From a virus: a stretch of DNA of 64,000 bases. The stretch spans positions 1 to 64,000 of the IMG/VR virus record IMGVR_UViG_3300042387_002461. The stretch is one strand, 5' to 3'. The notes under the pieces were generated by a model. It did not search any database, was not told the DNA's origin, and was given only the letters and a program-made list of their open reading frames with translations. The position numbers and the translations under genes are program-made. This document shows positions 1-64,000 of this stretch, one piece after another (position 1 is the stretch's first letter; each line of letters starts with the position of its first letter).

Positions 1-1
1 T

Positions 2-136
2 CCTTACAAACTAAATGTTGCTTCCGGAAGCATTGCATTGTCATCTGTCGCGGGAGATGTTTTCGAAGACATCTGCGCTTGGCAAAAATTGGTGCGGGAT
101 GGGAAGGAAGGCAATTACAAACTACTCATTAAATAA
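2..136 (+). CDS. C-terminal end of an unidentified + strand protein (partial)
   Basis: An open frame enters from the left edge and runs 44 codons to TAA at 134-136. It encodes a mixed, protein-like sequence ending in NYKLLIK. Its end overlaps the convergent endonuclease gene by about 20 bp, so the two stop codons interlock. The product cannot be identified from this fragment. Confidence 0.55.
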   Translation, partial: PYKLNVASGSIALSSVAGDVFEDICAWQKLVRDGKEGNYKLLIK

Positions 137-885
137 ACTAATTTAGTTGGGTCTTCGACCACATTTTCCCAACATCCTCCACAACGCTTGGATAGAAGTA
201 AAATTAGTCTCGGAACGTTAGAATCTTTCATTTTATGTTTTGTTTCATCATTCAAAAATCCTTTAGTCTCGATAAAGCAATTAAAATTTTCTACATAAAA
301 ATCGGGATAGTAATTTCTTATTTTACCATCCTTTGTTGTATATTTGAATCCTTTCAAGTTTCTTTTCCAATTTAAATTTAATTGATCTAGTATTTCACAA
401 AGCTTTAATTCATAAGTTGATTGACAATGAACAATTTCTCCTTTTTTATTAAGAAATTTGGAATGCTTTCCTCTTCCGCCTCCTTCTCTAGGACCTCCGG
501 TTTTTCCTTTTAAAAGAACGCTTTGTTGTGTTTTGTAGCACGCATTACTGCACGTATTGGTTTTATTGTGAAATAATACCTTAAAGAAAGAACTGCACGC
601 TGTGCATTTTTTAGTAAAAAATTTTTTAATTAAACCATCATCACTTAAACAGATTTCAATTTCTGGATTATTTTGGTATTTTTCCTTTAAAGAAATGACC
701 TTTTCGTGGTTGTTGTTTATGGCTCTTTCTCTGAGTTTATGTTTTGTCGATTCCGTTTTAACTTTGCTGTTAGCGCATCGTCTCGAACAGCATTGAGGTA
801 TGTATCTCTTATCCTTTAAAATTGTTTTGAACTGTTTATTGCACCTCATGCAAACACCAGTATATTCAATTAAGCGTTTCTCCAT
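115..885 (-). CDS. PD-(D/E)XK-type phage homing endonuclease with NUMOD3-like motif
   Basis: 256 aa. The N-terminal third has paired CxxC motifs (residues 12-15, 94-97, 112-116 region), suggesting zinc-binding DNA recognition modules. A glycine/arginine motif (GGPREGGGRGK, about 130-140) matches the NUMOD3-type linker seen in phage homing endonucleases. It is followed by YELKLCE, then YYPDFYV (Asp195) and IETKG (Glu206, Lys208), the expected PD-D/ExK catalytic layout. Phage enzymes of this build cut a related phage chromosome and spread by repair. It is convergent with the partial gene at the left edge. An L-box-like GATAAATAA and a hairpin lie 100-150 nt upstream. Catalytic activity is inferred from motifs only. 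Confidence 0.8.
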   Translation of the reverse strand: MEKRLIEYTGVCMRCNKQFKTILKDKRYIPQCCSRRCANSKVKTESTKHKLRERAINNNHEKVISLKEKYQNNPEIEICLSDDGLIKKFFTKKCTACSSFFKVLFHNKTNTCSNACYKTQQSVLLKGKTGGPREGGGRGKHSKFLNKKGEIVHCQSTYELKLCEILDQLNLNWKRNLKGFKYTTKDGKIRNYYPDFYVENFNCFIETKGFLNDETKHKMKDSNVPRLILLLSKRCGGCWENVVEDPTKLVYLMSSL

Positions 886-1077
886 TCATATACTTAAGCA
901 ATCGAACTGTCTTTTCAAGATAGATTGTATTTAACTAATCCCGCACTTAAATTATCAAAGATCATTACCACTGATTTGCATTGCTGGCTCAGTGGTCAAG
1001 CCTCTGTAGGTTTCCTGCCTCTGACAGAGAACAAATTTATTTATCTATACTCCCTCTTTTCAGAAGATTTGTCAACA

Positions 1078-1584
1078 TTATTTTGAAACTTTCCGAACTT
1101 CACTCAAAGTTCTTCCGTCGCTAGTCATTTCTGTTACCTCAAATTTAAAAGGTCCTTTGAAATTCTTCTTTGCATAATTCAACAACATCTGTGCAAGCTT
1201 TCCTCTTTGACTTTCATAAGCTTTTTCTGTCCAGAAAGAAATATAAGTCGCATCAACATCTCTCTGCTTTGGAAGAATGATTCCAGAATAGTTAAAATCT
1301 ACCTCAATTGGCTCTCCGAGAACATTGTCGACCGCTTTCAAAACGTTTTCAAAATTTAGCTTATAATCTTTATCAATTGCTTTCACTTGCTTCAGTTTGC
1401 GAAGAACATGAGCATGAGATTCAATTGTTGGAACATATTCTTTAATAAGCGTTCCATGTGCATCTCCTATAAAGAATTCAAAATCATACTTTGTCCTATC
1501 ATAAAGATCTCCAACGATTTCTGGAGATTCAAATAAGCGAACTTGTCTATAAGCTTCTTCTAAGAGTTTATGATCTCTGTTCAC
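1078..1584 (-). CDS. tag A late protein, core homologous to the 49.5 kb protein
   Basis: 168 aa, GTG start. It begins NRDHKLLEEAY (tag A variant), then a core with FEFFIGDAHG, GIILPKQRDVD and TYISFW. The same core motifs occur in the protein at 49531-50082, which carries a different N-terminus. An L-box (ATTAAATAA) lies 5 nt before the GTG. Core function is unknown. The LLEE-A site in the tag would fit a prohead-protease cleavage site of the T4 type (inference). Confidence 0.85.
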   Translation of the reverse strand: MNRDHKLLEEAYRQVRLFESPEIVGDLYDRTKYDFEFFIGDAHGTLIKEYVPTIESHAHVLRKLKQVKAIDKDYKLNFENVLKAVDNVLGEPIEVDFNYSGIILPKQRDVDATYISFWTEKAYESQRGKLAQMLLNYAKKNFKGPFKFEVTEMTSDGRTLSEVRKVSK

Positions 1585-1592
1585 AGAGTTAT

Positions 1593-1688
1593 TTAATCTT
1601 CTCTATCTTCAACTCTCGGAAAGCCATAACGATCATCTTCGAGATAGTCTTCTCTTTGCTCTCCAATTAAAAAATCTTCTGGTTCCAT
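1593..1688 (-). CDS. 31-residue acidic peptide
   Basis: A short ATG frame encoding a very acidic peptide (about 13 Asp/Glu), starting 7 nt after the stop of the upstream gene and ending beside the L-box of the next gene. Position in a tightly packed series supports it. No function is recognised. Confidence 0.5.
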   Translation of the reverse strand: MEPEDFLIGEQREDYLEDDRYGFPRVEDRED

Positions 1689-1694
1689 AACTCA

Positions 1695-1985
1695 TCAAAT
1701 AACTCCAGAAACGTCTTGACCAGACGCAACGATCTCGAGAAGCTTATTAATATTATTTGAGCTTATCCGAGACTCACACAAAGCAGGATGAGTATTGACA
1801 ATATTTGAAATTGTTTCGTTAAGTTCTTGTAGTTGTTCGAGAGGTTTCTTCCGAAGGTCCTCTCCGTCAATTACATTTGAAGCATCTCGATATTCGCGAA
1901 GCAGCACATCTACAATATCATTTAAATCATTAATCTTTAGCTTCGTGTGCCCAACTAGTTCATTGATTGTTGTAAACTTATTCAT
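1695..1985 (-). CDS. unknown helical protein, paralogue of 3240-3533
   Basis: 96 aa from the internal ATG at 1985. An upstream in-frame start is possible but lacks the paralogue's alignment. It shares NxLVGxTKxxxNxLxxIxDxLLxEYRxAS and a PLxxLQELN segment with the protein at 3240-3533. Predicted mostly alpha-helical. It sits in the late-type cluster next to a transglutaminase-like gene. Function unknown. Confidence 0.8.
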   Translation of the reverse strand: MNKFTTINELVGHTKLKINDLNDIVDVLLREYRDASNVIDGEDLRKKPLEQLQELNETISNIVNTHPALCESRISSNNINKLLEIVASGQDVSGVI

Positions 1986-2025
1986 CTTGTAATAAGAATA
2001 CAAAAGTTTAAAGATTATTCAACTT

Positions 2026-2679
2026 TTAAAAAGAATTGAATATGAGTCTTTGTTCAGACCAAGAATATTCAGAATTAAAAGAGAACCAGACACTCTTATA
2101 AAAAGCATTCTGTTTAAGAATTGTTTTAGAAGCCATTGGAACATTTGAATCTTCCAAATAGCACCAATCAATTGCAACCCAGTTGTTGTCTGTTTCTCTC
2201 AAATAAGAAACATACCCATGACCGCCTTCTGGAGCAGTCGGAGCAGGTTGAACCATTCCAGCAACTACTCTAATTCTAAAAGCAGGCACGCCACAATGCA
2301 AAGCAAGAGCAGTAATCAGTAACGCTCCATCTTCACAATCTCCATTCTTAAAAGCTAATGTTTCAAAAGGAAATTGCCAGTATTCTACAGTTCCTTGAGA
2401 TAAGTCATCTCCAACATACTTGATATTCTGAACAACCCATCTTTGAATATTCTCAACAGTTTGGTCATGAGAAGCACCTTTCAAGTTATTTGCAAGAGCA
2501 ATATCAGCCACCATCGAATCGTTCTTCGAAAGCATTGTCTTTACATCAATCTTCAAGTGCTCTGAAAGCGTTCTTGAAGAGCAAGTCGGACACTTGGCAG
2601 GAACTGCTCTACCATTATACAAAACAGGATTCTTTGGATACTTGTTATTCCAATGTGCTTCTAATTCTTCAGGAGTCAT
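2026..2679 (-). CDS. transglutaminase-like cysteine protease/transferase
   Basis: 217 aa from the ATG at 2679, which directly follows an L-box (GATAAGTAATT). It has the transglutaminase-like triad: Cys114 in KNGDCEDGALL, His154 in GGHGYVSY and Asp171 in VAIDWCY, in the usual order and spacing. A CPTC pair near residue 30 could bind metal. Such domains act as proteases or amidases, or cross-link Gln and Lys. The substrate is unknown. The late-type start suggests a virion or late role. Family assignment is good, reaction is inferred. Confidence 0.8.
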   Translation of the reverse strand: MTPEELEAHWNNKYPKNPVLYNGRAVPAKCPTCSSRTLSEHLKIDVKTMLSKNDSMVADIALANNLKGASHDQTVENIQRWVVQNIKYVGDDLSQGTVEYWQFPFETLAFKNGDCEDGALLITALALHCGVPAFRIRVVAGMVQPAPTAPEGGHGYVSYLRETDNNWVAIDWCYLEDSNVPMASKTILKQNAFYKSVWFSFNSEYSWSEQRLIFNSF

Positions 2680-2703
2680 GCAATTACTTATCAAAAAGGG
2701 AAA

Positions 2704-2731
2704 GGAGAGATCTTTTTTGAATCTCTCCTTT
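2704..2731 (-). terminator. bidirectional intrinsic terminator
   Basis: Perfect 8 bp stem GGAGAGAT/ATCTCTCC with T-rich flanks on both strands. It lies between the transglutaminase-like gene and the end of the gene at 2755-3225. Confidence 0.8.
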
Positions 2732-2754
2732 CTTCTGTGTTATGAACAACGAAT

Positions 2755-3225
2755 TTATTTTACAGGCACTGCTTTATAAAAAACAAAATTGTTTGGAATT
2801 TTTTCGTGGCGCTGTTGTTGCTCTGTTGGTTCGATGCGAACAATTTTAAAATCATTAAATTTGCCAGAGAAGGTTTGACCTTCTAGTACCTTTGGGTCGC
2901 TCAGCAAGCTTGTAATATCTTTGAACTTTCTCTTTGCAAATATACTGTCACTGGATCCAAGAGCTGGACCAGAGAATACCCAAAGGATTTTTCCTTTTCT
3001 TTCCATAATGTCATTCTTGAAAGCATAATCAATAGAGGAGTATTTGCTGTCTCTTTCATTTAGACCAGCATTTCGTTCTTGGTTTCGGAGAACAGGAAGA
3101 GTGTCTTCAGGTTCTTTAGGTTCTGGACGCTCTATATAACCCTGCACGTTTGGAAGAGTGATGGTTGGAGTTTCTTCGTTAATTTTGCGAAGAGTAGCGG
3201 ATACAAGTTTGTCGAATTTTGTCAT
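2755..3225 (-). CDS. tag B late protein, unknown core
   Basis: 156 aa. The N-terminus TKFDKLVSATLRKINEE is a tag B type leader with a possible (L/I)-x-E site. The core (about 60-156) has GKILWVFSGPALG and an FKIVRIEP strand but matches no family I recognise. An L-box (ATTAAATAA) precedes the ATG. Confidence 0.85.
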   Translation of the reverse strand: MTKFDKLVSATLRKINEETPTITLPNVQGYIERPEPKEPEDTLPVLRNQERNAGLNERDSKYSSIDYAFKNDIMERKGKILWVFSGPALGSSDSIFAKRKFKDITSLLSDPKVLEGQTFSGKFNDFKIVRIEPTEQQQRHEKIPNNFVFYKAVPVK

Positions 3226-3239
3226 ACTATTTTATTTAA

Positions 3240-3533
3240 TCAAACTCTTCCAATAATTCGTTCTTCAGAATGAGCAATAGCACTAATCACATCTGCAGCA
3301 CGCTTTGATATATTATCAATATCAAACACGGAATAATTTGCAGCAAGTCCTTGCAAGTCGTCATTGAGCTCTTGTAGAAGAGCCAGAGGACCTTGGCGAG
3401 GATCTTGCTCTGTATTGATTTGTTCAGAAGCAATTCTATATTCCATCAACAAAGTATCAATAATCTTTTCTAGAGTATTAAGGCTCTGTTTTGTTTCTCC
3501 AACTAGGTTGTGTATAGTGTAGGGTTTGTTCAT
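3240..3533 (-). CDS. unknown helical protein, paralogue of 1695-1985
   Basis: 97 aa. It shares the LVGETKxxLNxLExIIDxLLMEYRxAS pattern with the 1695-1985 product. Its ATG overlaps the TGA of the upstream 45-codon gene, which suggests translational coupling. Function unknown. Confidence 0.8.
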   Translation of the reverse strand: MNKPYTIHNLVGETKQSLNTLEKIIDTLLMEYRIASEQINTEQDPRQGPLALLQELNDDLQGLAANYSVFDIDNISKRAADVISAIAHSEERIIGRV

Positions 3534-3667
3534 AAAGGTTTCTTTAAATTTTGCTGAAGTTTTTGAAGTTCTTTGAGAGCTTTCTTATATTCTACAGAAT
3601 CGGTCTCGTGCTGATCAAGAACATCACAGACCTTCGAAACTGCTTCTTTAAGTTCCTTCTTCGTCAT
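3530..3667 (-). CDS. 45-residue helical peptide
   Basis: An ATG frame (MTKKELKEAVSKV...) rich in Lys, Glu and Leu with heptad-like spacing, probably coiled coil. The stop TGA overlaps the start of the next gene (ATGA). Unrecognised. Confidence 0.65.
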   Translation of the reverse strand: MTKKELKEAVSKVCDVLDQHETDSVEYKKALKELQKLQQNLKKPL

Positions 3668-3671
3668 TTTG

Positions 3672-4214
3672 TTAGATCTTAGAGCTTTTTTGATTTAGCT
3701 CAACAGTAATTCCGTTCTCAATAAACTCTTGCACTTCCTCATCAATAATTGCTCCTCCGTTATGAACAATGCTAACAACTTCTTTATAAATCTTAAAAGC
3801 CTGCCTCTCAAAGAATGCATTAGCTTTTTCGATGCCCATTTGCTCATACCAACATTGAATCTGAGGAAATTGAGGGGAAGCATGAAAGATACATCCATTA
3901 TGAAAGTTCCCAAGCCAGCAAATCATAAAGATTCCTCCCTTGACTCCTTTCTCTCTGCACATAAACTCCCAACACACTGCACGCTCTTCAGAAGGAAGAT
4001 TCTTATAACGATTCAGAGTTGTGTCATACTTTCCGTCTAAAAAGATAATCGAGCGCCCTTTCTTTGTAACAAATTCTTTAAGAGCCGGCACATTGCTATC
4101 ATCCATATAGGCTCCACGAATTGTTGGCCACTTAACTTTCTCTTTCCTTATTGAAAAGAACGGAGACGTTAGCTTGCGGCGATTCATTGAAATCTTCTTT
4201 TGAGGTTTGTCCAT
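3672..4214 (-). CDS. unknown 180-residue early-type protein
   Basis: Starts at the ATG at 4214, just after an E-box-like promoter. A later ATG (MNRRKL) is possible. It contains RSIIFLDGKYDTTLNRY and a Trp/Cys-rich middle (CWEFMCREKG, FMICWLGNFHNGCIF), suggesting a compact alpha/beta fold. No family recognised. Confidence 0.8.
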   Translation of the reverse strand: MDKPQKKISMNRRKLTSPFFSIRKEKVKWPTIRGAYMDDSNVPALKEFVTKKGRSIIFLDGKYDTTLNRYKNLPSEERAVCWEFMCREKGVKGGIFMICWLGNFHNGCIFHASPQFPQIQCWYEQMGIEKANAFFERQAFKIYKEVVSIVHNGGAIIDEEVQEFIENGITVELNQKSSKI

Positions 4215-4223
4215 GCCAAGAAG

Positions 4224-4250
4224 ATTATAGAACTTTTAAGGACAGGTCAA
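4224..4250 (-). promoter_or_regulatory. E-box promoter variant
   Basis: TTGACC at 4245-4250 followed by TGTCC. A consensus TATAAT lies at 4224-4229. The spacer is 15 nt, shorter than the usual 17. The ATG follows 9 nt later. Confidence 0.7.
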
Positions 4251-4258
4251 TAAAAGAT

Positions 4259-4681
4259 TCAACGCTTATTAGGTTGAATGTATTTGTCTAAAAAATCTCC
4301 ACCATTGCCAACCATTTCAGCAGCCCTTATCTTTTGTATTTGCTGCGGAGTAAGGCTTTCGATTCGTTTCAAATATTCTGCTACTGTTATATTATCAATC
4401 GTATGGCTTGGATTGCTTGCAACCATTTTAGAAAATGCTGCATGCTTTTTCTTTAAGAACTCGTCTCTTGGTCCAAGTTTACTTAGGAAGTCGCTTTTAG
4501 AAGCCTTTGCTTCGATCGGAACAGGTTGTTGAGTCTTTGAACAAGAATCATCCTTACAAGCAGCACCGCCAAGAGCAATTGCTCCAGCAGCGAGAGCACC
4601 CTTCACGCCATTCCAATTCAATTCGCTCAAAAGAATTTCGTTATAAGCTTCTTCAAGTAGGATTTGGTCTTTTGATTTCAT
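4259..4681 (-). CDS. tag A protein with lipobox-like hydrophobic segment
   Basis: 140 aa. Tag A (KDQILLEEAY) is followed at about 24-42 by a hydrophobic segment ending LGGAAC, which resembles a lipoprotein signal. If the tag were cut after LLEE or nearby, the new N-terminus would lie close to this segment. The rest is Lys/Ala-rich with EYLKRIESLTPQQIQKI. Its ATG overlaps the stop of the upstream tag A gene (ATGA). Function unknown. Confidence 0.85.
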   Translation of the reverse strand: MKSKDQILLEEAYNEILLSELNWNGVKGALAAGAIALGGAACKDDSCSKTQQPVPIEAKASKSDFLSKLGPRDEFLKKKHAAFSKMVASNPSHTIDNITVAEYLKRIESLTPQQIQKIRAAEMVGNGGDFLDKYIQPNKR

Positions 4682-5436
4682 TTTTGTTGAGTGAGCAATT
4701 TAGACAAGAATTGTAGTTCTTGGGAAAGTTTAGTTGCAGTGAATTGAGCTGCCCCTGCACCAGTCGGACCTGCCGAGCTACCCATCGATTTAGTCAACCA
4801 CCCTAAAAGTCCTCTAATTCTCTCCTTTGTTGACCCTTGTACTTTGGCGTCTAGCGATTTAAGCATATTGAGCGCCGTTTCTATATTTCTCTGTTGAGGC
4901 ATACGTTTATTCAGAAGATCATTGCTTAAGCGACTTAGTTCTAGAGCAAACCGCTTTTGATCGAAACTCGTGCCGGATGCAGGAGCTGGTTTACTAACAG
5001 CAGCAGGAGTCTGTTTAGCGAACTGTCGAGTTTGAGGCAATTGCTGCTTATTGTTAGGAGATTGCTGGGTTGCAGAAGAGGCACTAGCATTTATTTTGCC
5101 AAGTGCTTGAAAGGTGTCGATAGTTCTCTTTATTTGAGAAGTGGGAGCACCCACTCCAGAGGAGTATTTGTCTGCATCAGTAGGGTTGTATTGCGTCTCA
5201 AGACTTTTTTGTAAAGACAATAGAGCATTTATTACCTCCTGCGTTTTTTCTGCCTCGTACACGTTCCATAGATCTAACGTATCGCTCCATTGTGTGTACA
5301 AACTTTTTACTGAAGGAGATTGTCTCATGCTTGCATCCAAAGCAGACATGGACTTTGTAATTTTGTCTATTGCAGACTTATTATTCACAATTTGCCCGTA
5401 AGCTTCTTCTAACAATGTTTGGTCTTTGGACTTCAT
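4678..5436 (-). CDS. tag A protein, Ser/Gln-rich helical core
   Basis: 252 aa. Tag A (KDQTLLEEAYGQI) is followed by helical stretches with a central low-complexity Gln/Pro/Ala region (about 120-165). An L-box (ATAATAAATAAAC) ends 4 nt before ATG. It is the first gene of a two-gene unit with 4259-4681. No enzyme motif seen. Confidence 0.85.
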   Translation of the reverse strand: MKSKDQTLLEEAYGQIVNNKSAIDKITKSMSALDASMRQSPSVKSLYTQWSDTLDLWNVYEAEKTQEVINALLSLQKSLETQYNPTDADKYSSGVGAPTSQIKRTIDTFQALGKINASASSATQQSPNNKQQLPQTRQFAKQTPAAVSKPAPASGTSFDQKRFALELSRLSNDLLNKRMPQQRNIETALNMLKSLDAKVQGSTKERIRGLLGWLTKSMGSSAGPTGAGAAQFTATKLSQELQFLSKLLTQQK

Positions 5437-5439
5437 GAG

Positions 5440-5450
5440 TTTATTTATTA
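5440..5450 (-). promoter_or_regulatory. L-box (late-type promoter)
   Basis: On the - strand AATAAATAA lies 4 nt before the ATG of the 252-residue tag A gene. It matches the T4 late consensus TATAAATA except at the edge. Confidence 0.6.
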
Positions 5451-5459
5451 TAAATTTGT

Positions 5460-5747
5460 TTAGTACTTTAGTCTTGCAAGAATGTCTCTATTCTTTTCCA
5501 TGATCTCTGTTAGGATTTCTATACAAACGTCTCCCCATTGTTGACGTGACACCTCGCCCTTTTCATATTTCTTAAAAGTATTCCAGAAATTTCTTACATG
5601 TATTGATTCAATTCGGGACGGAACTTGATCTTCAGGGTGATGTTCGCTATCTTCTTCTGCTTCCTGTGGGTTAAAAAACTTATCTAAAATTCCTTCAGTA
5701 ATGTTTTTATAAGCTTCTTCTAATAGTGTTTGGTCTTTTGATTTCAT
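5460..5747 (-). CDS. tag A protein, acidic core
   Basis: 95 aa from the ATG at 5747. The longer in-frame extension upstream is ignored because it would read through the L-box and bury the tag. Tag A (KDQTLLEEAYKNI) is followed by an acidic linker (QEAEEDSEHHPED) and a helical end. L-box CTTAAATAAAC precedes the start. Function unknown. Confidence 0.85.
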   Translation of the reverse strand: MKSKDQTLLEEAYKNITEGILDKFFNPQEAEEDSEHHPEDQVPSRIESIHVRNFWNTFKKYEKGEVSRQQWGDVCIEILTEIMEKNRDILARLKY

Positions 5748-5755
5748 AAGTTTAT

Positions 5756-6007
5756 TTAAGCTTTCTTCCAAGAAATTCTCTTTGAACCTTTCTTCTTTCT
5801 CATTGAATAAGTGCATTGAGCCATTGTTGGCCTGCATGCTGGATAACCTTTTCGCTTTTCTCCTTTTTGCCTACCACAAGGCTTTCCTGACTTACAATCA
5901 ACCCAACCCTTCCCTTTGTTGCTCGAGAACCAACCATGCAGTCCTTGTTCCTTCTCTGCCTTGAAGGCTTCTTCTAACAATTCTAAGACCAGACTTTGAA
6001 AGTTCAT
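5756..6007 (-). CDS. tag B small Cys-rich basic protein
   Basis: 83 aa. The leader MNFQSLVLELLEEAF combines tag B spacing with the LLEEA site of tag A. The mature part has GKGWVDCKSGKPCGR and YPACRPTMAQC, a Cys/Gly/Lys pattern I have seen in small proteins of marine T4-like phages. ATG overlaps the TGA of the upstream 51-residue gene. It could be a packaged DNA-binding peptide (inference). Confidence 0.8.
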   Translation of the reverse strand: MNFQSLVLELLEEAFKAEKEQGLHGWFSSNKGKGWVDCKSGKPCGRQKGEKRKGYPACRPTMAQCTYSMRKKKGSKRISWKKA

Positions 6008-6159
6008 TTCTTTTTCCAGATCTTTCCTTTTCTGCACTTTACTACAGCACCAGATTTATAAGCACTGGTCTTCTTGCCATATGCTTCATCAGCCTTTCGC
6101 AAGCAGCGGTCTCTCTTAACTTTTTCAAGAATAAAGTTTACAAGGTCATCAAATTGCAT
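6004..6159 (-). CDS. tag B basic 51-residue peptide
   Basis: The leader MQFDDLVNFILEKVK (tag B) precedes a strongly basic part (CLRKADEAYGKKTSAYKSG, then KCRKGKIWKKK). An L-box (GATAAATAA) overlaps the stop codon of the upstream gene and ends 5 nt before ATG. The stop overlaps the next start (ATGA). The ADEAYG..TSAYKSG..RKGKIW pattern is recurrent in phages. Role unknown. Confidence 0.8.
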   Translation of the reverse strand: MQFDDLVNFILEKVKRDRCLRKADEAYGKKTSAYKSGAVVKCRKGKIWKKK

Positions 6160-6167
6160 GAACTTAT

Positions 6168-6407
6168 TTATCGATCTTCCTCAATCATCTGACTCAGAAA
6201 CTTATTAACACGAACCATTGCTCCCAATTCCTTTTGATAACCTTCGAAGTCTTGCAAGGCTTCAATCATTGTTAGTTCTCCTTCTCTATACATTTCAACA
6301 ATCTCTTGTAAATGCTCGTTTGGTAGTTCATCAATCGGAACAACATTCAGCAGAAAAAGTTTAGTTTGTTCAATTGCAATTACTTCATGCGCTTCGTTAT
6401 TTGTCAT
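6168..6407 (-). CDS. unknown 79-residue helical acidic protein
   Basis: Pattern PIDELPNEHLQEIVEMYREGELTMIEA resembles the product of 16985-17215 (PLEELASETSQRIVEDF...DVTEAIAYL), suggesting distant paralogy. Function unknown. Its stop codon lies within the L-box of the next gene. Confidence 0.75.
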   Translation of the reverse strand: MTNNEAHEVIAIEQTKLFLLNVVPIDELPNEHLQEIVEMYREGELTMIEALQDFEGYQKELGAMVRVNKFLSQMIEEDR

Positions 6408-6414
6408 CAGAAAA

Positions 6415-6591
6415 TTATTCTTCTTTTTGAGACATTGTCACGAACGGAATCCATATCTCTTCTCCGTGGAGCAACACATCTAGACCATAAAAGTCTACAT
6501 TAGTCACAGTCCCTTCTTGTATTCCGTCTTCATTGCGCCAACGGACTTTATCTCCCACCTTATACTTCAGCGTTTCTGGATTGTTATACAT
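6415..6591 (-). CDS. 58-residue SH3-like small protein
   Basis: Contains YKVGDKVRWRNEDGIQEGTVTNVD and a strand-rich end (GLDVLLHGEEIWIPF), typical of small SH3-like or hypervariable-site barrels. It precedes 6168-6407 on the same strand with 8 nt between. Unrecognised otherwise. Confidence 0.7.
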   Translation of the reverse strand: MYNNPETLKYKVGDKVRWRNEDGIQEGTVTNVDFYGLDVLLHGEEIWIPFVTMSQKEE

Positions 6592-6614
6592 AATTTTAAA
6601 AGTGCTTCTAATGA

Positions 6615-6851
6615 CTAAACCGGAACAACTTCGTCAAACACTCCGCAATCTTTCCAGAATTGTTTAGAAAAAGTTAGTCCCCAAGTATTGTTTCTAATCT
6701 TAATTCCTTTAAAGGTCATGTCTCTTGTCTCTTTGTTCCGCACCATGAAGGTTATATCGTCCACTTCAATAAGATGATTTGCTTTCTGAGCCTTGTTCAG
6801 AAGATCCTTTGTGAAGGCACTCGAGCAAAGCTTGACAAATGTGTTGTCCAT
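6615..6851 (-). CDS. unknown 78-residue protein related to 13136-13378
   Basis: Start set at ATG 6851; a TTG precedes it. Motif FMVRNKETxxxTFKGIxIRNNTWGLTFSKQFW resembles FYMVRDDQSGSKVFSGIRHSSGGWLANFSTLYW in the 13136-13378 product. Function unknown. Confidence 0.75.
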   Translation of the reverse strand: MDNTFVKLCSSAFTKDLLNKAQKANHLIEVDDITFMVRNKETRDMTFKGIKIRNNTWGLTFSKQFWKDCGVFDEVVPV

Positions 6852-6901
6852 CAAAGAAGTCTCCGCTATCTTTCGATAGACTTCAACAGACTATTTCTTG
6901 C

Positions 6902-7102
6902 TTATTCTCCTCCGCCATCGCCGCCACCTTCTGATCCTGCTCCGACATCATGAAGACTGTTATCATATCCTCCCCAGTAGCCCCAAGGTCCCCACGGCCA
7001 ACCTTTAACAGATTTGTTTGATCTCTTCCTTTTCTTGGATTTTTTCTTAGTCTTTGCTTCTTGCAGAATGGATTCGCACAACTGATCAAACTTTGGAGTC
7101 AT
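6902..7102 (-). CDS. tag B protein with Lys-rich and Gly/Trp-rich parts
   Basis: 66 aa. Leader TPKFDQLCESILQEAK (tag B, LQEA site), then a block of about 12 Lys/Arg, a WPWGPWGYWGGY aromatic-glycine segment and a GGGDGGGE tail. L-box TGAATAAATAA precedes the ATG. An overlapping frame at 6883-7089 is judged a shadow. A packaged nucleic-acid-binding peptide is possible. Confidence 0.8.
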   Translation of the reverse strand: MTPKFDQLCESILQEAKTKKKSKKRKRSNKSVKGWPWGPWGYWGGYDNSLHDVGAGSEGGGDGGGE

Positions 7103-7114
7103 GAACTTATTTAT

Positions 7115-7273
7115 TCAAATCAGAATCACTTCAATATCAGAACAACAATCTTTCTGATCATCTGACAAACCTTTCCAAACAATTTGACGAGCTTCTTTCT
7201 CGCTCTGCGCTTCTACAAAGCGAATTAGTTCTCTTCCCGTTCCAAACTCAATAATTACTTCGTAATGATTCAT
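7115..7273 (-). CDS. unknown 52-residue protein
   Basis: MNHYEVIIEFGTGRELIRFVEAQSEKEARQIV looks like a small ferredoxin-like alpha/beta unit, similar in style to DpnD/PcfM-type peptides. The stop TGA lies in the L-box of the next gene. TTTTAAAT precedes the ATG. Confidence 0.65.
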   Translation of the reverse strand: MNHYEVIIEFGTGRELIRFVEAQSEKEARQIVWKGLSDDQKDCCSDIEVILI

Positions 7274-7367
7274 ATTTAAAATACTCTCTTTTTGTGGGTT
7301 TCTATGATATGATTAAAGATACTTCAAGACAACAACAAAAAGTAAACAATTTTAGTTAAATAGTATT

Positions 7368-8819
7368 ATGGCTATCATCAATCAATATCTCAGCACACTT
7401 ACATATAGTGATCCGACAACTGCAACACTTCAAAAAATCTTTGAAGAAGATATTCTCGGAGACAGCGCTGATACTTACTTTGAAGTTCCTCTTCCCTTTC
7501 CGATTAGTTATTTTGGAAACTCCTACAATTCTGTATTTGTTTCTTCTAATGGTTATATTACTTTTGGAGAAGGTTCGGGCAGCACTCCTGACTGGGCACA
7601 AGACTTAATGGAAGACCATACTCCTTTTGTTTCTGTTGCAGCAGGTGATGATAGAATTAAGGAGCTCTGGGCAACAAACTCTGAACTCTCTGCAGACGCT
7701 GAGGAATTTCGCATAAGATTCAACGGCTGGTATCCTTATAATATTGAAGGTTATGGCGACGAACCGCCTACTCCTACAAATCTTACCTACGACCTTACTT
7801 TTTATAAAAACTTGCCAGAGCAGATCGATCTTCAGATTATCTCTCAGCCTGTTACAGGAATTGATGTCGAAGTCTTCAGAGATCAAGAATTTATCCCAAA
7901 TGTTATTGTCAGCGAAGGCTTCTCAATACTTGCGCTTGCAGACAATGCTGCAGAGCAAGGGTTCAGAATTACTGCCAGCCTTCCAATTTCTTATCCTTAC
8001 TTGAGCGGACTCAATGGCGTGCTCTATAATGGTTACTTTGAAGGTAATCCAGAGTTCTTCAAGACAGCCACTAGAGAAGGAACAACTGAAGCAAGAAATA
8101 CTTTCAACGGACTCAGTGAAACCGTTGATGCTTCTTGGCAATGGACTGGATATCTCCTTTCTCCTGAAACCAATTATTATTCCTTTAATGGCAATTCCGA
8201 ACATGCTTTCTGTATGTGGCTTGGTGCATCTGCTCTTGAAGCAAACTATTCATCTTCGAATATGCTTGTATCTGCAGACAATTATCAAGACTTTAATACA
8301 AGAGAAGAAAGAGTAACATTTGCTGGATATACTCAATCAACTAATGAATTCACATTTGCTCCAGAAGTCAGCGCAAAGTTCTCTTATCTGTCTGCTGGTT
8401 CAAGAGTTGCTGGTTATAGTCAAGTAACCGATACGAACTTTGTTCTTACTGTTGCTTCCAGAGACACCGTTACTGGAACAATCTCTGCCACCACAGACGT
8501 TATTGGACAAGATGATATTGGAAACGCGGACAGCTGTCTTAAAATTCCAAAAGGCATTCTTCTTCAAGGAGGAGAGTACTATCCGATCAGAATTCAATGG
8601 GGCCATCCTCCAGAACCAACTGGAGCCAATCTTTACATAAACTTCCGCCAACTAGATGGTTACGATCCCGAGACTGGAGAAACTTATGATACAAATTCTA
8701 CATCAGATTGGACCGGTCTAGCTTGGAGAGATCCAGAAACTGACGGACCAGAAAGAATCTGGAACATCTATGGAGGAATTAGCAATTACTTGAGACTCAG
8801 ACTACTTGGTCACTTCTAA
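7368..8819 (+). CDS. virion adhesin-like protein with nidogen-like and PA14-like regions
   Basis: 483 aa. Residues about 40-70 (PLPFPISYFGNSYNSVFVSSNGYITFG) match the nidogen-type beta motif. Residues about 215-450 (GLNGVLYNGYFEG..., WQWTGYLLSPETNYYSF, GEYYPIRIQWG...NLYINFRQ) resemble a PA14/GLEYA sugar-binding fold. No signal peptide. It is alone on the + strand among - strand genes, with a late-like GTTAAATAG before the ATG. Most likely a tail-fibre or capsid-decoration protein that binds host surface sugars (inference). Confidence 0.75.
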   Translation: MAIINQYLSTLTYSDPTTATLQKIFEEDILGDSADTYFEVPLPFPISYFGNSYNSVFVSSNGYITFGEGSGSTPDWAQDLMEDHTPFVSVAAGDDRIKELWATNSELSADAEEFRIRFNGWYPYNIEGYGDEPPTPTNLTYDLTFYKNLPEQIDLQIISQPVTGIDVEVFRDQEFIPNVIVSEGFSILALADNAAEQGFRITASLPISYPYLSGLNGVLYNGYFEGNPEFFKTATREGTTEARNTFNGLSETVDASWQWTGYLLSPETNYYSFNGNSEHAFCMWLGASALEANYSSSNMLVSADNYQDFNTREERVTFAGYTQSTNEFTFAPEVSAKFSYLSAGSRVAGYSQVTDTNFVLTVASRDTVTGTISATTDVIGQDDIGNADSCLKIPKGILLQGGEYYPIRIQWGHPPEPTGANLYINFRQLDGYDPETGETYDTNSTSDWTGLAWRDPETDGPERIWNIYGGISNYLRLRLLGHF

Positions 8820-9019
8820 AAATACTTCAAGACAACAAAAGATTGCTTCTGTTCACCTTTCCATAAGAAAGTTAGAAGGTCTCTGCCTGAAGAATCTTCT
8901 TCACAGTTCAGAGTCTCTATGTTCTTTACAGGAACACACCTTCCTTCAACAATAACACAAGGAACTTGTTCAGGAAACCAGTTCTTCGATGAGTAATAAT
9001 CTTTCTCTGGCTTTGTCAT
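8816..9019 (-). CDS. unknown 67-residue protein, paralogue of 10216-10398
   Basis: Shares VPCVxVxxxxxVPxxxxE, a DSSGRDLLTF segment and small size with the 10216-10398 product. Its end overlaps the stop of the convergent adhesin gene by 4 bp. Function unknown. Confidence 0.75.
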   Translation of the reverse strand: MTKPEKDYYSSKNWFPEQVPCVIVEGRCVPVKNIETLNCEEDSSGRDLLTFLWKGEQKQSFVVLKYF

Positions 9020-9022
9020 TTA

Positions 9023-9115
9023 TTAGCAAAATTTCTTAATCAAATATATAACGCCGACCCAAAAGCCAATGCATCCACACAAACCTGCTAACAAAACTTT
9101 TCCTCTAAAAGACAT
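9023..9115 (-). CDS. 30-residue membrane peptide
   Basis: MSFRGKVLLAGLCGCIGFW with a single transmembrane segment and basic end KKFC. A Shine-Dalgarno-like GGAAG lies 5 nt upstream, as expected for a gene inside an operon led by 9227-9331. Confidence 0.55.
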   Translation of the reverse strand: MSFRGKVLLAGLCGCIGFWVGVIYLIKKFC

Positions 9116-9126
9116 AATCTTCCTTT

Positions 9127-9222
9127 CTAATTTAGAATTGCTACCCTATTATGAATTATTGGATGCAAGTCTGGATCATTATTATTAGCTCGAATAAATT
9201 CTCGTGCCTCTTCTTCTGTCAT
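9127..9222 (-). CDS. 31-residue peptide
   Basis: ATG frame MTEEEAREFIRANNNDPDLH, second in a three-gene micro-operon of 30-35 residue peptides. Unrecognised. Confidence 0.5.
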   Translation of the reverse strand: MTEEEAREFIRANNNDPDLHPIIHNRVAILN

Positions 9223-9226
9223 AATC

Positions 9227-9331
9227 TTAGCGAAAGATGGTCTGCAAGCAATAGATAATAAGAGCTCCGAAAACTATTCCAGAAAGGAAGAGTTGCAAGC
9301 AATCAATATGTGATGTTTTGTTTTTGTTCAT
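9227..9331 (-). CDS. 34-residue membrane peptide
   Basis: Polar start (MNKNKTSHIDCLQ) then one hydrophobic segment (LFLSGIVFGALIIYCL). First gene after a good E-box at 9338-9366. A small inner-membrane early peptide is likely. Confidence 0.6.
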   Translation of the reverse strand: MNKNKTSHIDCLQLFLSGIVFGALIIYCLQTIFR

Positions 9332-9337
9332 AATTCA

Positions 9338-9366
9338 AATGTAGGACATGAAGCAGGACTTGTCAA
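9338..9366 (-). promoter_or_regulatory. E-box promoter for the 9.0-9.3 kb micro-operon
   Basis: TTGACA at 9361-9366, 17 nt spacer, TACATT at 9338-9343, ATG 6 nt later. It lacks the exact TGTCC after the -35 but keeps AGTCC. Confidence 0.75.
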
Positions 9367-9563
9367 CAAACCTTTGAAAAGAATTTGGAAACTTTTCTTG
9401 TAAGCCACATAGGAATAAGCTTATAAGATCGATCAAGATCTTCAAAGCTTCTCTCACAAGAGGGACAAATTGGCTCTCTAGAACGATCTTCTAAAGAATT
9501 GTTCCTTCTGCCTTTTCTTTTACAGACCTTGCAGACATATCGCCTTGAAGGAAGTTTGTTCAT
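9363..9563 (-). CDS. small zinc-ribbon-like protein
   Basis: 66 aa from ATG 9563; the upstream in-frame codons overlap the previous gene. Two Cys pairs, CKVC near residue 11 and CPSC near 35, with basic intervening residues suggest one zinc finger. It follows 9569-9805 by 5 nt and is probably co-transcribed. Likely nucleic-acid or protein binding. Confidence 0.75.
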   Translation of the reverse strand: MNKLPSRRYVCKVCKRKGRRNNSLEDRSREPICPSCERSFEDLDRSYKLIPMWLTRKVSKFFSKVC

Positions 9564-9568
9564 CGATT

Positions 9569-9805
9569 TCAAACAATCCGAGCAGTCTTCACAGAACCTT
9601 CGAGAGGTCGAAAGAAGTAGCAATGATTAGAGTCAGAATTCCACCCACTGAAGACAAAGTCTTTTCCATCAAACTTCAGAACCTTCTTTGTGAGCTTCTT
9701 AACTTCATCCCAACCATCTACATCAATCTCTAGAAACTCCCTCCGAACATCCGGACGAATTGAATGACGGACTGATAACTCTTCAGTAATTGTTGCTTTC
9801 TTCAT
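9569..9805 (-). CDS. unknown 78-residue protein
   Basis: Compact Trp-containing protein (DGWDEVKKLTKKVLKFDGKDFVFSGW). A weak E-box (TTGACTTGTCC at 9832-9842, poor -10) precedes the ATG. Leads the zinc-ribbon gene. Unrecognised. Confidence 0.75.
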   Translation of the reverse strand: MKKATITEELSVRHSIRPDVRREFLEIDVDGWDEVKKLTKKVLKFDGKDFVFSGWNSDSNHCYFFRPLEGSVKTARIV

Positions 9806-9849
9806 TACTCAAAAGCATCCTCGAGAGACTCGGACAAGTCAACAAAAGT

Positions 9850-10197
9850 TTATTTCATCTTTTCTTCTCTGCAAGCCTTAACATCCTTCTTGCATTCGCT
9901 AGCAGATTTAAACTTGCCAGCAAGCTTTGGAAAGATCTCTTCAATCTTTTCTAGTGCACAGTCTTTAATAATTACTGTATAACGACCTTGAGAATCTTGA
10001 GAAACCGAAAATACTTTGCTGCAGCTCTTAACCTTATCCATTACTTCTTCGGATTGATTAACAAATTGACCTTTTGCAAGCTTCTTGATAAGATCTCCGC
10101 AGTCTTGAACTTCTTTTTCAATAGAACTATTGCTATCTTTCTTTTCGAGAATTGATTGATAGGCTTCTTCTAAGAGTGTTTGGTCTTTTGATTTCAT
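9850..10197 (-). CDS. tag A protein, Lys/Cys-containing core
   Basis: 115 aa. Tag A (KDQTLLEEAYQSI), then a charged core with regularly placed Cys (CGD, KSCSK, DCALEK, SECKKDVKACRE) that could form disulphides outside the cytoplasm. TTAAGTAACCC lies just before ATG as a weak L-box. Function unknown. Confidence 0.85.
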   Translation of the reverse strand: MKSKDQTLLEEAYQSILEKKDSNSSIEKEVQDCGDLIKKLAKGQFVNQSEEVMDKVKSCSKVFSVSQDSQGRYTVIIKDCALEKIEEIFPKLAGKFKSASECKKDVKACREEKMK

Positions 10198-10215
10198 ATG
10201 GGTTACTTAATCAAA

Positions 10216-10398
10216 TTAATAAGCTGGTCGAGAAGTAATTCGAGATTGCATCTCTTTGCCTTCATAGATAAAAGTCATAAGATCATATCCCTGAAAGTCT
10301 TCCGAGATGTCAACGAACTCTACCTTGTCAGTAGCAATCCATTCTCCATCTCCGACGTGCACACAAGGAACAGTCTCCATAAAGTATTCGTCTTTCAT
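10216..10398 (-). CDS. unknown 60-residue protein, paralogue of 8816-9019
   Basis: Start chosen at ATG 10398 (MKDEYF). Shares VPCVxVGDG, FVDISEDFQGYDLMTF with 8816-9019. Last gene of the overlapping 10.2-12.3 kb operon. Confidence 0.75.
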   Translation of the reverse strand: MKDEYFMETVPCVHVGDGEWIATDKVEFVDISEDFQGYDLMTFIYEGKEMQSRITSRPAY

Positions 10399-10399
10399 A

Positions 10400-10747
10400 T
10401 TATTTGTTTTTTTTTTGGTAGAAGTCATGGTAAACTTTATAAGCTGCTACTTGACCTTTCAAGACGCTTAATTCTGCATGCGACCACTTTAGCAATTCAT
10501 TACGGTCCTTTTCAAGGCTGCGACATTTTTCTTCAAGTGCTTCTGTGTATCCGATTGCAGAAGGATCTCCTGCCCATTTATTTTTCAAAGCATCTGTCTC
10601 CGGTGTGTCTCCTAGCGCTACTGGATAGTATTCTCTCATTGTGTTCCTAAAACTTTCCTTTAGGGAACTTGTATCTAGCGTATTGGTGGGCGAAGAAAAG
10701 AACTTCGCTACAGGATTGTCTTCTCCTTTAGTTATTTCGATTATCAT
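10400..10747 (-). CDS. unknown coiled-coil protein
   Basis: 115 aa from ATG 10747, which overlaps the upstream gene by 20 bp. A longer frame upstream is a shadow of that gene. The C-terminal half (EALEEKCRSLEKDRNELLKW) is coiled coil. Related in style to 10728-11237. Confidence 0.75.
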   Translation of the reverse strand: MIIEITKGEDNPVAKFFSSPTNTLDTSSLKESFRNTMREYYPVALGDTPETDALKNKWAGDPSAIGYTEALEEKCRSLEKDRNELLKWSHAELSVLKGQVAAYKVYHDFYQKKNK

Positions 10748-11237
10748 TTCGCTCCTCCAATGCTTCGCGAGCAATGTTGCCCATCGTTCTCCAGTCCTCG
10801 TAAGTATCTTCTCCATCAACGAAGACTGTCTCAATCTTTGATAACGCTTCGAACAGTTCGTTACGCTCGCGTTCTGCTTGAGCCCATCCTTCCAAGGCTT
10901 TCGTGTGCGCTTCATCGTAGATGTGTGCAGATTTCAGTGCTACATCTCTTGCGCTAATCGCCTCATCTCGCTCTTTATAAACACGCTCGAGTTCTTCATA
11001 TTGCGCGTTTGAAAAGTTATTCATGTCTTTGATTTGCTTTTCGAGACTCTCGATTCGCTCTGCAAAAATTCGCATTGCTGCCTCGGATACATCTTCTTTT
11101 CCTTGACAGTGCTCAGACAAATTATAAGCTGCTCGCCCGTATTCCGACGAATTTTCAGGATCTTTAATAGGGCTACACTCTAGTAAAGCAAAAGCTCTAC
11201 ATAAAGCTAGCTCTGATGTTGCATTTGTATCACTCAT
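10728..11237 (-). CDS. unknown coiled-coil protein
   Basis: 169 aa from ATG 11237 (MSDTNATSELALC). Long heptad-rich helix about 55-130 (ERIESLEKQIKDM, ERVYKERDEAISAR). The ATG overlaps the previous stop (ATGA). Function unknown. Confidence 0.8.
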   Translation of the reverse strand: MSDTNATSELALCRAFALLECSPIKDPENSSEYGRAAYNLSEHCQGKEDVSEAAMRIFAERIESLEKQIKDMNNFSNAQYEELERVYKERDEAISARDVALKSAHIYDEAHTKALEGWAQAERERNELFEALSKIETVFVDGEDTYEDWRTMGNIAREALEERNDNRNN

Positions 11238-11443
11238 TTCGTGCCCTCCAAAGCATCCCATAGCTTTTTCCTGAACTCGTTCCGCGCTCGCTCCTCCGCC
11301 ATCCAATCACGAGCGTCCGCTACATTTGGTGTAGCTTTCAAGACACCCTTTGTCATACGGATAGCTGTAAGAATAGCGTCACAATCATCTAATCGTGTAT
11401 CTTTCTCGAGCAAGACTGTTATTGTGTTTATTCTGTCACTCAT
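11234..11443 (-). CDS. unknown 69-residue protein
   Basis: Charged helical protein (MSDRINTITVLLEKDTRLDDCDAIL). ATG and stop both overlap neighbours by 4 bp (ATGA), showing coupled translation in the 10.2-12.3 kb operon. Confidence 0.75.
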   Translation of the reverse strand: MSDRINTITVLLEKDTRLDDCDAILTAIRMTKGVLKATPNVADARDWMAEERARNEFRKKLWDALEGTK

Positions 11444-11871
11444 TTTGCAATCTCCTTCACTTCAATAATATATGGATATTCTTGAAAGTACCAATTAAGA
11501 ATCTTATTGCCTTTAATCTTAATAGTATACTTCTCTCCTACTTTCAGACTACTATAGATCTCATCACTATTCCAAATCTGGATAGGAAACATAAGGTTTG
11601 ATACTTCATAGACTCCCTTATCGGTTCCTACCATATAGTGAGAAGACTCTCCTCCATCTACATATAACCTCTCAATGGTTATAACTTGTTCCTCTTCTGG
11701 ACCAAAGCCATTCACTCCATATGCATAATCAATAGCTACAAATGGAAGATACATTGCCAGTACCATTATGGTAGCAGCTACCGTTGCTCCTAGAAAGATG
11801 AATATAGGATGACATTGAATAGCCCAATCAATTAGTCTATCGATTAGTGGTTCTTTTTTATTCATATTCAT
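11440..11871 (-). CDS. membrane-anchored small protein
   Basis: 143 aa (MNMNKKEPL; start could be either Met). One strong transmembrane helix at about 20-45 (PIFIFLGATVAATIMVLAMYL), then a periplasmic beta-rich domain (VYEVSNL, VGEKYTIKIKGNKILNWYFQEYPYIIEV) that resembles small OB-like phage membrane proteins. Possibly acts at the envelope early in infection (inference). Confidence 0.8.
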   Translation of the reverse strand: MNMNKKEPLIDRLIDWAIQCHPIFIFLGATVAATIMVLAMYLPFVAIDYAYGVNGFGPEEEQVITIERLYVDGGESSHYMVGTDKGVYEVSNLMFPIQIWNSDEIYSSLKVGEKYTIKIKGNKILNWYFQEYPYIIEVKEIAK

Positions 11872-12058
11872 GTTTTATAACTCCTTTAAGTGACACTGCA
11901 CCGCAAACACTGCAGTCAATATCTTCCAAGGCATCAATTAGTTTAGAGATTGCTGTAGCTTCTGGATGCTTATCAAGATGAGCAATCTTCGCAGCAGCTA
12001 CCAAAGCGTCATGTGCCTGTTCGAAGCAACACATTAGTTCGTACTCAGTCGTTGTCAT
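11858..12058 (-). CDS. unknown 66-residue protein with CxxC
   Basis: Start at ATG 12058 (MTTTEYELMCCFEQAHDALV). A CSVCG pair lies near the C-terminus. Overlaps the starts of both neighbours by 4-14 bp within the operon. Confidence 0.75.
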   Translation of the reverse strand: MTTTEYELMCCFEQAHDALVAAAKIAHLDKHPEATAISKLIDALEDIDCSVCGAVSLKGVIKHEYE

Positions 12059-12273
12059 TGATTCTCCTCTAGCCACTTCTTCTCTTCTTCGATTATTCCC
12101 TTGAGCTGTTTAGTAGTTTGTTTCAAGACATCTAGCTCATATCCTTGTAGTTGGAGTTTCTGTAGAGTCTCATATATGGCCCCGATAAGGTACTGATGGC
12201 CTTGATTCAAACCACAAACCTGACTAGCCCTTTCGTCTAAGGCCCCCAGGTAGTCTTTAATAATGTCGTTCAT
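12055..12273 (-). CDS. unknown 72-residue helical protein
   Basis: Helical, Gln/Leu-rich (YETLQKLQLQGYELDVLKQTTKQLKG). First gene of a seven-gene overlapping operon running to 10216. Preceded by an E-box. Confidence 0.8.
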   Translation of the reverse strand: MNDIIKDYLGALDERASQVCGLNQGHQYLIGAIYETLQKLQLQGYELDVLKQTTKQLKGIIEEEKKWLEENQ

Positions 12274-12279
12274 GCTGCC

Positions 12280-12308
12280 ATAATCGTATCAGACTATGGA
12301 CAAGTCAA
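12280..12308 (-). promoter_or_regulatory. E-box promoter of the 10.2-12.3 kb operon
   Basis: TTGACTTGTCC at 12298-12308, GATTAT at 12280-12285, 17 nt spacer, ATG 6 nt after the -10. Confidence 0.75.
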
Positions 12309-12605
12309 CTATCTATTATCAGTAATACCTTCTGGATTGTGCCTCTCGAAAGCATCAACAATTTGCTCGATATCGTCCGGGTTATCGTAACGATCATAGT
12401 CCTTGTGATTAGGAGGCTGATAGATATAAGCAACAGTATGATATGTTGCATCCCCTTCCCAATCTTCATCAGTCAATGTCTCGAGAGTTACCTCAAAAGA
12501 CTTCGGATCCTTTAAAGCAGCTTCGAAATAATCAACTCTATTGCTAAGTCCCTCACAAACTTTAGTATAAGCTTCTTCTAACAATGTCTGGTCTTTAAAC
12601 TTCAT
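12309..12605 (-). CDS. tag A protein, acidic core
   Basis: 98 aa. Tag A with KFKDQTLLEEAYTKV, then an acidic/aromatic core (DEDWEGDATYHTVAYIYQPP). ATG 2 nt after the stop of the upstream tag A gene, with AAATAAAATAGC acting as L-box. Confidence 0.85.
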   Translation of the reverse strand: MKFKDQTLLEEAYTKVCEGLSNRVDYFEAALKDPKSFEVTLETLTDEDWEGDATYHTVAYIYQPPNHKDYDRYDNPDDIEQIVDAFERHNPEGITDNR

Positions 12606-12606
12606 G

Positions 12607-12864
12607 CTATTTTATTTCTATTCCTCCACCTGGTCCTTGTTCGTAAATCTTGATCTTAAAAGCTTCAGGATAGGCCATTCCTTGAAGCCATGCATGTGCC
12701 ACTTGCTCACTAAAGAAAGCCTCCTTGAAGATATCACCTTCCTTGTCTGGTCTGACAATAATATAAACCCTCACTTTCTCGTTATGTTCGCCTTCTTGCT
12801 CATTGACGGGCAATTGGATCTTTGCATAAGCTTCTTCTAATAATTGTTGGTCTTTGGACTTCAT
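12607..12864 (-). CDS. tag A protein, small alpha/beta core
   Basis: 85 aa. Tag A (KDQQLLEEAYAKI), then EKVRVYIIVRPDKEGD and FFSEQVAHAWLQGM, an alternating strand/helix core. L-box CTTAAATAAAC ends 3-4 nt before ATG. Confidence 0.85.
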   Translation of the reverse strand: MKSKDQQLLEEAYAKIQLPVNEQEGEHNEKVRVYIIVRPDKEGDIFKEAFFSEQVAHAWLQGMAYPEAFKIKIYEQGPGGGIEIK

Positions 12865-12872
12865 GAGTTTAT

Positions 12873-13118
12873 TTAAGCGTTATGCATTCCAAATTGATAA
12901 GCAGCAGCCATAGCATCTCTTACGCTTGGGTCTGATACTAGATTCGGAATATTAAAATTGCTTGCAATCGTGTCCAATAATTTTTGAGTCTCAGAATCCA
13001 ATGAGTGATAAGAACGCGGCTGTAAACTATAGTAAGATTTCAATTTTTGTTTTTCTGCTTCTGTTCCGCGCAGAGACGTATAAGCTTCTTCTAATAATGT
13101 TTGGTCTTTGGACTTCAT
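12873..13118 (-). CDS. tag A protein, helical core
   Basis: 81 aa. Tag A (KDQTLLEEAYTSL) followed by a helical core (SETQKLLDTIASNFNIPNLV). L-box AGATAAATAAAC ends 4 nt before ATG. First of three consecutive tag A genes. Confidence 0.85.
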   Translation of the reverse strand: MKSKDQTLLEEAYTSLRGTEAEKQKLKSYYSLQPRSYHSLDSETQKLLDTIASNFNIPNLVSDPSVRDAMAAAYQFGMHNA

Positions 13119-13121
13119 GAG

Positions 13122-13132
13122 TTTATTTATCT
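13122..13132 (-). promoter_or_regulatory. L-box (late-type promoter)
   Basis: GATAAATAA on the - strand, separated from the ATG by ACTC. One of the best matches to the T4 late consensus in the window. Confidence 0.65.
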
Positions 13133-13135
13133 AAC

Positions 13136-13378
13136 TCAAGCTAACATCTCTGGTTCTTGCCAATATAAAGTTGAGAAGTTAGCAAGCCATCCTCCAGACG
13201 AGTGCCGAATGCCTGAGAAGACCTTAGAACCAGACTGATCATCCCGAACCATATAAAAGTCTCCCTTCTCTCCTTCAACATTATACTTGACCCTGCGAGC
13301 CTCTTTAATAAGCTCCATGAAGTGCTTGTGAGGAACGACTCGAGTGAATGAATTGTGAATTGTTTGCGCAGTTGTCAT
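13136..13378 (-). CDS. unknown 80-residue protein
   Basis: Start at ATG 13378, after an E-box; 12 upstream in-frame codons are promoter sequence. Middle part FYMVRDDQSGSKVFSGI resembles 6615-6851. Function unknown. Confidence 0.8.
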   Translation of the reverse strand: MTTAQTIHNSFTRVVPHKHFMELIKEARRVKYNVEGEKGDFYMVRDDQSGSKVFSGIRHSSGGWLANFSTLYWQEPEMLA

Positions 13379-13385
13379 GCGATTG

Positions 13386-13414
13386 ATATTCAGGAAAGGT
13401 CTTGGACAGGTCAA
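13386..13414 (-). promoter_or_regulatory. E-box promoter
   Basis: TTGACCTGTCC, 17 nt spacer, GAATAT, ATG 7 nt later (13378). Confidence 0.85.
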
Positions 13415-13639
13415 CTATCGAGGCAAAGAAGGTCCTGCTACTACAATCTCTTTAGTATCTGGATCATAAGCCATTGCTGCATACTGATCTACAGGTCGCT
13501 TGAAGTCCCAGAACTGACCAATGGCACAATCTAATGCTTTGTTCCAGTCTACTTCTTTAGGCAGTCCATCCTTATCGACTATCTTCATTCCCTCGAGAAT
13601 GTTTATCACTTCTTCGTTTGTCCAGTTGTCTCTTTTCAT
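13415..13639 (-). CDS. unknown 74-residue protein
   Basis: Trp-rich (MKRDNWTNEEVINIL, EVDWNKALDCAIGQFWDF). The stop TGA is contributed by the TTGA of the next E-box. Unrecognised. Confidence 0.8.
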   Translation of the reverse strand: MKRDNWTNEEVINILEGMKIVDKDGLPKEVDWNKALDCAIGQFWDFKRPVDQYAAMAYDPDTKEIVVAGPSLPR

Positions 13640-13646
13640 TGTTTAG

Positions 13647-13674
13647 ATCTTAGTTTCCTTTGTTGGACGAGTCA
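13647..13674 (-). promoter_or_regulatory. E-box promoter variant
   Basis: TGACTCGTCC at 13665-13674 and TAAGAT at 13647-13652; ATG 7 nt downstream. Confidence 0.65.
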
Positions 13675-13675
13675 C

Positions 13676-13906
13676 CTATCGACCCACTCCCATTCCTCCA
13701 TACTTCAGCATAGAATTTGTCAAATAGAATTGAAGAGATCTTGTTGAGTCTAGTGGGGAGATATCTAAAGCAATCTTGCGCTTATCAAGCTGCTTAATGG
13801 AAGAACTCTCCACGACCTCTTTGATCTTTGCTTTGAGGTCCTCGCAATTTTGGATCTCCATAAGTTGATTGAAGTGCTTCAGGAAGATAGAGCTGATTTG
13901 TTTCAT
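13676..13906 (-). CDS. unknown 76-residue protein
   Basis: ATG 13906 after an E-box. Helical, Lys-rich (LKAKIKEVVESSSIKQLDKRK). Unrecognised. Confidence 0.8.
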   Translation of the reverse strand: MKQISSIFLKHFNQLMEIQNCEDLKAKIKEVVESSSIKQLDKRKIALDISPLDSTRSLQFYLTNSMLKYGGMGVGR

Positions 13907-13913
13907 AAGATAG

Positions 13914-13942
13914 ATATTAGAAGTTGAGGGTGGACAAGGCAA
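13914..13942 (-). promoter_or_regulatory. E-box promoter
   Basis: TTGCCTTGTCC, 17 nt spacer, TAATAT, ATG 7 nt later. Confidence 0.85.
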
Positions 13943-14209
13943 CTATTGCTTTGCCATCCAATCTTGCTTAACCTTATTGTACCACTGTGGATTCTTCTCT
14001 CTAAGGATTTCCAAAGGAGCCTTGCGATCAATGTTCAAATCAAAGAAGTAATCTTCAACACTATGAGAAGCAACTAGCTCTTTCTTGAACTTAGTCATTG
14101 AGACTGGACCGCTATGCTTGAACCTAGCAACAAACTGACGCTTCGGTCCGTAAGTGAGGTAGGCTCCTTCTTTGTGAAGCTCTGCAAGAGTGAATTTAGT
14201 AGGAATCAT
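13943..14209 (-). CDS. unknown 88-residue protein
   Basis: Basic/aromatic protein with NPQWYNKVKQDW near the end. Start overlaps the upstream stop (TAATG), so it is translated with the membrane gene 14209-14391. Confidence 0.8.
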   Translation of the reverse strand: MIPTKFTLAELHKEGAYLTYGPKRQFVARFKHSGPVSMTKFKKELVASHSVEDYFFDLNIDRKAPLEILREKNPQWYNKVKQDWMAKQ

Positions 14210-14391
14210 TATTTTGAAAATACTTTAACAAAGCTTACAACAATAGCCAAAAGAACGAACATAAGAGCTAGTCCAAGCTGAGCAATCATTGGAGACATAA
14301 CCCACCACCAAGACCAATCAATATGGTTCGTAAGCTTCAGACCAACAAAGAGGATTGTGAGAAGAGATAAGAATGACAGATTGATTTTCAT
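14209..14391 (-). CDS. 60-residue two-helix membrane protein
   Basis: Start at ATG 14391. Two transmembrane segments (LSFLSLLTILFVGLKL and QLGLALMFVLLAIVVSF) with WSWWW between. An early envelope protein is likely; function unknown. Confidence 0.8.
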   Translation of the reverse strand: MKINLSFLSLLTILFVGLKLTNHIDWSWWWVMSPMIAQLGLALMFVLLAIVVSFVKVFSK

Positions 14392-14401
14392 TACAGAGAT
14401 G

Positions 14402-14430
14402 ATCTTAGAGGTTGATAGTGGACAGGTCAA
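14402..14430 (-). promoter_or_regulatory. E-box promoter
   Basis: TTGACCTGTCC, 17 nt spacer, TAAGAT, ATG 10 nt later. Confidence 0.9.
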
Positions 14431-14443
14431 GCTCCAGTGTTCT

Positions 14444-14662
14444 TCACAGACTACTGTTTGGGCACTTGTTCCAAAGGCATTTGACATTAGGCAAGCAATA
14501 CTTGCAAGTAGAGTGCCAACCTTCTTTAGGCCAAGTATGCTTTGGTTGATTGCTGTGTTGTACAGTGCTGCAGAATGTTTTGAAGTCTGTTTGAGCTTGA
14601 TTGACTGTTGAGCAGGCCGACAAGAGTGCTCCTGTTATAATTGCAAGTGCAATGTGTTTCAT
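14444..14662 (-). CDS. lipoprotein with four-Cys tail
   Basis: 72 aa from ATG 14662. Signal peptide MKHIALAIITGALLSAC with lipobox LSAC. The C-terminus has a CxxC then CxxxxCPNSSL pattern also present in the lipoprotein at 18955-19167. Early lipoproteins of phages often block superinfection; that role here is only a possibility. Confidence 0.85.
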   Translation of the reverse strand: MKHIALAIITGALLSACSTVNQAQTDFKTFCSTVQHSNQPKHTWPKEGWHSTCKYCLPNVKCLWNKCPNSSL

Positions 14663-14669
14663 GGTGTTG

Positions 14670-14698
14670 ATTGTATGTTGGGTTGATGGACAGGTCAA
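14670..14698 (-). promoter_or_regulatory. E-box promoter
   Basis: TTGACCTGTCC, 17 nt spacer, TACAAT, ATG 7 nt later. Confidence 0.9.
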
Positions 14699-14707
14699 TA
14701 AAAGTTC

Positions 14708-15010
14708 TTACCAGCGATTGTTGTAATAACCTCTTGCTGGTTGGGAGTTATAGATGATTGTTTGCTGGGGATAATAAACTGGCTGCATCTGCTGATAAGG
14801 CCTCATATAAACCGTTTGCGGAACACTATAAACAACATTCTGCTGATAATATGTCCTAGTCTGGTAGGTTGGATAACATTGATTGTTCTGATTGTTTCCC
14901 CATTGGAATCTAGCACCATTGCCAAGAGTAAAGCCCCAGGAAGGCCCTGCTTGAACTTTAGAAGCAAGAAGAACAATTGTCAGAACAGAGAATGCGAGTA
15001 GTTTTTTCAT
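14708..15010 (-). CDS. secreted Tyr/Gln/Pro-rich protein
   Basis: 100 aa from ATG 15010. Classical signal peptide (MKKLLAFSVLTIVLLASKVQA) followed by a glycine/asparagine segment and a Tyr-Gln-Pro-rich low-complexity tail. Periplasmic or outer-membrane-associated early protein; function unknown. Confidence 0.85.
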   Translation of the reverse strand: MKKLLAFSVLTIVLLASKVQAGPSWGFTLGNGARFQWGNNQNNQCYPTYQTRTYYQQNVVYSVPQTVYMRPYQQMQPVYYPQQTIIYNSQPARGYYNNRW

Positions 15011-15020
15011 TGTGAAAATA

Positions 15021-15049
15021 ATCTTAGAGATTGTTTGAGGACAGATCAA
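15021..15049 (-). promoter_or_regulatory. E-box promoter
   Basis: TTGATCTGTCC, 17 nt spacer, TAAGAT, ATG 10 nt later. Confidence 0.9.
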
Positions 15050-15156
15050 GCTGCTTTGGCAAATTTTGGAAGTTTCTTCAGAGCACTCAAGCAAATACTG
15101 AAGTAAGCACAACCATCGCAACGTCTTCCGTTATTCAGAAATATGTCTGGTCGCAA
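15046..15156 (-). CDS. possible 36-residue Cys-containing peptide
   Basis: TTG-started frame overlapping the end of the upstream gene, encoding GRRCDGCAYFSICLSALKK with three spaced Cys. Stop TGA is supplied by the following E-box, as for its neighbours. No ATG, so tentative. Confidence 0.4.
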   Translation of the reverse strand: MRPDIFLNNGRRCDGCAYFSICLSALKKLPKFAKAA

Positions 15157-15533
15157 GCAAGCTGATTTATAGATTCTTGAGTAAGTTGTTCTGAACTCAT
15201 TGGAACGGGCTGATATTTAAATGTAGGCAATTCATAGATTACTTCTTCCTTCTGAACTTCTGCAAGAGGCTGTTTCTTTGGAGAAGCTTCCTTCCTTTTA
15301 TAATTCCTCAGAAGGTTCTCGAGACCACCATACTCTTTAATCTTCTTATCCTTCCAAGGACCCACGCAAGTTGTGAGCTTTCCAGTAGCATTGCAAGGAA
15401 GCTTGTTACCAGGAATTGTATTATGGACCTTGTAAAACTCAATAAATTGCTTGATCTGCTCTTCGCTCAAGAGCTTGCCAGCAACCGCTTTGAATTGTTT
15501 TGCGGAACCTTTTTTAGCACGATTGGACTTCAT
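15135..15533 (-). CDS. unknown 132-residue protein
   Basis: ATG 15533 after an E-box. Basic start, then EQIKQFIEFYKVHNTIPGNKLPCNATGKLTTCVGPW with KIKEYGGLENLLRNYK, a motif set I associate with phage and plasmid small zinc/nucleic-acid binding proteins but cannot name. The C-terminus is Pro/Gln-rich. Confidence 0.8.
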   Translation of the reverse strand: MKSNRAKKGSAKQFKAVAGKLLSEEQIKQFIEFYKVHNTIPGNKLPCNATGKLTTCVGPWKDKKIKEYGGLENLLRNYKRKEASPKKQPLAEVQKEEVIYELPTFKYQPVPMSSEQLTQESINQLACDQTYF

Positions 15534-15540
15534 GAGGATA

Positions 15541-15569
15541 ATCTTAGAGAGTTGTCGTGGACAGCTCAA
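15541..15569 (-). promoter_or_regulatory. E-box promoter
   Basis: TTGAGCTGTCC, 17 nt spacer, TAAGAT, ATG 7 nt later. Its TTGA supplies the stop of the upstream gene. Confidence 0.9.
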
Positions 15570-15739
15570 GCTTCTTGGTACATCAGTTCGTCTAACTGAA
15601 GTTCTTCTCCTCCTCGGACTGTCAAGCCACCTGGCAAACGAACTTCGTACATATTCACACAATAATCAAGACGCTTTACAACATAACCTCGGAAGCCATC
15701 TTTCGTGACAATATAATCTTTTGGATTGAATGTATTCAT
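15566..15739 (-). CDS. 57-residue SH3/KOW-like protein
   Basis: ATG 15739. FNPKDYIVTKDGFRGYVVKRLD and MYEVRLPGGLTVRGGEELQLDEL look like a small SH3-like barrel. Ends Ala-stop where the TGA is part of the next E-box. Confidence 0.75.
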   Translation of the reverse strand: MNTFNPKDYIVTKDGFRGYVVKRLDYCVNMYEVRLPGGLTVRGGEELQLDELMYQEA

Positions 15740-15749
15740 AACAGAAAAG

Positions 15750-15778
15750 ATCTTAGAGAGTAGTTGCGGACAAGTCGA
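15750..15778 (-). promoter_or_regulatory. E-box promoter
   Basis: TCGACTTGTCC, 17 nt spacer, TAAGAT, ATG 10 nt later. Confidence 0.85.
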
Positions 15779-15941
15779 GAATTATTTTTGAAGTTGTCTT
15801 GTCCTTTTGAATAGTTGCCAATAAATCCATCGAAAGGATGGAAGGATGGCTTTCAGGAAGCGCTCTCGTCTCTCCACCGAATGCGCTGGTAGCACGGCAG
15901 AGAGAAAAGCTATGGAGAGAAACTTTGAGAGAGAAAGTCTC

Positions 15942-16067
15942 TTAATCTCTTTCGTTCTTCCATTTAGACCTCTTATAGTCTTTTGCAGACTTGAAGGCTC
16001 TTGGAGCTGGAAGAGTTGGTTTACGAATTGATTTAAGACATTCTAGCTGAGTTGGAAGCTTTTTCAT
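15942..16067 (-). CDS. 41-residue basic peptide
   Basis: MKKLPTQLECLKSIRKPTLPAPRAFKSAKDYK, Lys/Arg-rich. Preceded by TTGAGATGTCC (16093-16103) with a weak -10. The 200 nt downstream of it (15740-15941) hold no gene I can support. Confidence 0.55.
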   Translation of the reverse strand: MKKLPTQLECLKSIRKPTLPAPRAFKSAKDYKRSKWKNERD

Positions 16068-16111
16068 ACAACAGACCTTCAAGAAACCTTCTGGACATCT
16101 CAACTATTTTT

Positions 16112-16187
16112 TGGGTTGCTTGAAGGGAATCAAACCCTCTCCGTCTCCGCCACAAGGAGAAGTGCTAATCGTTACACCACAAGCAAC
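16112..16187 (-). tRNA. tRNA-His (GUG)
   Basis: Full cloverleaf on the - strand: extra G-1 pairing with C73 (the tRNA-His identity pair), 7 bp acceptor, D-arm GTGT/GCAC, 5 bp anticodon stem with loop TTGTGGC (anticodon GUG), T-arm GAGGG/CCCTT and encoded CCA. The T-loop has T instead of C at position 56, which is unusual. Lies between early genes. Confidence 0.9.
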
Positions 16188-16195
16188 ATATGAAA

Positions 16196-16375
16196 TTAAC
16201 TCTTCTTTCGCGGCCTTCCAACTTTCTTTGCAAGAACTTTCTTCTTTGAAGGATAAACTGTGCTCATGAACTTTGGCATCTCCTCACTTGCACAAGACCT
16301 AATAATCCTCAGATAAGCCTCTGGAGGCAGACAAGTTTGGTAATTGTTCTCAGAAGCAGAATTAAAGCCGTTCAT
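16196..16375 (-). CDS. 59-residue protein with AT-hook-like tail
   Basis: C-terminal KKVLAKKVGRPRKKS contains a GRPRK AT-hook-like motif. The ATG overlaps the upstream stop (ATGA). May bind AT-rich DNA (inference). Confidence 0.7.
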   Translation of the reverse strand: MNGFNSASENNYQTCLPPEAYLRIIRSCASEEMPKFMSTVYPSKKKVLAKKVGRPRKKS

Positions 16376-16533
16376 AGAATTTCAAAAAGATAATCTGGTT
16401 CCAATCCATTTTCGTAAAGAACTTCTTCAGGATCTTCACCATCAAGTACCATCAATCTCATTTCCTTGATTGAGTGCTTTGCTTCTTGTTCCGTCAGGCC
16501 TTGGCCAGACATTAGTGCTTCTTTGAGGCTCAT
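16372..16533 (-). CDS. unknown 53-residue acidic protein
   Basis: MSLKEALMSGQGLTEQEAKHSIKEM, then DGEDPEEVLYENGLEPDYLFEIL. Both ends overlap neighbours by 4 bp, so it is the middle of a three-gene unit. Confidence 0.7.
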   Translation of the reverse strand: MSLKEALMSGQGLTEQEAKHSIKEMRLMVLDGEDPEEVLYENGLEPDYLFEIL

Positions 16534-16691
16534 CGTGTTGTTTCTTTAATTGTTTTTTGGAGATAGTTTGAAGATTCTTCCGGAGTCATCTCTTCGAGAG
16601 CTTGCACCATTGCACTCATGTAGCCAATGATATAGTCTTTAGACTCACCTTTATCTTCAAGATTCTTGATAATTTGATTGATTTTGTTCAT
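16530..16691 (-). CDS. unknown 53-residue helical protein
   Basis: ATG 16691 after an E-box. Contains KDYIIGYMSAMVQALEEMTPEE. Leads the 16.2-16.7 kb unit. Confidence 0.75.
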   Translation of the reverse strand: MNKINQIIKNLEDKGESKDYIIGYMSAMVQALEEMTPEESSNYLQKTIKETTR

Positions 16692-16701
16692 AACAGGAAT
16701 G

Positions 16702-16730
16702 ATCTTAAAGGTTGATTGAGGACAAAGCAA
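16702..16730 (-). promoter_or_regulatory. E-box promoter
   Basis: TTGCTTTGTCC, 17 nt spacer, TAAGAT, ATG 10 nt later. Confidence 0.85.
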
Positions 16731-16731
16731 C

Positions 16732-16974
16732 TTAAAAGGTCTTGTCTGCAATTGTCAGTTCATCCACTTCAATGAACAAAGACTGCACATAAGACTCAGT
16801 GCGACGGAAAGGGTCAGACAAGTCTCCTTCTTCGCTTTTTACAAGAGTCCTCTTTCCTTTGTAAGTACAAAAGATTGGACAGAAGTTTCCAATTTGTTCA
16901 GAACGAAGCTTGCGCTTGATTGTGTTGATGATTTGACCAGTTGGCTTGAAGCGGACTTGGATAAGTTGTTTCAT
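16732..16974 (-). CDS. unknown 80-residue protein
   Basis: Beta-rich sequence (MKQLIQVRFKPTGQIINTIK, FCPIFCTYKGKRTLVKSEEGD). Unrecognised. Single gene between two E-boxes. Confidence 0.8.
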   Translation of the reverse strand: MKQLIQVRFKPTGQIINTIKRKLRSEQIGNFCPIFCTYKGKRTLVKSEEGDLSDPFRRTESYVQSLFIEVDELTIADKTF

Positions 16975-16981
16975 GAGTTTG

Positions 16982-17010
16982 ATCCTAGAGATTGTTCAGG
17001 GACATGTCAA
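16982..17010 (-). promoter_or_regulatory. E-box promoter
   Basis: TTGACATGTCC (consensus -35), 17 nt spacer, TAGGAT, ATG 7 nt later. Confidence 0.9.
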
Positions 17011-17215
17011 GAAGATTCATCAGCTTTTTGTTGTTGTTAACATATTCAAGGAGTTCATCCGCACATTCTTCTTGCAGATAAGCAATTGCTTCTGTAACAT
17101 CTATCAAATTTGCTCGAAAGTCTTCAACAATTCTTTGTGATGTCTCACTTGCGAGTTCCTCTAGAGGAATTTCTTCAAGCCAGTCAACAATTGCTCCTTC
17201 TATTGTAGTTGTCAT
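16985..17215 (-). CDS. unknown 76-residue acidic helical protein
   Basis: ATG 17215. Pattern PLEELASETSQRIVEDFRANLIDVTEAI resembles 6168-6407. Follows 17217-17540 directly and is probably co-transcribed; its end lies inside the next E-box. Confidence 0.75.
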   Translation of the reverse strand: MTTTIEGAIVDWLEEIPLEELASETSQRIVEDFRANLIDVTEAIAYLQEECADELLEYVNNNKKLMNLLDMSLNNL

Positions 17216-17216
17216 A

Positions 17217-17540
17217 TTATAACTTTCCAATCTCTACACTACCGGATACCTCTGTGATCTCATTTCGTCCTTCAACCTTAAAGGACCAACCGCTCGCTGT
17301 CTTTTGGAATGGCTTATCAGACACAAAGCGATCAATAACTTTTCCTTGCTCATCTTTCACACGCACCCTATACAGTGGGCCTCCCCAGCCATGAAACTTT
17401 TTAAGGACCGAGATACCTTCAGAATGTTCAAAAAGAACAATTCCTTCTCGAGTATCCAATTTATTCTTTGGAAGAGTCGTTGGAGATTCTTTTTGAGGAA
17501 CGACCGTGGAGATCAGAACTGCAGCTAGTAGTGTTTTCAT
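17217..17540 (-). CDS. secreted unknown protein
   Basis: 107 aa from ATG 17540. Hydrophobic start MKTLLAAVLISTVVPQ is a probable signal peptide. The rest is beta-rich (GGPLYRVRVKDEQGKVIDRFV). Periplasmic early protein, function unknown. Confidence 0.8.
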   Translation of the reverse strand: MKTLLAAVLISTVVPQKESPTTLPKNKLDTREGIVLFEHSEGISVLKKFHGWGGPLYRVRVKDEQGKVIDRFVSDKPFQKTASGWSFKVEGRNEITEVSGSVEIGKL

Positions 17541-17547
17541 AAAAGAG

Positions 17548-17576
17548 ATCTTGGAGGATGAACAAGGACAGCTCAA
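17548..17576 (-). promoter_or_regulatory. E-box promoter
   Basis: TTGAGCTGTCC, 17 nt spacer, CAAGAT, ATG 7 nt later. Confidence 0.85.
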
Positions 17577-17626
17577 GAAGATTTTTTGAAATGTTTTGGA
17601 AAAGTTTCTTTTAGTTCGTAGTGAGA

Positions 17627-17670
17627 CATGGCGATTCTTGGCACTAGGATCGTTTATAAGGCGTTTTGTT
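17627..17670 (-). repeat. R45 repeat, copy 1
   Basis: One of six dispersed ~45 bp copies with core GCGATTCTTGGCACTAG then a TTTAAA or TTTATA centre and GCGTTTTGTT (+ strand view). Here it lies between a terminator and an 18-codon frame (MSHYEL...) that starts at the repeat edge. Confidence 0.8.
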
Positions 17671-17683
17671 TGAGAACAGGAAA

Positions 17684-17719
17684 AGGACCTTTGAAAGGGT
17701 TTAATTTTTCAAAGGTCCT
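17684..17719 (-). terminator. intrinsic terminator downstream of the tmRNA
   Basis: Stem AGGACCTTTGA/TCAAAGGTCCT with short loop, followed by TTTTCC on the - strand. Confidence 0.75.
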
Positions 17720-17825
17720 CAGTGTTATGAACAAAGTTTGTTAGCAAGGTCTTCATTGGCTACCAGGTCTTAAACCTGCTGGACGAAGATTACTTTTTAG
17801 CCTGCCTACTCGGCACTAACTAAAG

Positions 17826-18496
17826 TGGTGGAGGCGAGGGGACACTTACCCACAAATTTCTCTGTGGCGTGGACTATGTCTTCAACCCTGTGGGCTGACG
17901 GATGCTTATTTTTAAATGAGCGAGATGCTCATTTTTTACCTGTACTCAGGTAGTCTCTGAACGTTCTTCTTTTTTAAGAAGCTCCGCTTAACGTTGCCAT
18001 GCAACTTTTTAGTTGTTTAGGTTTCACTAAATTCTTCCGTTTTTTTCATCAAGCATTACTGCTTGAGGCGACGATTTTCATCGCACCCCTGTCTTTATAA
18101 CGTTTACATAATAACTCTTCACATGCTTGGAAGGATTTAGCATTTGTTGACAAAAGGCTGCTATGGCTCAACGGCCTATCTTTTAATGTCTGCCTACACG
18201 AGCGAAAGGTCTCGTATTACCTCTGTGCTTGTTTTTCCATGATCTATAACAGTTCATCAAAACCTCTGCAGTTCAAAGTAGATTTAGAGGATCCTCTACT
18301 AGGCTCTTAGGCAGCAAGAACTTCGCAGCCAAAGCTAGCGAGGATCTCGTCAGCGTTGTTTACAATGCTCTCGGCTTCTGCCAAGATATCAGAATTAGAT
18401 TCTGCTTTTAGTTTTTAATCGATTTTAACGTGGCCATCGATCAACCACGGCATGCGTCATTAGTATCAATCATAAATCGATATCTATTGCGCCCCC
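17826..18496 (-). ncRNA. ssrA: tmRNA interrupted by a group I intron
   Basis: - strand. The 5' GGGGGCG (18490-18496) pairs with CGCCTCC (17830-17836), followed by ACCA. Near the 5' end GCATGCCGTGG...GGCCACGT matches the E. coli tmRNA segment before the tag. The tag frame (18405-18307) encodes 32 residues starting AESNSDIL and ending CEVLAA, then TAA; ending in LAA is the usual degradation signal. Later AAGCATGT and AAAGACAGGGG match the 3' half. T-stem halves AGGGG (18086-18090) and CCCCT (17837-17841) are separated by about 240 nt with group I intron signals. The mature RNA would be about 430 nt. It would rescue stalled ribosomes with SmpB. Confidence 0.88.
17849..18084 (-). other. group I intron in the tmRNA T-loop
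   Basis: P1 is visible: exon GGGGT with intron G pairs with CGCCTC (18065-18070), placing the conserved U.G wobble at the 5' splice site (after position 18085). The P7 pair CAGAGACTA (17951-17959) and ATAGTCC (17871-17877) within GAAGACATAGTCC is the hallmark core. Ends are approximate: the 3' splice site is at G17849 or G17845, and neither gives a perfect 7 nt T-loop. No endonuclease gene inside. Confidence 0.8.
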
Positions 18497-18581
18497 ACGT
18501 AAATTATTTGTCAAAGATCATTTGAAACCATTCGGTCTCTTTCTGCAACTACTATCTCTTACTTATCTCAAAAGTCTATTG

Positions 18582-18737
18582 TTAATTTCCGAAACTCTTC
18601 AAACTGCTCGCTGCAACAACATTTCTCAAGTTCTCATTCTCTTGCCGGACCTTCTCTAGTTCTTTCTGAAGGTCTTCACAAAGCTTCCGAAAAGCTTCTC
18701 TTTCATTCCAAAGTTTGTCAAATTGTTGATGATTCAC
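18582..18737 (-). CDS. 51-residue coiled-coil protein
   Basis: GTG start (MNHQQFDKLWNERE), then LCEDLQKELEKVRQENENL, a clear coiled coil. Its start overlaps the end of 18742-18936 within a few nt. The tmRNA 5' end is 86 nt downstream. Confidence 0.6.
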   Translation of the reverse strand: MNHQQFDKLWNEREAFRKLCEDLQKELEKVRQENENLRNVVAASSLKSFGN

Positions 18738-18741
18738 TCAT

Positions 18742-18936
18742 CTACTTAATCTCTTGAATCTCTTCTTGAAGTTCTTCAGGAGTCTTCATTCGAAAGTTTC
18801 CATTCGGAAGTTCGATTGCAAAACCCTCTTCGACCAAGTATTTCAATTGCAATTGAATCTCTTGCTCCAGATCTTCTTGAGAATTAATTCCAAGAGCTTC
18901 AAATGTTTCTAGTGTCTTTTTAGCGTGTTTGTTCAT
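18742..18936 (-). CDS. unknown 64-residue protein
   Basis: Start at ATG 18936 (MNKHAKKTLETFEALGI). Helical with FAIELPNGNFRMKTPEEL. Follows the lipoprotein gene in the same unit. Confidence 0.75.
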   Translation of the reverse strand: MNKHAKKTLETFEALGINSQEDLEQEIQLQLKYLVEEGFAIELPNGNFRMKTPEELQEEIQEIK

Positions 18937-18954
18937 TTTAGAATGTCTTTCCAA

Positions 18955-19167
18955 TTAGTTTTTGTTCAGTGCATTAGGACAAGAAGGAACTTTACAACGA
19001 GTGTTGATAAGACACCAAGAGCAATTTGGATCAGCTTGAAGAGGCTCGAATGTTCCGAAAACTGCCCGAACAATTTTATCAGCTTGTCGCTTGCCATCTT
19101 CTTGTCGAGGAGTTGTCTGACATGCTGAGAGTGCTACTACTGCTATAAGGAGGATTGCTTTTTTCAT
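18955..19167 (-). CDS. lipoprotein with four-Cys tail
   Basis: 70 aa. Signal MKKAILLIAVVALSAC with lipobox LSAC. C-terminus CSWCLINTRCKVPSCPNAL matches the Cys spacing of the lipoprotein at 14444-14662. Envelope protein; superinfection exclusion is a reasonable but untested idea. Confidence 0.85.
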   Translation of the reverse strand: MKKAILLIAVVALSACQTTPRQEDGKRQADKIVRAVFGTFEPLQADPNCSWCLINTRCKVPSCPNALNKN

Positions 19168-19175
19168 TTGAAAGA

Positions 19176-19204
19176 ACTTTAGAGATTTCCTTTGGACAGT
19201 TCAA
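19176..19204 (-). promoter_or_regulatory. E-box promoter
   Basis: TTGAACTGTCC, 17 nt spacer, TAAAGT, ATG 8 nt later. Confidence 0.85.
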
Positions 19205-19206
19205 TG

Positions 19207-19575
19207 CTAATCTTGCAAATGTTTCAGAAGTTGAATTGTATTTCCATCAAACTTCTCCCAACCAAAGGATTTGCAAAGATAATATTCAGGAAGGCTCGAA
19301 TTAGAGTTTTGAAGATAAGGAGCCACTCGAACAATATCTCCAACAGACAAAGAAGGTCCTTTGAACTCTAGACGCTTTAGAAGACGTTTCTGATCTTCTT
19401 CCAAGATCTCTTCTGGAGCATTTGTAAGATGAAAAGCAAGCTCTGCAGCCTTCTCTCCGCTCTCTTCGCAATCAAAAGAAATATGCTGATTGCGATCTAC
19501 AAACCAGTTCTCACGAATTTTATGATATTCCATTGTCCAAGGAAGATGAAAGGCTGTGACTTTTGTTTGTTTCAT
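19207..19575 (-). CDS. unknown 122-residue protein with YodL-like stretch
   Basis: The C-terminal part PSLSVGDIVRVAPY...YYLCKSFGWEKF resembles the YodL-type phage/plasmid domain. The N-terminal half has HLPWTMEYHKIRENWFV. Assignment is by eye only. Follows the GNAT-like gene with a 12 nt gap. Confidence 0.75.
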   Translation of the reverse strand: MKQTKVTAFHLPWTMEYHKIRENWFVDRNQHISFDCEESGEKAAELAFHLTNAPEEILEEDQKRLLKRLEFKGPSLSVGDIVRVAPYLQNSNSSLPEYYLCKSFGWEKFDGNTIQLLKHLQD

Positions 19576-19587
19576 ATGTTTATAAGT

Positions 19588-19935
19588 TCACCCTAAAACC
19601 CAAATTCCGTTTTCGTCCTCACTAACTTCAAAGTGTTTGTCTTTTTTTATCTTTTCAAGAACTTTATAGACATTTTCGTTAAAAATTCTTCCGTGACTAA
19701 AGTAAGCTGGTTTGCCGAGTTGCTTGATAAGTTCTTTAATCTTTTCAGAAGCAATTCCTTTACCTTGATGCTTTGGTTTAATCTGAAGATGCATCTCGAT
19801 ATAATCTGTTCCTTCACGAGATTTTTCTTTAAACAGAATCTCTCCTTCTGGAAATGATGCTTTAGAAAACTCTGAGCTTTTAGTAATTTTCAAGCTTTCT
19901 TGAATTTGTTCAACTAAGCGATCGAATTGTTTCAT
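19588..19935 (-). CDS. tag B GNAT-like acetyltransferase
   Basis: 115 aa. Leader MKQFDRLVEQIQES (tag B). The remainder has EMHLQIKPKHQGKGIASEKIKEL, the Q/R-x-x-G-x-G/A acetyl-CoA loop, and the usual helix after it. This is a short GNAT. Unlike other tagged genes, it is preceded by an E-box-like promoter. If packaged it could modify a host target on entry (inference). Confidence 0.75.
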   Translation of the reverse strand: MKQFDRLVEQIQESLKITKSSEFSKASFPEGEILFKEKSREGTDYIEMHLQIKPKHQGKGIASEKIKELIKQLGKPAYFSHGRIFNENVYKVLEKIKKDKHFEVSEDENGIWVLG

Positions 19936-19941
19936 GTAGGA

Positions 19942-19970
19942 ACTCTAGAAAGTTTTTGTGGACAAGGCTA
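19942..19970 (-). promoter_or_regulatory. E-box promoter variant
   Basis: TAGCCTTGTCC, 17 nt spacer, TAGAGT, ATG 6 nt later. Weak -35. Confidence 0.65.
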
Positions 19971-20017
19971 GTTCTTTTTACGGTTTTTTTATCTGGCTTA
20001 CCGTAAACCTTCTTCAA

Positions 20018-20290
20018 TCAAACAAAAAGCTTTGAAAGCTTCTGATGAATTGCTTTCAGGTGCTCTTCGCAAAAGTTCTGAGCAGCTTCTTGTGTTTTGA
20101 AAGTCTTCTTAGAAATCCTTGTCTCGTCTGCAAAGTCATTCACAAAGAGGAATGTTGCAAATTGTTTGGTGTCCCAATCAATATCAACAACATAAGTCCA
20201 GTTGAGTGCTTTGACGTCTGCTTCGAGCCATCCAGCAGAATTGTCATCACAAGACTTTTTCTTCCATTTCAGAATGTTTTTAGTGTTCAT
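20018..20290 (-). CDS. unknown 90-residue protein
   Basis: WTYVVDIDWDTKQFATFLFVNDFADE plus an amphipathic helix at the end. The frame stays open about 30 codons upstream without an ATG. Function unknown. Confidence 0.75.
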   Translation of the reverse strand: MNTKNILKWKKKSCDDNSAGWLEADVKALNWTYVVDIDWDTKQFATFLFVNDFADETRISKKTFKTQEAAQNFCEEHLKAIHQKLSKLFV

Positions 20291-20438
20291 TAGAAAATCA
20301 TCCGATTTTGTATTATTCGCGTATTCGCAAATTTTCAGATCTTCGGGAACTGTTAATATGATTGGTTCTGTTTTTTATGTTGAAGTTATTTCACTTCTAT
20401 CAGTCCAGCGACTGCTGATTGACTACTCTTTTAATATC

Positions 20439-20825
20439 TCACAGACTGGTGGAATTGTCAACCTCTTTTTCAAAAATATTTCCAATAATTTTTATCTCTT
20501 CAAAGTCTGCCAAGCAATTATCTTCTTGCAGAATCATTGCCCAGTTTTGTTCAATCTCTTTCAAACGGAATGCAGAGTCCTTATAGACTACTTCAAACTT
20601 TCCAAAGCCGTGAGGTTGCTTATTGATGATTACTTCGACAAGATCTCCTTCTGTTATCAGAATGTTGTTGATGTCTCTTTTATCAGAAACGAGAAGAGCA
20701 GCTGAGAAGGAGTCAATAATCGTCGAGAATTCTGAGCAATCGACAATATCTTGCAGAGACATGCTCTTTCCGTTGTTCAGAAAAGAGTTTGTTTTGTTGT
20801 CCCAGATTTTAAAGTGATGCTCCAC
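20439..20825 (-). CDS. YopX-like protein
   Basis: 128 aa, GTG start. FKIWDNKTNSFL at the N-terminus, ITEGDLVEVIIN in the middle and KIIGNIFEKEVD at the end follow the YopX family layout (phage SPbeta YopX). Widespread in phages and structurally known but without an established role. Preceded by AAAATAATG rather than a clear E-box. Confidence 0.8.
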   Translation of the reverse strand: MEHHFKIWDNKTNSFLNNGKSMSLQDIVDCSEFSTIIDSFSAALLVSDKRDINNILITEGDLVEVIINKQPHGFGKFEVVYKDSAFRLKEIEQNWAMILQEDNCLADFEEIKIIGNIFEKEVDNSTSL

Positions 20826-20869
20826 AGCATTATTTTAGAGCGCTTGGAAGATTTTTCAAGGCAAAGAAA

Positions 20870-20893
20870 AAGCCCTCTGTTTAGAAAGGGCTC
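20870..20893 (-). terminator. intrinsic terminator
   Basis: Stem AGCCCT/AGGGCT with A/T-rich loop followed by TTTTTC on the - strand; ends the 20924-21241 gene. Confidence 0.8.
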
Positions 20894-20923
20894 TTCTTAT
20901 ATTATGGACTTAGAGATTTTTTA

Positions 20924-21241
20924 TCAGGAAAGTTGTTCAGAAGAGACTGGAAGAAGAGTAGAGGCTTCTTCCATTGAAATAACTTCTACTTGAGCAAAGA
21001 GATCGTTATCAAGAAGACCAAAGCCCTGAGAGTAAAGACCTCCAGGCTGGATTTCAGTAAGAAGATCAGCACAGAGCATGAATTTTCCATCTGTAAGTTC
21101 TACAGGAGAAGCTTTATGTTGGCTGTTGAATGTTTCTTGAGTAGCTTCTAAAATTTCTTTTAGAGAAGAATTGAATACCAATGCAAGATTTTTGAGTTCT
21201 TCGTATGATTTGTTTTGAGTAATGAGTTCTTGTAAATTCAT
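20924..21241 (-). CDS. unknown 105-residue protein
   Basis: Helical N-terminus (MNLQELITQNKSYEELKNLALVFN), then a strand-rich part ending in EEASTLLPVSSEQL. It follows the fibre-like gene with an 11 nt gap and is probably co-expressed with it. Confidence 0.75.
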   Translation of the reverse strand: MNLQELITQNKSYEELKNLALVFNSSLKEILEATQETFNSQHKASPVELTDGKFMLCADLLTEIQPGGLYSQGFGLLDNDLFAQVEVISMEEASTLLPVSSEQLS

Positions 21242-21252
21242 ATTAGTAAAAA

Positions 21253-22071
21253 TTAAATTGCTGCGTTGATTGCTGTCATAAGAGCAGAGACTCTTGTATC
21301 AAGAAGGGCGAGGTTGAGGTTTTCTCCGATGGAGTAGAAGGAGATTCGTGCATCGGATCTTTGACCGCCGGGGATTCCTCTGGAAAAAACTCCAAGCCCT
21401 GAACTTGAAGGAGTTGTTGAATTTATGCTTCTTGAAGTCGAAGAGCCGTTAAGCCTTTGAATCATTACTGAAGAGGAAAGTCTACTCGCTCCAAACAGAC
21501 CTAATGTGCTTTGTGAGTGAGTAGTATTAAAGTTAGAGCTATTAATTCCGAAAGGAGCCTGCGTTGAGGTGGTTCCTAAAAACGATTGACCCGTTGCAAA
21601 CGGGTTTGCTATTGCTGTTCTGACAGTTGTTCCTGACTTGCTTTCTGACTCAGTTTGGTAAACAGCAATGTGCTTTGAGTCTTGAGGGTCTTCATTGTTT
21701 CTTCTTTTGGGGTCCAAATATTTTGTAGATGCATCACCCTTCAATCCGGTCTCGCGGTTATAGTCTGCGGACACAAAATTAAAATTGATCGGGGCGGTGC
21801 CAACAAGTGGGACAAGCGCACCGTTAAGCGTGCGTGCGCCAGCGAGAATGCAGGAGGCTTTGAGGGCGTTCCAGATGCCATCGGATTTGCAGCCGACAAT
21901 AAAATCGTTGTAAGCAATTTTTATGGAATTTTCTAAGGCTTGACCATCAGCAGCTTCAACGGCGGCAATATAAGCAGCAGCAGTAGAGTCATAAGAAGGA
22001 CTACTTTCTGTTTCGAATACAGTTTTGCTAAGAAACTTAGCATTGTCGAGAATTTTGATTAAGGATGCCAT
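21253..22071 (-). CDS. virion tail/collar fibre-like protein
   Basis: 272 aa. Residues about 30-135 (AYIAAVEAADGQALE, DFIVGCKSDGIWNALKASC, GALVPLVGTAPINFNFVSADYNRETGLKGD) form a motif common in structural proteins of large phages, usually ahead of a lectin-like fold. The rest is Ser/Thr/Asn-rich. L-box AGATAAATAA lies 11 nt before ATG, supporting late expression. Confidence 0.75.
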   Translation of the reverse strand: MASLIKILDNAKFLSKTVFETESSPSYDSTAAAYIAAVEAADGQALENSIKIAYNDFIVGCKSDGIWNALKASCILAGARTLNGALVPLVGTAPINFNFVSADYNRETGLKGDASTKYLDPKRRNNEDPQDSKHIAVYQTESESKSGTTVRTAIANPFATGQSFLGTTSTQAPFGINSSNFNTTHSQSTLGLFGASRLSSSVMIQRLNGSSTSRSINSTTPSSSGLGVFSRGIPGGQRSDARISFYSIGENLNLALLDTRVSALMTAINAAI

Positions 22072-22079
22072 AAGACATT

Positions 22080-22090
22080 TTTATTTATCT
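22080..22090 (-). promoter_or_regulatory. L-box (late-type promoter)
   Basis: GAGATAAATAA on the - strand, before the fibre-like gene. Confidence 0.6.
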
Positions 22091-22138
22091 CAATTTGTTT
22101 TTTTTTTGCTCTAAAAGCAAAATATTTTCAAAAAAGTT

Positions 22139-22178
22139 TTGAGGAGCAAGGCACTCCTCTTCAAAAGCTCTTTTGCAA
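22139..22178 (-). terminator. possible terminator hairpin
   Basis: GAGGAGC and GCTCCTC arms enclose inner repeats of GAGGAG/CTCCTC. Downstream on the - strand is T-rich. Lies in a 294 bp stretch without a confident gene. Confidence 0.5.
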
Positions 22179-22227
22179 GCTCCTCAAAGAACTTCCGAAT
22201 TTGAACATTTCATCTTCTTTTCTAGAA

Positions 22228-22335
22228 TCAGAAGATGGGGATAATTCGTTCAACCTTCTCAGAATGATCCCTCCGAAAGATCCTTCCTGAGCTTGGCGCC
22301 AAAGGCTTTTCTTCTCCCTGCAATTTGAAAGTCAC
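22228..22335 (-). CDS. possible 35-residue basic peptide
   Basis: GTG-started frame MTFKLQGEEKPLAPSS after an L-box at about 22367. Weak, because it is short and without a known relative. Confidence 0.3.
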   Translation of the reverse strand: MTFKLQGEEKPLAPSSGRIFRRDHSEKVERIIPIF

Positions 22336-22365
22336 CTTTCAAAAGGCCTTGAAAACTGTCTTTTT

Positions 22366-22632
22366 TTATTTATCTGTAATCTTCTGCAAAGCCCTTCCAA
22401 GAGCAATTGAATTTCCAAGCTTCCTGTTCCAATTGTCTTTTTTAGAGCAGACTGCTTCTCCGTAAACATTCTCTCCAGAAGGAGTTGTTATCTCAATCCT
22501 CGTAAGACCTCCATTAGCAGAAAGCTCTTCAAAGACTCCTCCAATCTTTTGAACCTTCTTATAGTTCCTTGTATGAAGAACTCGGACTTTATAACCGCTT
22601 CGACGTAGTGTTGCAATTGTTGGAATGTTCAT
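22366..22632 (-). CDS. conserved-type small phage protein, function unknown
   Basis: 88 aa. MNIPTIATLRRSGYKVRVLHTRNY at the start and GEAVCSKKDNWNRKLGNSIALGRAL at the end; this pattern (R-K-L-G-N-x-I-A-x-G-R-A) recurs in phage small proteins. Ends within an L-box-like sequence. Confidence 0.8.
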   Translation of the reverse strand: MNIPTIATLRRSGYKVRVLHTRNYKKVQKIGGVFEELSANGGLTRIEITTPSGENVYGEAVCSKKDNWNRKLGNSIALGRALQKITDK

Positions 22633-22633
22633 T

Positions 22634-22837
22634 TTAAATATTTAGTGCAAGTTTCTCGCAATGTTCATAAATTTCCCAAGCTTCATCATCAGCTCCAAAA
22701 TCGCTGTGACCAATGATTGAGACAAGCTCTTCTTCATTGATTTGTTCAAAATTGTCTCCAATCTTAATCCTCTTTGCAATCTTGCTCAGAGTGCTTCCAG
22801 AAATAAGAGATCCGTTAGAAGTTGTAAAGTAACTCAT
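22634..22837 (-). CDS. unknown 67-residue protein
   Basis: Acidic helical end (GHSDFGADDEAWEIYEHCEKL). 1-2 nt before the start of 22366-22632, so probably coupled to it. Confidence 0.75.
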   Translation of the reverse strand: MSYFTTSNGSLISGSTLSKIAKRIKIGDNFEQINEEELVSIIGHSDFGADDEAWEIYEHCEKLALNI

Positions 22838-22847
22838 CTTCTGTCTC

Positions 22848-23003
22848 TTAGCGCTTGCTCCAAAGGATGTCTTTCAAGTAAGGCTCTTGCATATGACGTT
22901 CAATCCAGGTGGTTTGGACAAAAACTGAGCACCTTCCAAAAGACTCAACAGGAAACAATTTCGAAAGGATTGTTTCAATGATAGTTTTAAAGTTCTTATT
23001 CAT
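22848..23003 (-). CDS. unknown 51-residue protein
   Basis: Start at ATG 23003 (MNKNFKTIIETILSKLFPVE); the longer frame overlaps the real upstream gene and is ignored. Overlaps its stop by 8 bp. Confidence 0.65.
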   Translation of the reverse strand: MNKNFKTIIETILSKLFPVESFGRCSVFVQTTWIERHMQEPYLKDILWSKR

Positions 23004-23145
23004 TCTCGTCCTCCACGTTTGTTGCAACAACCAAGCTCCATCCAAGCATTTCCAAAGCTGCTGAGCAAGGATCTTCTCCTTCTGCAACTTGGAAGTCAAT
23101 TGTGTCATTTCCATCATGTTCATTGATTAGGCGATATGTTGTCAT
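22996..23145 (-). CDS. unknown 49-residue acidic protein
   Basis: MTTYRLINEHDGNDTIDFQVAEGEDPCSAALEMLGW; alpha/beta unit. Second gene after the E-box at 23229, following a 23-residue peptide. Confidence 0.65.
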   Translation of the reverse strand: MTTYRLINEHDGNDTIDFQVAEGEDPCSAALEMLGWSLVVATNVEDENE

Positions 23146-23149
23146 GTTA

Positions 23150-23221
23150 TTACTTTGTTTTGTTGATTCCAACTTTAATTGATGTTTTAGTGACTTTGAA
23201 GTATGTTGTGGTTTTGTTCAT
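23150..23221 (-). CDS. 23-residue basic microprotein
   Basis: MNKTTTYFKVTKTSIKVGIN then basic end. Too short to judge by composition, but the ATG sits exactly 7 nt after the -10 of a perfect E-box, as for its larger neighbours. Confidence 0.55.
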   Translation of the reverse strand: MNKTTTYFKVTKTSIKVGINKTK

Positions 23222-23228
23222 GAGTTTT

Positions 23229-23257
23229 ATATTAGAGATTGATGACGGACAAGGCAA
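23229..23257 (-). promoter_or_regulatory. E-box promoter
   Basis: TTGCCTTGTCC, 17 nt spacer, TAATAT, ATG 7 nt later. Confidence 0.9.
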
Positions 23258-23259
23258 GA

Positions 23260-23439
23260 TTAAGCTTCCCAAACTTGCCACTCTTCTTCACTCATTGTGT
23301 AGTCATATTGACTTTCTGGAACATCTCCTGAAAGCAAGATCTGCTCTGCCTTGATCTTTGCCTCTTCCTCAGAAGAAGCTTCAACAGCAATGATGGTTTT
23401 GTATACTTCTTTAACAGCTACTTCGTATTTTTTATTCAT
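23260..23439 (-). CDS. DpnD/PcfM-like small protein
   Basis: 59 aa from ATG 23439. KKYEVAVKEVYKTIIAVEAS then SEEEAKIKAEQIL matches the beta-beta-alpha layout of DpnD/PcfM-like peptides found on phages and plasmids. Function of that family is unknown. Confidence 0.75.
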   Translation of the reverse strand: MNKKYEVAVKEVYKTIIAVEASSEEEAKIKAEQILLSGDVPESQYDYTMSEEEWQVWEA

Positions 23440-23449
23440 AACAGGATTG

Positions 23450-23478
23450 ATGTTAGAGATTGATTGTGGACAGATCAA
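23450..23478 (-). promoter_or_regulatory. E-box promoter
   Basis: TTGATCTGTCC, 17 nt spacer, TAACAT, ATG 10 nt later. Confidence 0.85.
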
Positions 23479-23828
23479 TATGAAAGATCTTCGTGCGAGA
23501 CAATTTCGACACTTCCGTCAGCTTTAGTAATAACTACTTGAAGATTCTCTTCTCCCGGAAATTTTGGTTTATCGAACCATTCTTCTACAAATTCAAAGTC
23601 TTTAGGATCAAGGAGTACCATAGTATATCCTTCTTTGAACAATTCCACAAAACCGAGCTTGCTGATGTCTTGAATTGCTGCGCTCAACCTATGAACATCA
23701 TGTTCAAAGAATTTGACATTATCTTCTTTAAGACCATCAGTAAGGATGTCTGTATAAGAAGCATAGAGATTCCTTTTGAGCTGCTCTTCGGTTGTTTTGA
23801 TTGTGTGCAGTTTGGTAGTAGTAATCAT
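23475..23828 (-). CDS. unknown 117-residue protein
   Basis: ATG 23828. Contains EQLKRNLYASYTDILTDGLKEDNVKFFEHDVHRLSAAIQDI and a Lys/Val end; helical then beta. The upstream in-frame codons are promoter. Confidence 0.8.
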   Translation of the reverse strand: MITTTKLHTIKTTEEQLKRNLYASYTDILTDGLKEDNVKFFEHDVHRLSAAIQDISKLGFVELFKEGYTMVLLDPKDFEFVEEWFDKPKFPGEENLQVVITKADGSVEIVSHEDLSY

Positions 23829-23838
23829 AACAGGATTT

Positions 23839-23867
23839 ATATTAGAGGTTGATTGTGGACAGCTCAA
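23839..23867 (-). promoter_or_regulatory. E-box promoter
   Basis: TTGAGCTGTCC, 17 nt spacer, TAATAT, ATG 10 nt later. TTGA gives the stop of the upstream gene. Confidence 0.9.
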
Positions 23868-24196
23868 GCAATTTTAAATTTGAACTGCTTGAGTTGAGTT
23901 TTGGTCCACCTGTTGTGCAGATTAGAACCAGACTCAAGAGCCTTCTCAAGAGTATTCATGACGTTCCCGTTTACAAATGCATGACAATCAAGCTCATACG
24001 TACCTTCAATATATTCAGCACCAATTACACTATACTGTTTAATGTTGCTAAGGATCTCAGCCTGAATGATATCTCCAGTCTTAATCTCTCGTCCGAAATG
24101 TTTAGTAAGAAATTCTGTAAATGATTGAAGCTTGAGAAGCTTCTTCTCTTGCTTGAGTTGATTGATCTGTTGTGTGAGTTCTTTTTGTTTGTTCAT
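23864..24196 (-). CDS. unknown 110-residue protein with coiled-coil start
   Basis: Coiled coil MNKQKELTQQINQLKQEKKLLKL, then GREIKTGDIIQAEILSNIKQYSVIGAEYI. Ends Ala-TGA inside the next E-box. Function unknown. Confidence 0.8.
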   Translation of the reverse strand: MNKQKELTQQINQLKQEKKLLKLQSFTEFLTKHFGREIKTGDIIQAEILSNIKQYSVIGAEYIEGTYELDCHAFVNGNVMNTLEKALESGSNLHNRWTKTQLKQFKFKIA

Positions 24197-24206
24197 TACT
24201 CAAAAG

Positions 24207-24235
24207 ATATTAGAGATTGTTGAAGGACAAGTCGA
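24207..24235 (-). promoter_or_regulatory. E-box promoter
   Basis: TCGACTTGTCC, 17 nt spacer, TAATAT, ATG 10 nt later. Confidence 0.85.
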
Positions 24236-24238
24236 GAA

Positions 24239-24421
24239 TTATTTTGACTTAATGATTTGTATTTGAAATTCCGAATTATCACGCATCTTCAAGACAATTC
24301 CAGAATTGTTTGTAAGAAGACCTTTTGCTTCAAACGTTTCAAAGTCTTTGATCATTCCATCTTCATTTTGCGCAAAGCCAAAAACTTCCATCAAATAACT
24401 TTCTAGTTCGAATGCTTTCAT
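24239..24421 (-). CDS. unknown 60-residue protein
   Basis: MKAFELESYLMEVFGFAQNEDGM then strands (GIVLKMRDNSEFQIQII). ATG 24421 after an E-box. Confidence 0.8.
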   Translation of the reverse strand: MKAFELESYLMEVFGFAQNEDGMIKDFETFEAKGLLTNNSGIVLKMRDNSEFQIQIIKSK

Positions 24422-24428
24422 GGTTTTT

Positions 24429-24457
24429 ATTCTAGAGATTGTTGAAGGACAGCTCAA
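24429..24457 (-). promoter_or_regulatory. E-box promoter
   Basis: TTGAGCTGTCC, 17 nt spacer, TAGAAT, ATG 7 nt later. Confidence 0.85.
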
Positions 24458-24484
24458 CGAAATTTTCTACAGTTGTGTAGTGGC

Positions 24485-24691
24485 TCAATCAAGAAATACA
24501 GGAGTGGCTTCTCCAACATATGCTCCTGCAACATTAAATTCAAAGCATTCCAGAGCCTCTTCCTCTGTCATATCTCTTTGAAAGATTTCCAGAACTTTTG
24601 CTTTAGAATAAACTGCAACAGGCTGATTGAATTGCTTGCCGGTTCCAATCAAAGCCTCTTCCAAACCATCACAAAACAATATTTCTTTCAT
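24485..24691 (-). CDS. unknown 68-residue protein
   Basis: Start at ATG 24691, just after the stop of 24694-24855. MKEILFCDGLEEALIGTGKQFNQPVAVYSKAKVLEIF; alpha/beta, unrecognised. Confidence 0.75.
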   Translation of the reverse strand: MKEILFCDGLEEALIGTGKQFNQPVAVYSKAKVLEIFQRDMTEEEALECFEFNVAGAYVGEATPVFLD

Positions 24692-24693
24692 AA

Positions 24694-24855
24694 TCAATTC
24701 AACCAAGCTTTTTGTTCAAGTCCTTTTGCAGTTAGTTCAGAAAGTGCTTTCAAATATTCTTCTGTTGTCGGATCTTGCTTGAAGGCTTTTGAAAACAATT
24801 CAAGGAAGTCAAAACCTCCAAAGTCCTTCTCTTGTTCTTTTGAGATAATAGTCAT
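24694..24855 (-). CDS. unknown 53-residue protein
   Basis: MTIISKEQEKDFGGFDFLELFSKAFKQDPTTEEYLKALSEL. A weak E-box-like TTGTCGAGTCC lies about 35 nt upstream of ATG. First gene of a two-gene unit. Confidence 0.65.
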   Translation of the reverse strand: MTIISKEQEKDFGGFDFLELFSKAFKQDPTTEEYLKALSELTAKGLEQKAWLN

Positions 24856-24940
24856 ACAAAAACTTTCTGAAATCTTTTTGGACTCGACAACAATTATTTT
24901 GAATTATTTTCAAGAAGGTCTTTTAAAGCCCGTGCACAGA

Positions 24941-24983
24941 CATAGCGATTCTTGGCACTAGGATCGCTTTAAAATCGTTTTGT
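24941..24983 (-). repeat. R45 repeat, copy 2
   Basis: Same core as copy 1 (GCGATTCTTGGCACTAG, TTTAAAA centre, CGTTTTGTTT). It abuts the stop codon of 24984-25298 and lies ahead of the 24.5-24.9 kb unit. Confidence 0.85.
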
Positions 24984-25298
24984 TTAGTTTTTGGGAATTA
25001 TGGTCGACTCAGCATCAAATTCCCTGAGAAGTGTGAATTCTTCCTCATCACCGTCAGAATTGATAAGCGTCAGAGTGCTTCCTTCAATCAGAGCAACTTG
25101 GTTGTCGCCTTCATAAAAAGAAATCTCTACAGTCAGATTCTCATCATCAAATTCCTCTTCCCAAGAAACATACATGAATTCATTTGAGTCATCATCCTGC
25201 ACTCCCATCAAGGTTGGTTCAATTAAACGACCTTCCAGAACAATAGCAGTGCTCAGTTGGAGTAGGTCATAGGCTTGATGTAGATTTACTTCTTTCAC
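24984..25298 (-). CDS. unknown 104-residue acidic protein
   Basis: GTG start. About 30 Asp/Glu with beta-strand pattern (FDDENLTVEISFYEGDNQVALIEG). Negative charge suggests a DNA mimic or an anti-host inhibitor, but that is only a guess. An E-box-like TTGACTATCC lies at about 25322-25331. Confidence 0.7.
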   Translation of the reverse strand: MKEVNLHQAYDLLQLSTAIVLEGRLIEPTLMGVQDDDSNEFMYVSWEEEFDDENLTVEISFYEGDNQVALIEGSTLTLINSDGDEEEFTLLREFDAESTIIPKN

Positions 25299-25414
25299 TC
25301 GAAAAGTCTCAATGCTTTTGGAGGATAGTCAAGCGAAGCGTGAGGAATATTTTTTTTGAAAATAGTTTGTTGATTAGGGTTGAAGAGATCTCTAATTATC
25401 CTCAGACAAATATC
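25299..25414. other. short gene-free stretch
   Basis: Contains an E-box-like motif for the - strand gene to its left and nothing else that I can support. Confidence 0.5.
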
Positions 25415-25888
25415 TCAAACCATCTCTGTAGTGCAAAATGGTTTGACGAGATCGAGCAAACTGAATGATCGAATCGCAGTTGGCATAGGCCAATGAACAA
25501 ATTGCTTCTCGTTAAAAAACACCCATGGTGAAAGTTCTGGCTGGATCGTAATCATGGACTGCAGGATATCCGACGTTAAAAATCTCAAGACTGTTCCGAG
25601 ACGAGGGAACAATTCAATCCAAATGACTGCTTATATAGGAACCGGAGGCAGTGGTGTTTTGATACCAAAAGAATTGTGGCTTACAGACCTGATGTGCGAA
25701 AAGGCCCGTACTAAGAGTACGAAATTTGCATAGTTCATTCTTTCCATTTGACGGAGGGATGAACTATGCTCAAGAACCCACCGAAGAGTATCCTTAGTAG
25801 TTGATAATAAAGAAGTTAGTCTGAAAGCTAACGCCTTCGGTGTGAAGAAATAAAAAAGAGTTGCTGCTCTAAGAAAAAAAAAACTCAA
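25415..25888. pseudogene. degenerate open-frame region left of the HNH gene
   Basis: On the - strand two open segments (25415-25612 and 25631-25888) are in the same frame, broken by one TAA. On the + strand another frame is open over most of the region with three stops and includes MTAYIGTGGSGVLIPKEL. No strand carries a clean gene or promoter. Most likely a decayed gene beside an inserted endonuclease. Which strand was coding is unclear. Confidence 0.35.
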
Positions 25889-25951
25889 GTCCTACACTAA
25901 TAACAATTTTATTGCTTAATATGAAAAAAGTAATGAAAAGTAGGACTTGAG
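25884..25951 (+). promoter_or_regulatory. hairpin leader ahead of an HNH gene
   Basis: Perfect 12 bp inverted repeat CTCAAGTCCTAC/GTAGGACTTGAG, enclosing a tiny frame (MKKVMKSRT) whose stop lies in the right arm. It is followed by TGATAAGTA (L-box) and the HNH start. The 37.4 kb HNH gene has the same layout with a different stem sequence. Confidence 0.7.
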
Positions 25952-25963
25952 TGATAAGTACTT

Positions 25964-26923
25964 ATGCTTAATATGAATAAAATAAACCTACGTAACCAAG
26001 ATGGCTCTCTGTCTCCAGAGGCACAACTATTACTATCAATTGACCTAAAGTCTTTTTCAACCGTAGAAGAAAAGAAAGCCGCTCGAAAACTTTTAGATGA
26101 ATTTAGAGCTAAACTTTCTAAAGAGGACGTAAAAGAGTTTCAGAGATTGAAGAAATGCATAAGAAGTAAAAAATGGGCTGCTGAAAATCCTGCAAAATGC
26201 AGGGCAAGTGACGCAAAGTGGAGAGCTAAGAATCCTGAAAAAGTAAAGCAAGACAGTGCAAAATGGTGGGATGAAAATCCTGACTATGCTGCTGCTTGGC
26301 GGGAGAAAAATCCTGAAAAGACGAAGGAAAGCAATGCAAGATGGTATGCTAAGAATCCTGAAAAGTCAAAGAAAAACAGCGCAAAGTGGAAAGCTGAAAA
26401 TCCAGAGAAAGCAAATGAAAGCAGCGCAAAGTGGAGAGCTGAGAATCCTGACTATGCTGTTGCTTGGAGAGCTGAGAATCCGGACTACCATGATGATTGG
26501 AGAGCTGAGAATCCCAGACACCATGCTGAATGGCGCGCAGCTAATCCCGAAAAGGTAAAAAAAGAACGAAGCAAACCTAAAAATAAATTAAGAAATGCTG
26601 TCCTCACAGCTTTCAAAAGAATAGGTCAAAACAAACCAACAAACACTCTCAAACTGTTAGGATGCACTTGGGAAGAAGCTAAAGCTCACTTTGAAAGTCT
26701 TTTTCTGGAAGGAATGACTTGGGAAAATCATGGAAGAGGAGAAGGTAAGTGGCACATTGATCACATCCGTCCTGTAGCTTCTTTCAAGGGAGCTAGCGAG
26801 GAGGAATTAAAACAAATGAATCACATTTCTAATCTCCAGCCTCTTTGGTCAGCTGATAATATCAGAAAAGGAGATAAATGGGATGGAGAATTAAACTCTG
26901 AAATATTAAACTTTGAAGTCTAA
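25964..26923 (+). CDS. HNH endonuclease with ENPEK-type repeats
   Basis: 319 aa (start could be the second Met, 9 bases later). Residues about 65-205 hold roughly ten repeats of about 14 residues built on WRAENPEKxKxxxAK, probably DNA-contacting modules. The C-terminal HNH domain has GMTWENHG, WHIDHIRPVASF and HISNLQPLWSADNIRKGDK, with catalytic His-Asp-His. Likely a free-standing homing endonuclease. Related genes are at 37.5 and 52.7 kb. The repeats vary by substitution and deletion. Confidence 0.85.
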   Translation: MLNMNKINLRNQDGSLSPEAQLLLSIDLKSFSTVEEKKAARKLLDEFRAKLSKEDVKEFQRLKKCIRSKKWAAENPAKCRASDAKWRAKNPEKVKQDSAKWWDENPDYAAAWREKNPEKTKESNARWYAKNPEKSKKNSAKWKAENPEKANESSAKWRAENPDYAVAWRAENPDYHDDWRAENPRHHAEWRAANPEKVKKERSKPKNKLRNAVLTAFKRIGQNKPTNTLKLLGCTWEEAKAHFESLFLEGMTWENHGRGEGKWHIDHIRPVASFKGASEEELKQMNHISNLQPLWSADNIRKGDKWDGELNSEILNFEV

Positions 26924-26927
26924 TCTT

Positions 26928-27356
26928 TTAAGGAACAAAAAGATCTCCTTGAAAAATGTAACCTGTAATCCAACACCTCGAAGCGTCCTTCACAAAAATG
27001 TGCTCCGAGGACAATTTAGCAGACTCACAGTCCGTGGCGATAATCAATACAACATCACCCTCAGAGGCAGCTCTTACAAAATCTCTCAGAACATTCAAAC
27101 CATTCTTCAGAGACAATGAAGAACCATTGTACCATCTTACATTTTTGAAAACCCAACGTTCAAGTTCTTCATCTCTCATGTCATTCAAAAGTTCTCCGAA
27201 GCAATCTTTTAGAATTGCTTTATTGAGAGGGTCAACTGAAGGCTTTAAAAAGTTGTCTTTGAGAATTTGTTTTGAGTCCTCAATTGAAACTCCTTTATAG
27301 CCAATGAAGTTTGGGTCCTTAGTGAGATTATAAAGATCTTTGAAGTTGTTTGACAT
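26928..27356 (-). CDS. unknown 142-residue protein
   Basis: MSNNFKDLYNLTKDPNFIGYKG, then DVVLIIATDCESAKLSSEHIFV and RCWITGYIFQGDL; alpha/beta, possibly enzymatic, but no signature I recognise. Convergent with the HNH gene (5 bp gap). Confidence 0.75.
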   Translation of the reverse strand: MSNNFKDLYNLTKDPNFIGYKGVSIEDSKQILKDNFLKPSVDPLNKAILKDCFGELLNDMRDEELERWVFKNVRWYNGSSLSLKNGLNVLRDFVRAASEGDVVLIIATDCESAKLSSEHIFVKDASRCWITGYIFQGDLFVP

Positions 27357-27391
27357 GCTTTTAAATTATCTTACAACAGCTTTAGAATTTT

Positions 27392-27700
27392 TCAAATCGT
27401 TTGATGAATTGTTGGCAAGCCAAGAACAAATCCAACTTTCTCAACTACTCTGTGACCCTTTCCGCCAATATGCCAAAGATAATCTCCAGAAGGAATCTCA
27501 CTTACCTTCCAATCATAAATCGTTGCAACAGTATCTTCGTCAAATTCTAGAATCCATTCACAAGTCACCTTTCCGTCTCCAGAATGATCTCGAATTGGTT
27601 CACCAAGCTTCTTGATAAGAGTTTCAAGATTTGCTTTAACATAGCCCCTCAAAGAGGTTTCGTTTGATACTGATGTGTCTGTAGTTACTTTGTAGTTCAT
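27392..27700 (-). CDS. conserved-type phage protein, function unknown
   Basis: 102 aa. SLRGYVKANLETLIKKLGEP then WILEFDEDTVATIYDWK and LWHIGG match a widespread small phage protein pattern. Its ATG overlaps the upstream stop (ATGA). Role not established. Confidence 0.8.
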   Translation of the reverse strand: MNYKVTTDTSVSNETSLRGYVKANLETLIKKLGEPIRDHSGDGKVTCEWILEFDEDTVATIYDWKVSEIPSGDYLWHIGGKGHRVVEKVGFVLGLPTIHQTI

Positions 27701-27942
27701 TTTGTAATAATGTAGTTGTCTAGAATATATTCAGAAGGATTTTCAATTCCAATCTCCTCTTCCAGAACTGCTCGCAAGTCATCAATTGATTCGCAATCAT
27801 CAAACTTCTTTTTGAGAGGATCGTGCACATCTTTCTTCCACTCTGCAAGCTCTTTTTTGTCTTCGCAATATTCTTCAGCCTGGCTGAGAAGAAATTCAAG
27901 TTCTTGTTTCGCAACTTTTTCGATAAGGTCTTTAAGATTCAT
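27697..27942 (-). CDS. unknown 81-residue acidic helical protein
   Basis: ATG 27942 after an E-box. MNLKDLIEKVAKQELEFLLSQAEEY..., helical throughout. Coupled to 27392-27700. Confidence 0.8.
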   Translation of the reverse strand: MNLKDLIEKVAKQELEFLLSQAEEYCEDKKELAEWKKDVHDPLKKKFDDCESIDDLRAVLEEEIGIENPSEYILDNYIITK

Positions 27943-27952
27943 AACAGGATTG

Positions 27953-27981
27953 ATATTAGAGATTGTTGATGGACAGCTCAA
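27953..27981 (-). promoter_or_regulatory. E-box promoter
   Basis: TTGAGCTGTCC, 17 nt spacer, TAATAT, ATG 10 nt later. Confidence 0.9.
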
Positions 27982-27983
27982 GA

Positions 27984-28241
27984 TTATTCTTCAACTGCTC
28001 CAACCAAATTGACTGTTTCGTTTACGATATCAATTGACACAATAGTTTTGAAAAGCTCTTCGAATGTTTCAATAATCTCATTGAATTTACTCTTGCTTTC
28101 TCCATCCCATTCTTCTCCAGTAATTGCAAGATGAGTTTCACTGAGACCAATTTGACTGTCTCCTCGCTCCTCCCAAAGTTCGTTGCAAAGCTGATTTGCA
28201 AATTCGTAATCCAGACCTTTTGTAGTTTGATTAGTTGTCAT
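27984..28241 (-). CDS. unknown 85-residue acidic protein
   Basis: Contains GLSETHLAITGEEWDGESKSKFNEIIETFEELFK. Single gene between two E-boxes. Unrecognised. Confidence 0.8.
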   Translation of the reverse strand: MTTNQTTKGLDYEFANQLCNELWEERGDSQIGLSETHLAITGEEWDGESKSKFNEIIETFEELFKTIVSIDIVNETVNLVGAVEE

Positions 28242-28249
28242 TGAGAAAT

Positions 28250-28278
28250 AATTTAGAGATTTGTTGAGGACAGCTCAA
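28250..28278 (-). promoter_or_regulatory. E-box promoter
   Basis: TTGAGCTGTCC, 17 nt spacer, TAAATT, ATG 8 nt later. Confidence 0.85.
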
Positions 28279-28279
28279 C

Positions 28280-28468
28280 TTAGTTTCTGCAAGATCCTTC
28301 ACAATCCATCTCGCGCTCTGAGTCTAATATAAACCTCAGAGCCTCAAGAGATTGCTTCACATAACCTCTTGAAGCACCAGACTTGTTTCTATTAGGAAAG
28401 TGCTGCATGATAGTAAGATAGAGAGACGTCACTATAGATCGTCTAATGTTGAGAGGTGTGTCGTTCAT
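28280..28468 (-). CDS. unknown 62-residue protein
   Basis: ATG 28468. MNDTPLNIRRSIVTSLYLTI, basic middle, ends with two Cys (MDCEGSCRN). Unrecognised. Confidence 0.8.
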   Translation of the reverse strand: MNDTPLNIRRSIVTSLYLTIMQHFPNRNKSGASRGYVKQSLEALRFILDSEREMDCEGSCRN

Positions 28469-28478
28469 AACAAAATTG

Positions 28479-28507
28479 ATCTTAGAGATTGATGTTGGAC
28501 AGTTCAA
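28479..28507 (-). promoter_or_regulatory. E-box promoter
   Basis: TTGAACTGTCC, 17 nt spacer, TAAGAT, ATG 10 nt later. A 22-codon frame from the R45 edge also runs through it. Confidence 0.9.
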
Positions 28508-28546
28508 GAACCTTTTTGAAGATCTTTTCAATATCTCCGTGTGCAA

Positions 28547-28592
28547 ACATAGCGATTCTTGGCTCTAGAATGCGTTTAAAATCGTTTTGTTG
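28547..28592 (-). repeat. R45 repeat, copy 3
   Basis: Core GCGATTCTTGGCTCTAG, then GCGTTTAAAATCGTTTTGTTGAT (two blocks). Lies between a terminator and an E-box unit. Confidence 0.85.
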
Positions 28593-28625
28593 ATTGATCT
28601 GTGATTTGCCTCAGAAAGCAGGAAA

Positions 28626-28644
28626 GGATCTCAAAAAGAGATCC
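28626..28644 (-). terminator. intrinsic terminator
   Basis: Stem GGATCTC/GAGATCC with A/T loop and T-rich continuation on the - strand. Confidence 0.7.
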
Positions 28645-28672
28645 CTCCTCGAAGTTGTTTGAAAATTTTGAA

Positions 28673-28978
28673 TCAGAGACTGAATTGAACCTTTGGCTTA
28701 TAATAGACACAATATGTTGGACCTCCATAAGCAAAAGGACCAGCGTTTGTCTTCCAGTTCATTACTGTGACGTTCAGAAATGGTCGACGCTTTTCAATAA
28801 AGCTCTGAAGTTTGAACAGATCATCAATAGTGAGATCATTGTCTCGTGAAGTATAGAACTTGATGCGTCGTTGATTCTTCGTAGCATCATTGAAGTAATA
28901 AAAGAAGTCTTTGTTCAACTCTTTCAATCCTTCGCGAATGTCCGAGATCCAGGTTTGGTGTTTTGGAGTGTTTGTCAT
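28673..28978 (-). CDS. unknown 101-residue protein
   Basis: QTWISDIREGLKELNKDFFYYFNDATKNQRRIKFYTS, then strand-rich end (TVMNWKTNAGPFAYGG). Unrecognised. Confidence 0.8.
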   Translation of the reverse strand: MTNTPKHQTWISDIREGLKELNKDFFYYFNDATKNQRRIKFYTSRDNDLTIDDLFKLQSFIEKRRPFLNVTVMNWKTNAGPFAYGGPTYCVYYKPKVQFSL

Positions 28979-28985
28979 GGTTTTG

Positions 28986-29014
28986 ATATTAGAGATTGTT
29001 CAGGGACAGATTAA
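28986..29014 (-). promoter_or_regulatory. E-box promoter
   Basis: TTAATCTGTCC, 17 nt spacer, TAATAT, ATG 7 nt later. The spacer frame contains a stop, so this copy cannot be coding. Confidence 0.85.
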
Positions 29015-29016
29015 TA

Positions 29017-29205
29017 CTAAATATTGCTGTAATGAGTCGGATTGTTCCACATGATGATGTTGTCTGTATTGTATTTTTCTTTTGCTGCAGCAATCGTTGT
29101 GCTTTCATCATTTGAAGCACAATCACAATCCCACAGACCATTAACAAGAACTGAGAATCGTGGATAAGAATTATTCATTGCAATTTGAAGAGTAGGTTTG
29201 TTCAT
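29017..29205 (-). CDS. unknown 62-residue protein
   Basis: ATG 29205. MNKPTLQIAMNNSYPRFSVLVNGLWDCDC then helix (STTIAAAKEKY). Unrecognised. Confidence 0.8.
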   Translation of the reverse strand: MNKPTLQIAMNNSYPRFSVLVNGLWDCDCASNDESTTIAAAKEKYNTDNIIMWNNPTHYSNI

Positions 29206-29215
29206 AACAGAATTG

Positions 29216-29244
29216 ATATTAGAGATTCTTTGTGGACAGTTCAA
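29216..29244 (-). promoter_or_regulatory. E-box promoter
   Basis: TTGAACTGTCC, 17 nt spacer, TAATAT, ATG 10 nt later. Confidence 0.9.
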
Positions 29245-29245
29245 G

Positions 29246-29731
29246 TCAAATCATCATCGAAGAAAGAGTCTCAGATTCTTTCTTAGAAGCATACTCAAGC
29301 TGACGTTGTTTCTTCTCTTGCTCCTTTGAAGGAGAAGTCACTGTCAGCCAAATGGTTTGCCGACCATAATCTTTAGAAACCCAACTTGGGCTGCACCCGC
29401 AGCTGCACATGGCTGTACGAGACCACTTTAGCTCTTTAGCAATATTCTCATCAAGCAAACCATCTTTGACAGCTTGATTGATGATAACTCGTTGAATCCC
29501 AAGCTCTGCTTTGTTATATTTTCTCCAGAGCTTATCATTATCCTTATCTTCTCCTTTGTTAGAATACTCTGGGCGTTGCGTAATTCCATTCCAGTTAAGC
29601 TCTTCAGGATCAAAGGGATTGGAAATACTAACAAGTGTGTGCTCGCGCTTCGAAGTATAAGGCTCAGCTTTGCGATGGCTCGTAAGAGAGCAGACTTCTT
29701 CGTTGAACTTGATAGAGGTAGTAGTGTTCAT
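29246..29731 (-). CDS. unknown 161-residue protein with Cys cluster
   Basis: ATG 29731. Central CSCGCSPSW motif near residue 110 after a basic stretch, and a coiled-coil tail (KEQEKKQRQLEYASKKESE). Possible metal-binding early protein. Confidence 0.8.
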   Translation of the reverse strand: MNTTTSIKFNEEVCSLTSHRKAEPYTSKREHTLVSISNPFDPEELNWNGITQRPEYSNKGEDKDNDKLWRKYNKAELGIQRVIINQAVKDGLLDENIAKELKWSRTAMCSCGCSPSWVSKDYGRQTIWLTVTSPSKEQEKKQRQLEYASKKESETLSSMMI

Positions 29732-29741
29732 AACAGAAAAG

Positions 29742-29770
29742 ATCTTAGAGAGTCTTGTTGGACAGCTCAA
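29742..29770 (-). promoter_or_regulatory. E-box promoter
   Basis: TTGAGCTGTCC, 17 nt spacer, TAAGAT, ATG 10 nt later. Confidence 0.9.
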
Positions 29771-30006
29771 GCTTCAAAGCAAGCTTCTTCGAATTGATTG
29801 ACAAAGCTTTTTGATAAATCCCAGCTAGAGATGAACTGCAGACCACAGCTTTCGTTGAATGCTTTCTTTAACTCTTTGATTGGGAGAATATCATAACCAC
29901 AATCTCGAGCTTCTTCTCGATCGTTCTCAGACTCAAGAATGTATATCTTGTGGCAATCGTCGTATGCAAAATGTGTTGCTTTAGTTTGTTGGCCGTTTAT
30001 TGTCAT
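29767..30006 (-). CDS. unknown 79-residue protein
   Basis: MTINGQQTKATHFAYDDCHKIYILES, then helical. Ends Ala-TGA inside the following E-box. Confidence 0.8.
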   Translation of the reverse strand: MTINGQQTKATHFAYDDCHKIYILESENDREEARDCGYDILPIKELKKAFNESCGLQFISSWDLSKSFVNQFEEACFEA

Positions 30007-30013
30007 GTTTTTA

Positions 30014-30042
30014 ATAATAGAGTTTTGTTGTGGACAGGTCGA
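30014..30042 (-). promoter_or_regulatory. E-box promoter
   Basis: TCGACCTGTCC, 17 nt spacer, TATTAT, ATG 7 nt later. Confidence 0.85.
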
Positions 30043-30046
30043 GAAA

Positions 30047-30169
30047 TTATTCTTCTAAACAATTTTGAGCCCATTCTCGACAATCTTGCATCCATTCTTC
30101 ATATGTGCAAGTCTTTTCTTCCATTCCTTCAAAGTCTCCTTCTCCATAAGCTTCTTCATAGTTAAACAT
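30047..30169 (-). CDS. 40-residue acidic peptide downstream of tnpB
   Basis: MFNYEEAYGEGDFEGMEEKTCTYEEWMQ, very acidic, 7 nt after the tnpB stop. In TnpB systems this is where the guide (omega/re) RNA starts, so the region may instead be RNA. No separate promoter is seen. Confidence 0.55.
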   Translation of the reverse strand: MFNYEEAYGEGDFEGMEEKTCTYEEWMQDCREWAQNCLEE

Positions 30170-30176
30170 TTTATTG

Positions 30177-31391
30177 CTAAATGTTCATTTCTTGGCTACT
30201 CTGGACTATAAGCTCAGAGCCATCAGTTTTAAAGAACCCATCAGGCTTCCAATAAAAGCCGTCACCGAGATTCAATTTCTGACCAAGAAAAGCAAAAGGT
30301 ACTGGAGAAAGATCTTGCTCATGATTTAGAGCTGCGTTTAAATCAGCATCTATCTCATTCTTGCATCCTTTACAGGAATAAACTTTCTTTTTCCTATTCG
30401 CTTTTCTTACCAGTCCACAATTAGAGCATCTCTGAGAGCGATAAGCACAAGACTGCTCTACAACTGGAACCTCCAGCTCTTCACATCTGCGTTTAATCTT
30501 ATCACGTATCTCAGGATTGCTCCAATGGGACATACTTCTAGAGGTAGATTTTCCAAGTCTTATATTAGAGACCTTTTCAAGACGAACCTCTTTTACGTCT
30601 TTAAAATTGAGTTGGTTAACAGAGTAGTTAACGAAATTCTTTTTGTGAGTACAAGCTTTCTTGAAAGCCTTAGAGCCTTTCTTTTTTCTAGAAAGCTTTG
30701 CAATAATGCTTTCGTAAGAATGTCCGTGAGGACAATACTTGGGTGTAGTTTGTCCATCACTCAGCGTACAAAGATCTTTCATTCCTTGATCAATGCCGAT
30801 AATCTTGTCTCCTTGCTCGTGTGGATTGCGTTCCCAGTCCCAAGAGAGTTGAAAGCGATCTTTAAAAAGTTTTAGCGATCCGCACAAAGTGGCTTTTCTG
30901 TCCTCTTTCCATTTATCATATTGAGAACTCTTGTTGATAGGAATTAAAATTTGTCCATATTTAGAACCAACGTGACGAATTCTAACAAATCCTTCAAAAT
31001 GACCTTCTTTGTCTATTTCAAAATCAACACAATTGGAACTGAGTTGAGGAGCCACAAACACGATATTTGGCTTAGAGAACTTAACGTCTTTTACGTCTTT
31101 GTTTTTATGTTCTTTGATCCAATTCTTTCTTCTTTGTTTTTCGATAGCAGAACGAATAATTGCTCCTGCTTGATTGACAGCACATTGAAAAGCTTTTCGA
31201 CTCAGCTCAGTTTCTACAGGAATTGTCTTGTAGTCAGGAAATTTAGGTAATTCTAGCTTCTCATTTAAGTTATCCCAAAGATAATCTATAGACGCGAGAC
31301 AGGCTTTGCTATAATCTTCAACAAAAACAAGGAGACGATCTTGCTTGTCTTTATTTGCAAAGGTATAAGAATGTCTTGTTGAACCGATCAT
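30177..31391 (-). CDS. tnpB: TnpB-like RNA-guided nuclease homologue
   Basis: 404 aa, the normal TnpB length. RuvC-like residues are intact: Asp201 in IIGIDQGMKDL, Glu272 in VRLEKVSNIR, Asp348/350 in EIDADLNAALN. The zinc ribbon has CSNC (322-325) and CKGC (340-343). No TnpA gene and no obvious element ends are seen. An E-box-like CTGGCTGTCC with A/T -10 precedes the ATG, so it is wired into phage early expression. TnpB proteins are RNA-guided DNA nucleases; whether this one is guided, and by what RNA, is not shown here. Confidence 0.88.
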   Translation of the reverse strand: MIGSTRHSYTFANKDKQDRLLVFVEDYSKACLASIDYLWDNLNEKLELPKFPDYKTIPVETELSRKAFQCAVNQAGAIIRSAIEKQRRKNWIKEHKNKDVKDVKFSKPNIVFVAPQLSSNCVDFEIDKEGHFEGFVRIRHVGSKYGQILIPINKSSQYDKWKEDRKATLCGSLKLFKDRFQLSWDWERNPHEQGDKIIGIDQGMKDLCTLSDGQTTPKYCPHGHSYESIIAKLSRKKKGSKAFKKACTHKKNFVNYSVNQLNFKDVKEVRLEKVSNIRLGKSTSRSMSHWSNPEIRDKIKRRCEELEVPVVEQSCAYRSQRCSNCGLVRKANRKKKVYSCKGCKNEIDADLNAALNHEQDLSPVPFAFLGQKLNLGDGFYWKPDGFFKTDGSELIVQSSQEMNI

Positions 31392-31588
31392 TTTAAAGTG
31401 TAAATATATTTCGTAGAGGACAGCCAGTTTTAAAGTGTGCTGGTTTCTTTAAAGTTGGACCTTTAAAGATTACTCTATATTTTATTTAATCAAAATGATC
31501 AAATTTTCTTCTGTTTGCAGAAAATATTTTTGGGCTAAGATGTTGTTATGAAAGTTTACTAATATGAACTATTTTGCACTAAAAAATG
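31392..31588 (-). other. gene-free stretch with relic late box
   Basis: On the - strand it holds GATTAAATAAAATATAG, nearly the L-box context of 2755-3225 but without the ATG that follows there. No frame of note. It may be a remnant of a gene displaced when tnpB arrived. Confidence 0.4.
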
Positions 31589-31753
31589 TTAATGTATGTT
31601 ATACTCTTTTAAGCTCATTGCAAAGAGAGGACTATCAAACATAATGTCTATGAGATTTGGATCCTCGTTATTGAGAAGACTTTGCAACTCTTCTTCGTTT
31701 TTAACATCTGTGAGGTTAACAATGATTTCTCCTTCTTGGTCCAAAATTTTCAT
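31589..31753 (-). CDS. unknown 54-residue acidic protein
   Basis: MKILDQEGEIIVNLTDVKNEEELQSLL then a helical end. Starts 5 nt after 31759-31962 and is coupled to it. Confidence 0.7.
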   Translation of the reverse strand: MKILDQEGEIIVNLTDVKNEEELQSLLNNEDPNLIDIMFDSPLFAMSLKEYNIH

Positions 31754-31758
31754 AAGTT

Positions 31759-31962
31759 TTAGATAATGTTGTTGCGGAGATAATTCAGTGCTTCTACATA
31801 AAGCACATTCATGCGATCTTCATAGCAATCGTCAAATCCTTCGTCTTCTTCGTTCTTGTCACTCATGTCTGGAATGCAAATGTCTTCTTGAAGTGCTGGA
31901 AGGATTGTAGATTCAAGGAGATAATTGAGTTGATCAATTTGAGTTTGTGATAGTTTTGTCAT
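31759..31962 (-). CDS. unknown 67-residue acidic protein
   Basis: MTKLSQTQIDQLNYLLESTILP, then an Asp/Glu-rich middle. Start follows an E-box. Confidence 0.8.
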   Translation of the reverse strand: MTKLSQTQIDQLNYLLESTILPALQEDICIPDMSDKNEEDEGFDDCYEDRMNVLYVEALNYLRNNII

Positions 31963-31969
31963 GGTTTTG

Positions 31970-31998
31970 ATATTAGAGATTTGTTATGGACAGCTCAA
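31970..31998 (-). promoter_or_regulatory. E-box promoter
   Basis: TTGAGCTGTCC, 17 nt spacer, TAATAT, ATG 7 nt later. Its reading frame contains TAA, showing the conserved block is not coding. Confidence 0.9.
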
Positions 31999-32246
31999 GC
32001 TCTTTTGATAACTTGAAATTTGTCGAGTTCAATATAAACACGATACACTCGACCAGTCCTGTCTTGCACATCAAAGGTCTTGTTGCTCACTTTAACTACG
32101 ACAGCCTGATGAGAATAAGGAGGTACGATCTCGATTGTAGAATGAAATGCGGGAATGTTAGTAGGAGGATAGTAGAAGATTTCATCTCCTACAGACACAA
32201 GAAGTTTAGCTTTTGGCTCTTGATCAGATTCTTTGATTAGTTTCAT
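31995..32246 (-). CDS. 83-residue SH3-like protein
   Basis: KLLVSVGDEIFYYPPT...AVVVKVSNKTFDVQDRTGRVYRVYI: beta-barrel pattern. Ends Ala-TGA in the next E-box. Confidence 0.8.
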   Translation of the reverse strand: MKLIKESDQEPKAKLLVSVGDEIFYYPPTNIPAFHSTIEIVPPYSHQAVVVKVSNKTFDVQDRTGRVYRVYIELDKFQVIKRA

Positions 32247-32256
32247 AACGAGAATG

Positions 32257-32285
32257 ATATTAGAGATTGTTTGTGGACAGGTCGA
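32257..32285 (-). promoter_or_regulatory. E-box promoter
   Basis: TCGACCTGTCC, 17 nt spacer, TAATAT, ATG 10 nt later. Confidence 0.85.
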
Positions 32286-32297
32286 GAAAAAGTTCTC

Positions 32298-32621
32298 TCA
32301 ATCGATACTAAATAAACAAGCATAGTAATTTTTCTTTGCATTCATCCATGCTGGTTTAATCTTTGGAAATGTGAAGGTTCTGTAAGAATCATTAACAAAG
32401 TTTTTGCTTAACTTCACACTCAAATACTCTTCGTACTCCTTAACTTCTTCAATCATACCGTTTTCCTCCCATTTAGCAATCTTATTTTTAACTCGCTCTA
32501 AAACTTTATCTTCTTCAATGTCAACATTACATTCATACGAACCTCTGCCTGAGTGAGTTGATTTTCCTTTTACGTTCAACTCTTTTCTCATCCAACTGAC
32601 CGCACTTTGTAGTTTTTTCAT
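32298..32621 (-). CDS. unknown protein, paralogue of the 35884-36468 C-terminal half
   Basis: 107 aa. KGKSTHSGRGSYECNVD, KIAKWEENGMIEE and a YRTFTFPKI end are matched by KGSTEHTGRGAYIGG, KIEEWKELKLIED and YRTAAF in the 36 kb protein. Function unknown. Confidence 0.8.
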   Translation of the reverse strand: MKKLQSAVSWMRKELNVKGKSTHSGRGSYECNVDIEEDKVLERVKNKIAKWEENGMIEEVKEYEEYLSVKLSKNFVNDSYRTFTFPKIKPAWMNAKKNYYACLFSID

Positions 32622-32631
32622 AACAGGAATG

Positions 32632-32660
32632 ATATTAGTGATTGTTTGTGGACAGATCAA
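32632..32660 (-). promoter_or_regulatory. E-box promoter
   Basis: TTGATCTGTCC, 17 nt spacer, TAATAT, ATG 10 nt later. Overlaps the stop of the RadA-like gene. Confidence 0.9.
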
Positions 32661-33577
32661 TCAATTTTCTTATAAGTTGCTTCTGCTCCTCGGCCTTCTT
32701 TAGAAGCCTTGCCTTCTGTGACGAGCTGACGAAGGATTGTGTTCAGGTATGCTCCGTTCACTTCAGACTCTCGAACGATCTGAGCAACGGTCTTGGGCTC
32801 TGTGAGTAGTTCAAGGACTTGGTCGGCTTTAGAGGCTTTTTTTGCGGCAGATTTACGATCCGGACTGTTATCAGCTGCTACTGCTTCGAATGTATATCCA
32901 TTTGCTCCGAATGGGAAAGTAGTGTAAGAGCAAGCTCCGAAGCGATTTTTGTGTAAGATCAAATCTCGAAGATTGTGATCGTCCTCGTTTTTAATCAAAG
33001 TAGCGAAAATATCAATGGAATGAATTATGCCTGTACCACCTTTAAAATTGCCTCCCTTAGTGAAGTGCATAATAATTAACATGCATACTTCACGCTCTTT
33101 AGCAAGGTTTACAAGACGGCCAGTAATATATTCCTCCCTTTCTCGAGAGTTCATGTCCTTCTTCTTTGTAGAGATAGTTGGAAAAGAATCAATCACAATA
33201 AAATCCAAGCCCATCTCGATCACTGCTTCTTCAATATCTTCTACATATACAAGATTTGCAATAGGAACCGACAAAGCATTCAACCTCTTCGCAGCAAATG
33301 CCACTTGCTCAAGAGTCTCTTCTCCGGAGATGTATGCAGTCTTCTTTCCAGTCTCTTCGAGAGCTTGGAGCAGCTGCAAAGAAATAGAGCTCTTGCCAAC
33401 GCCTGCTGGAGCCGCCAGGGTGATCACAGAACCCGGAAGAAAGCCTTCTTGGCCGAAGGCTTCGTCAAGATCAGGAATGCCGGTCTTGAACTTGCGGTTA
33501 TAAATTTCTGGAACTCGGACTTCTCCAGCTCTCGTGAAGTTCTTGTTAACAGTATTTTTTGATTGGATTGCTTGCAT
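32657..33577 (-). CDS. RadA/Sms-like RecA-superfamily ATPase
   Basis: 306 aa from ATG 33577. TGIPDLDEAFG, Walker A APAGVGKS (56-63), YISGEET, Walker B-like LDFIVIDSFP and a KNRFG motif, the hallmark of RadA/Sms. It lacks the N-terminal zinc finger and C-terminal Lon-like domain of RadA. The last 70 residues look like a winged helix (VLELLTEPKTVAQIVRESEV). Probably acts on DNA in recombination or replication. The upstream promoter (TTGAGGAGTCC at 33616-33626) is weak. A + strand paralogue is at 44204-45118. Confidence 0.85.
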   Translation of the reverse strand: MQAIQSKNTVNKNFTRAGEVRVPEIYNRKFKTGIPDLDEAFGQEGFLPGSVITLAAPAGVGKSSISLQLLQALEETGKKTAYISGEETLEQVAFAAKRLNALSVPIANLVYVEDIEEAVIEMGLDFIVIDSFPTISTKKKDMNSREREEYITGRLVNLAKEREVCMLIIMHFTKGGNFKGGTGIIHSIDIFATLIKNEDDHNLRDLILHKNRFGACSYTTFPFGANGYTFEAVAADNSPDRKSAAKKASKADQVLELLTEPKTVAQIVRESEVNGAYLNTILRQLVTEGKASKEGRGAEATYKKID

Positions 33578-33677
33578 AATGGTTGAATCTTTAAATACTC
33601 TCAATGCTCTTGAAGGACTCCTCAAGATTCTTTTTTTGAAAACTGCTCTCTGAATTGCTCTCAAAGACCGCAGGCAT

Positions 33678-33722
33678 TCATAGCGATTCTTGGCGCTAGA
33701 ATGCGTTTAAAATCGTTTTGTT
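33678..33722 (-). repeat. R45 repeat, copy 4
   Basis: Core GCGATTCTTGGCGCTAG, then GCGTTTAAAATCG. Sits between a terminator and the RadA-like gene; a 6-codon frame starts at its edge. Confidence 0.85.
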
Positions 33723-33753
33723 GAATTTTTGGAAGACTGCTCTGGAAAAAGGA

Positions 33754-33779
33754 AAGGACCTCCTTTTTAGAGGTCCTTT
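33754..33779 (-). terminator. intrinsic terminator
   Basis: Stem AAAGGACCTC/GAGGTCCTTT with T-rich ends on both sides. Confidence 0.8.
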
Positions 33780-33830
33780 CGCAACAGTTGTTGGCTTCTA
33801 TGACGAATTAAATGACTTCAGCCGGCTTTG

Positions 33831-34130
33831 TTAATCTCGAATCACTCGTCCGTTGTTGCCGAGAAATATCAACGATTGCGGAGGAATGTCTCCAGGATCC
33901 TTCATGCCACCGAAGCGGACCAGGGCCCTTTTTAACTCCGTCCACAATTCTGGATTTTCGCCGTGTGTTCGAATCAATTCCACAATATCCTGACGTAACT
34001 TATGAGCCAACTCTTTTGGATGTTGCCCTGGAGGATGTGATGAGGGGTTCTCTTTTGGGAGCACATGAGCTTCTTCGAGTAATTGTGTATTGAGGACTTT
34101 GTCTACGAGTTGATCGAATTTACGTTTCAT
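33831..34130 (-). CDS. tag B late protein (also has LLEEA)
   Basis: 99 aa. Leader MKRKFDQLVDKVLNTQLLEEAH combines both tag types. Then Pro/His-rich linker and a helical core (QDIVELIRTHGENPELW). L-box AGTTAAATAAAC lies 7 nt before ATG. Function unknown. Confidence 0.85.
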   Translation of the reverse strand: MKRKFDQLVDKVLNTQLLEEAHVLPKENPSSHPPGQHPKELAHKLRQDIVELIRTHGENPELWTELKRALVRFGGMKDPGDIPPQSLIFLGNNGRVIRD

Positions 34131-34133
34131 ATT

Positions 34134-34143
34134 GTTTATTTAA
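34134..34143 (-). promoter_or_regulatory. L-box (late-type promoter)
   Basis: GTTAAATAAAC on the - strand ahead of 33831-34130. Confidence 0.6.
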
Positions 34144-34203
34144 CTAAAATGATCTCAGAGTTTGTTTGCGGACACTTCAAGAAGATTTTTAATCTTTGGA
34201 AGG

Positions 34204-34303
34204 AGACTTTGGTTGGGATCGAACCAACGGCTTGTGCTTGTTCCCCAGCATTTGGTCCTTCACCTTGAGGGGGCTACTGCTCTGCCAACTGAGCTACAAA
34301 GTC
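34204..34303 (-). tRNA. atypical class II-like tRNA, anticodon unclear
   Basis: Acceptor GACTTTG/CAAAGTC (7 bp), D-arm GCTC-AGTTGGCA-GAGC and T-arm GTTGG-TTCGATC-CCAAC are canonical. Between them are 49 nt: a long variable-arm-like hairpin (TGCT/AGCA) and an anticodon region (CCCCCTCAAGGTGAAGG) that does not form a clean 5 bp stem with U33. No CCA is encoded. It may be a decayed or unusual tRNA. The stop codon of 34294-34458 lies in its 5' end. Confidence 0.55.
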
Positions 34304-34458
34304 TTCTCGAATTTTTCTTTTGCTTCCTGACTGCTCTGCAAAACTTTTCCTACACACATTCGTTCATCTTCTGACAAAAAGTTCCACATGGACTGCTCTG
34401 TCAGAATCTTCACGAGATCAAACAAATTTGTTTCGAGTTGTTCAATATAAGTGTTCAT
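34294..34458 (-). CDS. unknown 54-residue protein overlapping a tRNA
   Basis: MNTYIEQLETNLFDLVKILTEQSMW, helical. The TAG stop is inside the tRNA-like gene. ATG overlaps the upstream stop (ATGA). Confidence 0.65.
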   Translation of the reverse strand: MNTYIEQLETNLFDLVKILTEQSMWNFLSEDERMCVGKVLQSSQEAKEKFEKTL

Positions 34459-34508
34459 CGTTTGACAATTAAGACGATTAGAATGAGGAGGAGAAGAATG
34501 TCAGTCAT
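34455..34508 (-). CDS. 17-residue hydrophobic microprotein
   Basis: MTDILLLLILIVLIVKR: a single membrane helix with a basic end. Located between coupled genes (stop overlaps the next ATG), which is the main support. Confidence 0.5.
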   Translation of the reverse strand: MTDILLLLILIVLIVKR

Positions 34509-34509
34509 A

Positions 34510-34860
34510 TTAGAAATTGATTTCGTTTTCTTTAACTCGATCGATAAAGCATTCTCCATCATAGACTTCTATAACAAGCTCTTCATTGTCTCCTTTGTTA
34601 TCAAAGAAGTTTTCAACAAAGTTAATTTCTTCAGAAGTCAAACAAAGATAAGTGTTTCCTTCTGCAAAGATTTTTGAATAATTTCCATTAACTGCATCTT
34701 GCACAAGAGTCTTTGAAGACTGGAGATGTTCAAGAATCTCATCCATCGAACTGTCTCTAAGAACGTCTTGAAACATATCTGAAGTGTTTTCTCGAATGTT
34801 CTTGTCAATTGAGTCTCGTTGGAGTTTCAAAGTATGGACTGATTTAGAAGTAATGTTCAT
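34510..34860 (-). CDS. unknown 116-residue protein
   Basis: Helical first half, then EGNTYLCLTSEEINFVENFFDNKGD and a strand-rich acidic end. Leads a three-gene unit to 34294. Confidence 0.8.
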   Translation of the reverse strand: MNITSKSVHTLKLQRDSIDKNIRENTSDMFQDVLRDSSMDEILEHLQSSKTLVQDAVNGNYSKIFAEGNTYLCLTSEEINFVENFFDNKGDNEELVIEVYDGECFIDRVKENEINF

Positions 34861-34864
34861 AAGT

Positions 34865-35020
34865 TTAATTGTTTTGTTTGACCTCTACAGCAACTGTCAT
34901 TTTTCCTTCTTGCAGCTCGAAAGCTTTTCCGAGATAATAATTCTTTGCTTCTTCCAGAGTTGCATTCATTGATGTGGTGACTGAATTTCCGTCTTTAAAA
35001 CGAATAGTGAAGTTGTTCAT
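34865..35020 (-). CDS. unknown 51-residue protein
   Basis: MNNFTIRFKDGNSVTTSMNATLEEAKNYYLG: beta-beta-alpha unit of the DpnD/PcfM style. ATG 35020 after an E-box. Confidence 0.75.
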   Translation of the reverse strand: MNNFTIRFKDGNSVTTSMNATLEEAKNYYLGKAFELQEGKMTVAVEVKQNN

Positions 35021-35030
35021 AACAGAAAAG

Positions 35031-35059
35031 ATCTTAGAGATTGTTTGTGGACAGTTCAA
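35031..35059 (-). promoter_or_regulatory. E-box promoter
   Basis: TTGAACTGTCC, 17 nt spacer, TAAGAT, ATG 10 nt later. Confidence 0.9.
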
Positions 35060-35062
35060 GAA

Positions 35063-35380
35063 TTATTTTTGCAAACATGCTAAAATTCTTCCATAAAATG
35101 CATCAAATCCATCAAAGCTTTTAATCTTAAATTGGTCATTATCAAGTTGTTTGAGAACATTTTCTTCTAAACCAATCCTGATAACGTCTTCTATAGTAAG
35201 TCCTTCCTTTACTAACTTTACAGTTACATGCTTGCATTGTTTCCATGTTTTGCAATCTTCCCAACTGAGCAAAATAGCAACTTTGCCTTGGTAATAACCT
35301 ATGCAGAAGTCTCTATAAACGTTTTTGACTACTTGGACTTCGTTGACTTTAACATTATAATAAGTGTGAGGTTTGTTCAT
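35063..35380 (-). CDS. unknown 105-residue protein
   Basis: Strand-rich start (YYNVKVNEVQVVKNVYRDFCIGY), WEDCKTWKQCKHV Cys pair, then helices. Unrecognised. Confidence 0.8.
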   Translation of the reverse strand: MNKPHTYYNVKVNEVQVVKNVYRDFCIGYYQGKVAILLSWEDCKTWKQCKHVTVKLVKEGLTIEDVIRIGLEENVLKQLDNDQFKIKSFDGFDAFYGRILACLQK

Positions 35381-35390
35381 AACAAAAAAG

Positions 35391-35419
35391 ATAATAGAGA
35401 TTGTTCAGGGACACTACAA
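35391..35419 (-). promoter_or_regulatory. E-box promoter
   Basis: TTGTAGTGTCC, 17 nt spacer, TATTAT, ATG 10 nt later. Confidence 0.85.
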
Positions 35420-35426
35420 CAAAAAA

Positions 35427-35457
35427 AGTCTCTGTAACCTTTTGGATTACAGAGACT
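35427..35457 (-). terminator. intrinsic terminator
   Basis: Stem AGTCTCTGTAA/TTACAGAGACT, followed by a T-run on the - strand. Confidence 0.85.
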
Positions 35458-35485
35458 CTTATAACTCTTTCTAGCTTAAATTATT

Positions 35486-35848
35486 TCACAGTTTGTAAGC
35501 AATTTTTCTAATAGTTTCATTATTAGCAAATAAACGTACTACAGCTAAACTCATATCATACTCTACACCCCAAGTTCTCCAAACTCCTTTAAAACCAACC
35601 TTTTCCTTCAACTTAAGCAACTTACTTTCAACTTCATTAATATCTTCTTCTTCAGCATTACAATCTAACATATACTCTTTCAACTCTTTAAGCCCTTCTT
35701 CAAAAGTTACTTCTGCACTAGTATCTTCATCTTCAACAAATTCAACAAACTCTGTAAGCCCTTGAGAATCATCAAGCACTTCTCCAGAATCTGCACTATA
35801 ACCAACGCTTTTAATTACTGTGATGTAGTTTTTAGTAGTAGTATTCAT
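35486..35848 (-). CDS. unknown 120-residue acidic protein
   Basis: ATG 35848. Highly acidic middle (EFVEFVEDEDTSAEVTFEEG), then KLLKLKEKVGFKGVWRTWGVEYD. Unrecognised. Confidence 0.8.
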   Translation of the reverse strand: MNTTTKNYITVIKSVGYSADSGEVLDDSQGLTEFVEFVEDEDTSAEVTFEEGLKELKEYMLDCNAEEEDINEVESKLLKLKEKVGFKGVWRTWGVEYDMSLAVVRLFANNETIRKIAYKL

Positions 35849-35858
35849 AACAGAAAAG

Positions 35859-35887
35859 ATCTTAGAGATTGCTTGTGGACAGATCAA
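35859..35887 (-). promoter_or_regulatory. E-box promoter
   Basis: TTGATCTGTCC, 17 nt spacer, TAAGAT, ATG 10 nt later. Confidence 0.9.
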
Positions 35888-36468
35888 ACTTCTTTTTCAA
35901 GTTGTTTAACTAGTCTGAGAAATTCGTCTTCAGATATTCCGTACTTTGTTTCAGCATCCAATGGACTAGCACTAAATATAACGCCAAAACAATTATCTCG
36001 TTTACAAAATGCTGCAGTTCTGTAGTTCTCATCAAAGTATTCGTTTGTGAATACAATCTTTACGTCCTGCTTATTAAACTCAATATCTTCAATGAGTTTG
36101 AGTTCTTTCCATTCCTCGATCTTTTTATTTAAACGTTCTGAAACAACATCCCACTTTTCATTGAATCCTCCAATATAAGCTCCTCTGCCTGTATGTTCTG
36201 TAGATCCTTTAATTTTAAGTTGTTGTCTCAAGAAAGTATTCAAACTTCTTTTCTTCCAATATGCACAACCATGCCTTGAATCAAGATATAGATTAAGCTC
36301 TTGTTTTGTTTTAAAATTCAAACCCATCAATTTTTCAGCTTGATCGATACAATCTCTCGTACTTGTTCCTTTTATTTTAAAAGCTATTTTAGTTAACCTT
36401 ACTTTTTTATCATGCAGCCAAATTTCAAGTTCTGTTGGATTAGCAATTTGTTTTTTTGGTTTGTTCAT
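35884..36468 (-). CDS. unknown two-part protein, paralogous to 32298-32621
   Basis: 194 aa from ATG 36468. N-terminal part has WLHDKKVRLTKIAFKIKG; the C-terminal half is homologous to the 32.3 kb protein (KGSTEHTGRGAY, KIEEWKEL). Function unknown. Confidence 0.8.
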   Translation of the reverse strand: MNKPKKQIANPTELEIWLHDKKVRLTKIAFKIKGTSTRDCIDQAEKLMGLNFKTKQELNLYLDSRHGCAYWKKRSLNTFLRQQLKIKGSTEHTGRGAYIGGFNEKWDVVSERLNKKIEEWKELKLIEDIEFNKQDVKIVFTNEYFDENYRTAAFCKRDNCFGVIFSASPLDAETKYGISEDEFLRLVKQLEKEV

Positions 36469-36478
36469 AACAGGACTG

Positions 36479-36507
36479 ACTATCGACAAGCTGAGAGGAC
36501 AAAGCAA
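36479..36507 (-). promoter_or_regulatory. E-box promoter
   Basis: TTGCTTTGTCC, 17 nt spacer, GATAGT, ATG 10 nt later. Confidence 0.75.
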
Positions 36508-36510
36508 CAA

Positions 36511-36538
36511 AAAAAGAGGTCCAAAGGACCTCTTTTTG
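36511..36538 (-). terminator. bidirectional terminator
   Basis: AAAAAGAGGTCC/GGACCTCTTTTT inverted repeat with 4 nt loop. Confidence 0.85.
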
Positions 36539-36559
36539 TTATTAAACTGTTTGAGTGTA

Positions 36560-37036
36560 TCAACCAACAATACCTAAACCAGCAAAACGAGCTGGAGAGT
36601 CACCAAAAAACGTAAAGACAGTTCCTTGACCAGAGTCTGGGTGATACTCTCGTTTCATATCTTGCAAGCTACGTTTTAGTTTATTTAAATCAAAATTACC
36701 CGCTTCCTTGCCTACTCTTGAATACTCTCTCAATTGTTGTTCTGCAAATTCTATAACTTGTTGTGCACCTGCATCGAAAGAGTCAGGAAACTCAACTGAA
36801 TCCATATCTATGTCTTCTATATTCCTAAGAATTCTCACCGGTTTAATTATTCCTGTTCGATGCCCATTCACGTAACCACCATGCTCAAAATCATTGAAAT
36901 CCCAAGCAACAGCATCCATGAATTCGCTTATATCTATGCCTACGTCAGGATGTTCTTTGTCAATTGAGACAAACGTTCTGCTGGGTTTGGCTTCGTTAAG
37001 AATTTTTGATACTAATTTATTGAATTTTGTTTTCAT
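36560..37036 (-). CDS. tag B late protein, unknown core
   Basis: 158 aa. Leader MKTKFNKLVSKILNEAK (LNEA site), then an acidic core with GIDISEFMDAVAWDFNDFEHGG and a small C-terminal domain. L-box AGATAAATAA lies 7 nt before ATG. Function unknown. Confidence 0.85.
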   Translation of the reverse strand: MKTKFNKLVSKILNEAKPSRTFVSIDKEHPDVGIDISEFMDAVAWDFNDFEHGGYVNGHRTGIIKPVRILRNIEDIDMDSVEFPDSFDAGAQQVIEFAEQQLREYSRVGKEAGNFDLNKLKRSLQDMKREYHPDSGQGTVFTFFGDSPARFAGLGIVG

Positions 37037-37041
37037 ACAAT

Positions 37042-37051
37042 TTTATTTATC
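37042..37051 (-). promoter_or_regulatory. L-box (late-type promoter)
   Basis: GATAAATAA ahead of the tag B gene 36560-37036. Confidence 0.6.
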
Positions 37052-37095
37052 TATTTTTGTTTTTTTTTTGCGGAAATCTCTAATTTATTTAAAAA

Positions 37096-37124
37096 ATATT
37101 AGAGATTGTTCAGGGACAGTTCAA
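37096..37124 (-). promoter_or_regulatory. orphan E-box overlapping an inverted repeat
   Basis: TTGAACTGTCC, 17 nt spacer, TAATAT, but no ATG follows. Instead AATCTCTAA and TTAGAGATT form a hairpin across the start site. The next gene is the L-box gene at 36560-37036. Confidence 0.7.
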
Positions 37125-37327
37125 GAATTATCTTCTGGAACATAACTCATGAGTGCTTCTTCAAACCCTCCAAAGTTCTTGAACAAATTTATTAAGCTCT
37201 CTTCAATTGCTTCTCTGGTCACCTTGGACTCTTGCATCTGAAGGTTTGAAGAAACTATTTGCAAAAGATAGTCAGCACTTTCTCTGTCAAGCTTTTGAAA
37301 GGCTTCTAGAATTTCTTGGTTGGTCAT
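37121..37327 (-). CDS. unknown 68-residue helical protein
   Basis: MTNQEILEAFQKLDRESADYLL, helical. E-box before ATG. Unrecognised. Confidence 0.8.
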   Translation of the reverse strand: MTNQEILEAFQKLDRESADYLLQIVSSNLQMQESKVTREAIEESLINLFKNFGGFEEALMSYVPEDNS

Positions 37328-37335
37328 CTTTTGAG

Positions 37336-37364
37336 AGTATTGAGGATTGAGAAGGACACTTCAA
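37336..37364 (-). promoter_or_regulatory. E-box promoter
   Basis: TTGAAGTGTCC, 17 nt spacer, AATACT, ATG 8 nt later. Confidence 0.75.
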
Positions 37365-37371
37365 GAAAAAA

Positions 37372-37442
37372 CTCGAGCCTTGCTCCAACAAGAATTTATA
37401 TCGACCAAAATATGAAAAGTATGTCGGAAAGCAAGGCTTGAG
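37372..37442 (+). promoter_or_regulatory. hairpin leader ahead of an HNH gene
   Basis: CTCGAGCCTTGCT/AGCAAGGCTTGAG inverted repeat around a tiny frame (MKSMSESKA), followed by TGATAAGTAATT (L-box). Same architecture as 25884-25951, with changed but still complementary arms. Confidence 0.7.
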
Positions 37443-37465
37443 TGATAAGTAATTATGACCAAATT

Positions 37466-38440
37466 ATGAAAAGTTTATCATTATATAACCTAGATGGCTC
37501 TCTGTCTCTAGAGGCACAGCAGCTACTATCACATAGACCCGACGGCGTGTCAATAGCGGATTGGAGGAAAACGTTAAAAAAATTTAGAGATCAGCTGTCT
37601 CCAGAAGATCTTAAAGAGTTTGAAAGACTCAGAAACAATAAGCGATATGCAAAACGGAGAGACACAAAACGCAAACGTAAAGAACAGCAGATTACCGAAC
37701 CTCTGGCGAAAGTAAGTTTATATGAACAAGACAGAGTTTTGCGTGCAGAAGCACAGCAGCTACTATCACATAGACCTGATGGCGTGTCAATAGCGGATTG
37801 GAGGAAAATGCTAAAAGATTTTAGATCGCAACTTTCCTCAGAAGATTGCAAAGAATTTCAAAGACTCAGAAAAAATAAGCGAGATGCAAAACGGAGAGCT
37901 GAGAATCCTGAAAAAATAAGAACGGAAAATGCAAAATGGAGAGCTGAAAATCCTGAAAAAGTAGCAAAATGGTATGCTGAAAATCCCGAAAAAGCAAAAG
38001 AAACCAATGCTAAATGGAGAGCTGCAAATCTTGACCACACGAACAACTACCACAAGCAACGCAGAGCTACAGACCCTCTCTTCCATCTTCATTGCAATAT
38101 GAGAAGTAATTGCAGGAGAGTTGTTAAACAGCTATCTCTCGGAAAGAAACCTGTAAGCACATTTAAATGGATTGGATGCTCTCCAGAGGAACTTAAAGCT
38201 CATCTCGAATCTCTCTTCACAGAAGGAATGACTTGGGAAAATTATGGCAAAGACGGTTGGCACGTTGATCACATTCGTCCTGTGTGCTCATTCACTGCAG
38301 AAGAATGGGAACAGGTCAATCACTATACTAACCTCCAACCTCTTTGGGCTGAAGACAATCTTGCTAAGATAGTTTTTGATAAACGACAAAGAGTAAAGAA
38401 AGAGACTCCTGCACAAGAAGAGTCTCCTCCATTGTTATGA
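37466..38440 (+). CDS. HNH endonuclease with duplicated N-terminal module
   Basis: 324 aa from ATG 37466, whose start overlaps the stop of a 4-codon frame. Residues about 5-70 and 82-145 are a tandem duplication (AQQLLSHRPDGVSIADWRK in both). Two to three ENPEK-type repeats follow, then the HNH domain: GMTWENYGKDGWHVDHIRPV and NLQPLWAEDNL. Paralogue of the genes at 25964 and 52747. Likely homing endonuclease. Confidence 0.85.
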   Translation: MKSLSLYNLDGSLSLEAQQLLSHRPDGVSIADWRKTLKKFRDQLSPEDLKEFERLRNNKRYAKRRDTKRKRKEQQITEPLAKVSLYEQDRVLRAEAQQLLSHRPDGVSIADWRKMLKDFRSQLSSEDCKEFQRLRKNKRDAKRRAENPEKIRTENAKWRAENPEKVAKWYAENPEKAKETNAKWRAANLDHTNNYHKQRRATDPLFHLHCNMRSNCRRVVKQLSLGKKPVSTFKWIGCSPEELKAHLESLFTEGMTWENYGKDGWHVDHIRPVCSFTAEEWEQVNHYTNLQPLWAEDNLAKIVFDKRQRVKKETPAQEESPPLL

Positions 38441-38442
38441 AA

Positions 38443-39294
38443 CTACTTCGAAATCTTTCCTTTCTTCTTATCCTTCACCAAAATATCCATTAGTCGTTTA
38501 TTAAGTTCTTTGTTACTAAATTGCAGAGCAGTCTCTGTTCCTTTCCAAAGCAACTGATTAACGCGAGTAGAATCAAAGCCTCGCATTGGACGAGTTACTC
38601 CTTCAACTCCTCGAATGACATTCTCTTGCACTCGGTTAAAGACTTCCCAAGCAGAAGATCCTTCGTCTTCCTTGCGTCGAGGTGTCAGAAGCAAGTTACT
38701 CATTTTATCAAGATCTCCAAAAGACTTTGGAAGTGATTGGCGATACAAATAGCGGCCCTTAATTGCGTACTCTGCAAAGGAACGTTGCTCAGACTCTGTC
38801 AATTGACGAGACTTAAATCCTTCAATGATTTCAAGAATCTTTGGAAAGCGTTCCGACAATTCGACAGTCTGATCAAGAATTGCTTGCAAGCGGTTATCAG
38901 AAAAGCGGTGCTTTGTTTTGAAGCTTGTAGTTGGGCCTGTTGATACAATTAAGCCGTTACTACACGCGAATTTAAAGTAACCCATCACCATCATGAACTT
39001 TTTTGTTTTGTTATGTGCATTCATGAGCTCCAAACGAAGAATTCCTTCTTGATTATTATTTGGATCAGCAGCCAGAGCGAGATCTTTATCATGCACTAAT
39101 GTTACCTTATGTGACGCATAAGGAGAACGGCCTTGAGCACTTGCCTGAGTAATGTTCCAACCATTCTCAAGAACATGCTCCAAAATGTTTCGAGTGGAAA
39201 CGAATTGATATTTTCCGGAGGTATTGTCGCCTCCACGTGTTGCTCCAATTGATGGAACTGTTTCAATGGCTTCTTGCAGTGAGTAAGTTTTCAT
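38443..39294 (-). CDS. DUF932-like protein
   Basis: 283 aa. YASHKVTLVHDKDLAL, LRLELMNAHNKTKKFMMVMGYFKFACSNGLIVS (split), KHRFSDNRL are the DUF932 pattern common on phages and plasmids; its biochemical role is not established. Its E-box is 31 nt from ATG, the only early gene here with a real leader. Ends 2 bp from the convergent HNH gene. Confidence 0.85.
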   Translation of the reverse strand: MKTYSLQEAIETVPSIGATRGGDNTSGKYQFVSTRNILEHVLENGWNITQASAQGRSPYASHKVTLVHDKDLALAADPNNNQEGILRLELMNAHNKTKKFMMVMGYFKFACSNGLIVSTGPTTSFKTKHRFSDNRLQAILDQTVELSERFPKILEIIEGFKSRQLTESEQRSFAEYAIKGRYLYRQSLPKSFGDLDKMSNLLLTPRRKEDEGSSAWEVFNRVQENVIRGVEGVTRPMRGFDSTRVNQLLWKGTETALQFSNKELNKRLMDILVKDKKKGKISK

Positions 39295-39330
39295 AATTTT
39301 GATTTGTTAGTGTGTTTAACTTCAAATTTG

Positions 39331-39359
39331 ATCTTAGACTCTTTTGAAAGGACAAGCAA
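39331..39359 (-). promoter_or_regulatory. E-box promoter with 36 nt to ATG
   Basis: TTGCTTGTCC region with TTGCTT at 39354-39359, 17 nt spacer, TAAGAT at 39331-39336. Confidence 0.8.
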
Positions 39360-39399
39360 CGACATTTTGAACTCACTAAGGAAAATTATTCAAAAGAGA

Positions 39400-39963
39400 T
39401 CAATCCTCAGCAAAGTAATGGAGTCTAGAAATTTTCTTAAAGATTTTTTCTCCTCGCCTAGCGATACCGCAACATTCCTTTTGGATGTAATTCACTGGAT
39501 TTTTTATTTCAAACATGAAAGCAAACATATTGCCATACAAAAATTGTTTTTTCCTGTCGTTGTAGCCGGCAAAATAATTAATAAAATTTACTGAAGCCAG
39601 TGAGAGCTCTCTAGCAAATAGTTCGATGCTCTCCTGAATTGTTTCTTCTTCTGAAAGAGTTTGGTCGCAAAACTGACTTCTCAATATCAATTTGTCTAGC
39701 GTTACTTTATTTTTCAACAAATTCGTTCGAAACGTTTCCCAAGTATAATTTCTACATTCCTTTAGCCTTTTGTAAATGTTTGTAGACACATAAAAATCAT
39801 AAAAGTCTTTCTTTTTGATATTCCGTTCGTCCATTTCAGCAGCAATTGAGCAGGCATAGCCAGAACTCTCGCTGCTCACAAAAAAGCTCTTCGACAAAAA
39901 GTCAAAAAATGGCTCGTGAAATATGATATTGTCTTTTTCTATAAACGGCTCGTCAAAGTGCAT
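39400..39963 (-). CDS. unknown 187-residue helical protein
   Basis: Aromatic-rich start (FIEKDNIIFHEPFFDFLSK), long helices with Lys/Arg/Glu, Cys pair ECCG near the end. AATAATTAATTC before ATG could act as L-box. Unrecognised. Confidence 0.75.
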   Translation of the reverse strand: MHFDEPFIEKDNIIFHEPFFDFLSKSFFVSSESSGYACSIAAEMDERNIKKKDFYDFYVSTNIYKRLKECRNYTWETFRTNLLKNKVTLDKLILRSQFCDQTLSEEETIQESIELFARELSLASVNFINYFAGYNDRKKQFLYGNMFAFMFEIKNPVNYIQKECCGIARRGEKIFKKISRLHYFAED

Positions 39964-39972
39964 TTGAATTAA

Positions 39973-40356
39973 TTATTTTGTTTTGAGTTTCCAAGCATGC
40001 TTAACAATAGACCTCGGAGTAGCATCTCCTGGCATATCAAAAACATCTCCATCAACAATCGCAAAGGCATGATTTCTCTTCCTAGCATAAAAGGAGCCTT
40101 TTGAATACTTCTTGCAGAACTTTTGAATCGTGACTGGCTTGCGAAGCTTTACAGGAACGAGCTTTGCTTCCGAATCCTTATTAAAGAAGTCGATAAGCTT
40201 CTTTGAACAGAAACCTCTCTTCAGCTTTCTGCCAGCTTTTTTAGAAATTTCAAGACACTGCTGGTAAGGAATTTTTGTGGAAACACTCAGAGCTACTACT
40301 GTGCAGTTGTTTTTCTCTACTTTGTAACCTTCTAAAGTCGGCTTGATAAAGTTCAT
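39973..40356 (-). CDS. papain-like cysteine-peptidase-fold small protein
   Basis: 127 aa. NNCTVVALSVSTKIPYQQCLEI near the N-terminus and NHAFAIVDGDVFDM near residue 100 supply the Cys and His of a papain-like dyad, a recurrent small phage family. Activity and target unknown. Preceded by an E-box-like TTGAATTGTCC at 40383-40393. Confidence 0.75.
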   Translation of the reverse strand: MNFIKPTLEGYKVEKNNCTVVALSVSTKIPYQQCLEISKKAGRKLKRGFCSKKLIDFFNKDSEAKLVPVKLRKPVTIQKFCKKYSKGSFYARKRNHAFAIVDGDVFDMPGDATPRSIVKHAWKLKTK

Positions 40357-40395
40357 ACAAGTTTAGAATGAAATTTTGAAGAGGACAATTCAATC

Positions 40396-41913
40396 CTAAA
40401 AACCATCCAAGGCACTCATATCGAATTCTTTTTCAAGAGTGCTCAACATTTTCTTTCTCTGTTGAACCCATTTCTCTACTTCATTTGCTTTATCTGGACT
40501 TAGATCATACAATGCATAGTGCTTTGCTTCAGGGATTTCCTTATATGAACTTGGCCCCTTATTAACTATCAACATTCCGTTAATGACAGTATTTTCTCCT
40601 CCCGCAAAAGATTCGACTTTGTCCATTTCACAATCTCCGTTTATTACTTTTGGAAATCCTTTAAGCGACAAAACGTTACGAACAACAAGTTTGTGATTCA
40701 ATTCTGGAGGAAGTCCTTCATATGATTTTACTGGACCGCCAATTCTTACTTCGCAGTTCTTAGACAATTTTGGAAATCCTTTTAGGTTTTCAATTTTTGA
40801 TTCTGAATCTGCTACACAAAGCTCTCCTTTAACTTCTTTTGGAAAAACGAATTGTCCGTTTACTAAGCATCGTGTGCTCAAGCTACCTTCGAAAATATAA
40901 TTTTTAAAAGCATTGATATCTTTGGTTATGCTTTCATGCACGAGAGTTAACTTATGATAAAAATCAGCATTTTCTGGAACAATTTTGAGACTGCCTTGTG
41001 TTTTGACATTATTAATTAGATCAAAGTATGCCATTCCGTCTTTTAACTTTTCGAGCTCTTTGATTTTTTGTGATTCATTATAAACCTTTACAAGGCCCTT
41101 TGAAGTATTGATTGCCATCTTACTGTACATTACGCCTATCACATTTAACTTTCCGTCAACAAAAGTTGTTGAATCTGAGCGATGTTCAGGCACGGACATT
41201 CCATAAGCAGAAGACATGCTTTGGTGATTGAACGAGGCAGTCTTTACAAGCTTGTTAGAAATCAAATCAACCTTTTTATAAAAAATTTGACTCTCTCCAA
41301 TTTCTTTTGGAATGATTGAAGGACAATTGTTGAAAATATCGTCTCCACTAAAGGTTGGCTTATAAGCAAGAATCATTACTCTAATTTTGCCATCAATAAA
41401 AGAAAGCGGTTCAGTAAGCCAAGCAAACTCTCCTTCTTTTACGAAGAGCTTCTTAAAAGTATTTTCTATGTCTTCGTTTGATTCTATTTCTGTTGCTGCC
41501 TCTGCATGTCTTTTATGGTCTTCTGGAGCAATATCGTTTGATGTTAGTTCTTTCCTGCCTTGATACTTCTTGGCAGCTTGAATAGATCTAAAAGGTCCAA
41601 CGAGCAACAAAGACTTGGCCTTGCCAATCTTTCCGTCCTCAAATTCTAAAGCAAATTCCGTTGTAATATAGCTTCCGCTGCCAATAGCACGATGACCAAT
41701 TACTCTACCAACAGCATTAGTATAATCATGCAAATACTTTGGCATGTTCCTCTCGACATAGTCTTTATCAGAAGGCTGCGGATTTTGAATGAGCACAACA
41801 TCTCCGAGTTGATACTTTGCTCTTGGAGGCGGAACACTAAACTTCTCTGGAGGTGGCGGAAGATTTGCTTCGCTCTCTACAGATTCAAAGAAGAATTGTT
41901 TGAATGATTTCAT
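40396..41913 (-). CDS. tag B late protein with repeat region and C-terminal motif
   Basis: 505 aa. The leader MKSFKQFFFESVESEAN is very close to the T4 capsid-targeting style. Pro-rich linker, an SH3-like part (YQLGDVVLIQNP), then from about 360 LRR-like repeats (LKGFPKLSKNCEV, YEGLPPELNHKLVV, LKGFPKVINGDCEM). The end LEKEFDMSALDGF matches the C-terminal motif of the 45-52 kb proteins. L-box GATAAATAAC before ATG. Confidence 0.85.
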   Translation of the reverse strand: MKSFKQFFFESVESEANLPPPPEKFSVPPPRAKYQLGDVVLIQNPQPSDKDYVERNMPKYLHDYTNAVGRVIGHRAIGSGSYITTEFALEFEDGKIGKAKSLLLVGPFRSIQAAKKYQGRKELTSNDIAPEDHKRHAEAATEIESNEDIENTFKKLFVKEGEFAWLTEPLSFIDGKIRVMILAYKPTFSGDDIFNNCPSIIPKEIGESQIFYKKVDLISNKLVKTASFNHQSMSSAYGMSVPEHRSDSTTFVDGKLNVIGVMYSKMAINTSKGLVKVYNESQKIKELEKLKDGMAYFDLINNVKTQGSLKIVPENADFYHKLTLVHESITKDINAFKNYIFEGSLSTRCLVNGQFVFPKEVKGELCVADSESKIENLKGFPKLSKNCEVRIGGPVKSYEGLPPELNHKLVVRNVLSLKGFPKVINGDCEMDKVESFAGGENTVINGMLIVNKGPSSYKEIPEAKHYALYDLSPDKANEVEKWVQQRKKMLSTLEKEFDMSALDGF

Positions 41914-41920
41914 TGAAGTT

Positions 41921-41930
41921 ATTTATCTCT
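41921..41930 (-). promoter_or_regulatory. L-box (late-type promoter)
   Basis: AGATAAATAA, 7 nt before the ATG of the 505-residue gene. Confidence 0.6.
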
Positions 41931-41959
41931 AAAAAGTCTTTCTGACGCCCGTCGCAAGA

Positions 41960-42005
41960 CATACTGATTCTTGGCACTAGGATCGTTTTAAAAGCGTTTT
42001 GTTGA
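41960..42005 (-). repeat. R45 repeat, copy 5
   Basis: CTGATTCTTGGCACTAG variant (one change), TTTTAAAA centre, GCGTTTTGTTGAT. Lies between a terminator-like hairpin (about 42008-42050) and the L-box gene. Confidence 0.85.
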
Positions 42006-42060
42006 TAAATCAAGAGAGGTCCCAGGAAAACCCGGAACCCCTCCTTCTGTTATGAAATTT

Positions 42061-42225
42061 TTAGTTTGGTTGCAGGAACTTGCTGATCTCTTCGAGCTTC
42101 TGCAGAACATGTTGCAAATCACTTGGACAAGGTTTGTTTGGTGAGAAGTCATAAAAACGCTCTGTGCGCTGTTTGATGACTTCAACTTCTCCGTAGATTG
42201 CTTGCAATGTTTTATTGGTGTTCAT
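42061..42225 (-). CDS. unknown 54-residue protein
   Basis: MNTNKTLQAIYGEVEVIKQRTERFYDF, helical. E-box in front. Unrecognised. Confidence 0.75.
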   Translation of the reverse strand: MNTNKTLQAIYGEVEVIKQRTERFYDFSPNKPCPSDLQHVLQKLEEISKFLQPN

Positions 42226-42235
42226 AACGAGATTG

Positions 42236-42264
42236 ATATTAGAGGTTGATTATGGACAGGTCAA
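42236..42264 (-). promoter_or_regulatory. E-box promoter
   Basis: TTGACCTGTCC, 17 nt spacer, TAATAT, ATG 10 nt later. Confidence 0.9.
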
Positions 42265-42485
42265 GCGACTAGTTTATCCCAATTTTCATCAATATAATTC
42301 ATGATGTCTTCTCGAATCTGCCCTTCCTCTCCTTCATAATCGAGCTCTTCCTCATTGAAAAAGATCTGCTCATCATAAAATTTACCATCCTTCGTATAAA
42401 CAATGACCTCGTAGGTGTTGCCTTCATGTTCAATGTTGAACACATAATTATTTACTTCGTTTTTATTTGTTAGTGTTGTTTTCAT
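42261..42485 (-). CDS. unknown 74-residue acidic protein
   Basis: ATG 42485. YVFNIEHEGNTYEVIVYTKDGKF then a very acidic helix. Ends Ala-TGA in the next E-box. Confidence 0.8.
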   Translation of the reverse strand: MKTTLTNKNEVNNYVFNIEHEGNTYEVIVYTKDGKFYDEQIFFNEEELDYEGEEGQIREDIMNYIDENWDKLVA

Positions 42486-42495
42486 AACAGGATTG

Positions 42496-42524
42496 ATCTT
42501 AGAGGTTGTTGTTGGACAGCTCAA
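42496..42524 (-). promoter_or_regulatory. E-box promoter
   Basis: TTGAGCTGTCC, 17 nt spacer, TAAGAT, ATG 10 nt later. Confidence 0.9.
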
Positions 42525-42664
42525 TCAAAAATTTCTTCCCACTCTACTTTATATTGTTGATCTTTAAGAACAAGGATCAGTTCTTCTCTCTCGCTCTCCG
42601 TGTCGACAACGAATGTTTGTGGTTTTTGCCAAGCTGAATATGCTTTGATTTCGTAATGTTTCAT
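42521..42664 (-). CDS. unknown 47-residue protein
   Basis: MKHYEIKAYSAWQKPQTFVVDTESEREELILVL: DpnD/PcfM-like beta-beta-alpha pattern. ATG 42664. Confidence 0.75.
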   Translation of the reverse strand: MKHYEIKAYSAWQKPQTFVVDTESEREELILVLKDQQYKVEWEEIFD

Positions 42665-42674
42665 AACAGGAATG

Positions 42675-42703
42675 ATTCTAAGAATCCTTTGAGGACAGCT
42701 CAA
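42675..42703 (-). promoter_or_regulatory. E-box promoter
   Basis: TTGAGCTGTCC, 17 nt spacer, TAGAAT, ATG 10 nt later. Confidence 0.9.
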
Positions 42704-42741
42704 GAATTCTTTTGAGAAGACTGTTCAAAAGCTCCTGCAGA

Positions 42742-42785
42742 TTGCGCTTTTAAAGCGTCTAGGATCGTTTTAAAATCGTTTTGTT
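42742..42785 (-). repeat. R45 repeat, copy 6 (divergent)
   Basis: Keeps the CTAGGATCGTTTTAAAATCG and GTTTTGTT half; the GCGATTCTTGG arm is replaced by TTGCGCTTTTAAAGCG, itself a palindrome. Confidence 0.65.
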
Positions 42786-42860
42786 CTCTCAAACGTAGTC
42801 TGACTCGTTTTTGAGTTCAAGATCAAGTCTGAGTTGATCTATTTGCTAAGAAGCAAGAAA

Positions 42861-42885
42861 AGTCTCTGAAATTAATCAAAGACTC
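42861..42885 (-). terminator. intrinsic terminator
   Basis: AGTCTCTGA/TCAAAGACT stem followed by TTTTC on the - strand. Confidence 0.65.
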
Positions 42886-42909
42886 TTCTCTTTTTGAATT
42901 TTTAGAAGT

Positions 42910-43116
42910 TCAAGCTACAAGCTGAAGAAAATCTTCTAGCTGTTTGATTGCTTCTTCTTTTGTATCTGCTTGAGACATAATAATATCATCAATTTGTTGC
43001 AGACCATTTTCAATTGAAAGACCACCAAACCAATAATCTTGAGCAAGAACATCTTCAGAGCTCTTAACTTCGATTGTGTCGTCGCTGTAGAGGAAACCAA
43101 TGTATTTTTTAATCAT
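42910..43116 (-). CDS. unknown 68-residue acidic protein
   Basis: ATG 43116. MIKKYIGFLYSDDTIEVKSSEDV, then IIMSQADTKEEAIKQLEDF. Unrecognised. Confidence 0.8.
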   Translation of the reverse strand: MIKKYIGFLYSDDTIEVKSSEDVLAQDYWFGGLSIENGLQQIDDIIMSQADTKEEAIKQLEDFLQLVA

Positions 43117-43126
43117 AACAGAATTG

Positions 43127-43155
43127 ATATTAGAGATTGGATGAGGACAGTTCAA
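43127..43155 (-). promoter_or_regulatory. E-box promoter
   Basis: TTGAACTGTCC, 17 nt spacer, TAATAT, ATG 10 nt later. Confidence 0.9.
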
Positions 43156-43169
43156 GAATTATTTCAAGA

Positions 43170-43508
43170 CTACTTCAAGAAGTCTCGAAGCTCTTCAACG
43201 TGTCCTCTGTTAGCTAGATTGTTGATGTACTTGTCTGCACTAGCAACGTGCTTGAACAGATTGTCAAGAACTACTTCACTAAATTTGTTCAGCTCATAAG
43301 AATCTTCGCTGCAATCAAGATCAGCTGCATCGACATACGAAGCAATTGCTTCATCGTCTGTAAGAAAAATATCTATGACTTTTTGATCATCTCTGAGACA
43401 GCGACATGTTGCTAGACCATTGTGGTCAAACAAGTTAACTTTCTTGCAATTATTATTCAGCAAATCGACTACTCGTTGCTGATCTGGATTTAGTGTGATG
43501 TTGTTCAT
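43170..43508 (-). CDS. unknown 112-residue protein
   Basis: ATG 43508. DQQRVVDLLNNNCKKVNLFDHNG then acidic helices. Unrecognised. Last - strand E-box gene of the large early block. Confidence 0.8.
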   Translation of the reverse strand: MNNITLNPDQQRVVDLLNNNCKKVNLFDHNGLATCRCLRDDQKVIDIFLTDDEAIASYVDAADLDCSEDSYELNKFSEVVLDNLFKHVASADKYINNLANRGHVEELRDFLK

Positions 43509-43518
43509 GACAAGATCC

Positions 43519-43547
43519 ATCTTAGAGACTGATTGAGGACAGTCCAA
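43519..43547 (-). promoter_or_regulatory. E-box promoter
   Basis: TTGGACTGTCC, 17 nt spacer, TAAGAT, ATG 10 nt later. Confidence 0.85.
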
Positions 43548-43571
43548 CGGAAAGATTGACGAAGATTGTTC

Positions 43572-43600
43572 TTGAAGTGTCCATGAAGATTCTCGAATAT
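43572..43600 (+). promoter_or_regulatory. E-box promoter on the + strand
   Basis: TTGAAGTGTCC, 17 nt spacer, GAATAT; ATG 2 nt later opens only a 3-codon frame. Confidence 0.65.
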
Positions 43601-43710
43601 ATATGAACAGTTAAGCAAGAGTGAGTCTCGACTCTTAAAATCAGGACGAACGAGAGGTCAAACTCTTTTAAGGTTTGTTACTGGAGGCTGCTCTAATATA
43701 AACAGGAGCG

Positions 43711-43739
43711 TTGACCTGTCCACTAAAAGAGTCTCCAAT
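43711..43739 (+). promoter_or_regulatory. E-box-like promoter on the + strand
   Basis: TTGACCTGTCC exact -35 block; -10 TCCAAT is weak. ATG soon after opens a 7-codon frame. Confidence 0.55.
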
Positions 43740-43963
43740 CAATGCATGAACAAAAAGCAAGCAGTTTAAAGTTGTGTTGTCCTTTTAATTGTTGGTCAAT
43801 TGAAGAGCAGCTCAGAATCTGTCGTAAAGCTTTGCAAATCAACATTTGATTAAAGTGTTGATAAGGAAGCCTCATGATCTCTTTGAGAAGGAAGGAGTTA
43901 TGCAAATTTGTATAAACCCTTGAAGCACTGTAGAGAGAGAAAAACAGTTTGGGAGAGAAAAGT

Positions 43964-44128
43964 TCAAAAAGAAAGCTCTAGTTGTTCGGGAGAGAAAGTT
44001 CGGACTATTTCAGAGATTTGTTTTGCGCTCTCTTCGAACTCTTTCCAAATGTCTGTTGAACGAACTTCTTCTTTCTGAGAATATTCAAAAACAAATTCGA
44101 GCTGTTCCATAATGACATCTTCAAACAT
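43964..44128 (-). CDS. unknown 54-residue acidic protein
   Basis: MFEDVIMEQLEFVFEYSQKEEVRS, helical. Divergent from the RadA-like gene. Its upstream TTGTTGTCC overlaps a GGACAA/TTGTCC palindrome at 44139-44155. Confidence 0.65.
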   Translation of the reverse strand: MFEDVIMEQLEFVFEYSQKEEVRSTDIWKEFEESAKQISEIVRTFSPEQLELSF

Positions 44129-44164
44129 TTTTCAAAAAGGACAACAATTGTCCAAAAGATTTTG

Positions 44165-44193
44165 TTGTGTTGTCCGAAAATAATCTTTAGAGT
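44165..44193 (+). promoter_or_regulatory. E-box promoter on the + strand
   Basis: TTGTGTTGTCC, 17 nt spacer, TAGAGT, ATG 10 nt later at 44204. Confidence 0.8.
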
Positions 44194-44203
44194 CTTTTCT
44201 GTT

Positions 44204-45118
44204 ATGAACGTACTAAGCAATCAATCATCTGCTAACAAGCAATTCACGAGAGCTTCGGAAGTAGTTATTCCGGATATCTTTAATAGGAGGTTCTTTACAG
44301 GCAAAGAAGAACTTGATAACGTCTTCGGAGGAAGTGGTTTCGTTCCAGGTTTTACATTTACTCTTGCAGCAGCACCTGGAACTGGTAAGACAACTTTTTG
44401 TTTGCAAACGCTTGAGTTGCTGGAGCTTAACGGAAAGAGAACAGCATACATTTCCGGAGAAGAGACTCAAGAGCAACTTGCATTTACTTCAAAACGTATT
44501 AATGTTCAAAGAGTTCCACTTGCTAACTTGACTGACGTAGATGAGATTTGTAATGCAATGAGAGAGAATAAGTTTGATTTTGTCATTCTGGATTCTCTTC
44601 CAGCACTTACTGTCAAGCATAAGATGAGCTCTAGAGAGAAAGAAGAGTATGTTACAACAAAGCTTATTCAGACTGCTAAAGAGAATGAGATTTGTATTGG
44701 AGTGATTTTGCACTTTACTAAAAATGGTACGTATAAAGGCAGTACTTTATATCCGCACAGTTGCGATTGCACGCTAATTATGCAGCGAAATGATGAGGAT
44801 GAATCTCTGAGAGATATTGAATCCACCAAGAATCGCTTCGGAGGGACTGGGTTAATGACTATTGAAATGTCTGCAAGAGGTTTTACTTTTGAGAAAGTTG
44901 ACGAAAGCAGAGTGCAACCAAAAGAGAAAGCAAAGAAAGCTTCAAAGCGCGACGTTGTTCTACAAGCTCTTGAAGAGGGAGAGAAAACCATAGCAGATCT
45001 TGCGAGAGAGACTGGAGTCAATGGTCAGTATCTTGTAGCAATCTTGAGAGATCTATCAAACGAAGGAGTTGTTTCAAAAGAAGGCAAAGGAGCTCAAGCA
45101 GTCTTCAAGAAGCTCTGA
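44204..45118 (+). CDS. RadA/Sms-like RecA-superfamily ATPase (paralogue 2)
   Basis: 304 aa from ATG 44204. Same build as 32657-33577: KQFTRASEVVIPDIFNRRF, TGKEELDNVFGG, Walker A AAPGTGKTT, YISGEETQEQ, FDFVILDSLPAL, KNRFGG, winged-helix end (IADLARETGVNGQYLVAILRDL). Lacks the RadA zinc finger and Lon domain. The two copies may have separate roles or form hetero-oligomers (inference). Confidence 0.85.
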   Translation: MNVLSNQSSANKQFTRASEVVIPDIFNRRFFTGKEELDNVFGGSGFVPGFTFTLAAAPGTGKTTFCLQTLELLELNGKRTAYISGEETQEQLAFTSKRINVQRVPLANLTDVDEICNAMRENKFDFVILDSLPALTVKHKMSSREKEEYVTTKLIQTAKENEICIGVILHFTKNGTYKGSTLYPHSCDCTLIMQRNDEDESLRDIESTKNRFGGTGLMTIEMSARGFTFEKVDESRVQPKEKAKKASKRDVVLQALEEGEKTIADLARETGVNGQYLVAILRDLSNEGVVSKEGKGAQAVFKKL

Positions 45119-45145
45119 GAGAGAAACAAACATTAAATAATCTTC

Positions 45146-45826
45146 ATGAACAAAGACCAGAAACTTTTAGAAGAAGCTTATCAGAGTATTTGCGAATCTT
45201 CTGAACAAGAGTTGCTCACTCACATCAAAAGAGAAACTGCTAAGCTGAAAGATCCTTCTGATCCAATTTCTATGGAACTAGGAACAGACGAGAAAGGAAG
45301 CTTTGTTTATAAATCAAGTATTTATAAACCAGGTGGAGTCTATAAGTCTTATATTGGAAGTTTGTTTAGTCCAGACCTAAAAGAAGTTCCTCGCAGCACT
45401 CCAATTAAAGAAGGAATGATGTGGACAGAGCAAGACATCAATACAAAGATTGTTTACAGAGCAACAATGATTGACGGAAGGTTGATGAAGAAGATGGTCC
45501 CTCCTCAGGAAGCAAGAGAAAAAGGATTGACAAACTTGATATCAAAGTATGCTCTTGAAAAAGAAGCAGAGAGAAAGCATAAAGGCAATATTGATCTTGC
45601 AAGAGGTTGGCGTATTATTAATGCTCCAGTAGATTTCAATGTAAAGTTTTATAGTCCTGAAGAAATTTTTAAAAGTTTAGAAGCATTATATAAAGATGGA
45701 AAGTATAAGAAGGAGTACGAAAAAATTGTTGGAATCTACAAACAAAAGTTAAAGGAGAGAGAAATTGATGCGAAGCTTTCTGATACTTTTAATCAAGATG
45801 ACTTAGAAGCTTTGAAAGACTTTTGA
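45146..45826 (+). CDS. tag A late protein with C-terminal motif
   Basis: 226 aa. Tag A (NKDQKLLEEAYQSICESSE), unknown charged core, end DTFNQDDLEALKDF, a variant of the shared C-terminal motif. L-box ATTAAATAATCTTC before ATG. First gene of the tagged series. Confidence 0.88.
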   Translation: MNKDQKLLEEAYQSICESSEQELLTHIKRETAKLKDPSDPISMELGTDEKGSFVYKSSIYKPGGVYKSYIGSLFSPDLKEVPRSTPIKEGMMWTEQDINTKIVYRATMIDGRLMKKMVPPQEAREKGLTNLISKYALEKEAERKHKGNIDLARGWRIINAPVDFNVKFYSPEEIFKSLEALYKDGKYKKEYEKIVGIYKQKLKEREIDAKLSDTFNQDDLEALKDF

Positions 45827-45838
45827 TAATTACTCTTC

Positions 45839-46447
45839 ATGAACAAAGATCAAAAGCTGTTAGAAGAAGCATACAATAAGATTTGCGAATCAACAAAAGA
45901 TGATACTTTGCTTGCTTCAGAAGAAGAATTAATTCACTTAATAGCAGACTTGCTTATAGAGTCAATCGGAAGAGAAGAGCCTCGTTTGAGCAGAAGCAAC
46001 GGAATCGTACCTCTTGACCAACTTCTGTCTTCTTTCGATTTTTTCAAAGAACATCTGAATGAAAAATTTTTAAAAGCTATCAACTGTCCTCCGGGCTTAC
46101 AAACAGCATGCGGAGATATTTATTTAGAGTACGGTTATGGACCGTTTAGTGCTAATAGTCATTTTCATTTCTTTGGAGCTAACAAACGTTTTACTGACAA
46201 AAGTTTCTTAGAATTAACTCTTCTGGACGGAAGTAAAGTCAAAGCAGACTATAAAGACAAACAAGCTATTCAAACAGTTCTACGGGATTACATTATTAGA
46301 GCAACTGATGAAAGTCTCAATAATAGTGCAAGAGTAAATCCTTACCATAAAAGATTTTTTGAATGGAGAAAGAAAAAGATGCAAGAGCTTCAAAGAGACA
46401 AGCAACTCTCTAAGGATTTTGATATAAGTGCTCTCGAAGGCTTCTAA
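45839..46447 (+). CDS. tag A late protein with C-terminal motif
   Basis: 202 aa. Tag A (NKDQKLLEEAYNKICEST), core with GYGPFSANSHFHFFGANKRF, end SKDFDISALEGF. GATAATTAC L-box in the 12 nt gap after the previous gene. Overlaps the convergent gene 46444-46920 by 4 bp. Confidence 0.88.
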   Translation: MNKDQKLLEEAYNKICESTKDDTLLASEEELIHLIADLLIESIGREEPRLSRSNGIVPLDQLLSSFDFFKEHLNEKFLKAINCPPGLQTACGDIYLEYGYGPFSANSHFHFFGANKRFTDKSFLELTLLDGSKVKADYKDKQAIQTVLRDYIIRATDESLNNSARVNPYHKRFFEWRKKKMQELQRDKQLSKDFDISALEGF

Positions 46448-46920
46448 CAACCAAATGCTTCACAAAGAACTTCTTCGATTGTCTTCTCTTTAACTTCTAC
46501 TTGAGCTTTTTCTGAATAGTAATCTCCATAAGGATCATCCATCAGAACATCTGAAGCAGTTTGTGTCACTTGAACTTTCTTTGAAGCACAAGCTTGCGGA
46601 ACCAATCTCTTAACTTTTTCGAGTATGATGATCAGCAGTTGATGGAAGTGCAGTTGGTTTGTTGAGCCTTTGACAAACTCTAGAACGTCTTCCTTTGAGA
46701 ATTTTCCTTTGAGCTCTGAGAAAGGATTTTCATAACTAGAAAAAACGAGAAGAGGAATATAAGAAACAGCAACTTGAGCAGAGTCTTTGATTACATGAGC
46801 AGCTGATGGATTGTTAATTGTAATTCCGATGGAGGGATCTTCAGAAGCCTTCTTAGCTGCTTTGTAGAGCTTTGCTTGTTTCAGAGAACTATTTTCTAGT
46901 AAGACATCGATAAATTTCAT
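46444..46920 (-). CDS. tag B-like late protein on the opposite strand
   Basis: 158 aa. Starts MKFIDVLLENSSLKQA, a short tag B form. Core with AAHVIKDSAQVAVSYIPLLVFSSY and a Cys near the end. Shares a symmetric AATAATTAATAAA promoter region with the divergent gene at 46942. Function unknown. Confidence 0.8.
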   Translation of the reverse strand: MKFIDVLLENSSLKQAKLYKAAKKASEDPSIGITINNPSAAHVIKDSAQVAVSYIPLLVFSSYENPFSELKGKFSKEDVLEFVKGSTNQLHFHQLLIIILEKVKRLVPQACASKKVQVTQTASDVLMDDPYGDYYSEKAQVEVKEKTIEEVLCEAFGC

Positions 46921-46941
46921 AGAGAGAGAATAATTAATAAA

Positions 46942-47529
46942 GTGTACAAGAATTTAAAAATATTGCTAGAGAATTATGGATCGAAAGAGCCAGCTTATTT
47001 TGGTCCTCTAGATAAGAAAGAAGCCTTTATGAATTGGCTTAAGAGATTAGATTATGAAGTGCATGAAGATGGTTCTGTGAGTGTTAAAGGAGATGTAGAT
47101 TTTAGATATAACGAGCAGGGACAGTTTCGTGTATGTATATCTGACAACATAGAAAAGTATATCGTTTCTAGGCTTCCATTCAACTTTCGAAAGGTTACTG
47201 GTGACTTTATGTGTCCAAAGCAGATTACGACTTTAACGGGATCTCCGAGATACGTTGGCGGAACCTTTACATCTGGTCCTGATAATCAAAACATTTCTTC
47301 TTTAGAGGGAGCTCCGGATTATGTTGGAAAAGACTTTTGGTGCATGAGTGCTAAATTAACAACTCTAGAAGGAGCTCCGGAAGTTATTAAAGGATACTTT
47401 GGAACCAAATGGTTTTCAAAAGAAGATTATAGAGAGTATGCAGAAAAGGCAGCAAGAGAGAAAAGAATTCAAAAGAAACTAGATAAAGAACTAGATCCAG
47501 AGTTTGATGTAGATTTGAAAGACTTTTGA
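46942..47529 (+). CDS. tag B-like LRR-repeat protein with C-terminal motif
   Basis: 195 aa, GTG start. Leader MYKNLKILLENYGS. Then the PAYFGPLDKKEAF and DGSVSVKGDV blocks, repeats of LEGAPxxVGxxFxC type (SLEGAPDYVGKDFWC), and the end KKLDKELDPEFDVDLKDF. Core shared with 47541, 50899 and 51948 but the N-terminal tag differs. Confidence 0.85.
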   Translation: MYKNLKILLENYGSKEPAYFGPLDKKEAFMNWLKRLDYEVHEDGSVSVKGDVDFRYNEQGQFRVCISDNIEKYIVSRLPFNFRKVTGDFMCPKQITTLTGSPRYVGGTFTSGPDNQNISSLEGAPDYVGKDFWCMSAKLTTLEGAPEVIKGYFGTKWFSKEDYREYAEKAAREKRIQKKLDKELDPEFDVDLKDF

Positions 47530-47540
47530 TAATTACTAGA

Positions 47541-48095
47541 ATGAATAAAGACCAAAGATTACTAGAAGAAGCTTATCAGAGTATTTGCGAGTCTTTAAAA
47601 GAGCCTCTTTATTTTGGTCCAAAGAAAGATAAAGAAGGATGGTTATTGTGGCTGAAGGATTATGTACATGAGGTGCATGAAGATGGCTCTGTGAGCATTG
47701 ATGGAGACGTGAATTTTATGGTGAATACTTTATCAGTATTTCCTTTCAAGTTCAAAAAGGTTACTGGAGATTTTTCATGTTTTAATCTAAAGCTTACAAC
47801 TTTGGAAGGAGCTCCAGAAGAAGTAGGAGGAGATTTTTTATGCTCTTATAATATGTTTAAAACTTTAAAAGGAGCTCCAGAAAAAGTTGGAGGATCTTTT
47901 TATTGCTTTCATAATTCTAAAAAGTTAATGATTGCTTCCTTAGAAGGAGCTCCGGCAGAAATTGGAGGAGAATTTGAGAGCAATAGGTTTACTGACGAGG
48001 ATTACAGAAGGTACGCAAGAGAGAAAAAAATTAAAAAGAAGCTAGATAAAGAACTCGATAAAGATCTAAATGTAGACTTGGGAGATTTTTCTTAA
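47541..48095 (+). CDS. tag A LRR-repeat protein with C-terminal motif
   Basis: 184 aa from ATG 47541. Tag A (NKDQRLLEEAYQSICES), EPLYFGPKKDK, DGSVSIDGDVNF, four LEGAPEEVGGDFLC-type repeats, end KKLDKELDKDLNVDLGDF. L-box GATAATTAC precedes the ATG. Confidence 0.88.
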   Translation: MNKDQRLLEEAYQSICESLKEPLYFGPKKDKEGWLLWLKDYVHEVHEDGSVSIDGDVNFMVNTLSVFPFKFKKVTGDFSCFNLKLTTLEGAPEEVGGDFLCSYNMFKTLKGAPEKVGGSFYCFHNSKKLMIASLEGAPAEIGGEFESNRFTDEDYRRYAREKKIKKKLDKELDKDLNVDLGDFS

Positions 48096-48768
48096 AATAT
48101 TTTTGTATCCAAACGAAAAAAGTCAACCGTTTGAGATAAATAAAATAAGAAGACTCGAAAGAGGATTTAAAAAAGTAGTTATCTAGGATACACATAAAGC
48201 CCATGAGGTAGTGATTAATGCCACAGCACTGACGAAACTTTAAAGACTCCGGAATCTTCTAAAGACATAAGAAGAATTTAAAGACTTAAAAATCTTTGGG
48301 CGCTTCTAAAATATAAAAGAATCAGAAACTTCATTATCGCGGCCACAGTTCAAAGAAAGTTTGATGTCTGGGACAATACTACCCGCCAAACACTACAACC
48401 TCGAATTGGGAAGAGAGAAAGATTCTAAGAGGAATAAAGAAGAAGATTATATAAAAATTTATAGAGAGAAAAAGATTGAGCATTAAGATCCCTCAGAATG
48501 CTTTTGAAACTTCGCGTGTCTTTAAAAAAGGATATAAGAAGTTTTGAAATATTTTGCGGGCAATAGAAGCAGAACATAATCTACATAGAGAGAAAGAAGC
48601 TAATAGAAAAGATAGTAACATTCTTCAGAAGACAGAGAGAAACATTATAAAAAGCCCTAGAGAGAATTTTAAATATTTGGAACCTTTGTGTCTTTATAGA
48701 GGGAGAGAGAAGAGATCTACATAGAGAAGAGAGAGGAGACTTTTCCTGAGGGACTGTTAATTACTTGC
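48096..48768 (+). ncRNA. candidate purine-rich late non-coding transcript
   Basis: 670 bp without any frame over 60 codons. A good L-box (GAGATAAATAAAATAAG) lies at 48134-48150 with no start codon after it. The + strand is strongly purine-rich, with repeated AGAGAGAAA/GGGAGAGA units. This fits an untranslated late RNA or a sequence with a DNA-level role. No known RNA family recognised. Confidence 0.35.
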
Positions 48769-48957
48769 ATGGAACTTAATCAAACCAACTTAGAATATGC
48801 AGTGACTACTATTACTTTGAAGAAAGCTTTGGAGTTCTGCAAGAGGTACTTTGGAAGGATTGAATGGAACTTTTTGCAAGAGCTAGGCTTCGGAGATCTG
48901 CAGAGAGAGCAGGTTATGAGCATTTATTCAAAGATTGCAAATCTTGATGGGCGCTGA
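48769..48957 (+). CDS. unknown 62-residue protein
   Basis: MELNQTNLEYAVTTITLKKALEFCKRYFGRIEW, helical. GTTAATTACTTGC (L-box-like) before ATG. Not tagged. Isolated between two long gene-free stretches. Confidence 0.65.
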   Translation: MELNQTNLEYAVTTITLKKALEFCKRYFGRIEWNFLQELGFGDLQREQVMSIYSKIANLDGR

Positions 48958-49530
48958 GAGAGGGAGAGATTCAAGTGTTTCAGGAACTGAAGAAGTTTTG
49001 AAGGGAGAGAGGGAGAGAAGATTTTGAAAAGATTTTGGAAAATTTTTCGAGGGCCTCTGAGGGCCTTATAAGGATTTTTTAAAAAGTTTTGTAAGAAATG
49101 TTTAGAAAAGCTAACTGTTTTTCAAAAGATCTCTAAAAATCTTTCAAAATTCCTCCAAAATCTTCCGAAAATTCTCTAAAAAGTTCTCTTAAAATATACT
49201 TTTCACTATTTTGGACACTCTCTATTTTTAAAAAACCTCTGTATTTTCTAAGTTTCCTTCTTAATTTTCACTGCGGGAAACGCGCTAAAAATACTTCAAA
49301 AATATTCCAAACATTTCCCCGCAGGGAATTAATTTCTTTAGATCTCTTTAGACTCTTGCACAAAGGCTCCATAAAGCTTTTTCTGAATTATTTCTTCTCT
49401 CTCCGGAGTTTCTTTATAGTATTTTTAAGCTTCTCTCCCGTACCAAAAGTGCTATTTTAATGCAATAAAAATACTCTCCAGAAATTACTAATAAAAACTC
49501 TCTTATTCACATTTCTGATTAAATAAGATA
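48958..49530. other. gene-free stretch with strand-composition switch
   Basis: The + strand is purine-rich (GAGAGAGGGAGAGA) up to about 49110 and pyrimidine-rich (TTTCTCTC, CTCCAAAATCTTCC) afterwards. An inverted repeat CTGCGGGAAA/TTTCCCCGCAG with a long loop lies at 49272-49325. No genes. Candidate regulatory or replication-related DNA. Confidence 0.45.
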
Positions 49531-50082
49531 ATGAAGTTTAGCAATTTTGTGCAAGACAAACAAATTTTAAGATATCTCAAAGAAAGTCCGGATGTAGTTA
49601 ATGACAAGTATCACAGAAGAAATTATAACTTTGATTTATTCTTAGGAGATTCAGAAGGAATTATTATTGTTCCAAAGAAAGACTTTGAATTTGATACTCA
49701 TGCAGATATCATTCGTTATTTCTTTGAAACGGGACTAGCAGATAAAAAAACTAAAAAATTAAAAATGTTTCAAGGTTTAAGAAAACTTAAAAATCTTCTA
49801 ACTGCTAATTATTTGAAGATGAAAGTAATCGGCAGTCCTAAATCTATATCTCTAGCTTATATGGGAATTATTCTACCAAAACAAAATGGAAAGCGGGTAG
49901 CAGAAGGAAAAAAACCTTATAAAGATGTGGACGGAACTTATATTTCATTCTGGGATAAAAAAGGAAGCACGGAAGGAATTTCTTGTCAGCTCTTAAAGGA
50001 TTATTGCAAAAAGCATTATTCTGCTCCTTACTTTTTAGAAGTAATGGAAAGCGAATTTACTTCGACTGTATCAAGCTTTTAA
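49531..50082 (+). CDS. late protein, homologue of 1078-1584 with a different N-terminus
   Basis: 183 aa. Starts MKFSNFVQDKQILRYLKESPD (tag B-like). Core NFDLFLGDSEG, AYMGIILPKQ, DVDGTYISFWDKKG matches the tag A protein at 1078-1584. L-box ATTAAATAAG before ATG. Function unknown. Confidence 0.85.
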   Translation: MKFSNFVQDKQILRYLKESPDVVNDKYHRRNYNFDLFLGDSEGIIIVPKKDFEFDTHADIIRYFFETGLADKKTKKLKMFQGLRKLKNLLTANYLKMKVIGSPKSISLAYMGIILPKQNGKRVAEGKKPYKDVDGTYISFWDKKGSTEGISCQLLKDYCKKHYSAPYFLEVMESEFTSTVSSF

Positions 50083-50087
50083 GCTCA

Positions 50088-50219
50088 TCATTTCTGATCT
50101 TCAAAAGCTTTCAGAGTACATACACATAAACAAATCAGTCCAATTGCTAAAAGATATTCTGGAAGTAAACAAAGGCTGAAGAGGGACAAGGCAATTCCAA
50201 AACAATAAGTGACTTTCAT
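50088..50219 (-). CDS. 43-residue two-helix membrane peptide
   Basis: MKVTYCFGIALSLFSLCLLPEYLLAIGLICLCVC (in parts): two hydrophobic helices. E-box in front. An isolated early-type gene inside the late + strand block. Confidence 0.65.
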   Translation of the reverse strand: MKVTYCFGIALSLFSLCLLPEYLLAIGLICLCVCTLKAFEDQK

Positions 50220-50225
50220 AATTTC

Positions 50226-50254
50226 AATTTAAGGGCTTTTAATGGACAAGGCAA
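50226..50254 (-). promoter_or_regulatory. E-box promoter
   Basis: TTGCCTTGTCC, 17 nt spacer, TAAATT, ATG 6 nt later. Confidence 0.85.
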
Positions 50255-50269
50255 GAGATAATTACTATA

Positions 50270-50890
50270 GTGAACAAAGATCAGAGACTACTTGAAGAGG
50301 CTTATCATTTAATTACTGAGCGGTCTCTTTCTCTTCCAATTATCATTATTGATGTTCAGCCTGCTTATGATAAGTTCTGTTCTTCTATTATGGCTGATCT
50401 TGCTTCCTTTCTGAACTCTGCGAAGGGTTCGATTACTTGTTTCTTTAATGGTCCAGATGTTGGTGTAGAAGATTCTATTCAATCTGTTGCTTATTATTAT
50501 TCAGAGCACGGAGTGAATGAAGAAGTTATCGAAAGGATTGACTTTAAGGAAAAATCTTATGCATTCTTCCGGAATTGGATGGATGCTGGAATGGATCGAA
50601 AGCATTTGATTAAAGCAATTCGTTTTATGGTTATGGAAAGAATTGTTGATAGTCGAGATGTCTCTTCTGATCAATGGAAAGAACTGTTTGGAGAAGACTA
50701 TGAAGAGCTCTCTTCTGTTATTGAGTCTGAAGATAACATTAATCTTCCTGATATTTCTTTGAGTGCTTTAAAGTCTCTTGGCGGCTGTTATCTTTGCGGA
50801 GGAGCCAAGGACGAATGTTTATCAGAATTTCGTTTTCTTCTTGAGTCTTTTAATATTCCTTATAAACTTGTTAGTAGTCTAATTTATTAA
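50270..50890 (+). CDS. tag A protein with isochorismatase-like core
   Basis: 206 aa, GTG start. Tag A (NKDQRLLEEAYHLITERS), then LPIIIIDVQPAYDKFC, FFNGPDVGVEDSI, FKEKSYAFFRNWMDAG and GGCYLCGGAKDECLSE. The order Asp near the first strand and Cys near the end fits an isochorismatase-like hydrolase fold found in T4-like phages. No C-terminal motif. Reaction unknown. L-box GATAATTAC before GTG. Confidence 0.8.
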   Translation: MNKDQRLLEEAYHLITERSLSLPIIIIDVQPAYDKFCSSIMADLASFLNSAKGSITCFFNGPDVGVEDSIQSVAYYYSEHGVNEEVIERIDFKEKSYAFFRNWMDAGMDRKHLIKAIRFMVMERIVDSRDVSSDQWKELFGEDYEELSSVIESEDNINLPDISLSALKSLGGCYLCGGAKDECLSEFRFLLESFNIPYKLVSSLIY

Positions 50891-50898
50891 GTATGCTT

Positions 50899-51429
50899 AT
50901 GAACAAAGATCAGGTATTACTTGAAGAAGCATATAAGGCTATTTATGAAAGTGCTTCGGAGCCTTTATATATTGGCAAACCAAACAGAAAGAAATATTTT
51001 TTAGATTGGTTGAGCGTCCGTGATTATGAAGTTCTTGCTGATGGTTCTCTAAAAGTTGAAGGCAACATTTTGTTTAACCATCTTAATCTTACAAAAATTC
51101 CTTTTAAATTTGATCAAGTGAATGGTTATTTCATGTGCACCCACAACAAGCTTTCTTCTCTCGAAGGTTCTCCTCGAATTGTCAATGGATCTTTTTTTTG
51201 CGATGACAACAAGCTTTCTTCTCTGCAAGGAGCTCCAAAAATCGTCGAAGGAAATTTTGTTTGCACAAGCAATCCTCTTCAATCATTAGAAGGAGCTCCG
51301 GAGATTATTAAAGGAGAGTTTCGAAGTGATCAGTTCTCTGATAAGGATTATAGAGACTTTATCAAGCACGAAAAGTATGTTAAGGGAAAGCTCGAGAAGG
51401 ACTTTGATATCGATCTGCAGGATTTTTGA
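50899..51429 (+). CDS. tag A LRR-repeat protein with C-terminal motif
   Basis: 176 aa, start set at the second ATG to align the tag (NKDQVLLEEAYKAIYES). EPLYIGKPNRKK, DGSLKVEGNI, repeats LSSLEGSPRIVNGSFFC and LQSLEGAPEIIKGEF, end LEKDFDIDLQDF. TTAAGTATGC just before. Confidence 0.88.
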   Translation: MNKDQVLLEEAYKAIYESASEPLYIGKPNRKKYFLDWLSVRDYEVLADGSLKVEGNILFNHLNLTKIPFKFDQVNGYFMCTHNKLSSLEGSPRIVNGSFFCDDNKLSSLQGAPKIVEGNFVCTSNPLQSLEGAPEIIKGEFRSDQFSDKDYRDFIKHEKYVKGKLEKDFDIDLQDF

Positions 51430-51430
51430 T

Positions 51431-51946
51431 ATGAATAAGGATCAGAAATTACTTGAAGAAGCTTATGAATCAATCTATAATGATTCTCTAACTTCTTTTG
51501 AAGAATCTCTCGTTAAGAAAGCTGCTCAGGATATAACTGCTCTTTATTTTCGCACCAAGCGAGATGTTAAGAAGATGCTTGTTCTTTTCAAAGACTTGCT
51601 TGATTTGAAAGAAGCAACTGAAATTCTCAATTCTTCTGATGACATTAAAGATTTTCTTTATAAGAAATTTCAGAACTCTCTTTGGGACATAGCTTTCAAT
51701 AAAGGCACATTTGCATACCGAGCATCATCAAGAACCGGAACGCTCACAGGCACAGAAGACAATCTTGAAGAATTTCTTTATAAAGTCTTTTCTGATGCCA
51801 TTCTTGGATTTTTTGCTGTTATGAAAAAAGTTGATAGCGGAATTCATCCAAAAATTCTTGATTATATTAAAAATACACGAGAAATGCAGAAAAAAGTTGA
51901 TAAGGAACTGGATAAAGACTTTGACATCGATTTGGAGGATTTTTAA
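51431..51946 (+). CDS. tag A helical protein with C-terminal motif
   Basis: 171 aa from ATG 51431, 1 nt after the previous stop. Tag A (NKDQKLLEEAYESIYND), helical core (RDVKKMLVLFKDLLDLKEATEIL), end KKVDKELDKDFDIDLEDF. The core is unrelated to its LRR neighbours. Confidence 0.88.
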   Translation: MNKDQKLLEEAYESIYNDSLTSFEESLVKKAAQDITALYFRTKRDVKKMLVLFKDLLDLKEATEILNSSDDIKDFLYKKFQNSLWDIAFNKGTFAYRASSRTGTLTGTEDNLEEFLYKVFSDAILGFFAVMKKVDSGIHPKILDYIKNTREMQKKVDKELDKDFDIDLEDF

Positions 51947-51947
51947 T

Positions 51948-52604
51948 ATGAACAAAGATCAAAAATTACTCGAAGAAGCTTATAGTTCAGTTTGTGAAGG
52001 AGCAAGAGCTCCTTTTTATTCTAAGACTCCTCAAAAAGAACCTTTGTATTTTGGTAAATTGGAACACAAAGGCTACTGGCGGAATTATCTCGGATTGTTT
52101 CACCCCGAAATAACAGAAGATGGATCAGTTCGCATCAAAGGAGACTTTAGTTATTATGGAGGCAACTCTGAAGAAATTTCTGCAAATATGGATCGTTTGC
52201 CATATAATTTTGAATCAGTCGACGGAGACTTTTCGATAAGCAACTGTATCAATCTCGGATCTCTGGAAGGCTCTCCCAAGTTTGTTCCAGGTTCATTTGT
52301 TTGTGATGCTTGTGACTTGAAGACTCTCAAAGGTGCTCCAAGAAAAGTTGGCAAGTATTTTCAGTGCGATACTAATCAACTAACAAGCTTGGAAGGAGCT
52401 CCAGAGCATGTTGGAACAAATTTTTGGGCCAATGAAAATCCAATTACTTCTCTTAAAGGAGCTCCAGAATTCATTGGAGGGAAGTTTGCTTCTGATAAGT
52501 TTTCTCATCAAGATTATGAGAAGTTCAAGAGAGATCGCAGGGTTCAAAAGAAAGTTGAAAAAGAACTTGATAAAGATTTTGATATTGATTTGGAAGATTT
52601 TTAA
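51948..52604 (+). CDS. tag A LRR-repeat protein with C-terminal motif
   Basis: 218 aa from ATG 51948, 1 nt after the previous stop. Tag A (NKDQKLLEEAYSSVCEG), EPLYFGKLEHKGYW, about five LRR-like repeats (SLEGSPKFVPGSFVC, TLKGAPRKVGKYFQC, SLEGAPEHVGTNFW), end KKVEKELDKDFDIDLEDF. Confidence 0.88.
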   Translation: MNKDQKLLEEAYSSVCEGARAPFYSKTPQKEPLYFGKLEHKGYWRNYLGLFHPEITEDGSVRIKGDFSYYGGNSEEISANMDRLPYNFESVDGDFSISNCINLGSLEGSPKFVPGSFVCDACDLKTLKGAPRKVGKYFQCDTNQLTSLEGAPEHVGTNFWANENPITSLKGAPEFIGGKFASDKFSHQDYEKFKRDRRVQKKVEKELDKDFDIDLEDF

Positions 52605-52659
52605 GTCTTTTTTTGAGTCTTTTGACGAAAAAATTTGACGGGATTTGATAAGTAATTAA

Positions 52660-52738
52660 AGGAAACAAGAGTTAGAGCAGACGTTCCAAGGCGTCTCTCA
52701 ACCGTGAATAACAAAGCGGCTGTCCTCTTGCTTCTCAA
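52660..52738 (+). promoter_or_regulatory. hairpin leader ahead of an HNH gene
   Basis: L-box TGATAAGTAATT (52647-52658) then CAAGAG...CTCTTG outer arms and an inner AGACG/CGTCT stem, ending before TTAATTATG. Third case of a hairpin before an HNH gene in the window. Confidence 0.55.
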
Positions 52739-52746
52739 AATTAATT

Positions 52747-53478
52747 ATGAATAACAATTCCCAAAATCCAGAAAATCCTGAAAAGAAGCCTTTTGACAGA
52801 GCAGAGTATAACCGAAATTATCAAAAGGAATACAGAAAAAAGAACATTGAGAAGAAAAAAGCTTATGATAAACAGTACAAACAAGAGCACAGAGAAGAAA
52901 ATAAAGCTTATCAAAGAGAGCGTCAACAAAACAACCCTGAAAAGAACAGAGCTGCTAATAAGAAGTCCAGAGAGGCTCACCTAGAAGAAAGAAAAGCTTA
53001 TGACAAGCGGTACAAAGAAGAGCACAGAGAAGAAAATAAAGCTTACGGAAAGGTTTATCGAGAGGAGCACAAGGAAGAGGCTAGAGCGTACAGACAAGGA
53101 CGTGCTGAGGAGACAAGAGTTTATAATAGGGAATATGTAAGAGAGAAAAGAAAAACCGATCCGACATTTAGACTCATCGAAAATATGAGATCAAGAGTGA
53201 GCAGCGCTCTTAGGTGCAAAGACTCTACAAAGAATAAAACTACGATCGATTTGCTTGGCTGCACTCCCGAATTTCTTAAAAACTACTTAGAGTCTTTGTT
53301 CGCCGAAGGAATGACTTGGGACAATTACGGTAAGAAGGGTTGGCACGTTGATCACATAATCCCCTGTGCTAGTTTCGATTTGACTAAAGAAGAAGAGCAG
53401 AAAGAATGCTTTCACTATACAAACTTGCAACCCCTTTGGTGGTTAGACAATATTAAAAAAAGTGACAAGATTTTGTAA
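52747..53478 (+). CDS. HNH endonuclease with charged repeats
   Basis: 243 aa. N-terminal 130 residues are repeats of the form HREENKAYxRxYKEEH. HNH domain: GMTWDNYGKKGWHVDHIIPC and NLQPLWWLDNIKKSDK. Probable homing endonuclease, related to 25964 and 37466 in the HNH part but with a diverged repeat type. Confidence 0.85.
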   Translation: MNNNSQNPENPEKKPFDRAEYNRNYQKEYRKKNIEKKKAYDKQYKQEHREENKAYQRERQQNNPEKNRAANKKSREAHLEERKAYDKRYKEEHREENKAYGKVYREEHKEEARAYRQGRAEETRVYNREYVREKRKTDPTFRLIENMRSRVSSALRCKDSTKNKTTIDLLGCTPEFLKNYLESLFAEGMTWDNYGKKGWHVDHIIPCASFDLTKEEEQKECFHYTNLQPLWWLDNIKKSDKIL

Positions 53479-53522
53479 TCGATTAGCAAAAAAAGTCAAC
53501 AAAATAGATAAGTAATATTACT

Positions 53523-53633
53523 ATGAGCAATAGAGGCGAATGCAACCATAAAAGAGAGAAACGTAAGCCGAAACAAGCAGGTTCCAAATCTTCAAACAAG
53601 GGCGCGAATAAAAAGAAAAACAAGGGCAAATAG
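53523..53633 (+). CDS. 36-residue strongly basic peptide
   Basis: MSNRGECNHKREKRKPKQAG with 14 Lys/Arg. L-box GATAAGTAATATTACT before ATG. May bind nucleic acid. Short but well placed. Confidence 0.6.
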   Translation: MSNRGECNHKREKRKPKQAGSKSSNKGANKKKNKGK

Positions 53634-53683
53634 TCCTTTTCTTCAACAAAACCCTTTGGAGGCCCTTTAAAACGTTTTAATCC

Positions 53684-54019
53684 ATGATTTTAAAGCGCAT
53701 CAAAGACGCCATCCAAGGCAAAGCACCTTTGAAGACCAAAAGATCTTCAAAATGGCCTGCGGTTCGCAAGAATCATCTGGCTAAGCATCCTTGTTGTGCA
53801 GTCTGTGGAGGAACCGAAAAGGTGGAAGTGCATCACATAATTCCCTTTCATCAAGATCCTTCTCTAGAACTAGAGCCAACAAATCTGATAAGCCTTTGCG
53901 AATCAAAAAGCTTTGGAATTGTTTGTCATCTTTTGATAGGACACTTAGGAAATTACAGAAAAACCAATCCAGATGTCATCAAAGACGCAAAAGTTTGGAA
54001 CGAAAAATTGCAAAACTGA
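53684..54019 (+). CDS. HNH domain protein (small)
   Basis: 111 aa. KHPCCAVCGGTEKVEVHHIIPFH and NLISLCESKSFGIVCHLLIGHLGN: classical HNH with Cys pairs and VHHIIP. No repeat domain. In other phages such genes sit beside structural or packaging genes. Nuclease function inferred. Confidence 0.85.
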   Translation: MILKRIKDAIQGKAPLKTKRSSKWPAVRKNHLAKHPCCAVCGGTEKVEVHHIIPFHQDPSLELEPTNLISLCESKSFGIVCHLLIGHLGNYRKTNPDVIKDAKVWNEKLQN

Positions 54020-54040
54020 TTCTTTTCCTTAAATAACTTC

Positions 54041-54589
54041 ATGAAACAATTTGATTTGGTTTATGAACAAGCAATGGACTACTTGCGGGAGCAGGTAACA
54101 GTAATCGACAAATATTCTGATCTTGCTAATAATATTTTAAAGCTCGTTGGAGTTCTTCAGCAAAGAGATTATTTGGATGATGAACAAACTCCGGAAGAAA
54201 TTCGTGATGAAGTTATTCAAAGGTCTCCTCTAACTCTTCTCATCGGAACTGATAAAAAAGCTTATCTTCCTGAAACTGAACTAACATTCCTCGAAAGCGA
54301 CAATGTTGATGAATTCATTGTCAAGACTCAAATCATCGACAAAAAGAAATTTGCTAATATTCCAACAGAAAAAACCTTCGGAGAACTCAAACTTCCTTCT
54401 GAAGTAATTCCAGACATTCTTGATTATCTTGAACTTGTTAAAAAAGAATCTGTAGCAAATACTCAAGCAGTTGATGAAATGCCTGCAGAGGAAGGTGGCA
54501 ATGCTCAACCGGGCGGAGGTGAATCTGCTCTTCCTGGACTTGGTTCTGAAGAAGCTCCGCAAGTTCCTCCTGCTGTTCCTAATGTCTAA
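54041..54589 (+). CDS. tag B-like protein leading the tail operon
   Basis: 182 aa. Starts MKQFDLVYEQAMDYLREQ (tag B-like), helical core, acidic Pro/Gly-rich tail (PAEEGGNAQPGGGE). L-box CCTTAAATAACTTC before ATG. The stop is 2 nt before the tail-tube-like gene. Virion or assembly protein, precise role unknown. Confidence 0.8.
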   Translation: MKQFDLVYEQAMDYLREQVTVIDKYSDLANNILKLVGVLQQRDYLDDEQTPEEIRDEVIQRSPLTLLIGTDKKAYLPETELTFLESDNVDEFIVKTQIIDKKKFANIPTEKTFGELKLPSEVIPDILDYLELVKKESVANTQAVDEMPAEEGGNAQPGGGESALPGLGSEEAPQVPPAVPNV

Positions 54590-54591
54590 AT

Positions 54592-55359
54592 ATGGCTGAA
54601 ATCTTCGAGAATCGGATTCCCTACTTCTTTCAGATCCTCAATACTCCTGCAGGATCTCTTCCGAAAGGAGCCCAATGGGTTGCTGTATTCGAAGATCTTC
54701 CTAAAAGAATTTTGCCCGGAATTGCAAAAGCTTTGACATATGAAGGACATGAATGGAAGATTGCTAAAGCTGCTGAAATAGTTACAAACGACAATTACCA
54801 GAAGACGAGTGGTTGTGTGTTCTGTCAAGCAATTGGTTTGCCAAGAGATGGTATAACTACTATGCAAGAAGGAGGAAACATTAGAACAAATGGATTTCTA
54901 GGATCTCAAGTTGGTCAAACAAGAGTGCTTGAGCAAACGCTCAGAGCTACATTTCTTGACACTAATGTCAGCTTCGTAGACAACTTTTTAAGACCTTGGT
55001 CACTATCCACAGCTAATTTTGGATTAATTGCACGACCAGAAGGTTCTGTAGAAAATTATAGAACAAATGCTCACTTTTATAAACTTGGTAGCTATTCAAG
55101 CAGTCTTCCTCCAGTAGTAACTATGAAGGTTTCTTTTTATGGTCTTTGCTGTATTGATGTGACTGCTGAAGAATACACTTATCAAACAGCTAGTTCGCCA
55201 GTTCTTCGTGAATCGACATTTGTATACAACCATTATGCAATTGATACGGAAACTGGCAATATGTTTTTAAATCCTCCTTTGCCTGCTGGATCTCCAATTG
55301 TTACTCAGTCTGCACCTGCAGCTAGAGCAGGCATTCAATCAGTTCAAGCTATTGCATGA
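54592..55359 (+). CDS. T4 gp19/gp54-like tail tube-fold protein
   Basis: 255 aa. FENRIPYFFQILN, LRATFLDTNVSFVDNFLRPWSLSTANFGLIAR and FYGLCCIDVTAEEYTY follow the tail-tube fold proteins of T4-like phages (tube or tube-initiator type). Overlaps the next start by 4 bp. Which of the T4 homologues it is cannot be fixed without a profile search. Confidence 0.75.
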   Translation: MAEIFENRIPYFFQILNTPAGSLPKGAQWVAVFEDLPKRILPGIAKALTYEGHEWKIAKAAEIVTNDNYQKTSGCVFCQAIGLPRDGITTMQEGGNIRTNGFLGSQVGQTRVLEQTLRATFLDTNVSFVDNFLRPWSLSTANFGLIARPEGSVENYRTNAHFYKLGSYSSSLPPVVTMKVSFYGLCCIDVTAEEYTYQTASSPVLRESTFVYNHYAIDTETGNMFLNPPLPAGSPIVTQSAPAARAGIQSVQAIA

Positions 55360-56273
55360 AATTTATTTCAGATCTTTCAAGTCACAAGCTCGTCTGCTCT
55401 GAACTAACTGTAGCAGATTACAAACAAATTTTAAAATGTTCCTTTGGTGATGAACCAGATTTTGAACTATTTTCTGAAACAATTTGTGATGTTATCGGAA
55501 AGTTAACAAATAAGCCTGCAGAATTTGTTAAGAGTTTACCAATGAGCGATGTTCTTTGTATTCTAATTGATTTAAGACTGAAGTCAATGGGCGATGTAGT
55601 AACTGTTTCTGTAAAGAGTGAAGAGAAGCAAATGTCTCTTGATTTAAATCTGAGCACCATAAAAGAAGACATCAAACAATTCTATAAACCATTTTGTTGC
55701 TCAAAAATTACTCAAAAAGATTTGGAGATTGTCTTATCAGTTCCTTCAATCGAAATGCTCTCAACAAAGACAGATGACGAATATTTGTATTTTATTAAGA
55801 GTGTGCTGTTGAAGAAGAGCGCTTTTGAGATTTCTAATATTGAAGAAGCTTCTGCTTTATTTGAAAAAATTTCTGCAAAGGTTGCTTCGCAAATTATTTC
55901 TCACTGCAGACAGTTTATTGAAAGCGTCAAAGAATTAAACTTACTTGCTCGCTATGAAGGAATTGAGCAGAAGCTTGGATTTGTTCCGACAATTGAAAAC
56001 TTACTCTGGTTTGTAAAATTGTTGTTCAATGAACCGCTCGATGCTTTTTATGATAATATTTTTTATCTTTCAAAGCATGTTAATATGACTCCGCAATATA
56101 TTGAAAGTTGCACACCAGGTGAGTATATCTACTTTACGAAAAAGTTAGAAGCTTCGATTGCTGCTCAGAACCAAGGAAATGGACAGCAAACTGACTACCA
56201 GCAAAGTTCTGAAGGATTTCCAGAAGATTTGCAGGATGAATATGTTCCGGATGATGGTTATGTTGATTTGTGA
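55356..56273 (+). CDS. T4-type baseplate protein (gp26/gp51-like family)
   Basis: 305 aa. LTVADYKQILKCSFGDEPD and KLTNKPAEFVKSLPMSDVLCILIDLRLKSMGD match the T4 baseplate domain family in large phages. Gln-rich acidic tail. ATG/TGA overlaps on both sides. Hub assembly role by homology. Confidence 0.7.
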   Translation: MKFISDLSSHKLVCSELTVADYKQILKCSFGDEPDFELFSETICDVIGKLTNKPAEFVKSLPMSDVLCILIDLRLKSMGDVVTVSVKSEEKQMSLDLNLSTIKEDIKQFYKPFCCSKITQKDLEIVLSVPSIEMLSTKTDDEYLYFIKSVLLKKSAFEISNIEEASALFEKISAKVASQIISHCRQFIESVKELNLLARYEGIEQKLGFVPTIENLLWFVKLLFNEPLDAFYDNIFYLSKHVNMTPQYIESCTPGEYIYFTKKLEASIAAQNQGNGQQTDYQQSSEGFPEDLQDEYVPDDGYVDL

Positions 56274-56296
56274 AAGGATTTGCTTTAATTAGCACC

Positions 56297-57055
56297 ATGG
56301 AAAAGAACTTTAATGAACTACTTGCAGCACTTGCTGATACAGAAACATTTGAAATTGCTCTGACAGACGGAAAGACTTATAAATTTCGTCAACTAACAAC
56401 AAATCAACTCAAAGAACTTGTCAAGACCGTTGTTGATTCTCCTCTCACTCAATCAGTTTTCAATACAACTCTTTCAAAAATTATGAAAGAATCTCTGGTT
56501 GGTGAAGGATCCTTTAATGTGATTGATCGTTTGCTATTTGCAATCGAAACAAGAATTCAATCTCTTTCTCCTTCTGTAACTATTACTCAAGATGAAAAGA
56601 GCACAACAATTGATTTGATCGAAGTGCGCAACAAGCTCATTAAAGCAATTGCAGACAACTCTGCTCTGCTAGAAGACAAATCCTTTGAAACTTCCCAGCT
56701 CAAGCTAACATTCGGAGTTCCTTCTGTAAAGACTGAAACTCAACTGAACGAAGAGCTTTATAAAAATGTTGATATCAATGTGCAGACGCCTGAAGAGCTC
56801 CGAAAGATTCTTGGTGATGCATTTATCAATGAAATTGCAAAAGCAATCAAAACTATTGAAATTTCTGACAAAACAATGGATCTTTCTTCGGTTAACTTTA
56901 AAGCTCGCTTGAAGACTGTTGAGTCTCTTCCTGCTTCATCTATTCAAAAAGTTATCGAATATATTGAGCAGCACAAGAAAGCAATTGAAGATTGTCTGAT
57001 TGTTTCAGAAGGAGTTTCTGTACCGATTGATGGCTCTTTGTTCTCCCTTCGTTAA
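56297..57055 (+). CDS. T4-type baseplate protein (gp26-like)
   Basis: 252 aa from ATG 56297; a GTG at 56270 that overlaps the previous stop could add 9 residues. LTDGKTYKFRQLTTNQLKELVKTVVDSPLTQSVFN (in parts) is the typical start of this family. Tandem with the distantly related 55356-56273 gene. Confidence 0.75.
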   Translation: MEKNFNELLAALADTETFEIALTDGKTYKFRQLTTNQLKELVKTVVDSPLTQSVFNTTLSKIMKESLVGEGSFNVIDRLLFAIETRIQSLSPSVTITQDEKSTTIDLIEVRNKLIKAIADNSALLEDKSFETSQLKLTFGVPSVKTETQLNEELYKNVDINVQTPEELRKILGDAFINEIAKAIKTIEISDKTMDLSSVNFKARLKTVESLPASSIQKVIEYIEQHKKAIEDCLIVSEGVSVPIDGSLFSLR

Positions 57056-57079
57056 TTTTTGTGATAAGTAATTGGCAAG

Positions 57080-60000
57080 ATGGCCAATGGACAAAACATG
57101 ACAGCAGAAGAGTTTACAACCTCTGTTGCTGAAGCAATTGCTGCACAACTAAAAATTGATGCAAGTGCTCTTGTTACTCGTCTTGTTGATTCTTTGTCAA
57201 AGGGCCTGATAAAGGAATTTACAAAGAAAGGTCCGCTTCTTGCTGAAAAGTCAAAGCCTGCTGAAACTACTAAGCAAGCAGAAGCACCCAAAACAACAAA
57301 GCAAGAGGCTGCCAAACCTCAAAAGATAGAAATTGCTTTGCCGAAAATGCTGGAAACACAATTTAGCAAATTAGACGACATCAGTAAGTCTCTTAATAAG
57401 CTAATTGATAATACTGCTCCAGTTAAGAAAGAAGATAAATTTCCTGAAATTTTTAAAAGATTGGTTGATAAAAAGCCAGCAGACAACAAAACTGTAAATA
57501 CAGCCGAGTCTTCAGAAAAGTCTTCTTTTGGAGTTCTTGGCAATACGCTTCAAAAAATTTTAAATTCTTTCAAGTCTTCTTCACAGCCAATTCCTCCAGC
57601 AGATAACACTGCAAGCAAATCACCAAATTTATTGCAAAAGGTTCTTAACGACACGAGAAATCCTTTTGAAGGATCTTCTAAGATCATTAAAGATACTTTA
57701 GAAGGCTTTAGAAAAAGCCTAAAGAATCCTTTCGAAGGAATGAAGAATCCTTTTAAAGATATTGGAAATCCTTTTGAAGGATCTTCTAAGATCATTAAAG
57801 ATACTTTAGAAGGCTTTAGAAAGTCTCTCAAAAATCCTTTTAAAGATATTGGAAATCCTTTTGAAGGATCTTCTAGAATCGTTAAAGATACTTTAACGGC
57901 TTTTAAAAACTCTTTGAAAAGTCCTTTTGAAAAAGTTACTGTTAAAGATTCTGAAAAGCCTACAGAAAAGTCTACTGCAGGAGTTTTTGGAAATTCGTTT
58001 CAAAAATTTATAGAAGCTTTTAAATCTTCTTATAAAGGAACTCCAGAAGAGGTTAAGGTTGTTGATAAACCAATTGAAGGACTTGCTGTATCTGCTCCGG
58101 TCGAAAAAACAAACGAGAAGCCAGAACAGCCCGTTCCTCCAAAGTCTTTGCTAGAAGAAAAAGTAGAAGCAAAACCAGTAATCATTGCCGGCATAAGCGA
58201 AAGCGGTCTAAAAGATCTTTCTGAGCATCTTCCTTCTATTATTAGACAAGGCATGGAAGGACTATTTGATTTCTTGCAAGAAGATCCGAAGAAAAAGAAA
58301 GAAGGCAGAGGATTTGAGTTTCCTGGAATGGGAATTATTGGAGGCGCTCTTGGTGTTCTTTCAACAATTGGTGGATTGTTTACTCTTTTGTATGGCTTAC
58401 AAACAGAAGGTCCTTTCAAAGGTCTTGCAAAACTTGTTGGTAAAGGAATGTTAGCAATCGGAGATGCACTGACAAAGCCTTTGCAAAATTTTATTAAAAA
58501 CATTGGAGGAATGTTGATTGACATTCCAATCAGCATGATTAAGAGTGCTGGAGAAAACATTACAAAGCAATTTAAAACGTTTTCTGATTTTGTTTCAAAA
58601 ATTGGATCAAGCAAACTTATTGCTCCTTTAAAAGACTTTGCGAAGAACATTGCTGAAAAGCTAATTGCTGTTCCGCTTTCAATGTTTGATGCGTTCAAAT
58701 CTTCTATTGGTGATTTATTTGGAAAATTTGGTGGAGAAGCAGTTCAGACAGGCCTTGGTAAACTTGGAGGTTTTGCTGGAAAGTTTTTAGGAGGTCTTGC
58801 CAAGGTTCTTAAAAAAGTTCCGATTGTCGGAAGCTTGATAAGCATTGCTTTTGCTGTTAGCAGATTTAAATCCGGAGACTATGTTGGAGGAGGTCTGGAT
58901 ATTTTATCAGGAATAGCAGCAATGATTCCAGGAATTGGAACAGGAGTAGCTATTGCTATTGATGCTCTGAATGCTTTTCTTGATTTTAAAGCAGGAGGAA
59001 TTGGAGAAGGTAAAAAAGGAAAAGGTTCAATAATAATGGATTGGGTTGGTGGAATGGTTAAGTGGGTCGGACAAAAGCTTTATAAAGTTATTACTTTCCT
59101 TCCTATAGTTGGTCCTGCTTTGAAGTCTGTTGAAGCTCTTACTCAAGGAAAGTGGTTAGAGGCTTTAAAACAATTTGCATATGTTAATCCAGCATTTGAA
59201 TTTCTTGGAGCAATGTTAGGAGACGAAAGTGCAAGCACTACAACAAAAGCGGCTGCTGGAATTGCTGGAGGAGCAATGGAATGGATTGGAGGAATGAGTG
59301 CTTGGATTGGTGAAAAAATGCTTAACCTTCCAATTATCGGACCAGCTATTAAAGCAGTCCAGGCTCTTTTTGCTGGAGACTTTTCTGAAGCTCTGAAACA
59401 ATGGACTCGCATCAATCCAATGGTCGGAATGTTAGAATCATTCTTGCAAACCGATACTGGAAAAGATATTTCTAAAAAAGCATCTGGCGGACTTTCGAAA
59501 GCAATGGACTTTTTCTCGAGCATGAAAGATAATATTCTGAGCAAAGTTCTTGAATTTATTCCTGAAACTGTTTGGGGATATCCTTTAAGAGCAAAAGTTG
59601 CAGAACTTTTCGGAATTGGACCGAAGGCAAATATTCCTGAAAGTGCTCCAATAACAACCGGAGCTCCTTCTGAACCAACGCCTCCCGTTAAACAAGTTGG
59701 AGACGCAAAAGTAAAGCCTGACGGTGGTCTTGTAGTATCTTCTCCAACAGAAGGTTCTTTGTATCAATTGAGCAAAAATGATGGAATTGTTGCTGGACCA
59801 GTTACAGATGATCCTTCTGCTCCTAAATCTTCCTCAATTGCTTCAACAGCAGCAAACATTGGAAATTCTGACAAAATCTTAACAAAAATTGCAATTAATA
59901 CAGAAACTACAAATAAATCTATTGCTGGTCTTGCAAATGGCTTTAATGTTCTTGCCAAATCGCTTGAAAGACTTGGAGTATCCGTTGCAAATCAATCTCC

Positions 60001-60139
60001 AACAGTCATTAACAATGTTTCAGGAGGAAGCAAGGGAGGCTCTGCTAAAATAAGCTCTACACAAATTGCAAGTGCAGGCAATAGTGCAATTTCAAGTTTC
60101 CGGTCAGGAATCGAAGCTTCTAGATTTGTTCCAGCTTAA
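57080..60139 (+). CDS. tail tape measure protein
   Basis: 1019 aa. Ala/Lys-rich helical N-terminus, three near-identical repeats around NPFEGSSKIIKDTLEGF at about 190-290, hydrophobic stretches (about 410-440 and 570-650: GALGVLSTIGGLFTLLYGL, KVPIVGSLISIAFAVS), Gly/Ser-rich end. Length, hydrophobic segments and position between hub and tube-cap genes fit a tape measure that sets tail length. L-box TGATAAGTAATT lies before the ATG. Confidence 0.8.
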   Translation: MANGQNMTAEEFTTSVAEAIAAQLKIDASALVTRLVDSLSKGLIKEFTKKGPLLAEKSKPAETTKQAEAPKTTKQEAAKPQKIEIALPKMLETQFSKLDDISKSLNKLIDNTAPVKKEDKFPEIFKRLVDKKPADNKTVNTAESSEKSSFGVLGNTLQKILNSFKSSSQPIPPADNTASKSPNLLQKVLNDTRNPFEGSSKIIKDTLEGFRKSLKNPFEGMKNPFKDIGNPFEGSSKIIKDTLEGFRKSLKNPFKDIGNPFEGSSRIVKDTLTAFKNSLKSPFEKVTVKDSEKPTEKSTAGVFGNSFQKFIEAFKSSYKGTPEEVKVVDKPIEGLAVSAPVEKTNEKPEQPVPPKSLLEEKVEAKPVIIAGISESGLKDLSEHLPSIIRQGMEGLFDFLQEDPKKKKEGRGFEFPGMGIIGGALGVLSTIGGLFTLLYGLQTEGPFKGLAKLVGKGMLAIGDALTKPLQNFIKNIGGMLIDIPISMIKSAGENITKQFKTFSDFVSKIGSSKLIAPLKDFAKNIAEKLIAVPLSMFDAFKSSIGDLFGKFGGEAVQTGLGKLGGFAGKFLGGLAKVLKKVPIVGSLISIAFAVSRFKSGDYVGGGLDILSGIAAMIPGIGTGVAIAIDALNAFLDFKAGGIGEGKKGKGSIIMDWVGGMVKWVGQKLYKVITFLPIVGPALKSVEALTQGKWLEALKQFAYVNPAFEFLGAMLGDESASTTTKAAAGIAGGAMEWIGGMSAWIGEKMLNLPIIGPAIKAVQALFAGDFSEALKQWTRINPMVGMLESFLQTDTGKDISKKASGGLSKAMDFFSSMKDNILSKVLEFIPETVWGYPLRAKVAELFGIGPKANIPESAPITTGAPSEPTPPVKQVGDAKVKPDGGLVVSSPTEGSLYQLSKNDGIVAGPVTDDPSAPKSSSIASTAANIGNSDKILTKIAINTETTNKSIAGLANGFNVLAKSLERLGVSVANQSPTVINNVSGGSKGGSAKISSTQIASAGNSAISSFRSGIEASRFVPA

Positions 60140-60149
60140 TTACTAGATT

Positions 60150-61361
60150 ATGAGCACAGCAATTCCTTTAACTCAAAAAGCTGTTAATTTTGCGGATTTG
60201 ATGAGAGACGTGTCTGTTAATGCTATTGCAAACGGAGCAGGATGGACGTTAGACCAACTCGGAAAAGGGGCTGGTTTATTAAATCGGTCTAAAGATATGG
60301 ATGGCAGTCTTGTTGCCAACAAAGACGTCAATGACGGATCTACTTACGGAGCAATGAGAAATGTTGTGAAAGATTATAGATGGACGCTTTCTAAAACAAA
60401 AAATAGAGATGATGTTCCTTATATTCGTTTGATGGAGTTCAGAGCAAACGAAACAGTTATTCAAAAGCAAATAAACTTGTATTCGCAATTAGCTCCGAGC
60501 ACAATAGGAAATGCTTTTGGTGCAACACAGCCTAAAGCGTCAACTCTTCAGCCATATGAAGAAATTTTTCCCAAAACAGACCCGACTGGCTTCTCATATT
60601 GGTTTCCGTATTTTAGCAAAACGAGCTTAGAACTTACTACTCCTAATTGGGAAAAAATTGACGGAGCAGCAGGAGCAATCATGAAAACTACAGAAAGCAT
60701 GGCAGAAACTTGGCTCGGAAAAGGTGCTGGAGAAAAGGCTTCAATGATTTCTTCTGTATTCGAAGGAGCGGCTACAGCGGCAAACATTGCAGCAGCAGCT
60801 CAATATCCAGTTGTTGGTGCATTTGATAGACCAAGAATTTTTACGAGCCATTCTGAAAGAAATATAACAATTTCTTTCCCACTTTTCAATACAGTAGAAG
60901 AGGGAGACTGGGTCAAAAACAGAGAACTGATATATCTCTTAATGGAACAAAATCTTTATAACAAAAGAGACTATACAACAGGTCTGCCTCCAGTATTTTA
61001 TGATGTATATATTCCAGGGCAATATTATTGCTTTGCAAGTTGTATTACTCAGATCAATGTAGAAAATTTAGGAAACACGAGACTGTTATATAATGAATTT
61101 ATTGTACCAGATGCTTATCAAGTAACTCTTACTCTGAGTGAAATGACAATGCCGAGTAAAAATCAATTTGCTGCTATTTTTAACGGCGAAGCTCGAAACC
61201 AAGTTAAAACTTCAACTGCTGTTAAAACTCCTGTATCTTCTCCGCTAAGTGAAGGACCAACTGTAAGAGCAGCAGAAATAAGATCACAACAACGACAAGC
61301 TCAGGCTGCTTATAACGAGAGGCCTCGAACTTTTACGTCCATTCAAGGAGGTAATCCGTGA
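60150..61361 (+). CDS. baseplate tail-tube cap (gp48-like)
   Basis: 403 aa. FTSHSERNITISFPLFNT, PPVFYDVYIPGQYYCFASC, and IVPDAYQVTLTLSEMTMPSKNQF resemble T4-like gp48 tube-cap/initiator proteins. L-box TTAATTACTAG before ATG. Overlaps the next gene by 4 bp. Confidence 0.7.
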   Translation: MSTAIPLTQKAVNFADLMRDVSVNAIANGAGWTLDQLGKGAGLLNRSKDMDGSLVANKDVNDGSTYGAMRNVVKDYRWTLSKTKNRDDVPYIRLMEFRANETVIQKQINLYSQLAPSTIGNAFGATQPKASTLQPYEEIFPKTDPTGFSYWFPYFSKTSLELTTPNWEKIDGAAGAIMKTTESMAETWLGKGAGEKASMISSVFEGAATAANIAAAAQYPVVGAFDRPRIFTSHSERNITISFPLFNTVEEGDWVKNRELIYLLMEQNLYNKRDYTTGLPPVFYDVYIPGQYYCFASCITQINVENLGNTRLLYNEFIVPDAYQVTLTLSEMTMPSKNQFAAIFNGEARNQVKTSTAVKTPVSSPLSEGPTVRAAEIRSQQRQAQAAYNERPRTFTSIQGGNP

Positions 61362-61705
61362 AACAAAACCAAATACAAGATTTAGAAAAGCTAAGAGAAG
61401 AAAATTTTGAAAATATTTTTAATGTTTATCAAGATCAAGATGGCATGTATTTTTATAATTTGTTACAAACTGTTGTATTTCCACAAGATCTTCCCGCAAA
61501 TTTGTTTAACTATTACAATGTTGCTTACGGAGATACCTGGCCATTCATATCATTCAAAACGCTCGGTAGTCCAAATCTTTGGTGGATAATTTTGCTTGCA
61601 AACAACATTCAAAATCCTCTACAACCTCTTGTGAATGGAACGCAAATAAGAATTCCAATTAAAGACGTTGTAAGGGAAATCTTAACACAAATAAGGAGAG
61701 GCTAA
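61358..61705 (+). CDS. baseplate wedge protein (gp53-like)
   Basis: 115 aa, GTG start with Shine-Dalgarno GGAGG 6 nt upstream. YNVAYGDTWPFISFKTLGSPNLWWIILLANNIQNP (in parts) is the gp53-type signature of wedge proteins in contractile tails. Confidence 0.85.
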   Translation: MKQNQIQDLEKLREENFENIFNVYQDQDGMYFYNLLQTVVFPQDLPANLFNYYNVAYGDTWPFISFKTLGSPNLWWIILLANNIQNPLQPLVNGTQIRIPIKDVVREILTQIRRG

Positions 61706-61708
61706 TTT

Positions 61709-63577
61709 ATGGTTAAATTTGACATGAGTGCTGCTGCAGGTAATGTAGCTACTATTCCTTCCCAGACTGTTAATACAACTGCTCTTGCAAGCGGACCTCT
61801 GAACCCAACTTTGACAAATTCTTTTGATGGATCTCGAAAACTTGAAGTAAACTCTCCTCCTGTCAATCCAAAAAGCATGTTTGCAAACGGGAGAATGATT
61901 GAGCAAAAATACAATCAGCTCTTTTATGATGTTCAATTGTATCTTTGTAATAGTGGCAACTTCGATAACGTTGAAGATACATATAGATATTATCTTAATC
62001 CTGCAGCAGTTCTTGGATTTGGAATGTCTGACACAGTAACTGATTGGGTGGTTGACGGTTCTTTAACGTTCATGTATCTTCCTGAAGATGCTAAACCCAA
62101 GCAAGGAAAGCTTACAGGAAATGAAGCAAGAACAGTAACTGCTGCTTCAGAAAATGCTGAGACCGTGAAGTCTTATCAATTTAGAAGCGATGGTTATGAC
62201 CTTCTTCGTGTACTTATAACTCCAAAATCAACTCCAAAGACAGGAGAACTAGGAGTGGAGTTGGATGGCAAAGATCCAAAATGGACACTGAGTTATTTGT
62301 TTTCGGTTTATGATGTAGAAGATGTCAATGACGTGCCAGCACTCAAAGGTCCGATGTCTACTTATATGAAGTGCTTGAAATTAAAATTTCATGATGTGCG
62401 CTATCATATGCTCAAGACTGCAAATATTGAATATTCTACAGCAATGCCAAAGGATCCAGCAATTGGCACACCAAACTTTCAATCTTCTCTGAGCAATCAA
62501 GGAACTCTAAAAACTGGGGAAGCGATTTTAGATATTTTAAATTTTGTTTTAGCAAAAACAGAAAACGGAGGATGCGAAGAGTTCCGTCAGTTTATGCCAA
62601 ATGCAAACGTTCCTGAAGAAATTACGGAATGGGAGAAAGGCGAAAGTGAAATTTTTTATACTTCTCCAGCACAGAGCTCAGCATATGACGATATTAGTTA
62701 TCTTTATTCTCACCATGTTAGCAATAAGCCTTTATTAGGAATCGAAGATACGAAAGATCTAAGTTTGTTCCATACAAACAGAAACAAAAATTTTGGTTAT
62801 ATTGAAAAAATTTGTTTGACTCCTTTGACTGATTTTTTTAAAAAAGCTCTTGATGGAGATCAACCAGGTGAACTCCAAAAGGAACATTTCTTTGTTACGT
62901 CACATACAACAGAAGACGACTCAGCAAAAGGCTACAGAGCTCCCATTGGAGGAAATGGTAAGGACATTGATTTAAAAACTTTCAAATACGGACAAATTGT
63001 TTCATACAGCTTTGTTGATATGTCTCCAGAAATGAACAATGATGCCTTCAGAACAAAGCCAGTTTATTCTGTAGACATTGGCAAGCGGACGTTCAATATG
63101 CAATTTAAGAACAATGATGTGCTATCTGCTCGCAAAGCTATTACAGAATCTTATATAAAAGGTCTTTATAAAGAAGGAGAAGGGGAAAAATTATTTCTTC
63201 CAACACTTCATAAAACAAAGAAGTCTCTGAATGTCTTTCCAACATTTTCTCTGAACGGTGAAAATAATGAACAAGGAAAAATTTTAAGGCAGAAGAACGG
63301 TATTCATAATTTGCTTTATACTGGAATCTTTCAAAATGCTTGCATTTCTTTTAAGACTTATGGACTGACTTTAAGAGAGTCTGGAACATTCATTGCAATT
63401 GATAAAGCATCTGGTTGTGATGATAATGATTATAATAACAAACTGTACGGTCAGTGGTTTGTTGTTCGAGTCGATCATTTATTTGAAGCGGGCATTTATA
63501 TGAACGTCATTTATGCGGTTAAGCTCCATCGCTTCAAAGAGATGCAAACTGCTTTCAAAGAAACAATTGACGGCTAA
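61709..63577 (+). CDS. probable baseplate hub protein
   Basis: 622 aa. ATG after AAGGAGAGG (Shine-Dalgarno). C-terminal part GQWFVVRVDHLFEAGIYMNVIYAVKLHR resembles gp27-like hub ends. Position after gp53-like supports a hub. Not confirmed by any clear domain. Confidence 0.6.
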   Translation: MVKFDMSAAAGNVATIPSQTVNTTALASGPLNPTLTNSFDGSRKLEVNSPPVNPKSMFANGRMIEQKYNQLFYDVQLYLCNSGNFDNVEDTYRYYLNPAAVLGFGMSDTVTDWVVDGSLTFMYLPEDAKPKQGKLTGNEARTVTAASENAETVKSYQFRSDGYDLLRVLITPKSTPKTGELGVELDGKDPKWTLSYLFSVYDVEDVNDVPALKGPMSTYMKCLKLKFHDVRYHMLKTANIEYSTAMPKDPAIGTPNFQSSLSNQGTLKTGEAILDILNFVLAKTENGGCEEFRQFMPNANVPEEITEWEKGESEIFYTSPAQSSAYDDISYLYSHHVSNKPLLGIEDTKDLSLFHTNRNKNFGYIEKICLTPLTDFFKKALDGDQPGELQKEHFFVTSHTTEDDSAKGYRAPIGGNGKDIDLKTFKYGQIVSYSFVDMSPEMNNDAFRTKPVYSVDIGKRTFNMQFKNNDVLSARKAITESYIKGLYKEGEGEKLFLPTLHKTKKSLNVFPTFSLNGENNEQGKILRQKNGIHNLLYTGIFQNACISFKTYGLTLRESGTFIAIDKASGCDDNDYNNKLYGQWFVVRVDHLFEAGIYMNVIYAVKLHRFKEMQTAFKETIDG

Positions 63578-63585
63578 GTAATTTT

Positions 63586-63855
63586 ATGAAATACAAGCTA
63601 AAAATTGTTCCGCAAGACGGAGGCTATGTTGGTTATGCTCTTCAGAATGATGAAGTAACTTATACAACAAGTGTGCATAAAGATACAATAATGGCTTCTC
63701 GAGAGCTTTCTAAATTTGTTGGCAATCAAGATAAACCACAAACAATATCTCCTGTGCCCTTTCAAAGAGCAAATTCAGCAATTCCAATTCCTTCAGCAAC
63801 GGTCAGAAGCAATTCCAGACCAGTTACTAATACAAAGTGTTGTGGCAGAGGCTAA
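63586..63855 (+). CDS. unknown 89-residue late protein
   Basis: MKYKLKIVPQDGGYVGYALQNDEVTYTT, then Pro/Ser/Asn-rich and TKCCGRG end. TAAGTAATTTT before ATG. Stop overlaps that of the convergent gene. Confidence 0.75.
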   Translation: MKYKLKIVPQDGGYVGYALQNDEVTYTTSVHKDTIMASRELSKFVGNQDKPQTISPVPFQRANSAIPIPSATVRSNSRPVTNTKCCGRG

Positions 63856-64000
63856 AAGGCTTTGGAAAGGCTTATAAGCGCTGAGAAGAAGTTGATTTCT
63901 TTGTCAATTGCTAAGGAATGATTTTCAAGCGATTTTGAAACAATCATAAGCATGTTCAGCTTTTTCTCATAATCAATTGAAGATTGAAAGATTACTTCGA
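63852..64000 (-). CDS. C-terminal end of an unidentified protein (partial)
   Basis: Open - strand frame entering from the right edge, 49 codons to TAG at 63852-63854. Helical (SIDYEKKLNMLMIVSKSLEN). Convergent with and overlapping 63586-63855. Confidence 0.5.
   Translation of the reverse strand, partial: EVIFQSSIDYEKKLNMLMIVSKSLENHSLAIDKEINFFSALISLSKAF

Follow-up and report, generated by a model that had tools for sequence, protein, structure and literature searches.

Why do at least 15 proteins encoded on one fragment of viral DNA begin with the same short peptide? The window, meaning the whole stretch of 64,000 nucleotides that was analyzed, had been described in an earlier note as carrying a shared N-terminal peptide, M-[KN]-x-KDQ-x-LLEEAY (the KDQ tag), which was likened to a capsid-targeting sequence (CTS) of phage T4. 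All 15 open reading frames (ORFs) were recovered. The exact pattern starts 14 window ORFs, seven per strand, and a variant that reads MNRDHKLLEEAY starts the 15th (1078-1584, minus strand, GTG start). The reversed pattern, as a control, gave 0 matches among the window ORFs. The coordinates first used for the minus-strand genes are their 3' ends; the tags themselves lie at 1584, 4681, 5436, 5747, 10197, 12605, 12864, and 13118. The tagged ORFs are:

1078-1584, minus strand, variant tag and GTG start, MNRDHKLLEEAYRQVRLFE followed by SPEIV; core homologous to 49531-50082
4259-4681, minus strand, MKSKDQILLEEAYNEILLSE
4678-5436, minus strand, MKSKDQTLLEEAYGQIV
5460-5747, minus strand, MKSKDQTLLEEAYKNITE; the longest ORF starts at 5837, and a late motif backs the start at 5747
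9850-10197, minus strand, MKSKDQTLLEEAYQSILE
12309-12605, minus strand, MKFKDQTLLEEAYTKVCE
12607-12864, minus strand, MKSKDQQLLEEAYAKIQ
12873-13118, minus strand, MKSKDQTLLEEAYTSL
45146-45826, plus strand, MNKDQKLLEEAYQSICE
45839-46447, plus strand, MNKDQKLLEEAYNKICE
47541-48095, plus strand, MNKDQRLLEEAYQSICE, LRR-like repeats
50270-50890, plus strand, GTG start, MNKDQRLLEEAYHLITE
50899-51429, plus strand, MNKDQVLLEEAYKAIYE, LRR-like
51431-51946, plus strand, MNKDQKLLEEAYESIY; acidic C-terminal tail as in the LRR group, with a different middle
51948-52604, plus strand, MNKDQKLLEEAYSSVCE, LRR-like

The conserved unit extends beyond the peptide of the earlier note. After EEAY comes xx[IV], often with [ILVM]xE behind it, and the full consensus is M-[KNR]-x-K-D-Q-x-L-L-E-E-A-Y-x-x-[IV], often with xE next. 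The distance from the start Met to the tag is 1-5 residues, usually 3. Across the 15 copies, pairwise comparison at conserved codons gave 338 synonymous and 28 non-synonymous differences. This indicates selection at the peptide level, in agreement with the earlier proposal that the codons differ synonymously between copies. The amphipathicity of the tag as a helix was not significant.

A motif search of IMG/VR contigs recovered 91 tagged proteins (72 when non-redundant, with 60 core families), and the tag was N-terminal every time. The tag is a peptide in the range of 10-19 residues at the extreme N-terminus of proteins that are otherwise unrelated, as the 60 core families show. No N-terminal tag was found in GTDB genomes; three pattern matches there were rejected as chance, since none of the ORFs found begins with the tag. 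A tblastn search of cultured phages with the 20-aa and 41-aa tag consensus, short queries that are insensitive, gave no match, and an LRR-like homolog in a cultured phage has no KDQ tag. A related-locus search with 55356 and 49531 confirmed no relatives. No paper mentioning the KDQ tag was found in a literature search.

Of the 72 tagged genes, 39 have a T4-type late-promoter motif ahead of their start, compared with 1.7% of all ATGs. Similar motifs are common to the tagged genes and to untagged structural genes. Since the motif stands at the right distance, 5747 is probably the true start of the 5460 gene. The late-promoter-like motifs in the window include:

5752-5759, minus strand, TTAAATAA, roughly 11 nt upstream of the tagged start at 5747
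13123-13131, minus strand, GATAAATAA, preceding the tagged start at 13118
45133-45140, plus strand, TTAAATAA, preceding the tagged start at 45146
45827-45834, plus strand, TAATTACT, preceding the tagged start at 45839

Until now, CTS peptides had been described chiefly in T-even phages, on a small number of cargo proteins. T4 internal proteins begin MKTFKEF or MKTYQEFIAEA, as read from the T4 gene starts. The T4 CTSs are propeptides of 10-19 residues that package foreign cargo, and their targeting determinants are aromatic or hydrophobic residues 4 and 7 (PMC9026906). Like the gp21-cut CTSs of IPI, IPII, IPIII, and Alt, the KDQ tag is a short peptide at the very N-terminus of unrelated cargo proteins, with an (L/I)xE-type site and late expression; KDQ phages encode gp21, gp22, and gp23, and a T4-CTS-like N-terminus replaces the KDQ tag on homologous cargo. 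Unlike them, the tag has the form KDQxLLEEAYxx[IV] over about 13-18 residues, with K at residue 4 and a variable residue 7 where T4 has aromatic or hydrophobic ones. A single KDQ genome also carries many more cargo genes (15 within 66 kb), presumably packaged. In contrast to the small, basic, DNA-binding cargo of T4 internal proteins, the tagged cargo is not predominantly basic (median pI 6.0; pI above 8 in 23 of 72). Judged by its sequence, the KDQ peptide is a new class of CTS, distinct from the T4 CTS.

The strongest link to the T4 peptides was found where tags are swapped on the same cargo. An ADP-ribosyltransferase (ART)-like core shows 66-78% identity between contigs (first pair: 73% over 135 aa), and it starts with the KDQ tag (e.g., MKNKDQILLENLYDSISND) in six contigs, with MRDKDSIILEGLY in one, with MKFDSLIEKILKEEE in one, and with the T4-IP-like MLSFKQF[LV]ESKEES in two. 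Put briefly, this core bears the KDQ tag in some phages, the T4-IP-like start MLSFKQFLES in others, and a third type, MKFDSLIEKILKE, in another. Untagged ART-like cores were not found among the contigs compared. Similarly, the 1078/49531 core family has four different N-termini, each ending with [L/F]xE directly before SP at the core boundary. Exchange on the same cargo is established for these two families, with replacing N-termini that are T4-CTS-like by sequence only; these F-type N-termini carry the residue 4 and 7 pattern of T4. One more swapped-tag pair was found (L083 and L054), and one homolog of a tagged core, if not more, seems to lack any tag (L115:16425). Because the same cargo in relatives bears the known T4 head label, the KDQ label very probably routes proteins to the inside of the head, from which they would most likely be delivered into the bacterium.

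KDQ tags are used alongside putative T4-like tags within the same genome. Window genes with other N-termini are listed below; by eye, some of the F-type-tagged proteins (6004, 6902) are small and basic.

2755-3225, minus strand, F-type (T4-CTS-like) N-terminus MTKFDKLVSATLRKINE; late motif upstream
6004-6159, minus strand, small basic protein, F-type N-terminus MQFDDLVNFILE; late motif upstream
6902-7102, minus strand, small basic protein, F-type N-terminus MTPKFDQLCESILQE; late motif upstream
33831-34130, minus strand, F-type N-terminus, then LLEEA: MKRKFDQLVDKVLNTQLLEEA
36560-37036, minus strand, F-type N-terminus MKTKFNKLVSKILNE; late motif upstream
40396-41913, minus strand, T4-CTS-like N-terminus MKSFKQFFFESVESE; late motif upstream
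46942-47529, plus strand, LRR-like paralog of 47541 with VYKNLKILLENYG in place of the KDQ tag
49531-50082, plus strand, core homologous to 1078-1584, F-type N-terminus MKFSNFVQDKQILRYLKE followed by SPDVV; late motif 12 nt upstream

The genomic position of the tagged genes also points to the head. T4-type head clusters (portal, gp21 protease, gp22, gp23) contain tagged genes in five records. In both G015 and G020, one tagged gene is all that separates gp21 from gp22, and in G009 the gene next after gp21, where the contig ends, is tagged. Three consecutive tagged genes, one of them encoding a NUDIX protein, lie between the portal and gp21 in G038. The S77 (gp21) prohead protease is encoded in 10 tag-bearing records, including all five with gp23. 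A 217-kb record that has the window's tail genes in common (G016) carries gp20, gp21, gp22, and gp23. The prohead protease anticipated in the earlier note was thus located in relatives, as the T4 type, but not in the window's own 66.5-kb fragment, which has no head module and no gp21 gene. The protease gene is also absent from the 91.8-kb G005 fragment, despite its T4-type portal, and none lies near the G022 portal.

The peptide contains or ends with an (L/I)xE cleavage motif of the gp21 type, as a motif only. The proposal that LLEE-A fits the gp21 rule holds in that the tag contains LxE, but LLEE is just one of two or three candidate sites. No single LxE site is present in every copy, as shown by the LLEN and LLAE variants. 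In 50 of 72 proteins (69%), a second, gp21-like [ILVM]xE site comes after the tag, compared with 9% expected from interior windows.

Taken together, it is highly probable that the KDQ peptide is the N-terminal CTS of an uncultured lineage of large T4-like myoviruses. The likeness to a T4 CTS that was first suggested is supported by gp21 in relatives, the head-cluster location, the late motifs, and the T4-like CTS on homologous cargo. Against this reading stand the mismatch with T4 at residues 4 and 7, the variation in the LxE sites together with a conserved AY..[IV] beyond the LEE site, the window fragment without head genes, the G005 fragment and G022 portal region without gp21, the cargo with little basic bias, the non-significant amphipathicity, and the homologs without a KDQ tag. 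The tagged proteins would be made late in infection, together with head and tail proteins, and the tag would dock them on the prohead scaffold core. A gp21-type protease would then cut at one or more (L/I/V)-x-E sites, between LLE and E, between LEE and A, and/or at a downstream IxE. After cutting, the mature cargo would stay inside the head until its ejection along with the DNA, to serve in host takeover or anti-defence.

It is improbable that the tag instead docks proteins somewhere outside the head interior, in another compartment of the virion or of its assembly (tail, baseplate, or portal vertex), or that it remains uncut, as a targeting tag and no CTS propeptide. The window's tagged genes flank a tail module, which itself contains an F-type N-terminus (54041), and the conserved AY..[IV] reaches past the LEE site; however, tags occur in the head cluster next to gp21 and gp22, they are swapped with T4-CTS-like N-termini, and the tag-core junction shows a strong enrichment of gp21-like sites. 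An address outside the virion (replication compartment, membrane, phage chaperone, or host enzyme), with late expression being incidental, is very unlikely. The cargo is indeed diverse and mostly of unknown function, but such an address does not predict the T4-CTS-like exchange on one core, the head-cluster neighbours, or the gp21-like sites. Recent copying of one gene start, or a signal at the nucleotide level (promoter or leaderless-mRNA translation enhancer), as suggested by the late motif close upstream of many copies and by some paralogous cores, was rejected on the synonymous and non-synonymous counts, and it also conflicts with the 60 core families across many contigs and with the late motif before untagged structural genes.

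Besides the T4 CTS, two other known systems come close to the KDQ peptide. In giant phages, the ejection proteins SPN3US gp53 and gp54 and phiKZ gp93 have N-termini common to diverged head proteins and cut by the prohead protease, with an inferred targeting role (PMC5694885). These propeptides resemble the KDQ tag in their common N-termini, prohead protease, and inferred targeting, but they are mostly over 100 residues long and have other motifs (AxE/SxE). The N-terminus of the T4 gp22 scaffold, MLKEQLIAEAQKI, was the top annotated T4 start for the tag profile through KEQ-LIAEA, with a low score and a one-residue gap, the gap option being post hoc. In the tag phages, gp22 homologs begin without the KDQ tag, and the resemblance to T4 gp22 may serve as a lead only. 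As a tentative extension, packaging in these phages might use two addresses: the KDQ and F-type classes, which coexist in one genome and swap cargoes, would perhaps dock different core components (e.g., a scaffold-mimicking KDQ tag), and thereby set the copy number, position, or ejection order of a large delivered arsenal.

By BLAST, the 15 window proteins form 12 core groups. The cores, first described as unrelated, are mostly so, but four proteins join in one LRR-like group (47541, 50899, 51948, and 51431, the last via a common C-terminal tail). The LRR-like repeats named earlier are real by eye, whereas the "isochorismatase" at 50270 has no Pfam support; a single-sequence model of 50270 was discarded (mean pLDDT 43). 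Few Pfam and PHROGs matches were obtained for the tagged cores, and PADLOC gave three weak single matches only.

The KDQ tag provides a second searchable signal, which flags dozens of uncharacterized proteins from uncultured phages, ART-like and NUDIX effectors among them, as probably packaged in the head. T4 IPI counters GmrSD, and IPIII is required for one host (PMC9391042). Because the T4 internal proteins studied so far block host defences or are suspected of doing so, the KDQ-tagged proteins form a candidate list of injected anti-defence and takeover proteins. The peptide is also a possible new tag to load proteins into phage heads. Packaging in the head is frequent for phage ARTs and Nudix proteins (PMC9503650). 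The tagged cargo likewise includes an ART-like family and the NUDIX protein of G038 (E 6e-19); unlike the packaged ARTs (Alt, MuF-ART, polyvalent ART) and Nudix proteins, it uses a detachable short tag with no portal or MuF domain fusion. The ART-like core was modeled with pLDDT of about 90, with a low-confidence tag and linker, and the best PDB match of this core was the cyanophage A4 pre-ejectosome (9k3a, E 5.5e-4).

The window comes from a linear IMG/VR record of 66,516 bases and is a fragment of a T4-related myovirus, with no head module in the window. Its tail genes gave the following matches:
55356, T4_baseplate profile match (PF12322)
57080, tail tape-measure match

The N-terminal peptide claimed for 15 proteins in the earlier note was recovered: KDQxLLEEAY is exact in 14 ORFs, seven per strand, and the fifteenth carries the variant NRDHKLLEEAY. 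The reversed-pattern control gave 0 matches. The tagged cores fall into 12 BLAST groups. The claim of synonymous codon variation between copies was also borne out, with 338 synonymous versus 28 non-synonymous differences at conserved codons.

The motif search beyond the window, suggested in the same note, identified about 50 additional contigs in two passes over 2.9 million viral contigs; all records compared are fragments. The collected loci encode 91 tagged proteins (72 non-redundant; 60 core families), and the consensus is M-K-[SNT]-K-D-Q-x-L-L-E-E-A-Y-x-x-[IV], with the tag 3 residues from the initiator Met in nearly all cases. An [ILVM]xE immediately follows the consensus in 50 of 72 proteins, versus 9% in interior windows of equal size, and the next residue is most often G or S. 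Three pattern matches in GTDB were put down to chance, since the tag was not at the start of any ORF found there. An insensitive short-query tblastn with the tag gave no match in cultured phages.

A prohead protease, which had been proposed as a check, was found by profile search (S77/gp21, PF03420) in 10 tag-bearing records, including all five that hold gp23. In two of them (G015 and G020), a tagged gene stands immediately between gp21 and a gp22-like scaffold gene; the tagged protein of G020 also occurs in G037, next to gp21, and in G009 a tagged gene immediately follows gp21 at the contig end. In G038 the order is portal, three consecutive tagged genes (MKSKNTLLLEQAY, MKSKDQRLLEEAY and MKSKDVLLLERAY), gp21, then gp22 and gp23; the second is a NUDIX protein (E 6e-19). 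In T4, this place is occupied by genes 67 and 68. Judged by tail genes, the nearest large relative is G016 (217 kb), with 51% identity to window 60150; it encodes gp20, gp21, gp22, gp23 and several tag variants. The exceptions are G005, where a portal is present and gp21 was not found in 91.8 kb, and G022, whose portal lies close to the contig end.

The tag is exchanged on related cores. The family of the window ORF at 1078..1584 (minus), with homologs including 49531..50082 (plus), carries four different N-termini, each ending in [L/F]xE|SP at the onset of homology. In a wider homolog census, most N-termini were KDQ-type or F-type (T4-CTS-like), and about one was apparently untagged. A second core, found in 10 contigs, carries KD-type tags in seven, MLSFKQF[LV]ESKEES in two and MKFDSLIEKILKEEE in one; 0 of 10 were untagged. 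The F-type start resembles those of T4 internal proteins (MKTFKEF, MKTYQEFIAEA). The KD-type clade is set apart in the tree (support 85), which indicates that one of the two tag types, KD-type and F-type, has replaced the other at least once. This core encodes an ADP-ribosyltransferase (ART)-like protein: the Pfam PARP match is weak and below the cut-off (E 1e-4), but the core of the predicted structure is confident (pLDDT about 90). Among PDB entries the model best matches the cyanophage A4 pre-ejectosome (E 5.5e-4), followed by PARP15 and PARP10, and the viral models that it matches include polyvalent and MuF ARTs. An LRR-like homolog in the cultured 196-kb Vibrio phage VB_VaC_SRILMA (L158:2345-2980), which encodes a gp21 protease, begins MCTFEEWFGED; this is like a T4 CTS in having aromatic residues at positions 4 and 7 and a glutamate at position 10, as a single weak case.

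T4 CTSs are propeptides of 10-19 residues that suffice to package foreign proteins and are removed by gp21 (PMC9026906). T-even internal proteins are described as diverse defence proteins with the CTS alone in common (PMC3012670), and for one E. coli strain IPIII is required (PMC9391042). Packaging in the head is frequent among ARTs and Nudix proteins (PMC9503650). Most simply, the KDQ peptide can be read as a second CTS class. It is not placed in the T4 CTS sequence family because it differs at residues 4 and 7. No candidate [LIV]xE site is conserved across all copies and AY..[IV] is conserved beyond LEE, so the sequences favour a predicted cut at a downstream [LIV]xE site, or multiple cuts. 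Mimicry of gp22 by the tag (KEQLIAEA in T4 gp22) is a weak and partly post hoc idea. By analogy, the tagged proteins may be ejected into the host.

Of the 72 tagged genes, 39 are preceded, mostly at 12-14 nt from the start, by a motif resembling the T4 late promoter (ATAAATA or a near variant), versus 1.7% of ATGs overall in these loci; the motif also lies upstream of F-type and structural genes. At least 16 untagged ORFs are directly preceded by another element:
15010 to 43116 (e.g. 23439, 27942, 29731, 35848, 42664), minus strand, starts of ORFs with TTGAnCTGTCCnnAnnAATCTCTAAKATCnnTyCTGTT-ATG

This element is -35/-10-like and so near the ATG that the mRNAs would be leaderless; it is probably the early promoter class of the phage.

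An acidic peptide, K-x-L-[DS]-K-[DE]-F-[DN]-[IV]-D-L-x-D-F, recurs at the C-terminus of most proteins of the plus-strand cluster at 45146-52604. Its presence on differing cores (45839, 51431) makes a second, C-terminal tag possible. Other features of the window are:
54041-54589, plus strand, F-type N-terminus MKQFDLVYEQAMDYLRE with late motif, within the tail module; the G016 counterpart starts MKKFDLIFEKAMCALHERE
30177-31391, minus strand, TnpB/OrfB-like transposase with Cas12f1-like TNB domain
7368-8819, plus strand, protein of 483 aa bearing a GLEYA/PA14 (adhesin or carbohydrate-binding) domain, preceded by a late-like motif
32657-33664, minus strand, and 44162-45118, plus strand, ORF pair with similar starts (NKNFTRAGEVRVPEIYNRKF and NKQFTRASEVVIPDIFNRRF); the latter matches KaiC/DnaB-like ATPases
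1695-2003 and 3240-3533, both minus strand, small paralogs that have LVGxTK...LL.EYR in common near the N-terminus, which may be a further shared N-terminal module
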